Assembly: GCA_019359115.1 (NCBI GenBank)
Contig: JAHHHW010000091.1
Coordinates: 1-58,125 of the forward strand
Length of the DNA: 58,125 bases
Reading direction: 5' to 3'
From: Pelatocladus maniniholoensis HA4357-MV3
GTDB taxonomy: Bacteria > Cyanobacteriota > Cyanobacteriia > Cyanobacteriales > Nostocaceae
The position numbers and the translations under genes are program-made. Shown in pieces: positions 1-58,125 of the stretch. The notes under the pieces were generated by a model. That model saw only the letters and a list, made by a program, of their open reading frames with translations, was not told where the DNA came from and did not search any database. Within the stretch, counting starts at the first letter, position 1; each line of letters opens with the position of its first letter.

Positions 1-337
1 TGACTCTTTTACGTGGGGACAGTGGGACAGACTCCACCGGGAGAGTTGGCTCTCCACTCATTTTGAAAGGATTTGTTTCATCCTTTAACACTCAACTTCT
101 ACATCGCACCGCTATATCTACGCCTAATCGTTTTGATTCATTGCTCTAATTTACTATGTCAAAAATTTAGGGTTGTCACTTCAACTCATAACTGGAGTTT
201 ATGATTTTAGTCTTTAACATCTTCATTTATTTATCTCAGACGAATCTCCCTACCTGGAGGTCTTATTGCTCCTTATTGACAATAGCTTTGAATGCCATTT
301 TTGTTGATTCATGGCTACTCAAATGTCTTTTTTGACT
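1..337. other. Leading non-coding stretch, nothing recognised
   Basis: No convincing coding frame, RNA gene or long repeat was seen here. The stretch is AT-rich with scattered stops in every frame. It lies downstream of the minus-strand genes that follow and probably holds their 3' flank. Confidence 0.4.
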
Positions 338-616
338 TCAGATGTTTGTTTTTATTCTTACTTCCTTTTTTCTCTCAGTATTTTCTCTCTGTGACACTTG
401 AGGGTGCGGAAGGTGGGTTTTATCAGTAGCACTTTCTCTGACCAGTTCCGAAGCCAAAGTCATTTTTTGAATGATTGGTGCTAAAGCTTGCTCTGTTGGT
501 TGATGGGATTCAAAAGTCAGTAGTTCGACCGCCTGCTGTATCAGTTCTGGCTGTGGCAAATATCTAAGATGCGCTGTGATTCGGCTTTGTACATCCCTTA
601 TGAAAATCCTGGCCAA
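338..616 (-). CDS. Small unrecognised ORF (92 aa), doubtful
   Basis: This open frame begins with TTG and has no family I recognise. It lies 57 bp downstream of the AAA/WD40 gene on the same strand. The product would be hydrophilic, with a Lys/Arg/Glu-rich C-terminus and no membrane segment or signal peptide. The sequence just upstream, in another frame, reads a short basic stretch (KRSGRGRPRWPGFS) before a stop, so this may be the tail of a frameshifted, decayed gene rather than a working one. Confidence that it is translated is low. Confidence 0.22.
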   Translation of the reverse strand: MARIFIRDVQSRITAHLRYLPQPELIQQAVELLTFESHQPTEQALAPIIQKMTLASELVRESATDKTHLPHPQVSQRENTERKKEVRIKTNI

Positions 617-673
617 CGTGGACGACCACGCCCAGAACGCTTGACTTGTCCTTGTTAAACTCCCTTTCGGGTG

Positions 674-3600
674 TCAATCGCATAAATGACGGTCTTCCTG
701 TTTGACATTTGCGCTATTTTGCAAATAGTCTTTGACCCAATTGCAACCTTGCATGAATAATTTCTCTGGGCTGGAATCAAAATCTAAATTCCAGAGAATG
801 GCATTACCCAGTGAATCTGATGAAGCTAGCAGCCGACCATCAGCATTGAAACTCAGACTTTTGACCCCAGCAGTATGACCACCAAGGGTTTGCAATACTT
901 CTCCCTTACGATTCCAAAGCTTGATTGTCATGTCTTCACTAGCCGTGACAATAGTCTGTCTATTAGAAGTGAAAACTAGAGCATTTACCTCACCCTCATG
1001 TCCCCGGAGAGTTAATAACTCTTTACCCTGTCGGTTCCACAGCTTAACTGTTTTATCCTTGCTAGTAGTAGCGATCGTCTGGCTATCGGAACTGAAACTA
1101 ACTGAATTTACTCCTGCCTGATGCCCGTGCAATGTTAATAATTCTTTACCATCCCGGCTCCAAAGTTTAGCTGTGCTGTCTTCGCTGGCGGTAGCAATAA
1201 TTTGACCATCGGGGCTGAAACTCACACTCCTTACACCTGCTTGATGTCCCCGTAGAGTCAACAATTCTTTACCTTTGAGATTCCATAATTTGACGGTTGT
1301 ATCCCAACTGGCACTGGCAATAATCTGACTATCAGGGCTAAAACTAACGCTTCTTACATCCCCCTGATGACCCCGCAATGTTGCCAATTCCTGACCAGCT
1401 AGATTCCACAGTTTAATAGTTTTGTCTCGGCTGCTAGTGGCAATGAATTTGCCATTAGGACTGAATTGTAAACTTCTCAATGTATCGTCATGACCGCCAA
1501 GTTTCGTTAGTAGTTGTCCCTGTAGGTTCCACAGTTTAGCCATAGTATAGCGACCAGCAGTACCAAGGATCTGACCATCAGGACTAAAACTAACACTTGC
1601 AGCAGCAGCTTCACCAAGATTGAGTATGAAAGGGTGAGATTTAGTGTCCAAATTCCACAGTCTTACCATCCCATTCTCACCACTACTCGCAAGCAGCTGA
1701 CCATCCTTACTAAAGTTGACACCCCAAACTGCATCTGTATGACCTTGGAGAACTTCCAATTGTTTTCCTTGGCGATTCCAGAGTCGCACAGTTTTGTCCC
1801 AGCCAGCAGTAGCAATGGTCTGACCATCGCGGTTGAATACTACACTACCAACTGTATCAGTATGTCCATGCAGGGTTACTAGTTCTTTTCCTTCTAAATT
1901 CCAGAGTTTTGCGGTTTTGTCCTTACTGGCAGTGGCAATTATTTTACCATTCCTACTGAAATTAACATACATTACCCAATCGCGATGTCCCTTGAGCGTC
2001 AATAGTTCTTGACCATCAAGGCTCCAAACCTTTGCAGTACCATCCCGACTCGCAGTAGCAATCATTCTTCCTTTGGGACTAAAACTAATCGCCACAGCAG
2101 GTGCATTATGGGTATGGAATGATCGCAATTCTTTACCTTCCAAATTCCATAACCGCATTGTGCCATTCCACTCCATCCCCGCCACCATCCTGCTATCGGG
2201 GCTGAAGCCTACGCACGCTACCCAATCCTTGTGAGGTAAAGTGAGAAGTTCTCGACCATCTTCAACACGCCAAACCTTAACAGTTTTATCTCGACTGGCG
2301 CTAACCAACATTTTACCATCCGGGCTAAAATTAACACTCCACACCCCATCAGTATGTCCTCGGAGGGTATGAAGTAGCTTACCATCACGTTGCCAAATTT
2401 TCACTGTCTTGTCCCAACTAGCAGAAGCAAGCTTCTGCCCATCTGGGCTAAATTTTACCCGTGTGACCACATCTGTATGCTCCACTAGGCGGTTACTTTC
2501 GCGTACCCAGTAAATAGACTGCCGTAGCGCCTTTTCTACCTGTACTTTTAAGTCTGTGTCCGCATTATTCCATCCCATTTGGTTTAATTTCATACTTGCT
2601 TTCATACTTGCAAGCAAAGCATCTAAGTTATGATTAGACTCAAAAGCAGCTTCTGATGAAAGAGTGAGCGCTTTAATCTCACCAATAGTTACCTGTCGTT
2701 TTTGTTGTGCTGTTTGCCATGTCAGCAATCCTGACAGTCCTACTAAAGTCACAGCTACTACTGAAAGCACCGATAACCCTATCAGTCCGCGCCGAATGGT
2801 TTTCTTCGCTTGCTGTTGGGCGTTCAGCAGAATTTGATTTGCTTGTTCGGATGTGCTGAGGGCATTTTGTACCTCTCGTTTATCGAGTTCCTCACTGGCA
2901 GCTAAAAACCGATAATCTTGGTTGCTTAAACTTTTTCCCCTTGCCCAAGCTTGAGCTTCTTTAAGCGCTTCTCCTCGCAGAAGATATGTTTCATTTTGAT
3001 AATCAGATGCTACCCAAGCATTCAGTAAATCTGCGTAAGTTCGCAGCTTCTTGAGTTGCTTTTCCACCCATTCACAGTTAAAAACCTCCTCATATATGCG
3101 GTTGTAAATCTGTAATACACCTTGTTGTTTAACAACTAATCCCGACAAAAGTAACTCTATTTTTTCTGGAGAATCATCCGCAGGGACACTACCATCTTGG
3201 AGAATTTGCTGATATAGTCCCAGCAGCCTGCTAGCGCGTTGTTCGTTGCTAAGTAAGCGATCGCGTATTGTTCTTAAATGCGGTGGTTCATCTTGGGCTG
3301 CCCAATTTTCAATAATACGCGATCGCACAATTGCAGATACTTGATCAGCAATCTCCTCATGCTGCGTTAATATCTCCCCCATCAACTTTTGCAGAAATGG
3401 ATATTGAGGAGTTGGAAATTCTTTGCTTTTCTCCCCATCTTCCTTCTGTGCTACCAACTGACATAGCTTCTGAGTTAAAAATGGCTGTCCTCCCGTCCAA
3501 GCCAGGATCTCCTTGAGTACCGACTTTGGATTTACCGAATCAGCCAGTCCTAGTTCTAATGGTTTTACTTCATGCAGACGGAAACCATTCAACTCAATCG

Positions 3601-4216
3601 CCCGACCGATATTAAAAGGTGTCCGGGTTTTATCTGCAATTAAATCTGAGGGGGTTGCTACTCCCAACAAAGCAAAAGTCAGGCGTTTATATTCATGACA
3701 AGAGCGAATCAGAGCAAAAAAATCATCAGTATTAAATGCTAAGCTGAGGGTACTGTCGATTTCATCGAAAAAAATCACAATCGGTTGGGCGATTAATTCT
3801 GGCAGTACGTTTTGCAGCAATTCCCCCAAGCGACCTACGGGTGATAAATCTTGTCGTTCTGCTAGCCAATTGCGGACGTTAATTTGGCTAGATAAACGGA
3901 AACTTCGCACCAGACGCATAATAATGTCAGCATACCATTGGTCTGGTGTAATGTTCTTGTTCCCAATCCCAGACAAGTCAACCGTTGCACAGGCAAAGCC
4001 ATCCTCTTGCAGTTGCTTCGCCACCTGTACCCGCAGGCTAGACTTCCCCATCTGGCGGCAGTTGAGAACGTAGCAAAAAGCACCTGCTTTCAAAGCCTGG
4101 TAGAGTTCTTGATCTGCCTGGCGCATGACATAGCTAAGTGCATCTACTGGCAGGCGACCACCAACTTGATATTCGTAGGGTGACAACAGTTCGTGCATTC
4201 TGATTGCCTGCGTCAT
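674..4216 (-). CDS. AAA-like ATPase with transmembrane segment and 14 WD40 repeats
   Basis: The 1180-residue protein has three parts. Residues about 15-440 form an AAA-like (AAA_35 type) domain with a Walker A variant [10 protein letters not shown] at 52-61 and a Walker [11 protein letters not shown] at 145-154. A single hydrophobic helix lies around 480-503. From about 580 to 1145 I count 14 WD40 repeats, most ending in KLW/RLW/KVW, enough for two seven-bladed propellers. The tail (CNWVKDYL and DRHLCD) is typical of cyanobacterial members. Such proteins are thought to be membrane-tethered signalling scaffolds; the partner is unknown. The ATG at 4216 is used; an in-frame ATG six codons on is possible. 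One copy of the shared left-block promoter box lies just upstream. Confidence 0.9.
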
Positions 4217-4239
4217 TGATCAAAGGTTGACTGACTTTA

Positions 4240-4289
4240 TTTTTAGGGTTTGAGCGGTCAATTGTCGATGTAGAAAAGTTAAGGATTTT
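4240..4289 (-). promoter_or_regulatory. Shared-box promoter, copy A (AAA/WD40 gene)
   Basis: Read on the minus strand, the box at 4259-4289 contains CTTAACTTTTCTACATCGAC. Its TCGACA serves as -35, then 17 bp, then TAAAAA (4240-4245) as -10, 24 bp from the ATG. It matches four other copies at 4971-5001, 6770-6800, 6882-6912 and 8307-8337, all in the same orientation to their gene. The box is seen directly; promoter function is inferred from the repeated spacing. Confidence 0.65.
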
Positions 4290-4357
4290 GAAGACAGAGA
4301 GAACTTAGAATTATTAGGGATCGGAGATCGGGGATTAGGGAAGAGATTTTAATTAAT

Positions 4358-4669
4358 TCAAGACTGAGAGCGGGGTTGAAATCGCCAGTTAACAGCACGA
4401 GCCTGAGGATAGGGGCGTAAAGGTACAAGTTCAGAAATAGAAGTCAAATTATAGTTTTTGCCAGGAATGCGAAATCGCCATTTAACAGCACGGGGTTGGC
4501 GATAAGGACACTCCGGAGTAAGAAGACGCTCAAAGATCAAAGCACGGTAGATGAGTTTAATTTTCTTTGGTTCGCTAGCATCTGTAGAAGCTTCTACTTT
4601 GCAGATACTTGCTTCAGGTTTAAGAGGCTGGTTAGCTTGAGAATCTACCTCGCGATTAAATATTTGCAT
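4358..4669 (-). CDS. DUF4278-like protein (103 aa)
   Basis: The C-terminal part carries the words LIYRALIFER, PRAVKWRFRIPG and QARAVNWRF, which resemble the Y-R-G/W-R-F pattern of cyanobacterial DUF4278 proteins, here partly duplicated. The first 40 residues are unrelated and Glu/Lys-rich. It follows the next DUF4278 gene by 55 bp on the same strand and probably shares its transcript. No function is known for the family. There is no signal peptide or membrane segment. The duplicated WRF motif is unusual for this short family. Confidence 0.55.
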   Translation of the reverse strand: MQIFNREVDSQANQPLKPEASICKVEASTDASEPKKIKLIYRALIFERLLTPECPYRQPRAVKWRFRIPGKNYNLTSISELVPLRPYPQARAVNWRFQPRSQS

Positions 4670-4724
4670 AGTTTTAAATACACCTAAATGAATCAGTTCG
4701 TCTTATACAAGTTGTCAGCAAATT

Positions 4725-4910
4725 TCATCGCCAGTTGACGTAACTGATACCACGATACTTCAATTGGCGTGGTAACTGTTGTTGTTTTACAACTTTGGGT
4801 AAATGAAATCTCGCCTTTACACCTCTATAGAGACCAATTCTATATTCTTCGGTGATGTAAGTTTCATAAGGGTTAGATTCGTAATTGGCAGTTCGATAAG
4901 TTAGTTGCAT
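4725..4910 (-). CDS. DUF4278 protein (61 aa)
   Basis: This is a near full-length DUF4278 member. It has the N-terminal MQLTYR, a central LYRGVKARFHLP and the C-terminal LKYRGISY, in the order and spacing I know for the family. A ribosome-binding site (AGGAAAA) lies just ahead of the ATG. It is the first gene behind promoter copy B and is likely cotranscribed with the 103-residue relative downstream. The function of the family is unknown; members are small, soluble and restricted to cyanobacteria as far as I recall. Confidence 0.75.
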   Translation of the reverse strand: MQLTYRTANYESNPYETYITEEYRIGLYRGVKARFHLPKVVKQQQLPRQLKYRGISYVNWR

Positions 4911-4951
4911 AGTGTTTTCCTGCTAGGGAATGTATAACGCTTACATCTCTA

Positions 4952-5001
4952 CTTATAGGTTTGAGACAAACAATAGTCGATACAGAAAAGTTAAGGATTT
5001 T
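4952..5001 (-). promoter_or_regulatory. Shared-box promoter, copy B (DUF4278 pair)
   Basis: Minus-strand reading: box at 4971-5001 with CTTAACTTTTCTGTATCGAC, -35 TCGACT, 17 bp, -10 TATAAG (4952-4957). Two further GTTAAG words, 20 bp apart, lie upstream of the box, as would suit tandem response-regulator sites. Confidence 0.7.
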
Positions 5002-5081
5002 ATTGACTTAACTCTTGATTTCAATTCTTAACTTTTTACACATCAAGCTTCTCGTAGCTATAATCCCGCAAAAATTAACAC

Positions 5082-6713
5082 TTAAGACACCACACAGTTA
5101 TAAACATTGTCTACCTTGCCATAATCTAGCTTGACTATCCGGTCTGATAAATAAAAATATTGGTCGTCATGAGTAACCACTACCACAGTTTTACCTTTAT
5201 TTTTTAGCTCAGATAATAATTGTGTGTAAAAAAGCTTCTTAAATATAGGGTCTTGGTCTGAAGCCCATTCATCAAATACATAAATAGATCTATCTTCTAA
5301 ATAAGCAGTCAATAAAGCAAGACGTTTTCGCTGTCCTTGAGACAATAAGGTAGTCGAAAGTCTACCATTTTTAACTTGAACTTTTTTATCGAGTTGTAAT
5401 TTGACTAGATAATCATATATTTGCTCGTCAGCAATAGTTTTACCTAAATTAAATAAATTATCGAAGAGATAAAAATCGGAAAATACAACTGAAAAATGTT
5501 GGCGAAACCACTCTTGATTTTCTGTAGTAACTAATTTGCCATTGAGATAGATTTTTCCACTTTCAGGAATGTATAAACCAGTGATTAATTTAATAAGAGT
5601 AGACTTACCACTACCATTACCACCGACAATAAAAATAATTTCACCGCCTGAAACAGTCAAATCAATTGGGCCAAGAGTAAAAGCTGTATCTTCTGAGTCT
5701 TGATGATAGGTATGAGTGATACCCACAAATTCTAAACGGTGACAAAAATTATCTGCTTCATCCCAATTCATTAAATTACTTGCATAACAGTGATTGGACA
5801 ATGATATTTTGAGAGAATTAACCTTCTTTAAAGCAACAGTTGCTTTGCTGAAAGTAGGAATAGCACTCATCATGTAGTCTAAAGGTGAAAGCAGGTAGAG
5901 AATAGTCAGCGCATATCCAGATAAAATATGAATGGGGATAGTTTGGAGATTAGGCAGAGCAAAAATTACCAGTCCAACAACTACAAAGAATAAAATATTT
6001 CCCCAACTAGCAGCCGCTGCAAATATAGTCATCCCAACTACATTGTTACGCCGATATAATTGTGCAGTTTCTCTCAGTTCTTTCTTTAAAAATGTTTGTC
6101 GTCGCTGATAGTGAAGCTTCAGTTCTTTGCTTCCCTCAGCAATGCTCTGAAAATGATTAAATAATTTATCTTCTTGCTGACGAGCTAAAATAAAGAATGA
6201 GGTTGCTTTGTGTGCTACCTGTTGATAGCTAAATATTCCTAGTAGTAAAGAAATGACCACCAGCAAAAATATCGTTGGAGATAACCACAACAAATAAAAA
6301 AGGCAAGTCACTACAATAGTAATGTCAATACACAATGTAGGAATAACGTAAACCGTGTTAGAAATTGCCAAAACATCATCAGTTAGTGTAGCTAAAATGC
6401 GATGTTTTCCTAAACTCTCCAAATAATACAGTGGTGCAGCTAAAATTTTCTCACTCAAAATGAGTCGTAATTCTAAAATTGCTTTTTCTGCTAGATTTAT
6501 TAATAAATATTTAGAAATGATGTTAGTAATAAATTTTATAAAACAAAGACTGACAAAACTCCAAATTAATGCTGTCATCTGTGATGAATGATTAACTTGA
6601 GTGTTGATTGTAATAAGTAATCCAGCGGTGCTAACCCCACTTAATAAACCCATGAAGGCAGCAAGAATCAGGATTCTCCAAGAAGAACGTAACAGTAAAG
6701 TTATTAAGTTCAT
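5082..6713 (-). CDS. Cyclic-peptide/siderophore-type ABC exporter (SyrD/PvdE family)
   Basis: A 543-residue half transporter with the membrane part first. Six hydrophobic helices occupy about 1-290. The nucleotide-binding domain follows, with Walker A GGNGSGKST near 362, signature LSQGQRKRL near 455 and Walker B IYVFDEWAS near 476. The DEWASDQDP form of Walker B and the LSQGQRKR signature are typical of the SyrD/PvdE cyclic-peptide exporter family, which works as a homodimer in the inner membrane. No peptide synthetase adjoins it here, so its substrate is open. It diverges from the flavin monooxygenase and has the shared promoter box upstream. It need not belong to the NRPS cluster 24 kb away. 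Confidence 0.9.
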   Translation of the reverse strand: MNLITLLLRSSWRILILAAFMGLLSGVSTAGLLITINTQVNHSSQMTALIWSFVSLCFIKFITNIISKYLLINLAEKAILELRLILSEKILAAPLYYLESLGKHRILATLTDDVLAISNTVYVIPTLCIDITIVVTCLFYLLWLSPTIFLLVVISLLLGIFSYQQVAHKATSFFILARQQEDKLFNHFQSIAEGSKELKLHYQRRQTFLKKELRETAQLYRRNNVVGMTIFAAAASWGNILFFVVVGLVIFALPNLQTIPIHILSGYALTILYLLSPLDYMMSAIPTFSKATVALKKVNSLKISLSNHCYASNLMNWDEADNFCHRLEFVGITHTYHQDSEDTAFTLGPIDLTVSGGEIIFIVGGNGSGKSTLIKLITGLYIPESGKIYLNGKLVTTENQEWFRQHFSVVFSDFYLFDNLFNLGKTIADEQIYDYLVKLQLDKKVQVKNGRLSTTLLSQGQRKRLALLTAYLEDRSIYVFDEWASDQDPIFKKLFYTQLLSELKNKGKTVVVVTHDDQYFYLSDRIVKLDYGKVDNVYNCVVS

Positions 6714-6748
6714 GCCAACTCTTTTGTGATAGATAGTCTTGCTGTTTA

Positions 6749-6800
6749 TATATAGAAGTTGGATGATCGCAGTGTCGATACAGAAAAGTTAAGGAAATAG
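6749..6800 (-). promoter_or_regulatory. Shared-box promoter, copy C (ABC exporter)
   Basis: Minus-strand reading: box around 6770-6800 with CTTAACTTTTCTGTATCGAC, -35 TCGACA, 18 bp, -10 TATATA (6749-6754). Two GTTAAG words 13 bp apart lie further upstream (about 6812-6832), between this promoter and copy D. Confidence 0.7.
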
Positions 6801-6881
6801 GGATGAAAATGACTTAACTTACAAACTTAACAATTGAATAGAGGAGGTAGAAACGAGATTTCAGTAGATTGGCAACGGCTC

Positions 6882-6931
6882 AAATTCCCTAACTAATCTA
6901 CATCGACTATTGCAGCCCCACATTTTACAAA
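6882..6931 (+). promoter_or_regulatory. Shared-box promoter, copy D (flavin monooxygenase)
   Basis: Box at 6882-6912 on the plus strand. It is the most diverged copy (about 25 of 31 positions match copy B), ending in ATCGACTATTG as copy B does. The -35 TCGACT (6903-6908) is followed by 17 bp and a weak -10 TACAAA (6926-6931), 40 bp before the ATG. Confidence 0.6.
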
Positions 6932-6970
6932 GAAAGAGAACAGTTAAGATTTGCCATCAAAGTCAATTTT

Positions 6971-8254
6971 ATGAACGCTAAACTAGACGTGATCGTCATT
7001 GGGGCTGGTTTTTGCGGTATTACTGTAGCTGCAAGTTTAAAAAAATTTGGGATTAATAATTTTATTGTGATAGAGAAGGGTGAAACTGTCGCAACTATCT
7101 GGAAAAATGCCTACGAACGATTAGTTACTCAAAATCCTTATTTTACTCTACCTTTCTTTGAGGGCAAGGGAAAATATTCCACGTTTAAGACCAAAGATGA
7201 AATGGTGCAGTATTTAACAGAATATGCATATCATTTTCAAGTTGATTCTCATACTCGCTTTGGTGAGGAGGTGCAAAGTATTACCAAGATTTATAATCAA
7301 AATCAAACAGATAATTACTGGCAGATACAAACAACTAAAGACATTCTATACAGCAAGATTCTTGTTATATGTACTGGACTAAATAATGAACCTGTGATAC
7401 CAAACTTTTGTGGGCAAGAATGTTTTTCAGGGAGAATTATTCATAGTAGTGCCTATAAAAATGGTTTTTCTTATAAAAGTAAAAAAGTTTTAGTCATTGG
7501 TTCGGGAAATTCAGCAGCAGAAATAGCACTTGATTTATATGAACATGGTGCTGCTCGTGTAGATATGTTAATACGTGGTCAACGCTGGGTATTTCCTCTT
7601 TATCCGAGACTGCGATCGCTACAATATTGGTTATGGCGAAGCAGGTCATATTTTAAACAGTTGTTTAATCAAACTACAACAGATACGAGAATAGAAGCTA
7701 TGGAGAGAGCCATAGACTTTTCTCCAGAAGAATTACAAACATACATCAAGGAAACTGATAAATTTATTCAGCGTTTTGCTTTAGATTTGAGTGCATACTC
7801 TATCTATCCAGAAGATAAAGGGCCAATGGATGTGGAAGTTAATCAGGGTCGTGTCGCGTGGGTAGATAGAGGTACTGTCAAACAAATCAAAAAAGGAAAT
7901 ATTCAAGTAATCTCTAGTAATATTCAACAACTCACAAAAACAGGCGTAATTTTTGCCAATGGTGTAGCACAAGATTACGATGCAATTATTTTAGGTACTG
8001 GCTTTCGTCCTAGCATCAATAAAATATTGAGGCAGCCTGAATTGTATCTAAATGTGAATGATAGGTTATTACCAAAAACAGATAGTAAATGCCAATCTAT
8101 TGTTGATCCCACACTTTACTTTGTAGGCTTTGAGAAAATTGTAGGCGCATCCGCAACTTATGGATATTACGGTTGGTGTACAGGTAAAAGAATTGCCTTG
8201 CAATTGCTGGAAAGACCATTTTTATCGCATCAAAAATTGCAGATTCGCCTTTAG
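6971..8254 (+). CDS. FAD/NAD(P)-dependent flavin monooxygenase
   Basis: The 427-residue protein has an N-terminal FAD-binding GAGFCG motif at residues 11-16 and a second, NADPH-binding site GSGNSAAE near 176-183. A late ATG motif LGTGFRPS sits near 344-351. This is the layout of flavin-containing/Baeyer-Villiger-type monooxygenases, which insert oxygen into small organic or amino substrates. The substrate cannot be read from sequence. It diverges from the ABC exporter and both are preceded by the same box, so it may tailor a molecule that the exporter moves. The ribosome-binding site is weak. It could also be a YUCCA-like or lysine/ornithine-type N-oxygenase relative, but those have longer C-termini. 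Confidence 0.8.
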   Translation: MNAKLDVIVIGAGFCGITVAASLKKFGINNFIVIEKGETVATIWKNAYERLVTQNPYFTLPFFEGKGKYSTFKTKDEMVQYLTEYAYHFQVDSHTRFGEEVQSITKIYNQNQTDNYWQIQTTKDILYSKILVICTGLNNEPVIPNFCGQECFSGRIIHSSAYKNGFSYKSKKVLVIGSGNSAAEIALDLYEHGAARVDMLIRGQRWVFPLYPRLRSLQYWLWRSRSYFKQLFNQTTTDTRIEAMERAIDFSPEELQTYIKETDKFIQRFALDLSAYSIYPEDKGPMDVEVNQGRVAWVDRGTVKQIKKGNIQVISSNIQQLTKTGVIFANGVAQDYDAIILGTGFRPSINKILRQPELYLNVNDRLLPKTDSKCQSIVDPTLYFVGFEKIVGASATYGYYGWCTGKRIALQLLERPFLSHQKLQIRL

Positions 8255-8306
8255 TTAAGAGTGATGTTGTAAAAGTTAAGTCTCTAGTTAAGTTAGCTTC
8301 TAAATT

Positions 8307-8356
8307 TAATTCCTTAACTTTTCTGTATCGACTTTTACCTTGGCAAATTCTATAAA
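8307..8356 (+). promoter_or_regulatory. Shared-box promoter, copy E (lipoprotein-LamG operon)
   Basis: Plus-strand box at 8307-8337 with CTTAACTTTTCTGTATCGAC, -35 TCGACT (8328-8333), 17 bp, -10 TATAAA (8351-8356). Three GTTAAG words lie upstream at 8254, 8275 and 8287. The first ATG (8392) is 36 bp past the -10. Confidence 0.72.
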
Positions 8357-8391
8357 GATAACATCACACCTGTAATCAAGGAGTTGAACTG

Positions 8392-8571
8392 ATGAATCGT
8401 GTAATGAATTCTATGCACAATATGCGCCAGAACAGAATACTTACATTAGCCTTACCAATCAGCATTTTGTTATTGACACAAGCTTGTGCGCCACCTCCTT
8501 CTCGAATGATATCTACACAACCTAATGTAGATAATTCTGTGAACTATCCACTCAATCAAGCTGGTAATTAA
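8392..8571 (+). CDS. Small lipoprotein-like peptide (59 aa)
   Basis: A strong ribosome-binding site (AAGGAG, 8378-8383) precedes the ATG. The peptide has a basic N-terminus (residues 1-15), a hydrophobic stretch LALPISILLLTQA and then Cys33 followed by a Pro-rich segment. That is the layout of a lipoprotein signal, although the lipobox (TQA-C) is not canonical. The mature part would be only about 27 residues. It is the first gene after promoter copy E and lies 129 bp ahead of the giant LamG gene, so it may be its membrane-linked partner. I recognise no family. Confidence 0.6.
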   Translation: MNRVMNSMHNMRQNRILTLALPISILLLTQACAPPPSRMISTQPNVDNSVNYPLNQAGN

Positions 8572-8700
8572 ATTTATCTAAGTTTTCCCGGCTGTAGTTA
8601 TTCCAAATCATAGAACTTACACAAAATTTTTAAGTGTAAGTTCTTGACACCGAAACTGTTTGAATCCCCATTATCTGAACTAATAACTAGGAGAAAAAAT

Positions 8701-11700
8701 ATGCAACCACAATGGGATAATTATTTACAAACATACACCAACAAAGCTTATCAGTACACAACTTTAGTAGAGCATACAGGGGTGTTGATATCCTTGGCGA
8801 TGGATAGCGATCGCCGCATTTATTATACTGTTCTCGATCAGCAAGATGACCCCAACCCTATTGATGCCAGAAATTGGTCATTAACGCCCCAAGAATTGAT
8901 TTTTCCTAACGAAATTACTCAAGTTGGTTTTGGGATTCTGCCCAACAAAGTTTTACCAACTGTGAGAAGCAATGGTCAACCTGCAATTAATCGTTCAGAA
9001 ATCGATTTCTTTCGTTCTACCACCGCTAGACTAACAGCAGATGAACCATTTCAAGCCTTGAGTGATGGACAATATATTTACATCTTCCGTCAGTCTATAG
9101 ATGGTAATCATCCTGATAACGTCACTGTCATAAATTCAGATGGACAAACATCTATTCCTATTGTTGACAAAACTCTCTTAGTAGATAGATTTATCCTTTC
9201 TGGTACGCAACTCAAAACAGCTAGAGAAGTCCGCTATCGTCGCAGTCGCCATAAAATTCTCAAAAATGGTGCTAAAGATACTCTCGGCGCTACAGATATG
9301 GATAATCGTCCATTTTTTGAGCCAACTATGGAGTTAAATTTTATTGGGAATTTGATTGATGGACGGTTTACAGTTTTACAACTCCCAACGGGTATTCCAG
9401 ATATTAAACGTTGGCAGATATTTGTTCATAATCAACAGACTAACAGAATTGATGCGTACAATATCGAACGTTCTGCTGATGGCTTTTTCAATACTCAAGG
9501 TACAGAAAGTCCAGAGACATTTGCGAAAATGGGTTATGCAGAAACAGCGTTAAAGCTGGATGCTGATACCTATATTGCAGGTAAAGCGCAAGTTCTCAAT
9601 AAACAAGAGTTTAATATTTCGGCTTGGATTAAACCAGAAACTACTGGTGTGATTTATTCAGAAGGAACACCAGCAGCAGTTTTCCAAATTAGCTTGGTAG
9701 AAACTCAGTTAAATACTAATGGACAAGTTCTTCCTGGGTACGGTTTACAGGTAAGCGCTAACTCCAAGACTGTCACTTCTGCGGCTAATGCGATCAAAAT
9801 GGGGGAATGGAATCATATTAGTATTTCTCTGGCTCCGGCTCCCGATAATATGAATGCGCCAGCTAATTCTGGTGTGGTAAAAATTCAAGTTGGGGATGCA
9901 GTTGTTAATGGTGAAGGCGAAGACAATCAATATTTATTGTTTCCTACCACTGCTGCAACGACAACTTATATGGTTGTGGGGAGAAATGTTGCTTCGCTGT
10001 ATGGTGGAACACAACCCGCTTTACCTATTGTCGCCACTGTTGATGAATTATCGATTTGGGAACGGGAACGTTCAGAACTGGAAGTTAGAGAGACTAAAAA
10101 GTTCCGTAAGGCGGGAAATGAACCTGGTTTAATTACCTATTGGCAATTTGATGAAGGTAACGGCACAACTGTTTACGATCGCACTGACACCCTCAACAAT
10201 GGTATTGTCGAAGGGCAAGCCGAGTGGATACAGTCTGACGCGCCTATAGGCGATAATCCTGGTATTCAACGCACGAGTTTTGGATTTGGCGATCGCACTG
10301 TGGCAGGTAAAGGTATCTCTGCTTTACTGTATTATCAGCAAGAGGAACTACCTACTGGACATGATAGAACACCTGCACCCATCAAACAAAATGCCCGTGT
10401 GTTGGTGGGGGTAGCCACAGCCGATGAAAATGATACTCAGAAAAAAATAGCTGTCCTTGATTTTGCTGTCAGTAAACGGGGGCGTTTATCGCAAATTCCC
10501 GACAATATCAATCTACCGTTGATAGACACAAAGACAAAAGACCCGAATACCTTTATCAACAAAATCATTGAGTTAGAACAAACCGAAATTCCCAATATCC
10601 AACGGGAAATTGACTCTCTCAGTAAAGAAATTGTGACGCAACAAGCAGCAATTCAAACATTAATTATTGATAGAGCAAATAGCGCAAGACTGAGAGCAAA
10701 TTTACAAAATAGTAGGGGTGTTACAGGATATTCTCAAACTGGATTTCTCGGTGCTAGTCAGCGATTAGGCATTGGCGATCATCCCACATTAAATATTGCC
10801 ATTAACTCGGTAAAACCCGATCCAGGGTTATATGTCATCCTTTATGAACAACCAAACTTCCAAGGAACTTCTCGCGCCCAATATGAGGATAATAGTAGAT
10901 TAGGCGGCACTTATTTTCTGAGTAATTACAGAAGTGCGAAGGTATTAACTACTGCGAGTTTTCAGCAACAAATTAACTTATACAACTCAGAAATTGACAA
11001 CATCAACGCCCAAATTACCAACATTCAAACGGTAATTCTTCCCAACTTAAATAAGCAACTAGTAGCACAAACGGAACATCTGCAAAACCTCAAAGCCCAA
11101 TTAGCAGATTTACGCGCCCAATTGCAAGGTAAATTTGCTTTCCCCATGCGCTTAATTCATATTGACCCCAATGGTTTAAATGTAGTGGGTGGACTGCTAG
11201 ATTTTGCTTGGACAAATGACGCACCGCAATTATTTGAAAGTGCTAACGGAATGCTGCGGTTGTATTTCCGAGGTGATGCAGACCAATTTTTTGCTGTGAG
11301 TTACAACACTAATGTTGCTCGTGCGAATATTTTACTTTCTAATAGCGTGCAACTACAAGAACGTTCTCCAGGGTTGGGACGCAGTGAAGTCAAGGTGATT
11401 ATGGCTAGTGATGCTAACCCTGAAACCACTACTGTGAAGATTAGCGATGAGTCAGATGCTAATACTTGCAATGTCACCCTAGAAAATAGCTTGTTGCAAA
11501 TTACCGAAACTTGGCAACGAGTCCCCCGCAACCCGATGGGTTTTGCACGGGTGTTGAGTGGACAGGCGCGGGATGTGGTTTATCTCGGTCGTTTGGGCGC
11601 AGCTGTCACAGGCAAAGTTGATACAATTACCTTGGCGGAACCTGCAACTCAACGCTACGAACAAGGTGCAACTTTAGTAATTGGTGCAGGAACTCTGACT

Positions 11701-14700
11701 TTAAGAAAGGCGATCGCACCCGGCGACAAAGAAGTTAGCATTAGTGAAATTACCTTTACAGATACTCTACCTGCTGGTACAACCATCAACTTGGTTGAAT
11801 ACGATTATGACAGTTACAGCAGCTTCAGCAACACAGGCGAGCTGATGAATGCTCCTTATAATCTGAAATACGGTTCGGTTTTGGTAGAAGTGGCTGGAGT
11901 ATCCAACACAGGTAACATTGAAAATCTTGCCACTCGTCCTCTAACTGGCTTATCTCAACCCAACGCCTGGATTTCCGACACGCCAGGAAATGCGCTGCAA
12001 ATTCGCAGTGGAAATTTAAGCGGTGATGCTACCGAGTTATCAAACCAAGGCGACATTTCTCTAGAAGCTTGGATTCGTCCTGATAAAGACATCTCTCGTA
12101 ACATCACTTGGATTGTCTCCCAAAATTCCCCCACATCTAGATATTCCTTGGGAGTTCAAGGAAAGCCTGTAAATTCTGCCTTCCGATTCAATGGAGTCAG
12201 TGACTATATCCAAGCCGCTAACCTTAACTTGGCGAATCAATCCTTCACAGTGGAATTTTGGGCAAAACGAGATTCTGCTAGCCTTAATGCCTTATTTTCC
12301 GCAGTTCTCACCCAAGGAAGGCCTACCAATAATAACCAACTGCACTTCGGTTTTCGTAAGAACGGAGTCTTTACCTTCGCCTTTTATGGCAACGATTTGA
12401 ATACACCAACTAATGTAGTAAACGATACTAACTGGCATCACTGGGCTTGTACTTTTGATGCCCAAAGTCGCAAACGCATTGTTTATAAAGATGGGACTCG
12501 TGTTGCTGATGATATTGCCACCGCAGCTTATCAAGGTACAGGGGCATTACTGATGGGAACAATAGAGAATCCCTCCAAAGAGTTTTATTTCCAAGGTGCA
12601 ATTGATGAAATCCGGATTTGGGGAAAAGTACGTAGCCAATCTGAGATTAATGATACTAAAGACTGTCGTTTAGAAGGCAATGAACCAGGGCTGCGGGCTT
12701 ACTATCACTTTGAAGATGGAACAGCAAGCGATCGCACTGGTAACGCCAGCAATGATGGGCAAATTTTCGGCAGTCTCCCCAGAGTAGAATCAGGACTCAC
12801 CGCCTACAACGTTGTCGCTGGGGTGAGAGATCGCTACCTTACCACCAATGAACCAATGTGGACAACTACTTGGGAACACGTTGCTGCCACCTACGCCGAA
12901 GCCTATGCCTTAAGATTTAACGGTGTAAATAATTACCTAGACTGTGGTAATCAAGTTGGCTTAGGGGTAGACAATGAACTGACAATTGAAATGACTGTAA
13001 CTCTACCTAACAACAATCAAATGTTCTTCCCCTTGTTGCAAAAAGGTAGAATTGGCAGAGACAACCCCGAACTCACTGCTTGGTTATACGTCAGACGAGA
13101 TTCGGCGACAAACTACAGCCTGTGTTTTGGTTATGAAGATAATCAAGAACCACGCCTAGTAATTGCCCCCGTTAACGCCCCTACCCCTGGTACTCCGGTG
13201 AACATTGCCGTCACAGGTACACAAACTGACGATGGTTACACAGTTAACTTGTACTGGAACGGACAATTTAAGGTAACTAGAACTAGTAGCGGTAAACCAG
13301 TGACCAGTTTACAACCTCTGGAAGTAGGTAGGTGTAATGGTATACCCCAAGGGTCAAGCATTGTTAATGGTTATCCCCGTTATCTGTTGGGAACTATCAG
13401 CAGCTTGCGGGTGTGGAACCGTGCTTTAAGTATGGGTGAATTACACCAAAATAATAGCGATCGCAATAAATTAGCCGGTGAGTGGCGCATTAACGAAGGT
13501 TTCGGTAACACTACCGCCAATTTAATCGGTAACGATGAAGCCAGAATCATCGGTGCTACTTGGGTTGCTGACCCTTCACCCACAGCTACCAGACTAGAAT
13601 TATACATCAACGGTATCCCTGCCCAGATTGCCCCCATCAATGCTGTCACCTTGCCAAATAACCAATTTACCGTGGGTCGAGATTTCCGGGGAGCAATTGA
13701 TGAAGTCCGCATCTGGAAACAGTTCCGCACTCAAGAACAAATTCTCGATAACCTATTTGGACAACTCAAAGGCGAACGGGAAAACCTGCTAGCTTACTAC
13801 GAGTTTGAATCTGATCCTACAACAGCAGGTAGAGTCAGCACCGTCAACGACAGCAGTCTCCGGGGAAATCGCCTTACTGCTAGCCAGAATGCCGATATTC
13901 AACATACCCTCTCCCGCGCACCGCTTTCTGATGACATACCTTTAGTCAGGAATGCTCTGGGTAGTGTAAGTAACAGATACAACAGTAATATTACCAGCCG
14001 TCCTGCGATCGCCGAATACGCAGACATCCAAACCGCCGACAACGGCGAAATCACTGGAGTTCACAAACGCTGCTACAGTTTCATTCAAAACGGTCATTGG
14101 TATTTGCTCACAGGTTACAAAGTTGGTAACTTAATTACCGAATGGATTAGTCAAGTCCAATTCGACCCGCAAATCAAAGGTTACATCGAAGGTGCGCCCC
14201 CCGTTCCTTCCGAAAACCTCACCGCCGGGCCTATTGATGATTCTTCCAGCACTTACGTTGATACCACTTCTGTAGAGTTTGTCGAAGCTGATAGCGTTTC
14301 CTACACACTTTCTGCGAGTAAAAGCAGTAGTTTCAACTCCTCCTTTGAAGCATCCATCACTGGAGAAGTGAGCCAAAATATCGATGGTGTAGTTGCTCCT
14401 TTAGGCTTCGGTATTATCACTAGAGATATTATTGCTGGCGGTGTTAAATTTGGTGGCTCAGTCAAATTAGATACTGAGTTGAGATGGTCGAGTAACCAGC
14501 AACAAACTAACAAAACCAATGTCAGCAAAATGACATCTGTTGGTTTAGGTGGCGCTTGGGAAGATCCAAATATTAACAGACGGCTGAATAAAGCCATGCC
14601 TCGCCGTTACCAACCATCCAACGTCGGCTTTGCTCTAGTAGAGTCGGAAACTGCTGATATCTATGCCCTCCGCTTGGCACATAACCGCGCCCTCGTTACC

Positions 14701-15963
14701 TTCAGGATGGTTCCTAATCCCAATATTCCCAAGGATACCAACATCATTCCTTTCCCCATCAAACCTGGTTACACCAAACAAGGCACACTCGATGGTGCTG
14801 TCGGTTATGACCAAAACGGCAAGGTATTAGATCCAGATTATCCCGAAGCTACAACCTACGGCGAGTACAGCTACTTCAAACCCAGTGAAGCTTACGCCCT
14901 ACGTCAGCGTATCCAAGCCGAAGAAACCCGCTTGCGTACCTTCTACGAAGACTTCCGCACCACACCCCCCGGTGCAACTGGTGTTTTAGCTGGAGGACTC
15001 ACAGGTGCGATCGCCGGAGCCTCAGTTGCCGGCGCAGCTGCACCCTTTGTAGCCGCTGCGGGAATTGCTGCTGGTGGTTTAATCGATGCGTTGACTTCCA
15101 ACAACGATTTACCAGAGCAATACAGTAAACGTAACTTAGTCAACAGCTACATCTGGACAGCCGACGGTGGACTCTTCGCTGAATCGACAGAAACCACAGA
15201 TGTACAGCAAGAATCTACCAGTGGAGCGTATAATTTCACAGGTAACGCCACCTTCAGTGCTGCCGCCACCGGGGAAGTAGTTGGTATCAGTTTAAACGTA
15301 GAAACTAAAGCATCCTTTGGTGGTAGTTTAAACCTGACTAAATCCAAAACCAAAGAAGCCAGCCAATCTTTTAGAATCGACCTGAAAAACAACACCCCAG
15401 GCGACTTACAGAGATTTAGACTAGATGAACGCGGTAACTTAGTGCGAGATGAAGGCGATCGCCCCATCCGCGAATATGATGCCAATGGTAATCCTTTGGA
15501 TGCTCCCGGTAAAGTCAACGCCTATCGTTTCTTGAGCTTCTACCTCACCCCAGATACCCAAAATTACGACGCTTTCTTTAATGAAGTCGTCGATCTCATC
15601 TGGTTAGAAGAGAATAATTCCCCCAACGCTCAAGCACTCCGCCAAGCACGACAACCCGAAGGCGGCCCCGCTTGCTGGCGCGTCTTCCACCGCGTCACCT
15701 TCGTCAGCCGCATTCTTCCAGAATTCCCCGACCCCACAGCACCACCACTAGACCGGGCAATTCAGAATACGGACTTAAGTAGCAGTTACGAATTAATCAA
15801 GTTAATTGAGCCATTTGTCCGTAATGCTACGGCTAATGCTGGAGAATTCGATGCTGCTGTCAGGAATGCAATTCGTGTCTATTTGCCAGAGTTATCAGAG
15901 AGTTTGACTCAGGAGGTTGTGTTGGTGTTGGCTAATTATTTCGGTGTGGAGGGAGTGAATTAG
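8701..15963 (+). CDS. Giant LamG/crystallin-domain protein (2420 aa)
   Basis: The start used is the ATG at 8701, which follows AGGAG at 8691-8695; an upstream TTG at 8644 is in frame but has no such site. LamG-like (concanavalin-fold) units lie around residues 280-510, 1100-1350, 1400-1620 and 1630-1720, each closing with the IDEVRIW-type motif. A beta/gamma-crystallin-like Greek key (ILYEQPNFQG) sits near 715, flanked by two coiled coils (about 618-663 and 755-810). A Gly/Ala-rich hydrophobic stretch is near 2090-2130. Two Ser/Thr-rich beta regions (about 1860-1950 and 2160-2230) recall pore-forming proteins, but I cannot assign them. There is no signal peptide. It is probably a large adhesin- or toxin-like protein; function is unknown. 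Confidence 0.85.
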   Translation: MQPQWDNYLQTYTNKAYQYTTLVEHTGVLISLAMDSDRRIYYTVLDQQDDPNPIDARNWSLTPQELIFPNEITQVGFGILPNKVLPTVRSNGQPAINRSEIDFFRSTTARLTADEPFQALSDGQYIYIFRQSIDGNHPDNVTVINSDGQTSIPIVDKTLLVDRFILSGTQLKTAREVRYRRSRHKILKNGAKDTLGATDMDNRPFFEPTMELNFIGNLIDGRFTVLQLPTGIPDIKRWQIFVHNQQTNRIDAYNIERSADGFFNTQGTESPETFAKMGYAETALKLDADTYIAGKAQVLNKQEFNISAWIKPETTGVIYSEGTPAAVFQISLVETQLNTNGQVLPGYGLQVSANSKTVTSAANAIKMGEWNHISISLAPAPDNMNAPANSGVVKIQVGDAVVNGEGEDNQYLLFPTTAATTTYMVVGRNVASLYGGTQPALPIVATVDELSIWERERSELEVRETKKFRKAGNEPGLITYWQFDEGNGTTVYDRTDTLNNGIVEGQAEWIQSDAPIGDNPGIQRTSFGFGDRTVAGKGISALLYYQQEELPTGHDRTPAPIKQNARVLVGVATADENDTQKKIAVLDFAVSKRGRLSQIPDNINLPLIDTKTKDPNTFINKIIELEQTEIPNIQREIDSLSKEIVTQQAAIQTLIIDRANSARLRANLQNSRGVTGYSQTGFLGASQRLGIGDHPTLNIAINSVKPDPGLYVILYEQPNFQGTSRAQYEDNSRLGGTYFLSNYRSAKVLTTASFQQQINLYNSEIDNINAQITNIQTVILPNLNKQLVAQTEHLQNLKAQLADLRAQLQGKFAFPMRLIHIDPNGLNVVGGLLDFAWTNDAPQLFESANGMLRLYFRGDADQFFAVSYNTNVARANILLSNSVQLQERSPGLGRSEVKVIMASDANPETTTVKISDESDANTCNVTLENSLLQITETWQRVPRNPMGFARVLSGQARDVVYLGRLGAAVTGKVDTITLAEPATQRYEQGATLVIGAGTLTLRKAIAPGDKEVSISEITFTDTLPAGTTINLVEYDYDSYSSFSNTGELMNAPYNLKYGSVLVEVAGVSNTGNIENLATRPLTGLSQPNAWISDTPGNALQIRSGNLSGDATELSNQGDISLEAWIRPDKDISRNITWIVSQNSPTSRYSLGVQGKPVNSAFRFNGVSDYIQAANLNLANQSFTVEFWAKRDSASLNALFSAVLTQGRPTNNNQLHFGFRKNGVFTFAFYGNDLNTPTNVVNDTNWHHWACTFDAQSRKRIVYKDGTRVADDIATAAYQGTGALLMGTIENPSKEFYFQGAIDEIRIWGKVRSQSEINDTKDCRLEGNEPGLRAYYHFEDGTASDRTGNASNDGQIFGSLPRVESGLTAYNVVAGVRDRYLTTNEPMWTTTWEHVAATYAEAYALRFNGVNNYLDCGNQVGLGVDNELTIEMTVTLPNNNQMFFPLLQKGRIGRDNPELTAWLYVRRDSATNYSLCFGYEDNQEPRLVIAPVNAPTPGTPVNIAVTGTQTDDGYTVNLYWNGQFKVTRTSSGKPVTSLQPLEVGRCNGIPQGSSIVNGYPRYLLGTISSLRVWNRALSMGELHQNNSDRNKLAGEWRINEGFGNTTANLIGNDEARIIGATWVADPSPTATRLELYINGIPAQIAPINAVTLPNNQFTVGRDFRGAIDEVRIWKQFRTQEQILDNLFGQLKGERENLLAYYEFESDPTTAGRVSTVNDSSLRGNRLTASQNADIQHTLSRAPLSDDIPLVRNALGSVSNRYNSNITSRPAIAEYADIQTADNGEITGVHKRCYSFIQNGHWYLLTGYKVGNLITEWISQVQFDPQIKGYIEGAPPVPSENLTAGPIDDSSSTYVDTTSVEFVEADSVSYTLSASKSSSFNSSFEASITGEVSQNIDGVVAPLGFGIITRDIIAGGVKFGGSVKLDTELRWSSNQQQTNKTNVSKMTSVGLGGAWEDPNINRRLNKAMPRRYQPSNVGFALVESETADIYALRLAHNRALVTFRMVPNPNIPKDTNIIPFPIKPGYTKQGTLDGAVGYDQNGKVLDPDYPEATTYGEYSYFKPSEAYALRQRIQAEETRLRTFYEDFRTTPPGATGVLAGGLTGAIAGASVAGAAAPFVAAAGIAAGGLIDALTSNNDLPEQYSKRNLVNSYIWTADGGLFAESTETTDVQQESTSGAYNFTGNATFSAAATGEVVGISLNVETKASFGGSLNLTKSKTKEASQSFRIDLKNNTPGDLQRFRLDERGNLVRDEGDRPIREYDANGNPLDAPGKVNAYRFLSFYLTPDTQNYDAFFNEVVDLIWLEENNSPNAQALRQARQPEGGPACWRVFHRVTFVSRILPEFPDPTAPPLDRAIQNTDLSSSYELIKLIEPFVRNATANAGEFDAAVRNAIRVYLPELSESLTQEVVLVLANYFGVEGVN

Positions 15964-15997
15964 TTAACGCAATCGAATAAGACATAAAATCTAGGCT

Positions 15998-16020
15998 GCG
16001 TGGGGCAAAAAGCCTCACGC
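15998..16020 (+). terminator. Hairpin after the giant LamG gene
   Basis: GCGTGGGGC (15998-16006), loop AAAAA and GCCTCACGC (16012-16020) form a 9-bp stem with one G-T pair, followed by a short T-rich run. It sits 35 bp after the stop codon. Confidence 0.55.
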
Positions 16021-16167
16021 GCTTTTATGCGACGAGGAAATGGAACGCAACAAAATAAGTAGTTATGCAAAATTATTTGAAGAATAGCGCAAATGTTAAA
16101 GAGGATGAGCGGGGTTTATGCGATGATCTACGCCCCTAGCGCAACCTCTCGCAGAGTTTGCATAGTA

Positions 16168-16515
16168 TTATCCGGTAGCTAATTTGGTAATAATATCTGC
16201 ATACTCTTTTTTAGGTTTCAAGCTTACAATCTGTGCTAATATTTGCTGCTTCTTAAGTAATACTACTGTTGGGACGCTTCTGACACCAAAGCTAATAGCA
16301 AGTTCAGGTTCTTCGCTCATATCGAGTTCAACCAAATGCAATTTACCTGTGTTATCAACAGCTATTTGATGTAGCACAGGTTTAAGTGTTTCACAGGAAG
16401 GACAGTAGGGAGCCACAAACTTGACAATAATTAGCCGATTAGATTCCTGCATCAACCATTCAAAAGCTGCTCGCCCTGTAAAGAAAGTTTGATCAACAGA
16501 AAAAGTTTCTTGCAT
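16168..16515 (-). CDS. Thioredoxin-fold protein with CPSC active site
   Basis: A 115-residue single-domain thioredoxin. The redox pair is Cys38/Cys41 in APYCPSC instead of the usual WCGPC, and the cis-proline motif VRSVPTV is present near residues 84-90. It has no signal peptide and so acts in the cytoplasm. It is the last gene of a run after trxB (48 bp gap). The altered active site suggests a dedicated partner rather than a general thioredoxin. I infer that it takes electrons from the adjacent reductase and passes them to the CcdA-like membrane carrier. Confidence 0.85.
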   Translation of the reverse strand: MQETFSVDQTFFTGRAAFEWLMQESNRLIIVKFVAPYCPSCETLKPVLHQIAVDNTGKLHLVELDMSEEPELAISFGVRSVPTVVLLKKQQILAQIVSLKPKKEYADIITKLATG

Positions 16516-16563
16516 ATTTATCTCCTAAATACTGGTATAAAAAACATGGTCTAGGAAGCGAAA

Positions 16564-17538
16564 TTAGCAAGCGATGGCGTTCCCCTCGCCGGAGGCGATC
16601 GCATCTGTTGATAACCACCGTTCAGCTTCCAGGGCTGCCATGCAACCCGTACCGGCTGCGGTAATTGCCTGACGATAAACACAATCCTGAACGTCTCCAG
16701 CCGCCCAAATTCCGGGAATATTAGTAGCTGTACTCTTACCCTGAGTTTTGATATAGCCTGCTTCATCCAGTTCTAATTGATCCTGAAACAGTTGCGTGTT
16801 GGGGGTGTGACCAATGGCGTAGAACAACCCGCCCACTGTTAAATCGGAAACTGCACCCGTTTGTGTATCTCGGATTTGGACGCTACGTAGTACCTCATCA
16901 CCATCCACATTGATGGGTGAGCTATGCCAGTGAATGTGAATTTGGGTGTGATGGAATACACGCTCCTGCATCGTCTTGTCAGCCCGCAGGTGATCGCTCC
17001 GCACCAGTAAATGAACTCTACGGGCATACTTAGTCAGATAAAGAGCTTCTTCCACAGCCGAATCCCCCCCACCAACCACAGCAATATCTGCATTCTCAAA
17101 CAAAGGATTTGCCCCATCGCAGATCGCACAGGCAGAGATACCGTTATTCCAAAACTTCTCCTCACCTGGCAGATGCAGTCTTTTAGCAGTGGCTCCCGTA
17201 CAGATGATCATAGCGCGAGCCTTAACTTCCAGCAGATCAGCAGAGGCGATCGCAAAGGGGTATTGAGTAAAATCTACAGCAATTGCATCATCGGCGATTA
17301 ATACAGCACCCCAGCGCAATGCTTGCTGGCGCATCTGCTGCATTAACTTTGGACCGTGAACTCCTTCAGGGAAACCGGGATAGTTCTCCACCTCAGTGGT
17401 TGTCATCAATTGACCTCCGGGTATTCCCCCAGCACTGAACCCTTCAAATACCAAGGGCTTGAGTTGAGCGCGTCCCGCATAGATGGCGGCAGTATAACCC
17501 GCTGGACCAGAGCCAATAATCACCAGATTCTCCACCAT
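16564..17538 (-). CDS. trxB: Thioredoxin-disulfide reductase
   Basis: A 324-residue, low-molecular-weight NADPH-dependent reductase. It has the FAD site [16 protein letters not shown] at 9-24, the redox-active CAIC (Cys137/Cys140), the NADPH site GGGDSAVEE and the late FAD motif AAGDVQD. It reduces thioredoxin with NADPH. Its gene ends inside a dispersed repeat with a GCGATCGC core (16571-16602), so the last dozen residues ([10 protein letters not shown]) look like a repeat-derived extension, adding a C-terminal Cys. Its ATG is 7 bp past the stop of the CcdA-like gene, which indicates one transcript. Confidence 0.95.
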
Positions 17539-17545
17539 GATTTAA

Positions 17546-18397
17546 CTAACCTCCCACAAACCATTGAGTACCAGAAAACAGGTAGTATCCCCCAGTCAAA
17601 ATCAGCGCCAGACTACCAAAACGGATAATCCCTTCGGAATGTTTCAACAACTGGTTACTTTGTTTCGCCAGTCCCGTAAATAAACTCGCTAGAAAAATCA
17701 GGATAGTATAACCCAGAGCATAGCTAACCATCGTCAGCGTACCCAATACCTGCGAACCTGTGGCTGCGGCTGCCGCCAGCACCGCAAACAGCACCGGACT
17801 GGCACAGGGTGAACTTACCAGGGCAAAAGTCAACCCCACCCCATAAGGCCCTGCCTGGGGGAGATTCACATTCATCTGTGGTAGGGGCAGCTTTACCACC
17901 CCCATCAACCACAGACCCATCACAGCCATAATCAGTCCCACAACAATATTGATATAGCCTCGATACTCCACCATTACGGCTCCGGCGAAGGATGAAACTA
18001 AACCAAACAGGCTTAAAATCGTCACTGCTCCCAGGACAAACAAGCCAGCCTTAGTGAAAGCATCCCAACGGGATTTAATTTTCAGCGTGCCGATGTAACT
18101 GAGGTTGACTGGTAAAAGCGCCAAGATACAGGGAGAGACACTAGCAATCACCCCACCAATAAACGCCAAAGGCAGCAACACAAAGGGATTTGCTGTGTCC
18201 TGTTGGTCAAACCACTGCTGATAACGGTTTTCTACAATCGAAATTACTCGCTCAATCGGATGACTGATTACAGGTCCGAGGGTGAGAACCAAAATCAGTG
18301 ATAGTAACCCCAATCCACCGTAAACTAGCCATTTTTTCGAGATTTTAGAACGCTGGCAAGAGGTTTGCTCAGTTGACGACTGAGGTATTTGTTTCAT
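17546..18397 (-). CDS. CcdA/DsbD-like transmembrane thiol carrier
   Basis: A 283-residue membrane protein with an extra N-terminal helix (24-42) and six core helices. Two conserved Cys-Pro/Pro-Cys sites lie in membrane helices: SPCILALLP (Cys90) and SSPCASPVL (Cys198). This is the CcdA/DsbD-beta signature. Such proteins carry reducing equivalents from cytoplasmic thioredoxin to a protein outside the membrane. Here the donor (thioredoxin plus reductase) and a likely acceptor (TlpA-like, next gene upstream) lie in the same gene run. Cytochrome c maturation is the usual job of the family, but no other maturation gene is present. Confidence 0.9.
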   Translation of the reverse strand: MKQIPQSSTEQTSCQRSKISKKWLVYGGLGLLSLILVLTLGPVISHPIERVISIVENRYQQWFDQQDTANPFVLLPLAFIGGVIASVSPCILALLPVNLSYIGTLKIKSRWDAFTKAGLFVLGAVTILSLFGLVSSFAGAVMVEYRGYINIVVGLIMAVMGLWLMGVVKLPLPQMNVNLPQAGPYGVGLTFALVSSPCASPVLFAVLAAAAATGSQVLGTLTMVSYALGYTILIFLASLFTGLAKQSNQLLKHSEGIIRFGSLALILTGGYYLFSGTQWFVGG

Positions 18398-18530
18398 GGA
18401 ATTCTCCTTAGTTTTCGCAATCCATCTGTCGCAAACATTTTTCCAGATGGTATCAGTACGCTAGCGAGGGTTTGCAACCACGAAAACCTAGCATCGCCCC
18501 TATCTTTATAGGAGCGATGCTGTCACTCAA

Positions 18531-19064
18531 CTACTTTTTCGCTAGAGCAGTGTCGAGGACTTTGGTATAGTCAGCCTTGTTGGGATTGTTTTTGAAGATA
18601 GTTAAAATATTGCCAGTCGCCGGGTCAACGATCGCTACTGTACTTGTTTTACTCTTGTTAGCTTCTAGGAATTTCCCCAGACCTAATCTTTGCGCCATTG
18701 CTTCCGTCTGTTTGAGCTTGGCTTTATCAGTTACATCCAAGACCACAAAGTTGACCTTGCCGGAATATTCCTGTTTCAATTGCGATAGGGTAGGAGCAAT
18801 ATTTTTGCAGCCAGGACACCAGGTAGCAAACACATCTACCACGACAGGTTTACCCTGAAGTTCTTTCGCTAGGGGTCCTCCGACAGAGTTGACTTTAGCT
18901 GCACAAGGATTTTTACCAGCACAGGGATTTGCCTGAGCAACCTTCGTAATTGATGATTGAGCTTCAGTTGCAGAAAAACTAGCAGAAGTTGTTGCGACCA
19001 TTGATACTGTAAAAACAAGGCTGCTCAAACAAATTTTGAGCAAGAAATTCGCATGTTTATGCAT
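18531..19064 (-). CDS. Secreted TlpA-like thioredoxin
   Basis: A 177-residue protein with a signal peptide (basic start, hydrophobic 7-25, likely cut near ASFSA at 32). The mature N-terminus has the paired-Cys word NPCAGKNPCAAK (Cys48, Cys54), then a thioredoxin fold with WCPGC (Cys83/Cys86). It should act in the periplasm or thylakoid lumen, reduced by the adjacent CcdA-like protein. The NPC-NPC word occurs in other cyanobacterial exported proteins, and I suspect metal or disulfide chemistry but cannot prove it. It heads the four-gene redox run and diverges from the sigma factor operon. Confidence 0.85.
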   Translation of the reverse strand: MHKHANFLLKICLSSLVFTVSMVATTSASFSATEAQSSITKVAQANPCAGKNPCAAKVNSVGGPLAKELQGKPVVVDVFATWCPGCKNIAPTLSQLKQEYSGKVNFVVLDVTDKAKLKQTEAMAQRLGLGKFLEANKSKTSTVAIVDPATGNILTIFKNNPNKADYTKVLDTALAKK

Positions 19065-19458
19065 AAAATTCTTCCTGTCCTCAAGCTGAAATTGTTTAAT
19101 TGAAGTATGCTGCCACGATGCTGACCTGAGATTGGAACTGGAGTAGTCAATTGTGACGCATCTGTTTATAAGACGACTGAGCTATCAAAATTGGATTTAA
19201 TTAAATTCAAAATGCCTTCTGTGCCTTGAAAATTTTCAGCCATGAGTAGTTGGTACCGTCTCGGAAAACTAGTTATACAGAAAAATAACCAAATATCTAC
19301 ATCGAGCATCCAATCCGATCGCATAATACCAGTCGTCATCTAAATATAGATGACACTTAAGAGGAAATATCTCTTGGTTTAGTTGTGGAGAGAGGTGATG
19401 GCACAAAATTTATCCTTAACTTGCAACTGTATCAGTTTAGACCTGGTTTTAAAACAGC
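19065..19458. other. Divergent promoter region between redox and sigma operons
   Basis: No gene is visible. The region contains the palindrome at 19335-19354 and presumably the promoters of both divergent operons. No further repeated element was recognised. Confidence 0.5.
19335..19354. promoter_or_regulatory. 8-4-8 palindrome upstream of ECF sigma gene
   Basis: GTCATCTA (19335-19342) and TAGATGAC (19347-19354) are a perfect inverted repeat with spacer AATA. It lies 105 bp before the sigma gene start in the divergent region. It could be an operator for a dimeric regulator. Confidence 0.45.
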
Positions 19459-20064
19459 ATGGAGCCTAAACTACCCCAGTCAAAATCGAGAGAGCTTTCC
19501 GAGGTGACGGATGAAGCTTTGTTTGTGGCGCTCAAAAATGGCGACTCTTCGGCATTAAGCATTTTATTCAATCGTCATGGTCGCTTAGTTTATGGATTGG
19601 CGCTGAAAATTTTGGCAAACTCCCAAGAAGCCGAAGATTTGACTCAAGAAATTTTTCTCACGCTGTGGCGAAAAGCATCTAGCAATCCAGATTGTCGCTT
19701 TTTTGTGCGCTATCTGGTGACGATAACGCGATCGCGAGCGATTGATAAACTTCGCGCTCGCAGCAGACAACTAAAACTTGTGGAAAAATGGGGACAAACG
19801 ATGACAAATGAAGCAACATCAGAGCCAACACCCGTCGAACAGGCGAGTTTTGCAGAGCGATCGCAACGAATTAATCATGCTTTGCACCAACTTCCTCTCA
19901 AGCAGCGCCAAGTAATCGAACTGGCTTATAACCAAGGATTAAGTCAGTCAGAAATTGCCAAACAACTTGATATTCCTCTAGGCACAGTCAAAACCTGCAC
20001 CCGCCAAGGATTACTAAAACTCAAGCGCATTCTACTAGATTCTGATTTATTAGCATATGAATAA
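19459..20064 (+). CDS. ECF-type RNA polymerase sigma factor
   Basis: A 201-residue sigma factor with region 2 around residues 28-95 (core-binding helix with EAEDLTQEIFLTLWRK, then SRAIDKLRARSR) and region 4 around 140-195 (LPLKQRQVIELAY, helix-turn-helix SEIAKQLDIPLGTVKT). It lacks regions 1 and 3, as expected for group 4 (ECF). Its last eight bases overlap the start of the anti-sigma gene (ATGAATAA), so the two are translationally coupled. Likely stimulus: redox or envelope stress, judged only from the divergent thiol-relay operon and the cupin gene behind it. Confidence 0.93.
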   Translation: MEPKLPQSKSRELSEVTDEALFVALKNGDSSALSILFNRHGRLVYGLALKILANSQEAEDLTQEIFLTLWRKASSNPDCRFFVRYLVTITRSRAIDKLRARSRQLKLVEKWGQTMTNEATSEPTPVEQASFAERSQRINHALHQLPLKQRQVIELAYNQGLSQSEIAKQLDIPLGTVKTCTRQGLLKLKRILLDSDLLAYE

Positions 20065-20899
20065 ATCTTTCGATCCCGAACACATCAAAAACCTCGCTGC
20101 GGGATTTGTCGCTGATGATCTCACCCCTGAAGAAGCTGAAGAGTTTCGGCTGTTACTTGATGAACATCCAGAACTGATTACCGAAGTTGAGGATTTACAG
20201 GAAGTTCTGCGACAAGTGTTAGATGGCTTTACCGAGGTAGAAGCACCAGTGCATTTGTTGCCAAAAATTCTGGAAAAAGCTGAAGGTTCTGCCAAACAAG
20301 TGACTGTAGATAATATTCAAGTTAAGCGAACTGATACTTCAGCACCAGTGCGATACTCCACAGGAGTCGCTACGCGATCGCAAAGACAATGGACAAAAAT
20401 TGCTGGTAGTATTGCAGCGTTGTTGGTGGTAGTTCTAGGGGTTGATAACTATCGGTTGCGTCAAAATCTGGGTGTTGTCACAGCAGACAATCAAAGATTA
20501 CGGCAGGATTTTGCTCAAGCTCAAGCGGTTAAGAACCTACTGCAAAATTCGCAAACGCGATTGTTTACTTTTAAAGCAGTCAACTCTACAAATAACAGTT
20601 CGGGAAGTGTAATTATAAATCCTGAAAAACAAAAAGCAGTGATGGTTTTCCAAAATCTTCCTGCTCCACCTCCTGGTCATGTTTACCTATTATGGACAGT
20701 TGTTGCCAACGAAAAGTTACCCTGCGGTGAAGTCAAGCCCTATTCCTGGGGAACTGCTTCATATGAGTTACCATTTACAAATCAAATGTACAAAGAATTT
20801 TATCACCCACAATTTTCCGGGTTAATTGTGACGCTGGAAACAGACCCAAACGTCTCTCGTCCTACCGGAACTGTAGTGATGCAAAGTTCACAAATTTAA
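20057..20899 (+). CDS. RskA-like membrane anti-sigma factor
   Basis: The 280-residue protein has a cytosolic N-terminal part with acidic helices (AGFVADDLTPEEAEEF at about 15-30) typical of anti-sigma domains. No zinc-binding HxxxCxxC is visible. One membrane helix lies at about 113-130, followed by a coiled segment and an extracytoplasmic RskA-type domain (LPAPPPGHVYLLWTV). It should bind and silence the overlapping ECF sigma factor until the outer domain senses a signal, after which regulated proteolysis is usual in the family. It overlaps the sigma gene by 8 bp and precedes the cupin gene by 20 bp. Confidence 0.88.
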   Translation: MNKSFDPEHIKNLAAGFVADDLTPEEAEEFRLLLDEHPELITEVEDLQEVLRQVLDGFTEVEAPVHLLPKILEKAEGSAKQVTVDNIQVKRTDTSAPVRYSTGVATRSQRQWTKIAGSIAALLVVVLGVDNYRLRQNLGVVTADNQRLRQDFAQAQAVKNLLQNSQTRLFTFKAVNSTNNSSGSVIINPEKQKAVMVFQNLPAPPPGHVYLLWTVVANEKLPCGEVKPYSWGTASYELPFTNQMYKEFYHPQFSGLIVTLETDPNVSRPTGTVVMQSSQI

Positions 20900-20919
20900 T
20901 ATTTATCATTAGATTTACA

Positions 20920-21576
20920 ATGATTGCACAGAAAAGCCTTGATATTCAGTCTCAAGACTGGCTAGTCAAAGATAGTGGTGATTGTGTTGCGCTTCACCTT
21001 CAAGAACTAGCCTTACCAGAAAAGCCCTATCGTTTATATCGATTTCTTACAGAACTAGAAGATATCCTCGATACTGTAGACGATAATTGCGCTCGCATCC
21101 GGGCGATCGCGCCGTTAGTGCGGAAGTTACTGACTAGTTCCTATTGGCTCCAAATGGAGTTTACCGAACCACCTGCTGTTCCAGGCTGGTCTGTCCAATT
21201 CCTGTATGATGAATATGAATTTCCTCTTACAGTGCAGATGGTTGCTTGGCTACCCGGTCATATTTCTCCCATTCATAACCACAGTACTTGGGGAATTGTT
21301 GCTCTTGTCAGTGGGCAGGAAAAGAATCAGTTTTGGCGGCGAGTCTCTCAAGGAGAGGCTACGCCAACACCCACATCAGAATACCCATCCCGCATCGAAT
21401 ATGTCGGGGAAAAAATCTTAGTTCCTGGTGAAATTATTGGCTTTACACCAGATGCTATCCACAATATTGAAGTGCTAGGAGAAGAACCAGCCATTACGTT
21501 TAATCTTTACGGAGTCACCAACTATCAAGAGCGTTTTGAGTTTGATCCTGTCACCCACACTGCTAAAAAGTTTTGA
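20920..21576 (+). CDS. Cupin, cysteine-dioxygenase-like
   Basis: A 218-residue cupin of the cysteine dioxygenase type I-like superfamily. The metal-binding strand reads PIHNHSTWGIVALVSG near 116-131 (two His), with a later His in TPDAIHNIE. It probably binds iron and oxidises a thiol or related small molecule; true substrate unknown. It is third in the sigma/anti-sigma operon, so it may be part of the regulon it is transcribed with. A short stretch (SQGEATPTP) is encoded by a dispersed-repeat fragment, GAGAGGCTACGCCAAC, inserted in frame between two strands. Confidence 0.78.
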   Translation: MIAQKSLDIQSQDWLVKDSGDCVALHLQELALPEKPYRLYRFLTELEDILDTVDDNCARIRAIAPLVRKLLTSSYWLQMEFTEPPAVPGWSVQFLYDEYEFPLTVQMVAWLPGHISPIHNHSTWGIVALVSGQEKNQFWRRVSQGEATPTPTSEYPSRIEYVGEKILVPGEIIGFTPDAIHNIEVLGEEPAITFNLYGVTNYQERFEFDPVTHTAKKF

Positions 21577-22138
21577 AGGAAAGCATGAGATTATTAACCC
21601 TAGTTGCGGGTTATCATCTATTCATTTGGTGACATTTAATCATCCAAAACATATTTCTAATTGGAACCAAGATAGAGATTTTATACTTTCGCTTTTACCT
21701 GAAGATTGCCATCGTTACTATCAATTTCTTACATAATTTATAATACATTCTCTTTTGTCTACTTCTTTATTGTCCCACATCCGAGCTAACTTTGCCTTAT
21801 TAATAGCTCTAAATTATCATGTTTAGTTATTTTTTCGAGAGCCTCATAATATTTACAATTTTGATCATAAATGTAAGTCAGCATAGAAATTTACTTATCA
21901 ATTATCGGAAAAATATATTTGGTGATTATTGCTCCTGATTGACAATTGACTCGACATACTAAATCAAGTTATTCACGCTTGGTAAAATCTCTTTCTGGAA
22001 CAAAAAGTATTTTTTGATTCTTTATTGGTAAATTTATTTCAGTAATTACCGATTGTGACAGCATGGGTGCAGAATATGGGTTTTAGAGATAATGGATGAA
22101 GCATGATGTTCAAAGAAGTTGAGTGTTGAGAGCGAACG
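21577..22138. other. Gap with an unrecognised coding fragment
   Basis: From about 21584 to 21736 one plus-strand frame stays open and reads words such as LVTFNHPKHISNWNQDRD and LLPEDCHRYYQFLT. It looks like protein sequence but has no good start, and I do not recognise it; it may be the end of a decayed gene. The remaining 400 bp are AT-rich and show nothing else. Confidence 0.35.
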
Positions 22139-25100
22139 CTATTCCACCACCGCACCCAGCGCTTGCAAAGTCAAAATCGTCGCCTCTGTTAATCCTTTCA
22201 CACCAGTAATATTCATCCCCTCATAAAGTCTTTTCGCCCTCAACATTCTTATACACTCCCCCGTCTCCGCATCCCAAACCCTCACTGTTTGGTCTTGTGA
22301 ACCACTGGCAACAAATTGCCCATCTGGACTAAAAGCCACAGCAGACACCAAATGAGTATGTCCTACGCAGATATGACGACATTCCCCAGTTTTCACATCC
22401 CAAATTCTCACTGTTTGGTCATGGGAAGCACTAGCAAGAATCTGCCCATCAGGACTGTAAGCGATGGAAAAGACCCAGTTGGTATGTCCTGTGAGAGTTC
22501 TCAGACATTTCCCTGTCTGCCAATCCCAAAGTTTAATTGTTTGGTCTGTGCTGCAAGTCGCTAAAATCTGATGATCTGGACTAAATATCGCAGCGTAAAT
22601 CCTGGCATTATGAGCTGCTAAAGTTTGCAGAAGACCAGTTTCACAATCCCACAATCTCACAGTTTGGTCTACACTGGCACTAGCGAAAATTTTTCCGTCT
22701 GGACTAAAGGCGATCGCAAAAATTTTATCTCGATGACCAGTAAAAGTTTGCAGGCATTGCCCGGTGCGCCAGTTCCACAGTTTAATCGTACAATCAGCGC
22801 TACCACTAGCAACTATATCACCTTTGGGGTGAAAAGCCACAGTATAAGCCCAATCTGTGTGTCCTTGTAAAATTTGCAAACATCGCCCTGTGTTCAAATT
22901 CCACAATCGCACTGTGGCATCAGTACTAGCACTAGCTAATATATCTCCATTGGGATGAAAAGCCAGTCCGTAAATAAAGTCTGTATGTCCTTCCAGGCTG
23001 ACAAGAAATTTACTCGTTTGCCAGTCCCATAGTTTCACAGTTTTGTCATTACTACCACTAGCAATAATTTGCCCATTCGGACTAAATATCACAGGCAGCG
23101 CCCAATCTGTATTACCATACCAAGTTTTTAAACATTGTCCATTGCGGTAATCCCATAACCGCATGGTTTGGTCTAAGCTAACACAAGCGATGGTTTGATT
23201 ATCTGGACTAAAAGCGACACAACAAACTTCATTAGTTTGTCTGTGTAGTGTTTTGATACAAATGTGGGTATGACAGTCCCAAAGTTTAACAGTATAGTCA
23301 CCACTACCACTAACAAGTATTTCACCTTGGGGACTAAAAGCAACTGCATAGACACTGTTCGTATGTCTTGTGTAAGTTTTAATGCATTTACCAGTGTGGT
23401 AATTCCAGAGTTTAATTGTGCGATCGCCACTCCCACTCGCTAAAGTTTGCCCATCTGGATTAAATGCTATTGAACGTACCCAGCCTTGATGTTCAGTCAA
23501 AGTTTTCCAGCATTTACCTTCACTTACATCCCATAGCTTAATTGTGTGGTCAGCACTACCACTAGCCAAAGTTTCTCCATCGGGACTAAACGCAACGCAA
23601 CGCAGCCAATCTGTATGTCCTGTCAGTGTTTTCAGGCAAATACCATCGCGGATATTCCATAATTTGATTGTGCGATCGCCACTAGCACTAGCTAATATCT
23701 GACCGTCTGGACTAAATGCTACAGAAAATGTCTCATGCTCATGTCCAATCAACGTTTTTATACACACACCATCAGCGACATTCCAAAGTTTAACTGTGTG
23801 GTCAGCACCACAACTCGCTAAAATTTCCCCATCTGGACTAAACGTTACAAAGCGTACCCAGTTAGTATGACCTTGACAAATCAACAATAATTTTCCTGAT
23901 TTCACTTCCCACAGACGCACATGACAATCAGTGTCACAGGTCGCCAATAATTCACCATCTGGGCTAAAGGCAGCAAACAAAATATTACCTAGAGTTTCCG
24001 TAAAAATACAGTGAGATAAATCTGAGCCTGAAAAATTGACATCATGTAAATTTACACCCTGTAGATAGGCTTGCCAAAGCGTTAAACCGGAAAAATCAAA
24101 GCCACTGATATCAACCTGTGCTTGGTGTAATAAATTCAGAGTATTTCCTGCTGCATATCCCGTTTGTTTGGGTGTTTGTCCGCGCAAGTTCGAGAGAATT
24201 TGATTAAGATTAAAGGAAATATTTTCAGAACTGCCAAGCTGTGTAGTCAATTCGTTGATAATAGGTTGCAAAATCAGGTTTATCTGTGTCTCCCGGACAT
24301 AATCTTTAGCTAAGGCTTTAATTAATGTATGACTTGCAAACAGAGAAATTTCTTGAGTGACTATTTCCTCAGATACTCTCTCAATTATCTGGTTAATGAC
24401 ATACTCCATCACCACAGGTTGCTGAGTGAATGTAGAGACGTGAAATTTCGCGTCTCTACTTAGTTCAATAAAAGAACGTCTTTGTAAAGACGAAAGGGAC
24501 TCTAGCAATTCACGCGGTAGGATATGGGTAACGAAATCTATTTGTAATTCTGACAATGAAACCGGTTCGCGGTTGATTGCAATCCAAAACATAATTTCTC
24601 GTTCCAACGTAGTGAGACGATGGAACTGTTGGTCAAGTAGATCGCGAATATCATCAAATATAAATGCACCTTGCTGGGAAATTTCCAGAAATTGCGAAAT
24701 ACTACCACCAAAAAAGTCGCGAATAGAAGAAGCGACAATCTTCAATGCGAGGGGATTTCCACCATAACGCGAAATCAAAGCTTGCCATTGAGCATCCGAG
24801 CCTGTGAATTTTCCTTTAACATTGAATAATGAACGTCCTTCTGTCTCTGGTAAACCTGTAAGTTGCAGAGAACGCACAGGTAAACTTTCCCCTTCAAACC
24901 TTGCAAGTCCTTGTGGTTTCTCTCGCGAAGTTAAAATCAAACAACTTTGGTGCGAAGTTTCCGCCACACATCGCACAAGTTCACCATATCCCTCGTATCC
25001 ACTTCGATAACGACCAGTGCGATCGCCTGAGCGTAAAATTGACTCAGCATTATCGAGAATCAACAGACAACGCAACGAACGTAAATATTTTAGTAACAGC

Positions 25101-25732
25101 GAAATTCTCCCTTCTAAGTTAGCTGGTAAATTTGTTTCCTGTTGTCTGGATAAAAACTGAATCAACTCAGCCAAAATATCTTCAGCTGGGGGAGCATTAC
25201 GAAGACTCCGCCAAATAACAGACGCTACATCTTGAGTCTCTACAAAGATTTGTTGCGCTAGCTTGACAGCCAAAGAGGTTTTACCAATTCCACCCATCCC
25301 CAGCAGCGTCACCAAGCGGCAATTTTCTTGTACAATCCAGCGTTGAACTATGTTTAATTCTTCTGCACGTCCATAAAAAATTGAGACATCAGGCGCTTCG
25401 CCCCAGTCTGCGTGAGGATGAGAGGAAGACGCGGGGAATAACTGTTGACTGTTGACTGTTGACTCCTTCTGTGAAACTTCTTCCCAATTCACCCCCAAAA
25501 CTTGGCAGTAAGCTTTAAACGCCTCAGCGTTAATAGGGTGTTTTCCTGCTAAGAAGCGCTTCCAAGTTCCTTCTGAGATACCATTCGCCAGAACCCCTTG
25601 TTCTTGCCAAGAAACTCCTAAAACTTCACTAGCTGACTGAATCCATCTAAAATCATCGACAGACCACTCCTTTGCAATTCTGGCTTGCTTAATTTTTGCT
25701 AGTCCCTGTTGAGAAGCTTTGAGAGTAGCCAC
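22139..25732 (-). CDS. HTH/NB-ARC ATPase with pentapeptide stretch and 14 WD40 repeats
   Basis: A 1197-residue STAND-type protein. Residues 1-85 form a helix-turn-helix-like domain (GISEGTWKRFLAGKHPIN) common in cyanobacterial signalling ATPases. NB-ARC follows with Walker A GMGGIGKTSL (145-154) and Walker B CLLILDNAE (222-230). A short pentapeptide-like piece (about 550-580) leads into 14 WD40 repeats, two propellers. Such proteins are oligomerising switches; many members in bacteria act in immunity or signalling. A dispersed palindromic repeat (24432-24459) is inserted in frame and encodes SRDAKFHVST. The upstream region carries one of two related 45-bp palindromes. Confidence 0.9.
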   Translation of the reverse strand: MATLKASQQGLAKIKQARIAKEWSVDDFRWIQSASEVLGVSWQEQGVLANGISEGTWKRFLAGKHPINAEAFKAYCQVLGVNWEEVSQKESTVNSQQLFPASSSHPHADWGEAPDVSIFYGRAEELNIVQRWIVQENCRLVTLLGMGGIGKTSLAVKLAQQIFVETQDVASVIWRSLRNAPPAEDILAELIQFLSRQQETNLPANLEGRISLLLKYLRSLRCLLILDNAESILRSGDRTGRYRSGYEGYGELVRCVAETSHQSCLILTSREKPQGLARFEGESLPVRSLQLTGLPETEGRSLFNVKGKFTGSDAQWQALISRYGGNPLALKIVASSIRDFFGGSISQFLEISQQGAFIFDDIRDLLDQQFHRLTTLEREIMFWIAINREPVSLSELQIDFVTHILPRELLESLSSLQRRSFIELSRDAKFHVSTFTQQPVVMEYVINQIIERVSEEIVTQEISLFASHTLIKALAKDYVRETQINLILQPIINELTTQLGSSENISFNLNQILSNLRGQTPKQTGYAAGNTLNLLHQAQVDISGFDFSGLTLWQAYLQGVNLHDVNFSGSDLSHCIFTETLGNILFAAFSPDGELLATCDTDCHVRLWEVKSGKLLLICQGHTNWVRFVTFSPDGEILASCGADHTVKLWNVADGVCIKTLIGHEHETFSVAFSPDGQILASASGDRTIKLWNIRDGICLKTLTGHTDWLRCVAFSPDGETLASGSADHTIKLWDVSEGKCWKTLTEHQGWVRSIAFNPDGQTLASGSGDRTIKLWNYHTGKCIKTYTRHTNSVYAVAFSPQGEILVSGSGDYTVKLWDCHTHICIKTLHRQTNEVCCVAFSPDNQTIACVSLDQTMRLWDYRNGQCLKTWYGNTDWALPVIFSPNGQIIASGSNDKTVKLWDWQTSKFLVSLEGHTDFIYGLAFHPNGDILASASTDATVRLWNLNTGRCLQILQGHTDWAYTVAFHPKGDIVASGSADCTIKLWNWRTGQCLQTFTGHRDKIFAIAFSPDGKIFASASVDQTVRLWDCETGLLQTLAAHNARIYAAIFSPDHQILATCSTDQTIKLWDWQTGKCLRTLTGHTNWVFSIAYSPDGQILASASHDQTVRIWDVKTGECRHICVGHTHLVSAVAFSPDGQFVASGSQDQTVRVWDAETGECIRMLRAKRLYEGMNITGVKGLTEATILTLQALGAVVE
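24432..24459. repeat. GTAGAGACG palindromic dispersed repeat inside NB-ARC gene
   Basis: GTAGAGACGTGAAA and TTTCGCGTCTCTAC form a 28-bp near-perfect palindrome inside the coding frame, just after the NB-ARC domain. Related copies lie at 34870-34898 (intergenic) and 40601-40628 (in an NRPS gene). Confidence 0.8.
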
Positions 25733-25855
25733 GATATTTTAAGTGTGTTTGACCTGAGTATGAATAGAAATCGCTGAGAATTAAGCTCAACTGTCTAGGT
25801 ATAAATATTGTAGAACCAGGATGTCATTTGCAATAACACATTAATAAATATTCGC

Positions 25856-25900
25856 CAAGATCAGTTTTTACTGTGTTTAATTTTTGCCAAACTGATCTTG
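25856..25900. promoter_or_regulatory. 45-bp palindromic element, copy 1
   Basis: CAAGATCAGTTT (25856-25867) and AAACTGATCTTG (25889-25900) form a perfect 12-bp inverted repeat with a 21-bp spacer. It lies between the divergent NB-ARC gene (start 25732) and the split-barrel gene (start 25987). A near copy of identical length occurs at 27837-27881. Confidence 0.65.
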
Positions 25901-25986
25901 AGCAATTCAGGTTGTGTAATGAAATATTAAGAAAGCGACGTTACTGAATTGCTGACTCATCCAAAAATCCAAAATCTAAAATTCCA

Positions 25987-26886
25987 ATGTCTTTTCATTC
26001 TGGAGAAATCGCCGTCCAAACCCAAGCGGGAGTGCGAGAAGAGGCGCAGCGTCTGTGTAGTCTCATTAGCAGTGTTATTAAACCAGCTGCTCAACAATTC
26101 TTGCGTACCCAGCAATTGGTCATTGCGAGTACGGTAGACACGAAAGGTAGAGTTTGGGCATCATTGCTTACGGGAGAACCTGGTTTTGTGCAAGTGTTAA
26201 ACCAGCAGACTTTACTGATTGATGAGTTTTTCTTAGCAAGCGATTTGTTACATCAAAACCTGGGTGATAATCCACAAATCGGTTTACTTGTAATTGATTT
26301 GGTAAATCGTAGGCGCTTGCGTCTTAACGGTAAAGCAGAAATTCAGCCAGGAGGAAAGATAAACGTCAGTATTGAGCAAGCGTTTTTTAATTGTCCTAAG
26401 TATATTCAAGTGCGTCACTTAGACGTAGTAACTACAGAATCTTTAGAAAACCCTGCAATCTTTACTAGAGAGGCTTTGAATGAGAAGGATAAACACTGGA
26501 TTACCCAAGCCGATACTTTTTTCATCGCCACTTCCCATCCGGAAGTTGGTGCAGACGCATCGCATCGAGGTGGATATCCGGGATTTGTGCAAGTTTTAAA
26601 TAGTAACAAGCTGGTGTTTCCCGATTACGCTGGTAACAATATGTTTCAGAGCTTCGGTAACTTGGCTGTAAATGCAGGTGCAGGTTTATTGTTTATTGAT
26701 TTTGAACAAGGACATACTCTGCAATTAACAGGAAAGGCAAAAGTAATTTGGGATGCAGAGCGCTTAAGTAGTTTTGCTGAGGCACAGCGTTTAGTTGAGT
26801 TTGGGATAGATCAAATTTTGGAAACCCGAAATGCTACTCCCTTACGGTGGCGGTTTGGGGAATATTCACCTGTGAATCCGAGGTAA
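25987..26886 (+). CDS. Pyridoxamine-phosphate-oxidase-like FMN split-barrel protein
   Basis: The 299-residue protein contains two tandem split-barrel units, each with the word GFVQVLN (around residues 58-65 and 198-205) followed by a strand-rich LLVID/LLFIDF region and LRLNGKAEI / LQLTGKAKV. This is the pyridoxamine 5'-phosphate oxidase-like fold, which binds FMN or related flavins. Members with two such halves are often reductases or oxygen-handling enzymes; the substrate is unknown. It diverges from the NB-ARC/WD40 gene, sharing the palindrome-bearing region. The ATG used gives the full first unit; a good ribosome-binding site is not obvious. Confidence 0.78.
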   Translation: MSFHSGEIAVQTQAGVREEAQRLCSLISSVIKPAAQQFLRTQQLVIASTVDTKGRVWASLLTGEPGFVQVLNQQTLLIDEFFLASDLLHQNLGDNPQIGLLVIDLVNRRRLRLNGKAEIQPGGKINVSIEQAFFNCPKYIQVRHLDVVTTESLENPAIFTREALNEKDKHWITQADTFFIATSHPEVGADASHRGGYPGFVQVLNSNKLVFPDYAGNNMFQSFGNLAVNAGAGLLFIDFEQGHTLQLTGKAKVIWDAERLSSFAEAQRLVEFGIDQILETRNATPLRWRFGEYSPVNPR

Positions 26887-26917
26887 AGATTGAAAAACTT
26901 TTGTCCAATTTATAGTT

Positions 26918-27481
26918 TCAGCAACGATTTTTATTCGTAACTCTAATCAGAAAACGTAGAGCTTCATTTACTGCTTGAGAATTAGGAAACATTTCTGCGA
27001 CATCTGGTTCTAAACGAACTGTCAATCCTTCAAGATTCTTATGATCATGTTCAAGTTTTCTCATACCGTTGCTTTTGCTTTTCAAAGCCTGATCTGATTG
27101 AGGTCTATTCTCAGGCATAAGCTTTTGGAATGCTGGATCATTTAGTTTGTTAGCAAGAGATTCCCAACTACTAGCTTTCAGTTTAAAGTGATCCTTTGCT
27201 TCACGTAATATTTTAAACTGTTTCTTGAGAATCTCAACTGTATAAATGTCTCTTTGATATGTCTGGGTTTGTTGGTTAAGGTCTTCTTCAACCATATCGA
27301 CTACTTCATTAATAAGGCGATCATGATTTTCGGAAATTTGAGCAGCAGCCCCTAAAATACGAGATGTTGCTTTTATCTGCACCTCAGTCTCTTGTTTGAG
27401 TCGGTCAGCAATATTGCGAATTTGCTCTCCCAACTTTGTTTTATTTTGAATTCTTGTGGTTGGTACTGATTTTTTGCTCAT
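26918..27481 (-). CDS. Coiled-coil protein with ribbon-helix-helix-like C-terminus
   Basis: A 187-residue soluble protein, mostly helical and charged. Residues 15-110 are predicted coiled coil by their heptad-like Leu/Ile pattern. Residues about 155-183 read LTVRLEPDVAEMF, then a turn (PNSQ) and AVNEALRFLIR. That strand-helix-turn-helix order resembles ribbon-helix-helix DNA-binding domains of antitoxin-type regulators. It follows the 108-residue coiled-coil gene by 12 bp, so the two are likely cotranscribed and may form a complex. I infer it could be the regulator binding the nearby 45-bp palindromes; nothing shows this directly. Confidence 0.6.
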   Translation of the reverse strand: MSKKSVPTTRIQNKTKLGEQIRNIADRLKQETEVQIKATSRILGAAAQISENHDRLINEVVDMVEEDLNQQTQTYQRDIYTVEILKKQFKILREAKDHFKLKASSWESLANKLNDPAFQKLMPENRPQSDQALKSKSNGMRKLEHDHKNLEGLTVRLEPDVAEMFPNSQAVNEALRFLIRVTNKNRC

Positions 27482-27493
27482 GAGCGTGCTTGT

Positions 27494-27820
27494 TTATTCC
27501 GAAAGTATCTCTTTAATTGCAAGCCAGATGCGTCTAAACTTTTGTATCAGACCTACAGTATTGCTTATTGTTTCGTCTTCCACTGAATCAACCAAGGATT
27601 GAATCCGATCCATACGCTCTGCTACAACGTAGAGGTTGTTTATAGCTTCATCCTTACTTACTAGAGATTCACGCAATAGCACAACCATCTGAGCAATTTC
27701 CCGTTTTAGTCGTTCGTTCTCGGCTTTACGACGAGTTTCCCATCCTTTTTGTCTAATTAAAGTGATAAATATTACTTTAATTACTATGCTATCAAGTCTT
27801 GTTTCAAAAAACACATCCAT
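27494..27820 (-). CDS. Small coiled-coil protein (108 aa), unknown
   Basis: The N-terminus has a short hydrophobic segment (SIVIKVIFITLI, about 11-22), which may be a membrane anchor or a buried helix. Residues 30-80 are a charged coiled coil (ENERLKREIAQM). I recognise no family. It is the first gene of a two-gene minus-strand unit with the coiled-coil/RHH protein, and it diverges from the ParA-like gene. The second 45-bp palindrome ends 17 bp ahead of its ATG. Confidence 0.5.
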   Translation of the reverse strand: MDVFFETRLDSIVIKVIFITLIRQKGWETRRKAENERLKREIAQMVVLLRESLVSKDEAINNLYVVAERMDRIQSLVDSVEDETISNTVGLIQKFRRIWLAIKEILSE

Positions 27821-27836
27821 AAAAATTATTTTTTGT

Positions 27837-27881
27837 CAAGACCAGTTTTTCAAGTTATTCTTCGCCGCAAAACTGATCTTT
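27837..27881. promoter_or_regulatory. 45-bp palindromic element, copy 2
   Basis: CAAGACCAGTTTT and AAAACTGATCTT, separated so that the whole spans 45 bp, match copy 1 at 25856-25900 in arms and length but not in the spacer. It lies in the second divergent promoter region of the block, between the 108-residue gene and the ParA-like gene. Shared arms with diverged spacer argue for a protein-binding site. Confidence 0.65.
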
Positions 27882-27974
27882 CGCATTCTAGTGCGATCGC
27901 GCGATTCTAAGAAATGGAACAGTTAGGAGAATACTCCCGCGCTCAGTAGACTCCCAACGCTGGCGAGGTGTCTT

Positions 27975-28748
27975 ATGTCTAAAATTATTGCTATTCATTC
28001 TTTTCGGGGCGGAACTGGTAAATCTAACTTAACAGCAAATTTAGCAGTGGCGATCGCCCAAAAGGGAAACCGAGTTGCAGTCGTGGATACTGACCTTAAG
28101 TCTCCAGGTATTCATAATCTGTTTCACACTGATCAGATTGTTATTAAAAATACTTTAAATGACTATTTGTGGCATCGTAGTGTCATTCGTGAAACGGCTT
28201 GCGACATTAGCTCTCATATAGGGATAGAAGGCAAAGGTAAACTTTTCCTAATTCCTTCTAGTGTAAGTGCTGATGAAATTGCCAGAATTGAGTACGAAGG
28301 ATACAACGTTAGTCTACTCAATAGTGGATTTCGACAATTAATCGCAGAACTAAATTTAGATTACCTATTTATTGATACTCACCCTGGTCTGAGTCGAGAA
28401 ACTTTATTATCTATCGCTATTTCTGACCTATTGTTGGTGATCATGCGCCCAGATTGCCAAGACTTTGAGGGAACAGCAGTTACAATCGATGTTGCTCGTC
28501 AGCTCAAAGTCCGTAACATGATGCTAGTCGTTAATAAAACACCAATGAGAATGGACTTTTCAGCACTACAACAAAAAGTAGAAAAAACTTATAACATAAC
28601 CCTAGCAGGTATCTTGCCACTGTCAGAAGATATGGTGCAACTAGGTAGTTGTGGCTTGTTTTGCTTGCAATATCCCAATCATCCTTTAACTGGGATGTTT
28701 AAGCAGATTGCAGAAAAAGCAATTATGGAAATTTGCCAACTGGTATAA
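27975..28748 (+). CDS. ParA/MinD-family ATPase
   Basis: A 257-residue P-loop ATPase with the deviant Walker motif FRGGTGKSNLT (residues 10-20), the VVDTDLKSPG switch near 36-45 and the FIDTHPGLSR motif near 134-143. The family positions DNA or protein cargo, or acts as an ATP-dependent switch. No ParB or centromere-like repeat lies next to it, so plasmid partition is unlikely. It is followed after 10 bp by the HTH/AAA-like ATPase, with which it probably works. Confidence 0.88.
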   Translation: MSKIIAIHSFRGGTGKSNLTANLAVAIAQKGNRVAVVDTDLKSPGIHNLFHTDQIVIKNTLNDYLWHRSVIRETACDISSHIGIEGKGKLFLIPSSVSADEIARIEYEGYNVSLLNSGFRQLIAELNLDYLFIDTHPGLSRETLLSIAISDLLLVIMRPDCQDFEGTAVTIDVARQLKVRNMMLVVNKTPMRMDFSALQQKVEKTYNITLAGILPLSEDMVQLGSCGLFCLQYPNHPLTGMFKQIAEKAIMEICQLV

Positions 28749-28758
28749 GTGAAGACAA

Positions 28759-30213
28759 ATGACTGATAGTATTGGAGAGAAAATTATACCTTTTGAACTA
28801 GCCTTGAAGCTAGCAGATGCGGCTGTTTTTGCTGAGAACTCTAGACATTTGAGAAACATTGAGGTTGCTGTTTTGCGGGGATCTTGGTTAGGTCAAAAAT
28901 ATGACCAAATTGCAGTAGAGAGTGGTTATGCTCCTGAATACATAAAACATGATGTCGGGCCAAAACTATGGCATATCCTTTCATCTAGTCTGGGAGAGAA
29001 AGTCAGTAAAAATAATTTAATGGCTGTTTTGGCACAGCGAGCTATTCATGAAGAGGACACGGAGACACGGGGACTGAGGGACGCGGGGATTGAGGAACAC
29101 TGGGACAGGAGAAATATAGATGAAATACTCTGTGCGTCACCGCATCTCCCAACGCCATTAGAAGCACCGTTTGGACTGGTAGCATTGGACTCTACTTTTT
29201 ACGTAGAACGTCCTCCCGCAGAATCACGCTGTTATGAAGAAATTACTCGATCAGGAGCGCTAATTCGCATCAAAGCGCCTAGTCAAATGGGTAAAACTTC
29301 TCTAATGGTGAGAATTCTCGCTCATGCGAAAAAACAGAATTTTGATAGTGAAGATGGACTGGAAGTACATACTGTAGCCCTTAGTTTACAGCAAGCAGAT
29401 CGAGCAGTTTTCACTGACTTGGATCGGTTTTTGCGTTGGTTCTGTGCATCTATTACTCGCAAGCTCCACTTGCCTCATAGAGTAGAGGATTATTGGAGCG
29501 AAACCTTTGGCAGCAAAAGCAACTGTACAGCTTACTTTGAAGACTGTTTGCTACCGGATATAAACGGTATTTTAGTTTTAGCTTTGGATCAACTTGATGA
29601 AGTATTTTTGCATCCAGAAATTGCTGATGATTTCTTTACCTTGTTGCGATCGTGGTATGAAGAAGCAGCTTATGGAGATAGTGGTAATCCTCTCTGGCAA
29701 AATTTACGCTTAATAATTATTCATTCTACAGAAGTTTATATTCCTTTAGATATTAATAAATCTCCTTTTAATGTAGGATTGGCAATAGAATTGCAGGCGT
29801 TTACAACCGAACAAGTCTTTAGTTTACTTTCATGTTATGGATTGAATCTATCAGAAAGTGAAGTATCTGAGTTAATGCAACTTGTGGCAGGACATCCTTA
29901 TTTAGTGCAACAAGCTTTCTACCACCTAGCACGGCATGACCTAACTCTCAATCAGCTAGTGCAAATGGCTGCTACAGATGCAGGAATTTACAGCAATCAC
30001 CTACATCGGCATTTACGAAATCTCCAAGAACATCCTCAATTAGCGGCAGCATATAACCAAGTTTTAAAGTCATCACAATCTGTAGAGATGGAACAGCTTT
30101 TAGGATTTAAGCTACACAGTATGGGACTTGTTACTTTACGAGGGAATCAGGTGGCAATCAGTTGTGAATTATATCGACGGTATTTTGGGAGAGCTATGAC
30201 AGTAGATAAGTAA
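28759..30213 (+). CDS. HTH plus AAA-like (AAA_35) ATPase
   Basis: A 484-residue protein. Residues about 12-95 form the helix-turn-helix-like domain (WLGQKYDQIAVESGY) that I know from the N-terminus of vWA-MoxR-associated signalling proteins. The AAA_35-type domain follows from about 130, with Walker A APSQMGKTSL (173-182) and Walker B LVLALDQLDEV near 270-280. A linker at 98-120 is encoded by short GGGGA/ACACGG-rich near-repeats. It lacks the WD40 or effector part that usually follows, so it may depend on a separate effector. It is paired with the ParA-like gene (10 bp gap). Confidence 0.8.
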   Translation: MTDSIGEKIIPFELALKLADAAVFAENSRHLRNIEVAVLRGSWLGQKYDQIAVESGYAPEYIKHDVGPKLWHILSSSLGEKVSKNNLMAVLAQRAIHEEDTETRGLRDAGIEEHWDRRNIDEILCASPHLPTPLEAPFGLVALDSTFYVERPPAESRCYEEITRSGALIRIKAPSQMGKTSLMVRILAHAKKQNFDSEDGLEVHTVALSLQQADRAVFTDLDRFLRWFCASITRKLHLPHRVEDYWSETFGSKSNCTAYFEDCLLPDINGILVLALDQLDEVFLHPEIADDFFTLLRSWYEEAAYGDSGNPLWQNLRLIIIHSTEVYIPLDINKSPFNVGLAIELQAFTTEQVFSLLSCYGLNLSESEVSELMQLVAGHPYLVQQAFYHLARHDLTLNQLVQMAATDAGIYSNHLHRHLRNLQEHPQLAAAYNQVLKSSQSVEMEQLLGFKLHSMGLVTLRGNQVAISCELYRRYFGRAMTVDK

Positions 30214-30455
30214 ATTTTTGGATTGTAAATTGAGTGTTCGTAATCGCCAAAATACCAAAATTGAGTTAATAACATTACTATTTCATAGTACAAAGATTCA
30301 TATTGAAAAGGTAAACTTAAAATCTTAACCTCTCACGGATGGCAACACCCAAATAAATTAGGCAAGGTAAATATTGTCAGCAATTTTTTGGGGTAATTTG
30401 AAGGTAAAGGAGTTTTGTAAAGCGTGAAAGTACTGATAAATAGAGGTTGAGAGAA

Positions 30456-30499
30456 GACTGAAAATCCTCGTGTCACCGGTTCAAGTCCGGTTCCTGGCA
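30456..30499 (+). pseudogene. tRNA-Phe(GAA) 3' half, 5' half lost
   Basis: From GACTGAAAATCCTC onward the sequence gives an anticodon loop CTGAAAA (anticodon GAA), variable GTGTC, a T arm (ACCGG, TTCAAGT, CCGGT) and an acceptor strand TCCTGGC with A. This is a normal tRNA-Phe 3' half. The expected 5' acceptor GCCAGGA and D arm are absent; the upstream 25 bp are only loosely similar. No CCA is encoded. A 3' half of a tRNA is the classic trace left by integration at a tRNA gene. Confidence 0.85.
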
Positions 30500-30507
30500 T
30501 CATAAGC

Positions 30508-30541
30508 AAAACCCTCGTGAAACAAGCGTTCGCGGGGGTTT
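30508..30541 (+). terminator. Terminator hairpin behind the tRNA remnant
   Basis: AACCCTCGTGAA (30510-30521) pairs with TTCGCGGGGGTT (30529-30540) over 12 bp with two G-T pairs, loop of seven. It lies 10 bp behind the tRNA 3' end, as expected if the tRNA's own terminator came with it. Confidence 0.6.
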
Positions 30542-30611
30542 AAAGTTTATAAAAAACTCCATTTAGCCGTTTTTGGTAGTGTAAATCTGGTGTAATTTTA
30601 TGCCACGTTAA

Positions 30612-33600
30612 TTAAATGTACACTTGTAATTGCTGGGCAAGTGTTGTGATGTAGGGGGGATGCATGATGGTAAAGTGGTTGCCATGTAAGACTTTTGTGT
30701 GAGTTGTGTTGATAGTATATTGACTCCAGTTGGTACGGGGTAATTTTGGTGTGAGTTGTTGTGCAGCCCACCAGATGCAGAGTTGAGCTTGGATTTGAGG
30801 TATTTGGTGGTTTTTTAAGAGTTTTTGGTGAATTTCGGTTAGTTCTAGTTGTTTTTGCAATATTTCAATTGATACTTCTGATAGTTCTTTTGAAAATAAA
30901 TTTTGTGATTGTCCCCAATTCATCATTAATTGCAGACGTTCAACACAAGTTAAAATTATGAGTTGATCTCGTAGTTGCTGCTGTTGAACAGCATCTAGCG
31001 TTATCAAAGCATCAACAAAAGTACCACCAAACACTAACGCTAATTCATACAAGGGATCGGGTGTAAAAGTTGGTGTATGATCTGGAAATAAGAATGCATC
31101 TACAAGCCCAACAAAATCAACTTTACATCCTTGCTGTTCTAATTCTTTGGTAACACTAACAGCAATGACTCCGCCCATAGACCAACCCATGAGATGATAA
31201 GAACCATGAGGTTGATGTTGGCGAATGATTTTGGCGTATTCTACAGCCATATTTTCAATGCTATTATGCTCATCCAGTGAGTTGTTGAGAGCGCGGGATT
31301 GGAGAGCGTATACAGGTCGATCTGTTCCTAAACAGGTGGCAAGATGTTGATACACCATTACTTGTCCTCCTGTGGGATGAATACAGAATAATGGTGGTTG
31401 AGTTCCCTGTGGTTGGATGGGGACTAAAGATATAGGTGTTGGGGAAGCGTGATGATTTTGGATGAGAAAATTTCCTAATTCGGCTACAGTTGGATAGTGA
31501 AAAAGTGTGCTGAGAGGTATATTTGTGTGAAATTTTTGATTGATTTCTGAAATTAATTGTAGTGCTAAAAATGAGTGTCCGCCTAATGCAAAGAAGTTAT
31601 CATAAATGCTGATTTGCGGAAGTTGAAATAATTCCATCCAAGTTGTAATTAATAGTTCTTCTACTTGGTTACGAGGCGGGGTAAAAGTTTGTGTTAATTC
31701 TGGTTGCGTACCTTCAGGAATAGGTAGTGCTTGACGATCCACTTTACCACTTGCTGTGAGCGGTAAAGATGCTAACAACACAAAAGTAGAGGGGAGCATG
31801 TATGCTGGTAATTTGGTTTGCAGAAAAGAACGTATTTCTTTGGTGGTGATGTTTGACTTCGGTTGGGGAACAATATAAGCTACTAATTGTTGTATTTCTT
31901 TGACTTTTATAACTGCAACTTCTTTAACAGTGGGATGCTGTTTTAATGTGGCTTCAATTTCACCGAGTTCAATTCTATAACCGTTGATTTTGACTTGAAA
32001 ATCTTCTCTTCCTAAAAACTCTATATTCCCGTCGGGTAAATAACGTCCCAAGTCGCCTGTTTTATATAGTTTTTCTTTGGTAACTGGATGAATAATGAAA
32101 CTAGCGTTTGTTTTTTCTGCGTCTTTCCAGTAACCTTTTGCTAATCCGATACCGCCAATATATAATTCTCCTGTCACCCAAAGAGGACATTTTTTCAAAG
32201 ATAAATTAAACACATAAAAATATTGATTTTTAAGTGGTTTACCGTAGGGAATAGTTTTCCAGTTGGGGTCAACTTTGGTAATTGGATAATAAATTGACCA
32301 AATGGAGGCTTCTGTTGCTCCTCCTAAACTAATGATTTCGGCTTGTGGAGATAATGCTTGGATTTGAGTGGGTAAATTCAAGGGTATCCAATCACCACTC
32401 AATAAAACTAATCTGAGAGTATGAAATGCAACTTGAGGATGATTTAAATTATACTCAATTAACATCTGCATGAAAGCCGGAACTGAGTTCCAAATTGTGA
32501 TTTGGTGTGTGGTAATTAATTCACTCCAATGAGATGGATCTTTACTGTTTGCAGCATCAGGAATGACTATTGTTCCTCCTGCTGCTAAAGTGCCGAAGAT
32601 GTCGTAAACTGAGAGGTCAAAGCTGAGAGCAGAAATAGCTAAGATGCGATCGCCTGAATCGATCCGAAAGCGTTCGTTAATATCTAAAATCGTGTTGACT
32701 GCACTTTCATGAGTAATCATCACACCTTTGGGTGTTCCTGTAGAACCAGAGGTGTAGATAATATAGGCTAAGTCTGTGGGTTTTGGGATTTGCTGGAATG
32801 GCTGGTGAGATGGTAAAGTTGGTAATGAATCTATACACAAAGTCGGGATGTTCTCTGGATATTCCAGACTATGAACAAGGCAAGTTTCAGTTAGTATGAG
32901 TTTGACTTGTGCTTGTTGTAAGCAATACCATATACGTTCCTTGGGTAATCCTGGATCGATGGGGACATAGATCCCACCAACAGCAAGGATACCCAAAGCA
33001 GCAACAACCTGTTTCCAACCTTTTTCTATAATGATCGCGATCGCCACCTGAGAATGATCGCCTAATTGTCGTGCTAATTCAGTGACGCGATCGCTTAACT
33101 CTTGATAGGTGAGAATGCGATCGCTGCTAATGACAGCTTGTTGTTGTGGACGTTGAGATACTTGTTCAAAAAACAAAGTGTGGAGTAAAGCTGTTTGCGG
33201 GATTGGTGTATGAGGATGATGAATTTGGATTGGTGGTAATAATTCTATGGGTACTGTCCACAATTCATCTTCTTGGGCTAAACGCTCCAGCAAATTGCAG
33301 TAAACTGTAAACATTTCATCCAACATCCCCATAGGGAAAAGTGCTTCCACTGCATCCCAATTAAAAATTAAGCTACCATTGTGTTCTGCAACTTGATGTT
33401 CTAAGGAAACTTGCGGGGTTTGGCTAATACCATACACCACCTCTCCTAAAAAGTTATATTCTAAATCTCCTTGAGCAAAATTACCCAAACCTAAAACACT
33501 ACTAAATACTATAGGCATAGCTGCGGTCAATTCTGTTTGCTTTTGATTGAGCAATTTCCGCAGTACTTCTACTCCACTAATATAAATATGATCTAAGTCT

Positions 33601-34769
33601 TGTAGTAATTGTTGCTGGATTTTTAGAGCTAGATTTGTAAATGTATTTGGTGAGGAATTGTCTATTGCTAAAAGATTTGTATTTGTAAAATCGCCAATAA
33701 TTTGATTGATTTGAGGATGGAGTGGTAGACGTTCCAGGACAGTTAAATTGAGAGTAAAGGAAGGATTTTTACTCCATAAAGTTAACATTTCTGCAAAAGC
33801 GGTTAGCAAAATGATAGAAGGAGTGAAACCAGCTTTTTGACCTCGCTGTTTTAATTTTTGCCATATATGAGGTTCTAGTTTTCCAGCACGGCGTTTGAAT
33901 GTATACTCTTTTAATTCATTGGGAAAACAAGCTAGGGGTAGTTCCGGTGCTGGTGGTAAAGTATCTAAACGATTGAACCAATAAGTTTGCGATCGCTTGA
34001 CTAATTCTGAGTCTTGGAGAGAATTTTTGGTAATGACGTAATCTCGAAATGATAATTCTAATGTTGGTAATGATAATTCCAGATTTTGATAAAGTTGATT
34101 CCATTCGTGAAATAAAATCCGAATACTCGCAGCATCTATCAGCAATAAATCCATGCTCAGATGTAGTCGAATTTGTTGTTGATTTAAATAAGTAGCTCGA
34201 ATATCAAACCAAGGCCATTGATGTGAAGGTAAGTTTTGCTGAGATAATTTTTCGCGGATTGCTATTAATTCAGTTTCGAGTTTTGAGGTTTCTGATTCTC
34301 GTAAATCTAAGATGGTAATTTGATAATCGGAAACTTTATCTAAGATTTGTTGCTCTCCTGTGGGTAATACTATCGCCCTTAGCATATCATGACGTTGAAT
34401 GAGTTTTTGCCAAGCTGCTGTAAGGCGGGATATGTCTAAATTATTAGTTTCAAATTCTATGTAAACATGATTGCTGACATGGCTTAATTCAAATACTTTG
34501 TTGCGTCCTAACCAATGTGCTTGTTGGATATCGGTTAGGGGAAATGGTTGATGAAGTTGCTGAGGATTTGGTTTGATGATTGGTAGGGAGGTTGTTTTGA
34601 TGTTGTTGAGATTTAGGAGTTTGATAATTTCTGGTTTATGTTCTTTGAGGGAATCGCGTAGTTCTGGTGTTAATGTTCCTTTGGGTGCTTCGATGTTTAA
34701 TAGGTCATTTTCTAGCCAGAGTTTGATTCCTCGTTTTTCGAGTTCGATTAAAAGTTGGTTTTTGTTCAT
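30612..34769 (-). CDS. NRPS module Cy-A(Cys)-PCP-TE with TubC docking domain
   Basis: A 1385-residue synthetase. Residues 1-55 are a TubC-type docking domain. The heterocyclisation domain (about 70-490) has Asp207-x4-Asp212 (DLLLID) in place of the HHxxxDG of condensation domains. The A domain (about 525-1030) has FDLSVYDIFG, WNSVPAF and LGGATEASIW, read as the code D-L-Y-N-L-S-L-I-W-K for cysteine. PCP Ser lies in GGHSF near 1060. A thioesterase ends the protein with GWSMGG near 1195. It should add and cyclise Cys to thiazoline and release the product as acid or by water. It is last in the minus-strand operon, 186 bp after the other NRPS gene. Confidence 0.95.
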   Translation of the reverse strand: MNKNQLLIELEKRGIKLWLENDLLNIEAPKGTLTPELRDSLKEHKPEIIKLLNLNNIKTTSLPIIKPNPQQLHQPFPLTDIQQAHWLGRNKVFELSHVSNHVYIEFETNNLDISRLTAAWQKLIQRHDMLRAIVLPTGEQQILDKVSDYQITILDLRESETSKLETELIAIREKLSQQNLPSHQWPWFDIRATYLNQQQIRLHLSMDLLLIDAASIRILFHEWNQLYQNLELSLPTLELSFRDYVITKNSLQDSELVKRSQTYWFNRLDTLPPAPELPLACFPNELKEYTFKRRAGKLEPHIWQKLKQRGQKAGFTPSIILLTAFAEMLTLWSKNPSFTLNLTVLERLPLHPQINQIIGDFTNTNLLAIDNSSPNTFTNLALKIQQQLLQDLDHIYISGVEVLRKLLNQKQTELTAAMPIVFSSVLGLGNFAQGDLEYNFLGEVVYGISQTPQVSLEHQVAEHNGSLIFNWDAVEALFPMGMLDEMFTVYCNLLERLAQEDELWTVPIELLPPIQIHHPHTPIPQTALLHTLFFEQVSQRPQQQAVISSDRILTYQELSDRVTELARQLGDHSQVAIAIIIEKGWKQVVAALGILAVGGIYVPIDPGLPKERIWYCLQQAQVKLILTETCLVHSLEYPENIPTLCIDSLPTLPSHQPFQQIPKPTDLAYIIYTSGSTGTPKGVMITHESAVNTILDINERFRIDSGDRILAISALSFDLSVYDIFGTLAAGGTIVIPDAANSKDPSHWSELITTHQITIWNSVPAFMQMLIEYNLNHPQVAFHTLRLVLLSGDWIPLNLPTQIQALSPQAEIISLGGATEASIWSIYYPITKVDPNWKTIPYGKPLKNQYFYVFNLSLKKCPLWVTGELYIGGIGLAKGYWKDAEKTNASFIIHPVTKEKLYKTGDLGRYLPDGNIEFLGREDFQVKINGYRIELGEIEATLKQHPTVKEVAVIKVKEIQQLVAYIVPQPKSNITTKEIRSFLQTKLPAYMLPSTFVLLASLPLTASGKVDRQALPIPEGTQPELTQTFTPPRNQVEELLITTWMELFQLPQISIYDNFFALGGHSFLALQLISEINQKFHTNIPLSTLFHYPTVAELGNFLIQNHHASPTPISLVPIQPQGTQPPLFCIHPTGGQVMVYQHLATCLGTDRPVYALQSRALNNSLDEHNSIENMAVEYAKIIRQHQPHGSYHLMGWSMGGVIAVSVTKELEQQGCKVDFVGLVDAFLFPDHTPTFTPDPLYELALVFGGTFVDALITLDAVQQQQLRDQLIILTCVERLQLMMNWGQSQNLFSKELSEVSIEILQKQLELTEIHQKLLKNHQIPQIQAQLCIWWAAQQLTPKLPRTNWSQYTINTTHTKVLHGNHFTIMHPPYITTLAQQLQVYI

Positions 34770-34869
34770 AATTTTTTTGTTCGTTGTTTGATTGGGTGGT
34801 GAGAAAATTGTTTTTGATTAACGAACACGGATGAACACGCAATCCTGCAAGGGATAGGATTTTTCGTAT

Positions 34870-34898
34870 GTAGAGACGTAGCATTGCTACGTCTCTAC
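34870..34898. repeat. GTAGAGACG palindromic dispersed repeat between NRPS genes
   Basis: GTAGAGACGTAGCA and TGCTACGTCTCTAC form a perfect 14-bp inverted repeat around a single T. It lies in the 186-bp gap between the two NRPS genes and is the best-preserved of three related copies. Confidence 0.85.
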
Positions 34899-34955
34899 AG
34901 GGTGTCAATAGATTTGTCTTATCCGAGCAGTATTGGATGAACACGAATAATACAT

Positions 34956-37900
34956 TCAGATTTGAATTATTTCTTTCTCGTCGTCTTGTCCTGTAGATAA
35001 AGGTTTTTGTGTGATTTTAGCTATGATTAATTGCTCATCAATAGCTAATGCTAGTTGTTGAATATTTGTGGTTTCAACCAATAGTTGGCGCATGGGAATG
35101 TTGACTTGGAGTTGAGTTTGTAAGTGATTCTTCAACTGCACGAGTTTGAGTGAGTCTATTCCTAATTCAAAGAAGTTATGCTGTATTCCCACTGCTTCAA
35201 TTTGCAGGAGTTGTTGGACGAATTCGGCTATTGTTTTTTCGGTTTGGGTTTGCGGAGGTACTAAAGCTGCTGATTTGGATGTTGCGAGATTGGGAGTTGG
35301 TAAAGCTTTTCTATCTATTTTTCCGTTAGGGGTTAGGGGTAAGGTGTCAATGAGAATATATTCAGCCGGGATCATGTATTGTGGAAGTTTTTGCTGTAGA
35401 TATTCTCGAAATTGGCTAGAATTTGATTTGGTAGTTTGAGGATTTTTAAGTAATAACCATTGCTGAGAATCTGTTGGGTCTATTTTTCCACCAACAAAAC
35501 TATAAAGGAGAACTTGATTTGCTTCTAATTTAAATAAATCTTGAATTTGGGGAAATTCTAAATAACCAAGGGGACAAAGACCAATTTCTTGGGTTGGTGC
35601 GCTGTTCATGAGTAATTGACCGATGTGTCCTGCTTCTAAAAGACAGAAGTCTCTAGCGAGTTCTCCATACATCGGTGCGATCGCACTCAGTTTCCCAATC
35701 AAATAGATTGCAAAAGCAGATTGTTCAAAAAGTGGTTGATTCTCAAGGTAAACACTGCTGTCTATTTCGTTGGTGCTGTGGAGTAAGATTAAACGGTGGT
35801 CGCTGGGATGATAATAATATATTCCTGCTGGGAGTGTTTCGATGCGGTTGGGTTTGATGAATAAGTAAGTTTGTACCGGATAAAGACTCCCAGCAGAAGG
35901 ATAGCGATACTTGGGAATGGGATAATCACCCAATTGCATTTGCTGGAGACAGTTGAGAAATTTGCTAAATTGTTCTAGGGAAATCTGTTGCGGTAGAAAT
36001 TGTCGGTAACTTTGGCGTTCTAGATAAGGTGTTTGCTCAAGTTCAGATTTCGGTAAGTGAATAGTAATTTGCGATGATTCTGATGTGCGGATTCCTGGTT
36101 GCTGGAGTTTAAATTCGATGCGTCCTCCAGCATCGCTTAATACTCCTGCTTGTTGAGGTGGTTGGTAAGCTTCTCCTAGATTGGGAGTTGGTGTGATGTG
36201 GTGTTCGCTAAAAATATAAGCAACTAATTGTTGTGTTTGTTCGACTGTGGTGACTACTGCTTCTTTGACAGTGGGATGCTGTTTTAATGTTGCTTCAATT
36301 TCACCGAGTTCAATTCTATAACCGTTGATTTTGACTTGAAAATCTTCTCTTCCTAAAAATTCTATATTCCCGTCGGGTAAATAGCGTCCCAAATCACCTG
36401 TTTTATATAATTTTTCTTTGCTAACTGGATGAGTAATAAAGCTAGCGTTTGTTTTTTCTGCGTCTTTCCAGTAACCTTTTGCTAAACCGATACCGCCAAT
36501 ATATAGTTGTCCCGTTACCCAAACAGGAGTTTGCTGTAAATTATGATTTAATACATAAACTTGTTGATGATCGAGTGGTTTACCGTAGGGAATACTTTTC
36601 CAGTTAGGATCTACTTGGGTAATGGGATAGTAAATTGACCAAATTGAAGCTTCTGTTGCTCCTCCTAAACTCACGACTTGGATATTTGACCACAATTTTT
36701 GGATTTGATTTGGTAAATTTAGAGGTAGCCAATCTCCACTCAAGAAAGCTAAACGTAGAGATGGAGGTCGTTGTGGTTGGTTGGCGAGATATTCTACCAA
36801 CATTTGCATCAAAGCTGGAACTGAGTTCCACAGGGTAATTTGCTGAGATACAATAAACTCTAACCAGTGTGCAGGATCTTTGGTTTGCTCTGCTGAGGGA
36901 ATGACTATCGTTCCTCCCGCCGCTAACATACCGAAGATGTCGTAAACTGAAAGGTCGAAGTTTAATGTTGATAAAGCTAAGATGCGATCGCCTGGTTTAA
37001 TTGCAAAGCGTCGGTTAATATCTAAGATTGTATTTACCGCACCCCGATGATCGATCATTACTCCTTTGGGTAAACCCGTAGAACCGGAAGTGTAGATAAT
37101 ATAAGCTAAATCATCGGGAGTTTGGACTAGTTTAATATCTTTCTCATCTCCTATGAGTTGACTTTCCACACATACTTGTTGAACACCTGATGGCAAAGAT
37201 AGCTGAAGATGAGGTTGAGTGACAATTAATTTAACTTGTCCTTGGGTGAGTAAATACCATTGTCGTTCTGCTGGTAATTCAGAATCGATGGGGAGATAAG
37301 CCGCACCAGCGATTAAAATTCCTAGTACAGCAACAACTTGCTCCCAACCTTTTTCCATGACAACGGCGATCGCATTATCGCAACTTGCTCCCAATTCTTG
37401 CAATTGAGATGCTAATTGCAGAGCGCGTTGGTATAATTCCTGATAAGTTAGGGTACGCTCTGGGGTAATGATGGCTGGAGAATGAGCTTGGATTTGCACT
37501 TGCTTGATAAACAAACTGTGCAAAGTTTCCTCACAAATGGGTGCGGTGGGATAATTTGCAATTGTGGGTTGTCGTAATTCTCCCTGACTTGCGCTCCAAA
37601 TCGCATCTGAGGTAATTAGTTGTTGAAGCAAATCGCAGTAAGCAGCAAACATCTCATCCAGCAAACCTGCGGGGAAAAGTTCTTCCACCGCATCCCAGTT
37701 AAATATTAAAGTTCCGTTTTGCTCTGTGATTTGATTATCTAACCAAACTTGCGGGGTTTGACTGATACTGTAAACAATCTCCCCTAACTGACTTAATATT
37801 GATGTATCCTGACCAAGTGATTCTAAACCTAGCGTACTAGTAAATACCACTGGGATAAATTGGTAACTTTGGCGTTGACGGTTAAGTTCTCGCTGTACCT

Positions 37901-40900
37901 GCAAACCACTGATATAACCGTGATCTAAATCTTGCCACAGTTGTTGCTGTAATTGTTGAGCGTGGTTGCTAAAGCTTTCGGGAACTGAGCGATCGACTTC
38001 TAAAAGTGTTAAAGAAGTGAAGTCTCCGACAATTTCATTAACTTGGGGATGTAAAGGTAAACGCTTAAATAATGTGAGATTAATAGTAAACTTGGGACTT
38101 CTGCTCCATTGACTGAGGATTTCTGCAAAAGCAGCTAATAAAACTCCCGAAGGAGTTAAGTTAAATTGTTGAGCGCGATTTTGTAATTTGCGCCATTGTT
38201 CTGGAGACAGTTGGGAACTGCGACGTTGAAACCGAGGATTGGCGATCGCATTGGGATTTTTCGCTAAAGGTAATTCTGGTGCTGGTGGTAAGGTATCTAG
38301 TCGGTTAAACCAATATTCTTGAGAACGTTGATATTGGGGTGTATTTTTTAAAGTTGATTCCCCAAGCACATAATCGTGGAAGGAAAGTTCTAAGGGTGAT
38401 AATACAAACTCAGAATTATTATATAGATGTAACCACTCCCGCATCAGCAGAAACACACTCCAAGCATCAGCAATCAAAGCATCAAAACTGAGGTGGAGTC
38501 TGGTACGCTGTTCATCTATGGGTGTAGCTCGAATCCTAAATAAAGGCCATTGTTCCGCAGGTAAGACTTCATGGGACATCTGCTCACGCATCACCTCTAA
38601 ATCTTGCAAATCTAAAACTTCGATTTCATAAGCCGGTACTGTTGGCAGAATTTGCTGTTGACCATCTGGTAAGATGACAGCACGCAGCATATCGTGACGC
38701 AAAATGAGTTTTTGCCAAGCTTGATTTAATCTTGTTAAATTTAAGCGATTGCAATCTAATTCTAAATAACCATGAGCAGCAATATTCCCTAATTCAAAAG
38801 CTTCATTGCGTCCTAACCAATAAGCTTGTTGAATATCGGTGAGGGGAAAAGGTTGATATAGCTGTTGTGGATCTGGGACAATTGTTGGTAAATTAACTGA
38901 AGATTCTGTCTTTGTCGAAGATGTCAGTGCTTCACTCAATCCAGCTACTGTGGGAGATGCTAACAAAGAGCGTAGCGGTAACTCAATATTTAAGGTTTGT
39001 TGTAATCGCGCAATCACTTGAGTCGCAAGTAGGGAATGTCCCCCCAATTCAAAAAAGTTATCGTGAATGCCTACTTGTGTGAGTCCCAAAACAGCAGCGA
39101 TAATATTAGCGATCGCTTCTTCCGTTGCTGTGCGCGGTGGAACAAAGTCTATTTGTCGATTCTGTTCGATATCTGGAATTGGTAAAGCAAGCCGATCTAT
39201 TTTACCGTTGGGTGTTAAAGGTAAAGTTTCCAGGATGGCGATCGCACTGGGAATCATATAATCAGGTAACTTCTGTTTGAGAAAGTTACGCAATTCACTA
39301 GTTGTTAATGATTGTTGCTGAGAAACAACATATGCAACTATAGATTTATTGTCGGTTTGCAGTTCTCGAACCATCACCACTGCTGCTTGAACTTGGGGAT
39401 GACTACTCAAAACAGCTTCAATTTCCCCTAGTTCAATTCGGAAACCCCGAATCTTCACTTGATCGTCAATTCGACCGAGTAATTCAATATTACCGTCAGG
39501 AAGATAACGCGCTAAATCTCCTGTTTTGTACAAAATAGGGGTGTGGGGGTAGAAGGAATTAGGGATAAATTTCTCTTTAGTTAAATCGTCCCGATTTAAA
39601 TAACCTTGAGCTAAACCAGCACCACCTATATATAATTCACCCGCAACCCCAATCGGAACTAATTGCAGATACCGATCTAAAATATAAACTTGCGTGTTCG
39701 CAAATGGACGACCAATAGGAACCAACCCAGTTCCTAATTTCCCAATCCCCAATTCAAAATACGTGCTATCAATACATGCTTCCGTTACCCCATAGGAATT
39801 AATCAAACGTGTCTGCGCGCCACAAAAACGCTGAAATTCTTGATATTCTTGCACATACAAACTATCTGAACCGACTACCAACAATTTCATAAAGTGGAGA
39901 TTTTGCTGAGTTCTTTGTAAATACTCAACCAAGTTTCTCAACACAGCTGGAACAAACTCCGCGCTATCAATTTTCTCCACCAACATCAGTTTATACAACT
40001 TGTCTGGTTCCAACAGCCACTGACGCGGACATAAAATTAACTTAGCACCACTACAAAGAGCGCGAATTACATCCCCTGAAAACACATCAAAAGCAAAACT
40101 CGCCATTTGTAAATGACTAGTCAGAGACTGGAGTTGATAAGCTTTTTCCCAAGCATAAAACGCATTTACTAAACTATGATGAGCGATCGCCACTCCTTTA
40201 GATTTACCTGTGGAACCTGATGTGTAAATCACGTAGGCTAAATCTTGAAATGTAGTATTAATAACTAAATTATCTTCACTTTCCTGGGAAATATTTTGCC
40301 AATCTTGATCTAAACAAACTACAGTTAAATCCTCTATTGGTAAACTTGCTACTAATTTTTGTTGCGTCAGCAGCACTGAGACTTGAGAATCACGCAGCAT
40401 AAAGTTCAAGCGTTCTTCGGGATACGCAGGATCTAAAGGTAAATAAGCTCCACCTGCTTTGAGAACTCCCAATAATGCAATAATCATTTCTAGGGAGCGT
40501 TCGACACAAATTCCCACCAGCTGATTTTCACCTATTCCCAAAGAACGCAGGTAGTGTGCGAGTTGATTGGCTTTGCTGTTTAATTCTTGATACGTTAATT
40601 GTAAAGACGTTTCATGAAGCGTCTCTACATTTGGAAATATCACCGCAACCGCGTTTGGTTGCTGGTTCACACAGTTCTCAAACAACTGATGAATAACTCG
40701 ATCTTGGGGATAATCAACTTGGTTGTTGTTCCACTTCCACAACAAATGATTTGCTTCAACTTCCGTTAGCAGAGGTAAGGAAGCTATTTGCTGTTGTGGA
40801 TTAGCAATAATCCCTGCGAGTAAAGTTTGAAAATGATTCGCTATCCTGCTAATTGTCGTAGCATCAAATAAATCGGTGTTGTATCTGAAAATACCAATTA

Positions 40901-42287
40901 ATGATTCAGTCGTTTCCATCATGTCGAAAACTAAATCATTCTGTCCTTCCTGCTGAGGAATCACAAAAGGTTCTAAAGTTAACCCACCCCAATTTTCTCT
41001 AATTTTAGTTTTATCAGATACAGATAATTCATAATCTTGAGCAATTTCACTTAGCTTAAACAAGTTAAAGGAAACGCGAAAAAGACCAGGAAGACTCGGA
41101 TCACGGTTGAGTTGCGATCGCTCAATTAGTAAAGTAGAGGGATAATCTTGATGAGCGATCGCATCCAATACAGTTTGGCGGACTTGAGTTAAAAGCTGAG
41201 AAAATGTCGGATTACCAGCTATATTTACCCGTAAAGCCAGCATATTCACGAAAAAACCCACAGTTTCCGCAAATTCCGGCTGACTTCTCCCCTCAATCGG
41301 CGCACCCACGATTATATCTTCCTGACCTGACAAGCGGTAAAGTAACACTTGAAAGGCTGTTAACAAAGTCATATAAAGGGTTGCTCCTTGAGCTTTCGCC
41401 ATTTCTCGCAGCTGAGAAGTCAACTCTTGATTTAACTCAAAAGTATGGGAAGCTCCCCGATAGCTTTGAATTGGTGGTCGCGGTCGGTCTGTTGGTAATT
41501 TTAAGATGGGTAACTCACCCGCTAATTGTTCGCGCCAATAATTCCATAATTCATCGCCCACAGAACTTGCTAAAATATTTCTCTGCCACTGTACAAAGTC
41601 TTGATATTGGTACTTAATAGCAGGTAAAGATATGACTCGACCTGTATTTTCCGCTTCGTAGAGCGATCGCAATTCATCGAGAATAATTCCCAGGGAAAAA
41701 CCATCAATAACAATGTGATGTATGGTTAGTAATATTACATAATTTTCTTCAGAACAAGTAAATAAATTTACCCGCAATAAATTACCTTTTTCCAGATCAA
41801 AGGGACGCTGATATGCTGCTATTACTTGGCTTGTCAACTCATCTTCGTTCCAAGTTGAAGCGTCAATATTTTCAAAATCAACTTCTTGGTATTCATGAAC
41901 CTGTTGAAAAGGTTCGCCATCTTTTTGTGTAAATGTTGTGCGGAGAGTTGGATGACGATTTACTAACTTCTGAAATGCTTGTTGTAAAGCTGGAATATTT
42001 AAATGAGAGCGGATGCGAGCTGTAAAAGCAACGTTATAAGCTGCACTTGCGGGTGCAAGTTTATACAAAAACCATAAACCTTGCTGACCGTGAGTCAGGG
42101 GATAGGATTTAGAAGTATGAAAACCTTGGCGCAGCAAATCGATAATTTCTGTTTTATGCTGCTTAATTTGATTTAAAACTGTGGAAGTTAATCCTTCTTT
42201 GCGACCACGATAACGCAGCTTATTATCTTCAACCCACAATTCTATATTCTGTTGCGAGAGTTGTGTGAGAAACTCAACTAAATTCAT
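34956..42287 (-). CDS. NRPS: C-A(basic)-PCP-Cy-A(Cys, Ox insert)-PCP
   Basis: The start is taken as the ATG at 42287, which follows AAGGAG and overlaps the ACP stop (ATGA); a GTG at 42305 is in frame but less likely. The protein has 2443 residues. In order: TubC docking domain (1-55), condensation domain with HHIVIDG near 187, A1 (about 520-1020), PCP1, heterocyclisation domain with a DxxxxD motif near 1269 (DALIAD), A2 with an FMN oxidase of the SagB/McbC type (about 2055-2275) inserted between motifs A8 and A9, then PCP2 (GIDSL near 2380). A1 reads D-V-G-E-L-V-S-I-D-K, near the Orn code I recall. A2 reads as Cys. It should make acyl-Orn/Lys-thiazole bound to PCP2. Confidence 0.95.
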   Translation of the reverse strand: MNLVEFLTQLSQQNIELWVEDNKLRYRGRKEGLTSTVLNQIKQHKTEIIDLLRQGFHTSKSYPLTHGQQGLWFLYKLAPASAAYNVAFTARIRSHLNIPALQQAFQKLVNRHPTLRTTFTQKDGEPFQQVHEYQEVDFENIDASTWNEDELTSQVIAAYQRPFDLEKGNLLRVNLFTCSEENYVILLTIHHIVIDGFSLGIILDELRSLYEAENTGRVISLPAIKYQYQDFVQWQRNILASSVGDELWNYWREQLAGELPILKLPTDRPRPPIQSYRGASHTFELNQELTSQLREMAKAQGATLYMTLLTAFQVLLYRLSGQEDIIVGAPIEGRSQPEFAETVGFFVNMLALRVNIAGNPTFSQLLTQVRQTVLDAIAHQDYPSTLLIERSQLNRDPSLPGLFRVSFNLFKLSEIAQDYELSVSDKTKIRENWGGLTLEPFVIPQQEGQNDLVFDMMETTESLIGIFRYNTDLFDATTISRIANHFQTLLAGIIANPQQQIASLPLLTEVEANHLLWKWNNNQVDYPQDRVIHQLFENCVNQQPNAVAVIFPNVETLHETSLQLTYQELNSKANQLAHYLRSLGIGENQLVGICVERSLEMIIALLGVLKAGGAYLPLDPAYPEERLNFMLRDSQVSVLLTQQKLVASLPIEDLTVVCLDQDWQNISQESEDNLVINTTFQDLAYVIYTSGSTGKSKGVAIAHHSLVNAFYAWEKAYQLQSLTSHLQMASFAFDVFSGDVIRALCSGAKLILCPRQWLLEPDKLYKLMLVEKIDSAEFVPAVLRNLVEYLQRTQQNLHFMKLLVVGSDSLYVQEYQEFQRFCGAQTRLINSYGVTEACIDSTYFELGIGKLGTGLVPIGRPFANTQVYILDRYLQLVPIGVAGELYIGGAGLAQGYLNRDDLTKEKFIPNSFYPHTPILYKTGDLARYLPDGNIELLGRIDDQVKIRGFRIELGEIEAVLSSHPQVQAAVVMVRELQTDNKSIVAYVVSQQQSLTTSELRNFLKQKLPDYMIPSAIAILETLPLTPNGKIDRLALPIPDIEQNRQIDFVPPRTATEEAIANIIAAVLGLTQVGIHDNFFELGGHSLLATQVIARLQQTLNIELPLRSLLASPTVAGLSEALTSSTKTESSVNLPTIVPDPQQLYQPFPLTDIQQAYWLGRNEAFELGNIAAHGYLELDCNRLNLTRLNQAWQKLILRHDMLRAVILPDGQQQILPTVPAYEIEVLDLQDLEVMREQMSHEVLPAEQWPLFRIRATPIDEQRTRLHLSFDALIADAWSVFLLMREWLHLYNNSEFVLSPLELSFHDYVLGESTLKNTPQYQRSQEYWFNRLDTLPPAPELPLAKNPNAIANPRFQRRSSQLSPEQWRKLQNRAQQFNLTPSGVLLAAFAEILSQWSRSPKFTINLTLFKRLPLHPQVNEIVGDFTSLTLLEVDRSVPESFSNHAQQLQQQLWQDLDHGYISGLQVQRELNRQRQSYQFIPVVFTSTLGLESLGQDTSILSQLGEIVYSISQTPQVWLDNQITEQNGTLIFNWDAVEELFPAGLLDEMFAAYCDLLQQLITSDAIWSASQGELRQPTIANYPTAPICEETLHSLFIKQVQIQAHSPAIITPERTLTYQELYQRALQLASQLQELGASCDNAIAVVMEKGWEQVVAVLGILIAGAAYLPIDSELPAERQWYLLTQGQVKLIVTQPHLQLSLPSGVQQVCVESQLIGDEKDIKLVQTPDDLAYIIYTSGSTGLPKGVMIDHRGAVNTILDINRRFAIKPGDRILALSTLNFDLSVYDIFGMLAAGGTIVIPSAEQTKDPAHWLEFIVSQQITLWNSVPALMQMLVEYLANQPQRPPSLRLAFLSGDWLPLNLPNQIQKLWSNIQVVSLGGATEASIWSIYYPITQVDPNWKSIPYGKPLDHQQVYVLNHNLQQTPVWVTGQLYIGGIGLAKGYWKDAEKTNASFITHPVSKEKLYKTGDLGRYLPDGNIEFLGREDFQVKINGYRIELGEIEATLKQHPTVKEAVVTTVEQTQQLVAYIFSEHHITPTPNLGEAYQPPQQAGVLSDAGGRIEFKLQQPGIRTSESSQITIHLPKSELEQTPYLERQSYRQFLPQQISLEQFSKFLNCLQQMQLGDYPIPKYRYPSAGSLYPVQTYLFIKPNRIETLPAGIYYYHPSDHRLILLHSTNEIDSSVYLENQPLFEQSAFAIYLIGKLSAIAPMYGELARDFCLLEAGHIGQLLMNSAPTQEIGLCPLGYLEFPQIQDLFKLEANQVLLYSFVGGKIDPTDSQQWLLLKNPQTTKSNSSQFREYLQQKLPQYMIPAEYILIDTLPLTPNGKIDRKALPTPNLATSKSAALVPPQTQTEKTIAEFVQQLLQIEAVGIQHNFFELGIDSLKLVQLKNHLQTQLQVNIPMRQLLVETTNIQQLALAIDEQLIIAKITQKPLSTGQDDEKEIIQI
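40601..40628. repeat. GTAGAGACG-type repeat inside NRPS A1 domain
   Basis: GTAAAGACGTTT, then CATG, then AAGCGTCTCTAC form a 28-bp imperfect palindrome related to 24432-24459 and 34870-34898. It is read in frame as NVETLHETS in the N-terminal part of A1, before the LTYQEL motif, a loop that tolerates insertions. Confidence 0.75.
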
Positions 42288-42583
42288 AATTCTCCTTCCA
42301 ACCACTCATCGTCATTTTCATTTTCTATTTTTGAGTCCGCATTTTCGCTCAACTCGTTTACTAATATTGCTAAACTTGCAACATTAGTATCATCTAGGAA
42401 CTTTACTGCTGGAATATCTACTTCCAAATCTTTTCTAAACTTATTTCTCAGTTTGACAGCAATTAGTGAATCAAGTCCTAAATAATTTAAAGACATTCTG
42501 ACATCTAATTCAGATGTATCTATCCCAATTACCTTAGCTATTTCCTCTTGAATATAAGTTGTAAAAAATGCAATTTTAGACAT
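42284..42583 (-). CDS. Stand-alone acyl carrier protein (ScoB/Rv0100-like)
   Basis: A 99-residue carrier protein. The 4'-phosphopantetheine site is Ser39 in LGLDSLIAVKLRNKF, and helices II-IV are complete. The C-terminus (NENDDEWLEGEL) is acidic and unstructured, a likely docking tail for the N-terminal TubC domain of the next NRPS. Its stop overlaps the NRPS start by four bases (ATGA). By position and partners it matches the ACP of isonitrile-lipopeptide clusters, where it carries the beta-isonitrile acyl chain. Alone it could serve any acyl starter. Confidence 0.9.
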   Translation of the reverse strand: MSKIAFFTTYIQEEIAKVIGIDTSELDVRMSLNYLGLDSLIAVKLRNKFRKDLEVDIPAVKFLDDTNVASLAILVNELSENADSKIENENDDEWLEGEL

Positions 42584-42673
42584 ACTGTTCCAGCAAAATA
42601 AAGTCTTATTGGCGTTCTCTTCTGGAGCGACTATGCGTCTGGAGCGTGAAAAAATAAATTAATTCGAGTTAAC

Positions 42674-43231
42674 CTATCCCGGAGAATTTACAATCACTAA
42701 TTTTACACTACCACTGCAATTACCATCTTTATCATCCCAATAACGGCATTTGGTAACTATATACATCATCCCAGACCTAATCCGAATATTAGTAAACTCA
42801 ATTTCACCCCAAAATTGAGAAGACTGCATAGCACGCCGAAAGGAACTTTCAAAATTCACAATATAAATATCTGGTAACTGTTTATTCCAATAATCTGCCA
42901 TAGTCCACGACTGAAATGATGCCATCAATCTTTCTTTCACAGATTTAGCTATGACATAATACATCATTTGGTTGTAGCAAATATTAAACTCCACTGAATT
43001 AAAATGACCAGTGTCATCGATATAACACGATTCCGGGATCGAAAATTCACATTGTCCGATTACGCGTCCCCCATGCTGAGGATCGCCCTCTTTAATTACT
43101 TCAGCAGATTTAAGATACTGACAATTAGCTTTATAAGGCTTGAGTACTTGTGCTAGTAAAATATCATCATTATTGATGTGGATACTATTTTGTTTGACGC
43201 TTTGTTGACTTGAATCCTGAAATTTCAACAT
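42674..43231 (-). CDS. scoD: FcoT/ScoD-like thioesterase (Rv0098 homologue)
   Basis: A 185-residue hotdog-fold protein of the FcoT type. The strongest matches, to Rv0098 as I remember it, are TGHFNSVEFNICYNQMMYYV (residues 74-93) against TGHFNAVELILCFNQLAY, and later SWTMADYWNKQL and SSFRRAMQSSQF. In ScoD-type enzymes this protein adds glycine to an alpha,beta-unsaturated acyl-ACP and releases the N-carboxymethyl-beta-amino acid. It lies between the oxygenase and the ACP, as in actinobacterial clusters. The role here is inferred from the partners. Confidence 0.88.
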   Translation of the reverse strand: MLKFQDSSQQSVKQNSIHINNDDILLAQVLKPYKANCQYLKSAEVIKEGDPQHGGRVIGQCEFSIPESCYIDDTGHFNSVEFNICYNQMMYYVIAKSVKERLMASFQSWTMADYWNKQLPDIYIVNFESSFRRAMQSSQFWGEIEFTNIRIRSGMMYIVTKCRYWDDKDGNCSGSVKLVIVNSPG

Positions 43232-43284
43232 TATATTTTCTCCTGATTAAATGACTAAATAAGGCAAAATTTAAGAGTTATAAT

Positions 43285-44163
43285 CTATAACTGATAAAAA
43301 GGATCGCTATCGTGCAAGGTCAATCGAAATGTAACCGCTGGTTCCGAATTTGCAGCATAGTGAGCGCAATGCACTAGAGAGCGATTATCCCAAATCCGCA
43401 CATCTCCTAATTCAAATTCATGATGTTCTATTAATGGATATTTAAAACTTTTGTCTAACTGACCGGAATGAGTCAACAACTTTTGGAGAATATTTATATC
43501 TCGCGGTTTTCCCTCTGAATCATCTATGCGATAGGTAAACCCTTCGGTAATGTAGAGGATGGTTTCTCCTGTAACGGGATGAATAAAGGTCGTTGGATGC
43601 TCTACAGGAGGAGTGACTCGTTCAATCTCGTCCAATATTTCTGAAATCGGACGATAAACATCTTCAGGACGAATTTTAAAAAAACGTCTGACACTGTGAT
43701 AACAACTCGACTGATTGGCGATCGCTTTCAGGTCATCTGGTAAACATTGATATACTTTGGACATATTAATAAAGTAAGTGCCACGATCTTTACTAGGAAG
43801 GAGCTGAGGATATACCATTGAAAATGCAAATGGCCTCGGCATAAACGCATAATCAGCGTGCCAAAACTTCCCAGTTTTCGGAACTCCAACTTGCTGATTA
43901 TTCTCGGAAACATTGGAGGAAACAAAAATCTCTTCCCTTTCTGGGTGGTGATACATCGGCTGATAGTATTTTTCTACCTCCCCAAGACGATACCCAAAAT
44001 CGCAATACTCATCAGGTGAAAAATCTTGCTCCTTGAGTACAACAATTTTGTATTCATATATCAGTTGCTTCACATCCTCAATATCTTGATCTGAAGCAGT
44101 TTTATGATTGAAGTCATAAACAACAACTCCCATTCGCTGATTGTCTTGATATTGAACTTTCAT
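43285..44163 (-). CDS. scoE: ScoE/Rv0097-type non-heme iron oxygenase (isonitrile former)
   Basis: A 292-residue TauD-family Fe(II)/2-oxoglutarate enzyme. Iron ligands are His102, Asp104 (WHADYAF) and His265. The group that marks the isonitrile branch is present: Tyr66, Tyr67 and Tyr71 (YYQPMY), Lys163 and Arg280. Adding 30 to each gives the ScoE positions as I recall them: 132, 134, 295; 96, 97, 101; 193; 310. In that family the enzyme turns an N-carboxymethyl group into an isonitrile with loss of CO2. It lies 53 bp upstream of scoD. If the recalled numbering is wrong, the plain TauD assignment still stands. Confidence 0.9.
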   Translation of the reverse strand: MKVQYQDNQRMGVVVYDFNHKTASDQDIEDVKQLIYEYKIVVLKEQDFSPDEYCDFGYRLGEVEKYYQPMYHHPEREEIFVSSNVSENNQQVGVPKTGKFWHADYAFMPRPFAFSMVYPQLLPSKDRGTYFINMSKVYQCLPDDLKAIANQSSCYHSVRRFFKIRPEDVYRPISEILDEIERVTPPVEHPTTFIHPVTGETILYITEGFTYRIDDSEGKPRDINILQKLLTHSGQLDKSFKYPLIEHHEFELGDVRIWDNRSLVHCAHYAANSEPAVTFRLTLHDSDPFYQL

Positions 44164-44523
44164 AGTTTTATCACTGGCTATATGACTTTTATTTGATTAT
44201 TTAATTTTGGCGAAGCTAGTTAAAAAGTAAAAAGTAAAAAGTAAAAAGTAAAAAGATAATCCCCCATAAATAAATTGAGGGGATTTGTAATCGACGTATT
44301 GTTTCTTGTCCTCCGGAACTCGTAGACGCGGAGCGGCTTCTCGTAGAGTAACAAATGTTTTTACTTTTTTTCCATAAATAAATTTAGGGGCATCAAACCA
44401 TTTTTCTTTTTATTTCTTTCTTTTACCTTTTACCTTTTAACTTTTTACTTTTGCCTTGTTCGGTAACTTTCCTGTTCCCCGTTTTCAACATAGAAATTAA
44501 TCAATCAAACCGGCTTTCTATAG
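44164..44523. other. Gap between oxygenase and exporter genes
   Basis: The gap is mostly a dispersed low-complexity element (44221-44461, listed separately), plus a short repeat rich in GTAGACGCGGAGCGG-type words near 44320. No gene or clear promoter was seen; it probably holds the promoter of the oxygenase. Confidence 0.5.
44221..44461. repeat. Dispersed AT-rich element, copy 1 (TAAAAAG array)
   Basis: Five TAAAAAG heptamers in tandem (44221-44255), then GATAATCCCC, CATAAATAAATT, GGGG, and finally pyrimidine-rich complements of the heptamer ending in TTTGCCTTGTTC. A second copy with the same start, middle and end lies at 53007-53128. The two bracket the exporter, ligase, receptor and permease genes. 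Confidence 0.7.
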
Positions 44524-45780
44524 TTAACTAATCTTACGTACCGATGGATTCGCTGCCAAAGCAAGACTCGTAATTAGCATAATGCTACCCGCAACAGTAA
44601 ACATAATTGTCAGATTTAAATTCACTAAAATCCCAGCTATAGCAAAGGAAAGAGGAGCAATACCAAAAGCAGAAAACATTCCCAAACTCATCACTCTTCC
44701 TAACATTTCAGGTTGGCTTTGTTTCTGAATCCAAGTAATTCCTACCACAGTGAAAATACAACTGCAAAATCCCAGCACTGCAATTGTTATACTAGCTAGT
44801 ACTATATTGCCAATAAAGCCAAGTAAAAATAAACCAAAGCCTTGAACACTCGCAATAGTTAACAGTAAAACTCCGATATTGGGAAGATTTGGCACAAATT
44901 GAGGTGTGAGTGTCCCAATTAACCCACCACCACCCCAAGCTGATTGCATGATCCCTAAAGCTACTGCACCACCTGGGAAGCGACTATGAGCTAGTGAAGT
45001 CATCCCAACTTGTAATGGCCCAATAAATAGAAAATTGAGGATTACCATTACCAGCAAAAAGATTCTTAAAGGCTGATTGCGCCATGTGTAGTCAAATCCC
45101 TCACGCATACCAGCAATCAAATTCATAGTTTTTTTAGTTGATACAGAATTTTGATTTAATTCTCCATGCAATGCTGTTGCTTTTGCTGTGGTTCCCTTCA
45201 TGAGCAAAAGCGTGATAGTTGTGATGGCAAAAGTTATCCCATCAATGACAAATGCTACTTCAATCCCCGCAGTTGCAATCAGTAAACCACCTAAAGCCGG
45301 CCCAATCAGCAAAATCAGTTGGGAAGTTCCTTGGCTTAAAGTATTACTTGCTATTAATTGTTCTTTTGATACCAGACTGGGAATAATTGATTTAGATGCA
45401 GGTATAAAAAAGCCATCAAATATGCCGAAGCTCGCAGCAAAAAAGTAAATATGCCATAGTTTGGTGATTTTCAGCGCAACGATTGTTGCAAATAAAACTA
45501 CTAGTAAACCACGTAAAGCATTAGAAACAAACATCACTAATCGTGGTGAAAAGCGATCGCTCACCACACCACCAAATAGCATCAAAATAGCACGGGGAAT
45601 TGCTGCACTCATTAACACAGTACCTAGCGTGATCCCAGAGTTAGTTAACTGTATTGTTAACCAAGGCAATGCAACGATGTAAAACTGATCGCCTAGAAGC
45701 GAAACAGTTTCACCGATGTATAGAAGTAAGAAGTTGCGTACAGTTAGCGGTTTCCAAAGTGGAACTTTAGAATTGGTCAT
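44524..45780 (-). CDS. EntS-like MFS exporter
   Basis: A 418-residue major facilitator of the MFS_3 (EntS) type with about 12 membrane helices and the loop motif GGVVSDRFSPR between helices 2 and 3. EntS-like members export catecholate and related metallophores across the inner membrane. It sits inside the biosynthetic run between the ligase and the oxygenase, which fits release of the finished product. Substrate is inferred from context only. The gap to the ligase (142 bp) carries short hairpin repeats. Confidence 0.87.
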   Translation of the reverse strand: MTNSKVPLWKPLTVRNFLLLYIGETVSLLGDQFYIVALPWLTIQLTNSGITLGTVLMSAAIPRAILMLFGGVVSDRFSPRLVMFVSNALRGLLVVLFATIVALKITKLWHIYFFAASFGIFDGFFIPASKSIIPSLVSKEQLIASNTLSQGTSQLILLIGPALGGLLIATAGIEVAFVIDGITFAITTITLLLMKGTTAKATALHGELNQNSVSTKKTMNLIAGMREGFDYTWRNQPLRIFLLVMVILNFLFIGPLQVGMTSLAHSRFPGGAVALGIMQSAWGGGGLIGTLTPQFVPNLPNIGVLLLTIASVQGFGLFLLGFIGNIVLASITIAVLGFCSCIFTVVGITWIQKQSQPEMLGRVMSLGMFSAFGIAPLSFAIAGILVNLNLTIMFTVAGSIMLITSLALAANPSVRKIS

Positions 45781-45845
45781 TAGAAAGATTTGAAAAAAAC
45801 AAACTATGTGAAGTAATATAAAATTATTGAAATCTAGTTCGTAGT

Positions 45846-45879
45846 AAGGACTGAAGTCCTTATTTGAGGACTAAAGTCC
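45846..45879. repeat. Paired short hairpins (AAGGACTGAAGTCCTT type)
   Basis: AAGGACT-GA-AGTCCTT (45846-45861) followed by GGACT-AA-AGTCC (45868-45879). They are tight hairpins of a dispersed family seen in filamentous cyanobacteria. In a within-operon gap they could modulate mRNA stability. Confidence 0.7.
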
Positions 45880-45922
45880 ACCTTACGGAAGCCGCTCTTA
45901 TGAGCGTCTACACTACAAACCT

Positions 45923-47506
45923 TTAATTCACACGACGTTCATACCCTTGCCAATATTTCTCGCGAATCTTGGCCTTTTGCAATTTACCACTAGGCGTTCT
46001 TGGCAAAGATTCAGTAAACTCAACACTTCTAGGTAACTTAAAATCAGCAATTTTACCCCGAACAAAATTAATAATATCTAATGCGGTTGCTTTCATGCCT
46101 GTTTTTAAAACCACAATCGCTTTGATTGTTTCTCCAAAATCTTCATCTGGAACACCAATGACTGCTACCTCTCTGATGGCTGGATGTTCGTATAAAATAT
46201 TTTCTATTTCTGCTGGATAAACATTTTCGCCACCATAAACAATCATGTCTTTAAAGCGATCGCAAATGTAAATGTAACCTTCTTCATCAAAATAACCAGC
46301 ATCACCAGTATGAATCCAGCCATCTACTAAGGTTTTTGCTGTAGCTTCAGGTAATTTCCAATAACCAATCATATTTGCAGGAGATTTGATACAAACTTCA
46401 CCCACTTCAAAGCAAGATAGTTCTTGACCTTCACTGTTGATGATGGCTATCGATACGCCAGGAAAGGGTTTACCCGCAGCTTTGAGGATGTTTTTATTTG
46501 TAGATGTATGGTCTTTTGCAGGTAAAGAGACGGCACAATTGCCAGTTTCGGTCATTCCATATATTTGCACAAAATTACAATCAAATGTGGCGATCGCATC
46601 TTTGAGTGATGATTCAGCTATGGGGGAACCCCCATAGATAACATATTCTAGTGATGAAAAATCTGTTTTTTGGCATAATGGTTCGTTCAACAAAACTTGA
46701 ATCATGGCTGGAACCATAAATGTCTTAGTGATGCGATACTTTTCAATCGCTTGGAGAACCTCAACACCGATAAAATTGTCTAAGACAATATTTTCGGCTC
46801 CTGCTGCTAAACCACGAATAGCCCACCATAAACTACCGATATGGAATAAAGATAAGGTAAGCAAACTCTTATCAGTGGCGTTCCAATTTATCCAAGTTTG
46901 ATTTCGTTGAGCAAATTCTTTGGCGATCGCAAAAAAACTATAATGTCCTAGTTGGACACCTTTGGGTCTTCCTGTAGTGCCACTAGTATACATTTGTACG
47001 GCTACATCATTGGCTGCAACAACGATATTTGGTGGCTCGTCACTATGTTCCTGAGACCAGATATCATAACTCAGGCAATTGCCATCAATTTCTTCTAAGG
47101 CAATAATGGTTTTAACGCCATCAATCTCATTTCTAATCGATACTACTAACTGATAAAATTCTGCCCCGACAAAAAGAATTTCAACATTAGCATCCCTGAG
47201 AATATAGCTAACTTCAGCAGCAGCTAAACGCCAATTAATAGGTACAAAAACAGCTTTGATTTTGCAACAAGCAAATAAAATTTCATAACTCTTAAGTGAA
47301 TCTTTAGCTAAAAGTGCTACTCGCGCACCTGGTTGAATTCCTTGGGCTAAAAGTGAATTTGCAACTTGATTACTTCGCCGATCTAATTGCAAATAAGTAA
47401 GTGATTTATCCTTAAATATCAATGCCTTCGTGTCTGGAAATTGACGTGCTTGCACACGTGACAAATCTGCTAACGTTGTTATTTTACTGTTATATATCAT
47501 CGACAT
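45923..47506 (-). CDS. Acyl-AMP/CoA ligase (ScoC/FadD10-like)
   Basis: A 527-residue ANL-family ligase with the P-loop YTSGTTGRPKG near 172, IYGMTETG near 315, GWIHTGDAGYF near 398 and the catalytic lysine in PSGKLQK near 505. In isonitrile-lipopeptide clusters this enzyme activates the fatty acid and later the isonitrile acid and loads it on the ACP. It is the first gene of the minus-strand run. Of two start codons (47506, 47500), the second has the better spacing to GAGG. Ligases of this class also make acyl-CoA, so ACP loading is an inference from context. Confidence 0.88.
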   Translation of the reverse strand: MSMIYNSKITTLADLSRVQARQFPDTKALIFKDKSLTYLQLDRRSNQVANSLLAQGIQPGARVALLAKDSLKSYEILFACCKIKAVFVPINWRLAAAEVSYILRDANVEILFVGAEFYQLVVSIRNEIDGVKTIIALEEIDGNCLSYDIWSQEHSDEPPNIVVAANDVAVQMYTSGTTGRPKGVQLGHYSFFAIAKEFAQRNQTWINWNATDKSLLTLSLFHIGSLWWAIRGLAAGAENIVLDNFIGVEVLQAIEKYRITKTFMVPAMIQVLLNEPLCQKTDFSSLEYVIYGGSPIAESSLKDAIATFDCNFVQIYGMTETGNCAVSLPAKDHTSTNKNILKAAGKPFPGVSIAIINSEGQELSCFEVGEVCIKSPANMIGYWKLPEATAKTLVDGWIHTGDAGYFDEEGYIYICDRFKDMIVYGGENVYPAEIENILYEHPAIREVAVIGVPDEDFGETIKAIVVLKTGMKATALDIINFVRGKIADFKLPRSVEFTESLPRTPSGKLQKAKIREKYWQGYERRVN

Positions 47507-47520
47507 TCCTCAGAAAAATT

Positions 47521-47616
47521 ATCAGGTTTTTTGTGCAGTTGCAACAAGCTATCTGAACCTATTACTATCAGTTGCATAAAGTGAAGATGTTGCTTGGTTT
47601 TATCTAACAACTTATA
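47521..47616 (-). pseudogene. Relic of an NRPS adenylation domain
   Basis: One minus-strand frame reads LHFMQLIVIGSDSLLQL, closely matching LHFMKLLVVGSDSLYVQ in A1 of the intact NRPS (39857-39930 region). The relic is about 32 codons, preceded by a stop, and adjoins the ligase gene. It must come from a second NRPS of the same type. Confidence 0.8.
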
Positions 47617-47735
47617 CTAAGTTACATAAAACGGCTGGGAAATTTTTTATGCTCTCAAAATTTATTACATTAGCTTATAGGTATTCCCCAGCTTTTTAAA
47701 CCACCTTCGTGGGCATAATATCAACTATTTACTTT

Positions 47736-47810
47736 CTATTCATCTACTACAATTACCAAATTTGCAACATCGTCTAATAATCTCACCGCACTCATGGTAT
47801 TTATTTTGCT
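47736..47810 (-). pseudogene. Relic of an acyl carrier protein C-terminus
   Basis: The minus strand reads KINTMSAVRLLDDVANLVIV and then VDE and a stop, matching the end of the intact ACP (IPAVKFLDDTNVASLAILV). The active-site part is missing. It lies upstream of the NRPS relic in the same order as the intact ACP-NRPS pair. Confidence 0.65.
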
Positions 47811-47910
47811 ACAGTTTGTACTACCTATTTTTGTGGTTAATTATCATCAATTAATTTGAAATGCATAGGAAAATTATATTTTTAAAATAAGCATTAAAAC
47901 TTAAACTAAT

Positions 47911-47944
47911 ACAGATTTGAGAATATTGTCAATCTCAAATCTGT
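47911..47944. repeat. 12-bp perfect inverted repeat
   Basis: ACAGATTTGAGA (47911-47922) and TCTCAAATCTGT (47933-47944) with a 10-bp spacer containing TTGTCAA. It could be an operator or a transcript hairpin upstream of the ligase operon. Confidence 0.6.
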
Positions 47945-48180
47945 TGCTCTTAACGAGTATTAAATACTACATATGAGTTTTTGCTATTTGACTTTTTTTA
48001 TGCAAATTAATTAGAAGTCAAAAAATATACTCTTATTATGTATTAGTTTATAAATATGTTTTCAAGCTTTGCATAGATACACAAAATAAAAACATAGTCT
48101 CAAGTAGTACTATTTTTTATTAGTATATTTACTGAAAAGTAATTTTATATATTTTTATTTTACTATGGAAAATTTTTGAT

Positions 48181-48199
48181 ATTTGACAATAAGTCAAAT
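48181..48199. promoter_or_regulatory. ATTTGAC palindrome
   Basis: ATTTGAC, AATAA, GTCAAAT: a perfect 7-5-7 palindrome. Half-sites of the same word occur at 47986 (ATTTGAC) and 48017 (GTCAAA), and near the receptor gene (49071, 49086). Confidence 0.4.
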
Positions 48200-48400
48200 T
48201 AATCTTAAATGCTTGTTTATTAAGAGTTTTGAAAGCATATTAACCAACTGATCTTTACTATAAGAATAATTAATCAATAAATAAATTAAGCAAAATAATG
48301 ATGATTAGGGTTTGATTTTTATGGTAGAAAAAAGACAAAAAATATAATTCCAACTCCTTACACCCCCACACGTATTTTTAAGACAGACGGTCATTGACAC

Positions 48401-48425
48401 TCCCACTGGGCTTTAGCGCGTGGGA
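48401..48425. repeat. IS200/IS605 right-end hairpin
   Basis: TCCCAC, TGGGCTTTAGCGC, GTGGGA: the imperfect hairpin that marks the right end of IS605-type elements in cyanobacteria (read on the minus strand as a GTGGGA-flanked stem). It overlaps the end of the TnpB relic. Confidence 0.6.
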
Positions 48426-48699
48426 TTCTTCGTAGAAAAACTCTAGACCTACATCAATTCCTACTTGGTTTCCGCTATGTTGATGTTGTTCTTTACCTAT
48501 TCTGACACGTTTAATCTGTTTGATGGAGTAGAAACTTAGGTCACGAGTACCAATTAACTTAAGCTTACCAATATTAAAACCATCACTAAATATGATGTAT
48601 TTTCTATCATTAGAAAGCTTCCATCCTGATGTTTTGTACTCTACAGAATGACCACGTTTTTTGAATCGTGGGAATCCTTTCTTGCGAGGGCGAATCTTA

Positions 48700-48778
48700 G
48701 AGATAGGGGCAGGCTTCGTTGTATAGTCGAGTTGATGATTGGGCGTATCGCAGGAGTTATTAAGCCTGCCCCTATCTC
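48700..48778. repeat. 17-bp inverted repeat within the TnpB relic
   Basis: GAGATAGGGGCAGGCTT (48700-48716) and AAGCCTGCCCCTATCTC (48762-48778) are perfect inverse copies 45 bp apart. They may be ends of a small non-autonomous insertion. Confidence 0.7.
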
Positions 48779-48848
48779 CCAAGCCAAATGCGTGGTCCCT
48801 CATGGGCTTTCTGCTTTGATCACTGTAAAGCAAGGAAGTAGAAGTTAG

Positions 48849-48952
48849 TTTTTGCGCTCGCCGAAATGATTTTTGCGCTCGCCGAAATGATTTTTGCGCT
48901 TGCCGAAATGATTTTTGCGCTTGCCGAAATGATTTTTGCGCTTGCCGAAATG
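48849..48952. repeat. Five tandem 21-bp repeats
   Basis: The unit TTTTTGCGCTCGCCGAAATG plus A is repeated five times head to tail; three copies have a T for C in GCTCGCC. There are no spacers, so it is not a CRISPR array. The 21-bp period equals two helical turns. Confidence 0.95.
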
Positions 48953-49163
48953 GTAGCTAGACCTCCACAGGTGTTAGCCTAGCTCCTCTCTAAAGAGGCT
49001 CGCGCCCACAATAAAAGCATGAAAATCTATTTCTTAATCCCCTATTCCTATTTTCAACACAGATTTACAAGTTTGACAGTTCGTCATTTGACACTGTTAC
49101 CGCCAAGGCAAACAATTGAGCAACATAAGCGCTTTAGTTGATTTGCTACTAATAGCTTGAATT

Positions 49164-49183
49164 TTGTCAATTTTTCTTGACAA
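49164..49183. promoter_or_regulatory. TTGTCAA palindrome before the TonB receptor
   Basis: TTGTCAA, TTTTTC, TTGACAA: a 7-6-7 inverted repeat ending 30 bp before the receptor ATG. The second arm contains a good -35 hexamer (TTGACA). It could be a repressor site on the receptor promoter. Confidence 0.45.
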
Positions 49184-49213
49184 TTTGAGATTATTTTTTG
49201 GTGTGAGGATTAA

Positions 49214-51766
49214 ATGAGGAAACTGTATCTACTGGGAAATTTTGGACTAGCTGTCATACTAGCCATATTTATAAATCAACAAGCTTTAGCTACGACAAAA
49301 GAAGATAATAAAATTCCTCAACTTTCAGATATTCAGTTTCCTCACATAAGTGTTAAGGAGTGGCTAGCTCAACAAGAGCAGTCTACTTTTTTAGTAACAG
49401 GGATAAAGTTGAATCAGACTGCTAGTGGTTTGGAAGTTATTTTAGAAACAACTACATCTGACAAATTGCAAGTCACAACTAAAATAGAAGGTAATAACTT
49501 TATTGCAAATATTCCCAATGCACAACTGCGTTTAGCAAGTGGTAATACCTTCCGTCAAGAAAAGCCAGTTGCGGGAATTACGGAAATAGCAGCGCTCAAT
49601 CAGGATGCAAATAGTATCCAAATCACCGTAGTGGGAACAACACAGGTCCCAAAAGTCGAACTGTTTGACAGCAATGAAGGTTTAGTTTTGGGGGTGACAC
49701 CAATAACACCTGAAACTCAAACATCAGCCGATAGCCAAAAACCTAATGAACCAGATATTGAACTGACAGTAACCGCGCAGAAACGCTCAGAAGACGCACA
49801 GGATGTACCACTGAGTCTGACAGTGATTCCTCAGCAAGAACTCGAAGATGCTCAAATTAATTCTTTCACTGATATCGCCAACAACACACCCAACTTTAGC
49901 TTTTTTCCGACATCTTCTGGCGCTGCGGAATTTAACTACTACAGTATGCGGGGTTTGAGCAACTTTAACTTTCTTGCTAGCCAAGATAGCGTCGCCTTTT
50001 ATATCGATGATGTGCCGTTTGATTACGGTGGCTTTTTAGACTTGGGTTTGATTGATTTACAACGAGTAGAAGTACTGCGAGGTCCACAAAGTACGCTCTA
50101 TGGTAGAAGCAGTCCAGGTGGGGTGGTGAATGTCATTTCCCGTCAGCCAACGGATTCCCCAGAAATGCTATTTTCAGCTAGTTATGGCAACTATAATAGC
50201 CGGGAAGTGCAATTATCACTTAGCAATGCGGTGATTCCTGACAAGCTTGGGTTTCGTTTTGCTGGAGTCTACAGTGGACGAGATGGTTTGGTAGATAATG
50301 TGTTTCTCGATCGCACAGTTGGAGAGCGATCGCAACTAGTCGGACGAGCGCAAGTCCTGTGGACACCAACCCCAGAATGGAACGTCTCATTTAATACTTA
50401 CGCTAACTATACCGATAGTGGTAATCCTACCTTTGTCCCCCGCAACAGTGACGATCCCTTTAAAAGTGAGCAAACAGTTGATGGTCATGCGCGAGTTAGT
50501 AGTGATACCCAAGCTTTAAAAGTTAACTATGACGGTACAGGTTTCCAATTTACCTCAATTACAGCACGGCGCTTTACTAATCAAGATAACTTTTTAGGAG
50601 ATAACGTCCCCCGGCGCGACTTTCTGCGGCAGATTATCGGTATAAATTCTACAGTCTGGTCACAGGAAATCCGGTTTCAGTCCCCAGAAAGTGCTGACCG
50701 CTTACGCTGGCTTTTAGGTGGATACTATGAATCTCGCGAATTTAATGCTAATAATGATACGCTGGAATACACAGAAACTGGAGCCGCAGCATTTGGCTTA
50801 TTTTCCCCAGGACGCGATCGCGTGATTGCAGAACAATTTCGTAATACCTACGCGGTTTTCGGACAGCTAGACTACAAACCAATTGAACCTTTAACCCTAT
50901 TTGCTGGTCTGCGCTATGAAGCTTCTAATATCTCCCTAGATCGCCAGCGTGTCTTTGAAATTCCTAATGGCGGAGTCATCCCTAGCAGTCCCGAACTGCG
51001 GGGAGCAGATATCAAAAGCGATGAATGGATTCCTCGATTTGGTTTGCAATATCAATTCAACCCTAATTTAATGGCCTATGGCACAATCTCTAAAGGTTAT
51101 CGACCAAGCGGATTCAACTACCGCGCTGACACCGAAAACACACGCCGATATGGAGAGGAAAAGTCTTGGACTTACGAAGTCGGTTTAAAGTCTTCTTGGC
51201 TGGACAATCGATTAACAGCAAATTTGTCCGTATTTCATACCAATGTCGATGGTTATCAAGTTTTACTAACTGATGACTTCGGGTTTTTCCGCAACGTCGC
51301 CAATGCTGATGTCAACATCACCGGAGTGGAATTTGAGCTTAAAGCCACTCCTGTGCAGGGACTAGATTTAATTGGCTCGGTTGGCTATGTAGACAGTAGA
51401 TTCCAAGATTATAGAAATCCATTTACTGGTGCAAATTTTAGTGACAATCGCGTTCCCCTTTCACCAGAATTTACCTATAATTTAGCAGCTCAATATCGTA
51501 GTCCGGGTGGAATTTTTGCTCGTTTAGAATTACGCGGTTACGGTACAAATTATTTTGATGATGCCAATCAAATTAAGCAAGATCCATTCGCATTGGTAAA
51601 TGCTCGTATTGGTTACGAAGGGACTAATTATGGGATTTATTTATATGCAAATAACTTGTTTGATACTCGCTATATTACTTCTGGATTCTTTTTCCCACCA
51701 CCAAATGTGACGGCGGGATTTGGTGATCCAGTAACTTATGGTGTGCAATTTCGTGCGAATCTTTAA
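49214..51766 (+). CDS. TonB-dependent metallophore receptor with AMIN domain
   Basis: An 850-residue outer-membrane protein: signal peptide (1-26), AMIN domain (about 50-165, typical of cyanobacterial receptors), plug (about 175-295; VTAQKRSEDAQDVPLSL and VEVLRGPQSTLYGRSSPGG) and a 22-strand barrel to the C-terminal aromatic-rich end. It takes up a chelated metal with TonB energy. The plug words resemble FyuA/FptA-like receptors for thiazoline siderophores, by my reading only. It stands at the head of the plus-strand uptake genes, divergent from the biosynthetic run, so it probably re-imports that product with its metal. Confidence 0.93.
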   Translation: MRKLYLLGNFGLAVILAIFINQQALATTKEDNKIPQLSDIQFPHISVKEWLAQQEQSTFLVTGIKLNQTASGLEVILETTTSDKLQVTTKIEGNNFIANIPNAQLRLASGNTFRQEKPVAGITEIAALNQDANSIQITVVGTTQVPKVELFDSNEGLVLGVTPITPETQTSADSQKPNEPDIELTVTAQKRSEDAQDVPLSLTVIPQQELEDAQINSFTDIANNTPNFSFFPTSSGAAEFNYYSMRGLSNFNFLASQDSVAFYIDDVPFDYGGFLDLGLIDLQRVEVLRGPQSTLYGRSSPGGVVNVISRQPTDSPEMLFSASYGNYNSREVQLSLSNAVIPDKLGFRFAGVYSGRDGLVDNVFLDRTVGERSQLVGRAQVLWTPTPEWNVSFNTYANYTDSGNPTFVPRNSDDPFKSEQTVDGHARVSSDTQALKVNYDGTGFQFTSITARRFTNQDNFLGDNVPRRDFLRQIIGINSTVWSQEIRFQSPESADRLRWLLGGYYESREFNANNDTLEYTETGAAAFGLFSPGRDRVIAEQFRNTYAVFGQLDYKPIEPLTLFAGLRYEASNISLDRQRVFEIPNGGVIPSSPELRGADIKSDEWIPRFGLQYQFNPNLMAYGTISKGYRPSGFNYRADTENTRRYGEEKSWTYEVGLKSSWLDNRLTANLSVFHTNVDGYQVLLTDDFGFFRNVANADVNITGVEFELKATPVQGLDLIGSVGYVDSRFQDYRNPFTGANFSDNRVPLSPEFTYNLAAQYRSPGGIFARLELRGYGTNYFDDANQIKQDPFALVNARIGYEGTNYGIYLYANNLFDTRYITSGFFFPPPNVTAGFGDPVTYGVQFRANL

Positions 51767-51817
51767 CAGTTATCAGTTATCAGTTTTATCACTTGCCCTC
51801 TGCTTTTTTTGTAAGCT

Positions 51818-52993
51818 ATGCTTTATAAACTGATTTTGCTTGCTACCCTTTATACTTCTCAGTTTATACCGACAACATTTTTTCTTCAGGCATTACCTGT
51901 TTTTATGCGACAACAAAATATGTCGCTTGAGGTAATTGGATTTTTGGGTTTTTTAATCCTTCCTTCCGGCTTAAAGTTTCTTTGGTCGCCATTAATTGAC
52001 CGTTACCGTATAGGGAATTTAGGGCATTATCGCGGTTGGATTATTTGTTTTCAATTGTTGTTAGTAGCAATTATATTTTTCAGTGCTTTTATTGATATTC
52101 AAAATAACTTGATTAGCTTGCTCATTTGCATGTTTTTGGCGTGTTTGTTCTCTGCTAGCCAAGATATTGCTACTGATGCATTGGCGGTAAATTTGCTCGA
52201 ACCTCAAGAACGAGGATTAGGTAATGCAATTCAAGCTGGGGGAAATTTTTTTGGGGCGATTATTGGCGGTGGTGGGGCGCTGATTCTGTTAGAAAAAGTG
52301 GGATGGCGATATAGTCTAATTGCAATGTCGGTTTTCATGCTGCTCAATTTAATACCAACTTTGCTTCATAAAGAACAAGCGATCGCCAACTCAAAAGTTA
52401 ACAAATCTTATTTCCAAACATTTGTTCGCTTTTTCTCTCGCCCGAAAATGCTACCGTGGCTTTTCGTCGTTCTACTGTATATGGCGGGTGAAAGTATGAC
52501 AACTACCATGATTCGTCCGCTTTTGGTAGATAGGGGTTTGTCTTTATCAGACATTGGCTGGTTATTGGGTGTAGTTAGCTACAGCGCCCGCATTGTCTTA
52601 GCCTTGGTTGCTGGAGTGATGATTACACGCTTGGGACGCAGGCGTTCTTTAATTTTGTTTGGACTGATAGCAGCTTTTACTGCACTTTTGTATATCGTAC
52701 CAGCAATGGGCATTGCCAGTTTACCTGTGCTGTATGCGGTGTGTATTCTAGTCAGTGGAACTCAAAGTATGGCCTATACAGCCTTGCTTAGTGCCATGAT
52801 GGATAAGAGCGATCGCGCAACTGCTGCTACTGATTATACTATTCAAGTTTCAGTCATGTTTTTAGGTGGAATTGCTGCCACAATTTTGAGCGGGATTCTC
52901 GCACAGCGCACGGGATACACCCCCACGTTTATCATCAGTGCAGCTATAAGTTTATTGAGTGTGTTTGTTATTACTAAATATCCTGTCGATTAA
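51818..52993 (+). CDS. FptX/RhtX-like MFS permease
   Basis: A 391-residue major facilitator of the AmpG/RhtX type with 12 predicted helices. Its features include LDxxxxRxG-like loops, the SQDIATDALAVNLL motif in the fourth helix and a middle loop. FptX and RhtX carry pyochelin and rhizobactin across the inner membrane without an ABC system. It follows the receptor by 51 bp, so it is the expected inner-membrane step of uptake. That FptX handles a thiazoline siderophore fits the Cy-domain product made by this cluster. Confidence 0.88.
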   Translation: MLYKLILLATLYTSQFIPTTFFLQALPVFMRQQNMSLEVIGFLGFLILPSGLKFLWSPLIDRYRIGNLGHYRGWIICFQLLLVAIIFFSAFIDIQNNLISLLICMFLACLFSASQDIATDALAVNLLEPQERGLGNAIQAGGNFFGAIIGGGGALILLEKVGWRYSLIAMSVFMLLNLIPTLLHKEQAIANSKVNKSYFQTFVRFFSRPKMLPWLFVVLLYMAGESMTTTMIRPLLVDRGLSLSDIGWLLGVVSYSARIVLALVAGVMITRLGRRRSLILFGLIAAFTALLYIVPAMGIASLPVLYAVCILVSGTQSMAYTALLSAMMDKSDRATAATDYTIQVSVMFLGGIAATILSGILAQRTGYTPTFIISAAISLLSVFVITKYPVD

Positions 52994-53006
52994 CGCTATC
53001 TATTCT

Positions 53007-53128
53007 TAAAAAGTAAAAAGATAAAAGTAAAAAGTAAAAAGATAATCCCCATAAATAAATTTAGGGGCTTAGTACCAGCACTTTTTCTTAGGAAGTGCCT
53101 TTTGAATGAGTGACTTTCGCCTTGTTCC
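53007..53128. repeat. Dispersed AT-rich element, copy 2
   Basis: It starts with TAAAAAGTAAAAAG-type words, passes through GATAATCCCC and CATAAATAAATT, GGGG, and ends CGCCTTGTTCC, as in copy 1 (44221-44461). It separates the permease gene from the copper genes. Confidence 0.65.
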
Positions 53129-53212
53129 AAAAATTTTTTCTCACTACCCCTTGACTCTCCAGCAAGATGGAGATTTCAAAATGGGATTAGTTCATTAAAT
53201 AGAGTATATCAA

Positions 53213-53413
53213 ATGACACTTCAACTCAAAGTTCCTAACATGGCTTGTTCTGCCTGTGAAGAAAGCATCACAAAAGCGGTGAAAACTGTCGATCCAGCCG
53301 CAACTGTTCAAGCTGATACCAAAACTAAGCTTGTCCAGATTGAAACTCAAGCAGCAGAAGCTGCCATCACACAAGTAATTACAGCCGCAGGTTATACCGT
53401 TACCTACAACTAA
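53213..53413 (+). CDS. Copper chaperone (CopZ/Atx1-like)
   Basis: A 66-residue HMA-domain protein with the metal site MACSAC (Cys12, Cys15) and the usual ferredoxin-like fold. It binds Cu(I) and passes it to a P-type ATPase. It lies 67 bp before the copper ATPase, its natural partner. The family is known in cyanobacteria as Atx1, supplying plastocyanin and cytochrome oxidase. Its position behind the receptor/permease pair is the main hint that copper is the metal here. Confidence 0.9.
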   Translation: MTLQLKVPNMACSACEESITKAVKTVDPAATVQADTKTKLVQIETQAAEAAITQVITAAGYTVTYN

Positions 53414-53480
53414 ATTCTTTCAAAAGCAGTTCAGGACATCGTTAGGAGATTTGACGGGAGTACAATGCGCGGAGGTCTAG

Positions 53481-55742
53481 ATGGAAAACACGAATCTGAA
53501 ACTGCGGGGTATGAGTTGTGCCTCTTGCGCTAAAACAATTGAAGATACGATTCGCTCTATTGGTGGTGTGAATGAGTGTAGCGTCAACTTTGGGGCAGAG
53601 CAAGCCACTGTCACCTATGACAAGAGAAAAACTGACCCAGAAGCAATCTGCGATGCGGTAGATGCGGTGGGATACTCTGCTCAACCCATGCAAGACGATG
53701 ATTTATTTACCGCAGACGATGATACAGAACAGCAGGCACGCCAAGCAGAAAATCGAGCGTTAGTCAGAAAAGTTTGGATTGGCGGCATGATCAGCGCCAT
53801 TATAGTCATTGGTTCACTACCGATGATGACAGGGTTGTCCATTCCCTTTATTCCCATGTGGATGCACAATCCCTGGCTACAGCTTGTGCTGGCGACTCTA
53901 GTGCTGTTTTGGTGTGGTGCATCCTTCTTTATCAATGCTTGGAAAGCCCTCAAACGTCACACAGCAACAATGGATACATTGGTAGCGATTGGTACAGGTG
54001 CCGCTTATGTCTATTCCCTCTTCCCCACCTTCAAGCCTGGGTTCTTCACCGACCGAGGATTACCGCCTGATGTGTACTACGAAGCAGCTGTAGTCATCAT
54101 CACTCTGATTTTGCTAGGACGAGTGCTTGAAAATCGTGCTAAAGGACAAACTTCTGAAGCAATTCGTAAGCTTGTAGGCTTGCAAGCTAAAACAGCTCGC
54201 GTTATTCGCAATGGCACAGAAGTGGACATTTCACTTGCCGAAGTCATTGAAGGCGATATTGTTTTAGTGCGTCCAGGTGAAAAAATTCCGGTAGATGGCG
54301 AGATTATTGATGGCTCCTCAACTATCGATCAGGCAATGGTCACGGGTGAAAGTGTGCCTGTGAAGAAGCGGCCGGGAGATGAAGTGATTGGAGCCACAAT
54401 TAACAAAACTGGTAGCTTCAAATTCCGAGCAACACGAGTGGGTAAAGATACATTTTTGGCGCAGATTGTCAAGTTAGTGCAGCAAGCTCAAGGTTCAAAA
54501 GCACCGATTCAACGATTAGCTGACCAAGTAACTGGATGGTTTGTACCAGCTGTGATTGCCATTGCGATCGCCACCTTTGTCATCTGGTACAACATCATGG
54601 GCAATGTGACGATGGCACTAATTACCACTGTCGGTGTGTTAATTATTGCTTGTCCTTGTGCCCTTGGCTTGGCAACGCCGACTTCTATTATGGTAGGAAT
54701 GGGTAAGGGGGCAGAAAATGGCATTCTCATCAAAGGGGCAGAAAGTCTGGAACTCGCGCACAAGCTTAAGACTGTCGTTCTCGACAAAACGGGTACAATT
54801 ACGCAAGGTAAGCCGACTGTCACCGATTTTGTAACCGTTAACGGTACAGCCAATGGCAATGAGCTAAATCTTCTGAACCTTGCAGCATCTGTAGAACGCA
54901 ATTCAGAACATCCTTTGGCTGAAGCAGTTGTCAATTATGCTCAATCTCAAGGTGTGCAGTTAACTGATGCACAGGATTTTGAAGCGATCGCTGGTAGTGG
55001 TGTGCAAGGGTATGTGTCAAGTCAATGGGTACAAATTGGCACTCATCGTTGGATGAATGAGTTAAGTATTAATACAGGTGCATTGCAGGAACATTGGGAT
55101 CGCTTGGAGTATCTTGGTAAAACGGTCATCTGGATTGCAGTAAATAGCAAAATCCAAGGGATTATGGGCATTACCGATGCGGTGAAACCGTCTTCTGTGA
55201 ACGCGATTCGAGTATTGCAGAAAATGGGATTGGAAGTAGTGATGTTGACTGGGGATAATCGCCGCACTGCCGAAGTTATTGCCCGTGAAGTGGGTATCAA
55301 GCGAGTCTTTGCTGAAGTTCGCCCGGATCAAAAAGCCGAGACTGTCGAGAAACTTCAGTCGGAAGGCAAAATTGTCGCAATGGTCGGGGATGGCATTAAT
55401 GATGCACCGGCGCTAGCTCAAGCCGATGTCGGCATGGCAATTGGCACAGGAACAGATGTAGCGATCGCGGCTAGTGACATCACCCTCATCTCTGGAGATT
55501 TACAAGGTATTGTTACCGCCATTCAACTCTCTCGTGCGACGATTCGCAACATTCGTCAGAATCTCTTTTTCGCCTTTATCTATAACGTCGCTGGTATTCC
55601 AATTGCAGCAGGAATTCTTTTCCCCATCTTCGGTTGGCTGCTTAGTCCCATTATTGCAGGTGCAGCAATGGCGTTTAGTTCCGTCTCCGTAGTAACAAAT
55701 GCGCTGCGTTTGCGTAACTTTCAACCTAAAACAATTGGTTGA
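53481..55742 (+). CDS. Copper-translocating P1B-type ATPase (PacS/CopA-like)
   Basis: A 753-residue P1B ATPase. It has one N-terminal HMA domain (GMSCASC, Cys13/Cys16), eight membrane helices, the transport site IACPCALG near 390, the phosphorylation site DKTGT near 435, SEHP near 476 and GDGINDAP near 637. It moves Cu(I) across the membrane, out of the cytosol or into the thylakoid. GGAGG precedes the ATG. It is PacS- or CtaA-like; sequence alone cannot decide between import and export. Confidence 0.95.
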
Positions 55743-55765
55743 ATAAATCACAAGGAGTAGTAACG

Positions 55766-55846
55766 ATGCTTAAGAAAGTAACATTTTTTGGAACCTTGGC
55801 AGGATTTGGATTTTTGCTAGGAGCTATTTCCGGCGCGTTAGCGTAG
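55766..55846 (+). pseudogene. Truncated secreted peptide (26 codons)
   Basis: A good ribosome-binding site (AAGGAG) precedes an ATG that encodes only a signal-peptide-like stretch (LKKVTFFGTLAGFGFLLGA), ending in ALA and a TAG. The stop is formed by a dispersed GCGTTAGCGTAGCTTGC repeat, so an exported small protein after the copper ATPase has probably lost its mature part. Confidence 0.55.
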
Positions 55847-55884
55847 CTTGCAATATAGAAACATTCGCCAACGGAGATGTTTAA

Positions 55885-56175
55885 ATGATGAACAAAATAG
55901 CAATCATTGGCAGTGTTGCGAGTTTGGGATTGGTGTTTGGAATTGCTTCTAACAAAGCAGTTGCACAAATGTCCCACGAACAGATGCAACCATCTCAAAC
56001 GAAGCAAACGGGTCAGTTCCGTCGCATCGAACAACCCTTATGGGCAAAAGGAGCCGTTACTGCTGGCGGATTAGGATTGATAGGACTGGAGTTATGGTGG
56101 TTTTTGCTGAGCAAGGGACTTCCAAAAAATAAATTAATCAAAAAAATTCAAGAAACAGTTCTTAAACAAGAATGA
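55885..56175 (+). CDS. Small exported/membrane protein (96 aa), unknown
   Basis: The N-terminus is a signal-peptide-like helix (about 3-24, ending near KAVAQ). A His/Met-containing segment (MSHEQMQ) follows, then a membrane helix (about 57-76; GGLGLIGLELWWFLL). Met/His words such as MSHEQM are common in copper-handling small proteins. It lies 39 bp after the truncated peptide, at the end of the copper gene run. I do not recognise a named family. Confidence 0.6.
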   Translation: MMNKIAIIGSVASLGLVFGIASNKAVAQMSHEQMQPSQTKQTGQFRRIEQPLWAKGAVTAGGLGLIGLELWWFLLSKGLPKNKLIKKIQETVLKQE

Positions 56176-56183
56176 TAATCATT
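56171..56183. promoter_or_regulatory. Fur-box-like core palindrome
   Basis: AATGATAATCATT is the central 13 bp of the classic Fur box, but it overlaps the stop codon of the 96-residue gene, and the outer three bases on each side do not match. No gene starts just downstream, so a role is doubtful. Confidence 0.3.
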
Positions 56184-56187
56184 GATA

Positions 56188-56228
56188 GGGGGAGAAAGCG
56201 CTTGCCGACGGCAAGCGCTTTCTCCCCC
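56188..56228. terminator. 41-bp hairpin behind the copper genes
   Basis: GGGGGAGAAAGCGCTTGCC, GAC, GGCAAGCGCTTTCTCCCCC: a 19-bp perfect stem with a 3-nt loop. No T-run follows, but it ends the copper gene run and could stop transcription from either side or protect the mRNA. Confidence 0.65.
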
Positions 56229-56265
56229 TCAAGTATGTCCCTCAAATATGTAGCTCGGCGTTCGC

Positions 56266-56792
56266 TCATTTTGAGTGAGTCTTTGGCTCATTCACGACTG
56301 GAACCGTGATTTCCAGGTCAGTTTTTCCCCACACATAACCAATGGCGTCTCCCCACATTAACCCTCTTATGTCACTTTCCGAGAGGGCAATCTTTAGAAG
56401 CTTTATCAGTCCATCAATACAAGCTATCCTATTACAAAAACTTGGTGGTTCTATTTGTTATTAGAAAAAAGTCTTGCGATACGCCATACGGCACACTACG
56501 TGAACGCTTCGTATATAAAAGCTCTAGAATTCAGAAATTGCAAAAGTTTTCGGAGAGTGACACAAGAGGGTTAAATGACACTCATCAATTAGCAATACTC
56601 TCAATCTTCCCGTTTCAATTTCTTCACGGTGGGTTGCCAAAAGTGTTTCAATCTCTTTTTTTTTGCCGCAACAGCATCTGGGTCTGCTTTGGGATTTAAC
56701 TTTGTGGTTTTCTTCGAGCTGATTCCTGCTGCATCAAACAAGTCGTAGTAACTTTGTTTTGACTCATAAATCACATCAAATAGGACTCCTAT
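56266..56792 (-). mobile_element. Older IS630-family remnant carrying a MITE
   Basis: The minus strand encodes pieces of an IS630 transposase: VIYESKQSYYDLFDAAGIS and NPKADPDAVAAKKKRLKHFW, then REEIETGRLRVLLIDECHL. After the inserted MITE it resumes with MWGDAIGYVWGKTDLEI. Its own end repeat (TATAGGAGTCCTATTTGAT) joins the middle of orfA directly, so the N-terminal half is deleted. It is head to head with the younger IS630 at 56790. Confidence 0.85.
56362..56570. mobile_element. 209-bp MITE inside the older IS630 remnant
   Basis: Terminal inverted repeats CCCTCTTATGTCACTTTCCG (56362-) and its near inverse at the right (CGGAGAGTGACACAAGAGGG, 56551-56570) match at about 18 of 20. TTAA flanks both sides. 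Removing the element and one TTAA restores the transposase frame (CHL then MWGD), so it inserted in TTAA. It has no coding capacity. Confidence 0.85.
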
Positions 56793-57986
56793 AGGACTCC
56801 TATTTGATTTCTGAACAAGACTAAGAGAAAATACGGTGAGGCGTACAAGTCTAAGAGTGAACAATGATAAGTCAGCATTCACAAACAGCCACACTGACGG
56901 TAGGAGTATCGCAGGAACAGTCAACAGAGGGAATGGTAGTGGAGGCGATCGCCGAACTACAAAATTTTATAGATTTACGTCCAGATGCGCGTGAGGTAAG
57001 GAAAGCGTTGGCAGTTAAGCTGGTTTATCAAGGTTACCTATATGATGAAATCCAAACAATTTTAGACGTATCACGAGGGTCAATAACAGGATGGAAGCAA
57101 GCCTACGAAGAAGATGGAGTTGAGGGACTACGCCTGAACTATAAAGGGAGGAAAAGCTACCTTTTGAGTGGACAACGAGAAGAAGTTTTGGCTTGGCTAC
57201 AAACCAAAGATATCTGGGAGCTTGGTGAACTGGAATATAAGCTAGCTTTTAAGTACGACGTGGTTTATGAGTCAAAACAAAGTTACTATGACCTGTTCTG
57301 CGAAGCAGGAATCAGTTGGAAGAAAACCACAAAATTGAACCCCAAAGCCAATCCAGATGCTGTTGCAGAAAAAAAAAAGAGATTGAAACATTGCTGGCAC
57401 ATCACCGAGAAGAAATCGAAACAGGAAAGTTGAGAGTACTGTTAATGGATGAGTGTCATTTAATGTGGGGAGATTTAAGTGGTTACGTATGGGGAAAAAG
57501 TGACCAAGAAATAGCAGTCCCAGTTGTGAACGAGCGAGATAAGCAGACATACTATGGGGCAGTTGACTATCTCCTTGGAGAATTAGTTCTCAAAGCTTAC
57601 GATGCGGGAAACTCAAAAAATACTATCGACTACCTAGAATACTTACTAGCTGACTCTCCCGACCAACGATTACTAATTTTTTGGGATGGGGCTAGCTACC
57701 ACCGCTCCAAGGAAATTAGAGGTTTCTTAGACTCTGTTAATCAAAGCTTACCAACTGAGCAATGGAAAATACACTGTGTCCGTTTCGCCCCTAATTGCCC
57801 CGTACAAAATCCGCGCTTAGGATATTTGGTTGCAAGCCAAAACATGGGTTCGGCGTTTTTGTGCTTTAATTCCTTCATTTTCACATTTAAAGTTGATATT
57901 TGAGTGGTTTATTAGACACACTACCTTTGATTTTGACACTCTACAGATGTACGGAGCTTATTCAAAAATCAAATAGGATTCCTATA
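56790..57986 (+). mobile_element. IS630-family insertion sequence
   Basis: Near-perfect terminal inverted repeats: TATAGGACTCCTATTTGATT at the left (from 56790) and its inverse at the right (57957-57986). The whole is about 1.2 kb with TA at the ends, as IS630 targets TA. It carries a two-frame transposase with a frameshift run and a broken end. Confidence 0.88.
56864..57978 (+). pseudogene. IS630 transposase, two frames, broken catalytic end
   Basis: Frame one (56864-57433) holds the helix-turn-helix (YDEIQTILDVSRGSITGWKQ). The run of ten A at 57369-57378 is where the frame changes, as in programmed frameshifting of IS630. The second frame has the catalytic Asp residues in LLMDECHLMWGD and LIFWDGASYHRS. 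Near the end QNP is followed by a shift; the third-frame continuation has TAG where the catalytic Glu (usually E-D-I-W) should stand, then DIWLQAKTWVRRF and a stop at 57978. The element cannot make an active enzyme. Confidence 0.85.
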
Positions 57987-58004
57987 CCCAATAAAAAATA
58001 AAAA

Positions 58005-58039
58005 CAAAAGCCTCCTAATATATCAATAGGAGGCTTTTG
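58005..58039 (-). terminator. Rho-independent terminator of the rRNA operon
   Basis: On the minus strand CAAAAGCCTCCTA and TAGGAGGCTTTTG form a 13-bp perfect stem followed by TTTTTATTTTTT. It lies 12 bp after the 5S end. Confidence 0.92.
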
Positions 58040-58051
58040 AAAAAAAAGAGA

Positions 58052-58125
58052 ACCTGGCATCGAGCTATTTTGACGGTCGGCAACCCGACAACTATCGTCG
58101 CCGCAGCAGCGTTTCACAACTGAGT
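58052..58125 (-). rRNA. 5S ribosomal RNA, 3' part
   Basis: Read on the minus strand, the edge sequence gives ACTCAGTTGTGAAACGC, the conserved middle of 5S, then GGCGACGATAGTTG and finally AAAATAGCTCGATGCCAGG, the 3' end known for cyanobacteria. The 5' part lies beyond the window. The rest of the rRNA operon should follow further right. Confidence 0.93.

Follow-up and report, generated by a model that had tools for sequence, protein, structure and literature searches.

A candidate isonitrile-thiazole/thiazoline metallophore cluster associated with a PetR-type box in Pelatocladus maniniholoensis and other cyanobacteria

The analyzed DNA of Pelatocladus maniniholoensis HA4357-MV3 (contig JAHHHW010000091.1, assembly GCA_019359115.1; the whole stretch of 58,125 nucleotides is here referred to as the window) carries a gene cluster that is likely to encode a chalkophore system, i.e. 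a copper metallophore. This reading is based on a box upstream of the receptor gene, since the same sequence is found at genes of the PetR/PetP copper switch. On balance, we slightly favour a wider picture of mobile copper foraging in cyanobacteria, in which an isonitrile-ornithine-thiazole-thiazoline chalkophore, built by isonitrile chemistry of the actinobacterial type, is re-imported by receptor and permease, wired to PetR/PetP and served by two importer types. If true, this would be the first isonitrile-NRPS copper metallophore of a photosynthetic organism, as far as literature searches show. A cyanobacterial route for scarce copper across the outer membrane would become testable, and the role of PetR/PetP would grow from the choice between plastocyanin and cytochrome c6 to copper acquisition.

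Organization of the cluster

The biosynthesis genes occupy positions 30612-47506, all on the minus strand, and the receptor and permease genes (49214-52993) are divergent from them (Table 1). The sequence-only reading had described a minus-strand run of ligase, ACP, ScoD-like thioesterase and ScoE-like oxygenase together with two NRPSs, and all these ORFs were recovered at the same positions. Its outline of the biosynthesis genes stands, but the oxidase domain, the MFS gene and the divergent receptor and permease had been left out. Its interpretation is likewise supported overall, although the transport and copper-control half was absent.

Table 1. Features of the cluster and its surroundings in the window
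Feature	Position	Strand	Basis or remark
Acyl ligase, ScoC-like, 527 aa	45923..47506	-	AMP-binding domain
MFS exporter, EntS-like, 418 aa	44524..45780	-	MFS_1/MFS_3
ScoE-type isonitrile synthase (predicted), 292 aa	43285..44163	-	NCBIfam, tree, residues, fold
FcoT/ScoD-type glycine-adding thioesterase (predicted), 185 aa	42674..43231	-	Pfam FcoT, PDB match
Acyl carrier protein (ACP), 99 aa	42284..42583	-	PP-binding, LGLDS motif; overlaps NRPS1 start
NRPS1, 2449 aa	34956..42305	-	TubC dock-C-A(Orn)-T-Cy-A(Cys, oxidase inserted)-T
NRPS2, 1385 aa	30612..34769	-	TubC dock-Cy-A(Cys)-T-TE
PetR-type box (candidate), 22 bp	49071..49092	+	121 bp upstream of receptor
TonB-dependent receptor with AMIN domain, 850 aa	49214..51766	+	Kept beside cluster
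RhtX/FptX/AmpG-like permease, 391 aa	51818..52993	+	Kept beside cluster
Copper P-type ATPase	53481..55742	+	TIGR01511, 666 bits (cut-off 397); window neighbour

As had been proposed, the NRPSs contain two Cy domains with DxxxxDxxS motifs and a TE, and no terminal reductase is present in the window. In addition, an oxidase domain of the Nitroreductase family is inserted in NRPS1 at residues 2096-2270. The A-domain codes, placed by alignment, read Orn, Cys and Cys, where the specificities were assigned by comparison with reference codes.

In Symploca and in the distant cluster G291 the ACP is fused to the first C domain. The first C domain of the window is 69% and 59% identical to these fused domains, respectively, and 38-39% identical to whole internal C domains. 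Because of this fusion, and because the window domain is closest to the fused ones, the ACP would deliver to the first C domain.

In two Streptomyces genomes the ligase had its top counterpart in the one encoded by the ScoE cluster, at 45-46% identity (place matched by coordinates). The MFS exporter is 93-98% identical across Nostocales and reached 124 bits against NCBIfam EntS, below the cut-off of 324.

Starter enzymes

The ScoE-like protein scored above the cut-off of NCBIfam NF049937 (437 versus 400 bits) and matched ScoE (6dch, 2.9e-111) far better than E. coli TauD (5.2e-21) among PDB entries. A position outside the ScoE clade had been named as the outcome that would speak against an isonitrile synthase. 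In our tree the protein was found inside this clade, with 25 ScoE-type rows on one side of a 100/100 branch and five TauD rows opposite, the latter being those kept by a motif filter that dropped 19, in a set that did not include the Rv0097 group. A tree with 18 TauD rows, some of them very long, gave 98/98 for the ScoE branch, with one long TauD branch misplaced among the ScoE rows. The model of the protein superposed on ScoE with a TM of 0.97 and on the Rv0097 group with about 0.85-0.91; by modelled fold, ScoE is the closer of the two.

The iron triad and the Tyr/Tyr/Tyr, Lys and Arg set listed by the sequence-only reading were found again as H102/D104/H265, Y66/Y67/Y71, K163 and R280, each at the ScoE number minus 30. 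In total, ten positions are kept (ScoE numbering: Y96, Y97, Y101, H132, D134, R157, K193, R195, H295 and R310), among which H132, D134, H295, K193 and R310 are functional positions of ScoE. The available text of PMC7949033 names Y96, Y97, Y101, R157, R195 and H299 for ScoE; there, changes at Y101 and R195 inactivated the enzyme and H299Q abolished its activity. This His299, a residue absent from the earlier list, corresponds to Tyr269 in the window protein, with His268 adjacent. Tyr was present at this position in 7/7 Nostocales examined (the window and six relatives), and Symploca carried His.

Together with the effect of H299Q, the Tyr shared by all seven would fit a loss of isonitrile synthesis. 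The starter would then be an N-carboxymethyl-beta-amino or other beta-amino acid, as ScoD-type enzymes also supply beta-amino acid starters (PMC11284099, available text), and the product a thiazole/thiazoline peptide without isonitrile. We consider such a loss distinctly unlikely, since ten of 11 functional positions including Y101 and R195 are kept, a His stands one residue before position 299 and the score exceeds the ScoE cut-off. Moreover, the identity of 90-95% between its Nostocales copies shows that the protein is conserved. With a reservation regarding His299, the window oxygenase is predicted to work like ScoE by most of its features.

The ScoD-like protein belongs to the Pfam family FcoT (211 bits, cut-off 27) and matched PDB 5wsy at 9.6e-56. 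Its score against the NCBIfam ScoD equivalog was 220 bits, under the cut-off of 250.

Importer genes and the PetR-type box

Receptor and permease adjoin the cluster in all eight other close cyanobacterial copies, including the rearranged one of Symploca. The distant G291 cluster, on a contig of 22 kb, gave no receptor match. The importer pair is exchangeable independently of the synthesis genes, as two exchanged types lie next to near-constant biosynthesis genes. Some isonitriles are bioactive. An isonitrile antibiotic or signal, with receptor and permease serving to protect the producer or to scavenge an unrelated substrate, would agree with this exchangeability; we regard it as very unlikely, as the pair stays beside the cluster even where this is rearranged, and the box is of the copper type.

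The copper ATPase was considered as a further conserved part, but no match was present near the cluster in stretches from other Nostocales. It is probably only a neighbour in the window.

The box is conserved across seven aligned Nostocales regions and is present in Symploca as well, where the receptor is only 46% identical. The same sequence is common to petJ, petE and petR/petP-like genes: in Symploca it is located at a PetR/PetP-like pair adjoining petJ and petE. The genome of the window also encodes a PetR/PetP-like pair. In this genome and in N. carneum, the stretches surrounding BlaI genes or plastocyanin contained no box, even when up to 4 mismatches were allowed.

Among an initial 15 sites, four were located at the cluster receptor, eight upstream of cytochrome c6 (3), a DsbD_2-type gene (2, one by eye), other receptor-like genes (2) or a TPR gene (1), and three elsewhere (one within a long ORF). 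With a pattern composed after inspecting these sites, the exact box was found in 92/291 genomes of the cyanobacterial class, and the reversed control gave 0. Sampling of 30 sites placed 21 beside cytochrome c6, plastocyanin, a PetR-type repressor, a DsbD-like protein or the window receptor, and none of these genes was nearby at the other nine. Within 400 bp of a gene start, the sample contained cytochrome c6 (10), DsbD_2 membrane protein (6), BlaI/PetR (4), plastocyanin (2) and receptor (1, the window itself).

A shorter operator guess, TTGACA-N3-WGTCAW, was rejected. It showed no enrichment (87+72 matches, control 83+84), two other exact matches lay near genes without evident copper link, and nothing convincing was found around BlaI genes and plastocyanin. 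The regulon emerged only with the longer form derived by comparison with Symploca. The available texts on PetR/PetP, the copper switch of photosynthesis (PMC13421787; PMC7896320), gave no PetR binding sequence.

The match between the control site of the receptor and the one beside photosynthetic copper-shortage genes suggests that the product fetches copper. Solved relatives of the receptor are mostly iron-siderophore receptors, with the pesticin receptor 4epa on top, and its score lies below the NCBIfam siderophore-receptor cut-off. The permease family includes siderophore permeases, and the thiazoline/thiazole metallophores of one cyanobacterium bind iron and copper (PMC12210259, available text). 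These points would suit a metallophore of the isonitrile-thiazol(in)e kind that serves a metal other than copper, with iron or zinc as the likeliest, and a box unrelated to copper control. This is unlikely in our view, given the recurrence of the box by cytochrome c6, plastocyanin and PetR-type genes and the fact that isonitrile relatives are copper ligands (PMC9600254, available text).

In Synechocystis the PetR/PetP regulon encodes four proteins (PMC7896320, available text), and no copper-homeostasis output had been seen for PetR/PetP according to the accessible part of a review (PMC10141476). Unlike in that regulon, the box here stands upstream of a receptor gene that belongs to a metallophore-like cluster. 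Because it lies 1.56 kb from the ligase start, the predicted control of synthesis is unproven.

Predicted pathway and distribution

For the favoured chalkophore we infer the following enzymatic steps, and likewise the chain length and whether one or two amines are acylated. The ligase would charge the ACP with a short enoic acid. The ScoD-type enzyme would add glycine across the double bond and then hydrolyze the product, whose N-carboxymethyl group would be converted to an isonitrile by the ScoE-type enzyme. The ligase would return the beta-isocyano acid to the ACP, from which the first C domain would hand it to ornithine. The two Cy modules may form a thiazole (by the oxidase domain) and a thiazoline from two cysteines, and the TE would release an acid or a cyclic form. 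With C4 isocyano acyl chains on both ornithine amines the calculated product is C21H26N6O4S2 ([M+H]+ 491.153), with a chain on one amine C16H21N5O3S2 (396.116), and two further chain carbons would add 28.031; by the ScoE route, the isonitrile carbon would stem from C-2 of glycine. The product would leave via the EntS-like MFS protein and its metal complex return through the TonB receptor and the FptX-like permease. At low copper, PetR would presumably act at the box to turn on import, and perhaps synthesis too, alongside cytochrome c6.

The actinobacterial isonitrile lipopeptide clusters (ScoA-E, SF2768, the mycobacterial nrp locus) also feed an NRPS by a ligase, an ACP and ScoD- and ScoE-type enzymes. 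Their products have a diamino acid core of lysine or ornithine, in line with the ornithine code here, and such lipopeptides serve copper acquisition in other organisms (PMC9600254, available text). However, the Streptomyces example scanned was built as C-A-T-reductase, compared with C-A-T-Cy-A[Ox]-T plus Cy-A-T-TE in the window, and the first C domain is only 23% identical to that of ScoA. TonB receptor, FptX-like permease and PetR-type box further distinguish the window system. We would not file it with this kind, given its TE end and lack of a reductase, even though it is predicted to work alike.

Pyochelin and yersiniabactin are thiazoline metallophores with a receptor and an MFS permease. 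With these and the cyanobacterial lusichelins, the window shares Cy modules on cysteine, a TonB receptor and a RhtX/FptX-like permease, but it has a predicted isonitrile acyl starter and ornithine, and no salicylate-type starter was seen. Neither isonitrile nor ScoE is mentioned in the available text of the lusichelin paper.

The proposed co-occurrence search was run on GTDB loci, and ScoD was found at 80/80 kept loci. Among 73 non-cyanobacterial ScoE loci there were two weak Cy matches, both without the Cy motif; a ScoA-type reductase was present at 48, an oxidase or TE at none, and the surrounding DNA of 41 contained a copper-ATPase match. The sequence-only reading knew of no described cluster coupling isonitrile with thiazole/thiazoline chemistry, as the predicted product does, and our literature searches found none either, which in open-licence papers is not proof.

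At least eight further cyanobacterial genomes in public databases carry the cluster. In Halotia, NRPS2 is split by an IS element. The cluster is horizontally mobile: the copy of Halotia is plasmid-borne, and the identity at fourfold sites was 80-89% for the cluster (without NRPS1 of CHAB 5836, where the sequence stretch ends before this gene) versus 49-58% for gyrB.

Gene content and assembly-line architecture of the cluster

The window makes up all of contig C91 in a genome of 6.7 Mb. The order of its minus-strand genes (Table) confirmed the gene set with two NRPSs claimed by the sequence-only reading. The motifs found were those of the C domain (HHxxxDG) and of both Cy domains (DxxxxDxxS), the carrier serines, the oxidase and the TE. 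The two heterocyclisation modules and the thioesterase ending NRPS2, as claimed previously, were thus recovered. By alignment the A-domain codes are, in order, DVGEVGSID, DLYNFSLIW and DLYNLSLIW, which we predict from reference codes to be ornithine, cysteine and cysteine. The NRPS codes of the Streptomyces loci in the same analysis were mostly DAED[VI]GTVV or DTEDVGTVV.

The interpretation as an isonitrile-NRPS cluster with a predicted product is supported. Its extension to a PetR-controlled copper metallophore system, predicted from the genes, is probable. Among the open-licence papers searched none described a cyanobacterial ScoE-type cluster, in line with the novelty assumed initially. The cyanobacterial lusichelins are thiazoline/thiazole metallophores, but the available part of their description mentions neither isonitrile nor ScoE.

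Coordinates of features in the window and on other contigs
Feature	Location	Position	Strand	Remarks
tRNA-Phe, 3' half	window	30450-30499		112 bp from NRPS2 stop
Cluster	window	47506 down to 30612	-	acyl ligase, MFS exporter, ScoE-type oxygenase, FcoT/ScoD-type thioesterase, ACP, NRPS1, NRPS2
NRPS1	window		-	TubC dock-C-A-T-Cy-A-T; nitroreductase-type oxidase inserted in second A domain
NRPS2	window		-	TubC dock-Cy-A-T-TE
Short TTTTTGCGCTCGCCGAAATGA-type repeats	window	48838-48950		between ligase and receptor; absent from six other aligned regions
Putative PetR-type box	window	49071-49092	+	121 bp to receptor, 1.56 kb to ligase
TonB-dependent receptor	window	49214-51766	+	Plug, barrel and AMIN domains
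Permease	window	51818-52993	+	AmpG- and RhtX/FptX-like, under both cut-offs
Copper ATPase	window	53481-55742		over family cut-off
PetR-type box (L182)	C1, window's genome	9912-9934		
PetR-type box (L179)	C166, window's genome	1658-1680		
gyrB with intein domains	L097, Symploca	7439-11992		near cluster, one contig

The ScoE-type oxygenase and its distribution

The window oxygenase reached 437 bits with the NCBIfam ScoE model (cut-off 400) and matched the PDB ScoE sequence at 2.9e-111 versus 5.2e-21 for TauD. In a tree with five TauD rows, the test proposed by the sequence-only reading itself, a 100/100 branch set 25 ScoE-type rows on one side and placed the oxygenase inside the ScoE clade. It clustered with Nostoc linckia, Nostoc carneum, aff. 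Roholtiella and Symploca (95/100), and a gammaproteobacterial row was nearest outside this cyanobacterial group (86/80). The AlphaFold model (pLDDT 90.7, pTM 0.90) gave TM scores of 0.97 with ScoE (6l6w, 6dch), 0.95-0.96 with SfaA, 0.85-0.91 with Rv0097/MmaE chains and 0.77-0.81 with TauD chains.

Ten of the 11 positions counted as functional in ScoE were retained. The eleventh, His299 of ScoE, is replaced by Tyr in each of the seven Nostocales inspected; Symploca has His there. Since H299Q is reported to have abolished ScoE activity (PMC7949033), this exchange is the main biochemical reservation on the enzyme.

The ScoE family model (E up to 1e-60) gave a match in 3 of the 388 class genomes, the window's own and two distant ones (G291, G297). 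The proteins of the latter are 37 and 36% identical to the window protein and carry Gln at Arg195 and Ser or Thr at His299; ScoE R195Q is reported to give no product (PMC7949033). Both divergent genes adjoin scoD-like genes (L005, L004), of which that of G291 reads in two frames and that of G297 runs into the contig end.

A GTDB contig scan confirmed 172 relatives, the best 80 of which were retained: by record title 7 cyanobacterial, 1 gammaproteobacterial and 72 actinobacterial. Within the surrounding DNA a ScoD-type match was present in all 80 loci and a ligase match in 68, and 48 of the 73 non-cyanobacterial loci had a ScoA-type reductase (>80 bits). Neither oxidase nor TE was found in these 73, several of which are cut by contig ends, and their two weak Cy matches lacked the Cy motif. 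Of the suggested co-occurrence of scoE, scoD and Cy, the pairing with scoD held in all 80 loci, and no motif-bearing Cy domain was found in the 73 non-cyanobacterial ones. Two loci, from a gammaproteobacterial MAG (L054) and a Saccharopolyspora (L020), have type I PKS modules close to their ScoE and ScoD genes and may code for isonitrile polyketides.

Conservation, loading and mobility

The order ligase-MFS-ScoE-ScoD-ACP-NRPS was retained in six other Nostocales and Halotia branconii CENA392, as were the divergently oriented genes for a TonB receptor and an MFS permease; the NRPSs of Dendronalium and CHAB 5836 are cut by contig ends. A plasmid search located the Halotia cluster on a 250 kb plasmid, where 89% of the 18.6 kb query aligns at 92% nucleotide identity and NRPS2 is interrupted by an IS701 element. 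A second metal-uptake set lies nearby (TonB receptor, iron ABC transporter, CobW and DUF1636 genes; L155, L167).

Symploca shows a rearranged gene order but keeps a receptor and a permease close by, each 46% identical to the window's. Its NRPS reads ACP-C-A-T-C-A-T-Cy-A(Ox)-T-TE with the codes VDWIISFAN (presumably beta-alanine-like), DVGEVGSVD and DLYNLSLIW. In G291 the ACP is fused to the first C domain, three DVGEIGSID codes are present and the 22 kb contig gave no receptor match. The window's first C domain shares 69% identity with the ACP-linked C domain of Symploca and 59% with that of G291, compared with 38-39% for internal C domains and 23% for the one in ScoA. Because of these identities and fusions, one ACP-C loading unit is predicted to feed three different assembly lines. 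Since the Symploca loading C domain serves the beta-alanine-like residue, single-amine acylation is plausible in the window too, with double acylation of the kind known from actinobacterial diisonitriles as a possible alternative.

Between the window and six other Nostocales, gyrB shared 79.1-81.3% nucleotide identity (49.0-58.1% at fourfold sites), whereas ligase, ScoE and MFS genes shared 92.5-94.4% (79.9-89.1%), NRPS1 agreeing for five of the six. This higher identity and the plasmid carriage in Halotia point to horizontal transfer. Two importer types were found, one in the window and N. linckia (receptor 92%, permease 91% identical) and one in six others (93-97% and 91-96%). The types are 66-73% identical to each other in these genes versus about 89-98% for ligase, ScoE, ScoD and MFS, so receptor and permease were exchanged as a unit. 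The tRNA-Phe 3' fragment recurs with a similar upstream flank on contig C11, with a full tRNA-Phe on C64; the pattern suggests attachment-site remnants left by an integrative element.

Transport genes and the putative PetR-type box

The best solved relative of the receptor is 4epa, listed as pesticin receptor; with the NCBIfam siderophore-receptor model it reached 195 bits, under the cut-off of 223.5. The MFS exporter is EntS-like, likewise under cut-off. The copper ATPase was rejected as a conserved neighbour, as no match lay near the cluster in stretches from other Nostocales; matches of 36-43% identity occurred in 41 of the 73 non-cyanobacterial loci among the best 80 of 172.

Seven Nostocales retain a block of the form GTTTGACRGTTYGTCATTTGACA in the receptor-side region, and Symploca has GTTTGACCGCTTGTCATTTGACA despite the low identity (46%) of its receptor. 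Allowing up to 3 mismatches, four genomes contained 15 sites versus 3 with the reversed pattern. Four belong to the cluster itself. Komarekiella has sites preceding cytochrome c6, of which one comes straight after NRPS2, and Symploca has them at a BlaI/M56 pair next to both cytochrome c6 and plastocyanin. Further receptor-like genes are preceded by sites in N. carneum and the window's genome, and three sites lie elsewhere. Two genes follow the boxes on C166 and C1: a large one whose start resembles, by eye, an acyl ligase, and a receptor-like ORF with an AMIN domain.

Copper is reported to activate PetP, by which PetR is degraded; when copper is lacking, PetR acts as repressor of petE and activator of petJ (PMC13421787, PMC7896320). 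Because of this known switch and the recurrence of the box by copper-switch genes, it is read, by position, as a putative PetR-type operator. A PetR/PetP-like pair is present in the window's genome, sharing 70% and 55% identity with that of Symploca, but the stretches around this pair and around plastocyanin contained no box with up to 4 mismatches. According to the available part of a review, PetR/PetP has no downstream response tied to copper homeostasis (PMC10141476), a view that a PetR-controlled cluster would change.

The pattern GTTTGACNNNNYGTCWTTTGAC, derived from the 15 sites, was found exactly in 92 of 291 class genomes, the reversed pattern in none among the matches listed. Thirty of these loci were sampled, counting gene starts within 400 bp: 9 had none of the looked-for genes and 21 at least one, namely cytochrome c6 (10), DsbD_2 membrane protein (6), BlaI/PetR (4), plastocyanin (2) and receptor (1, the window). 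The DsbD_2/ferric-reductase-like protein, which starts beside the box in L194-L197, L207 and L209, may belong to the copper regulon.
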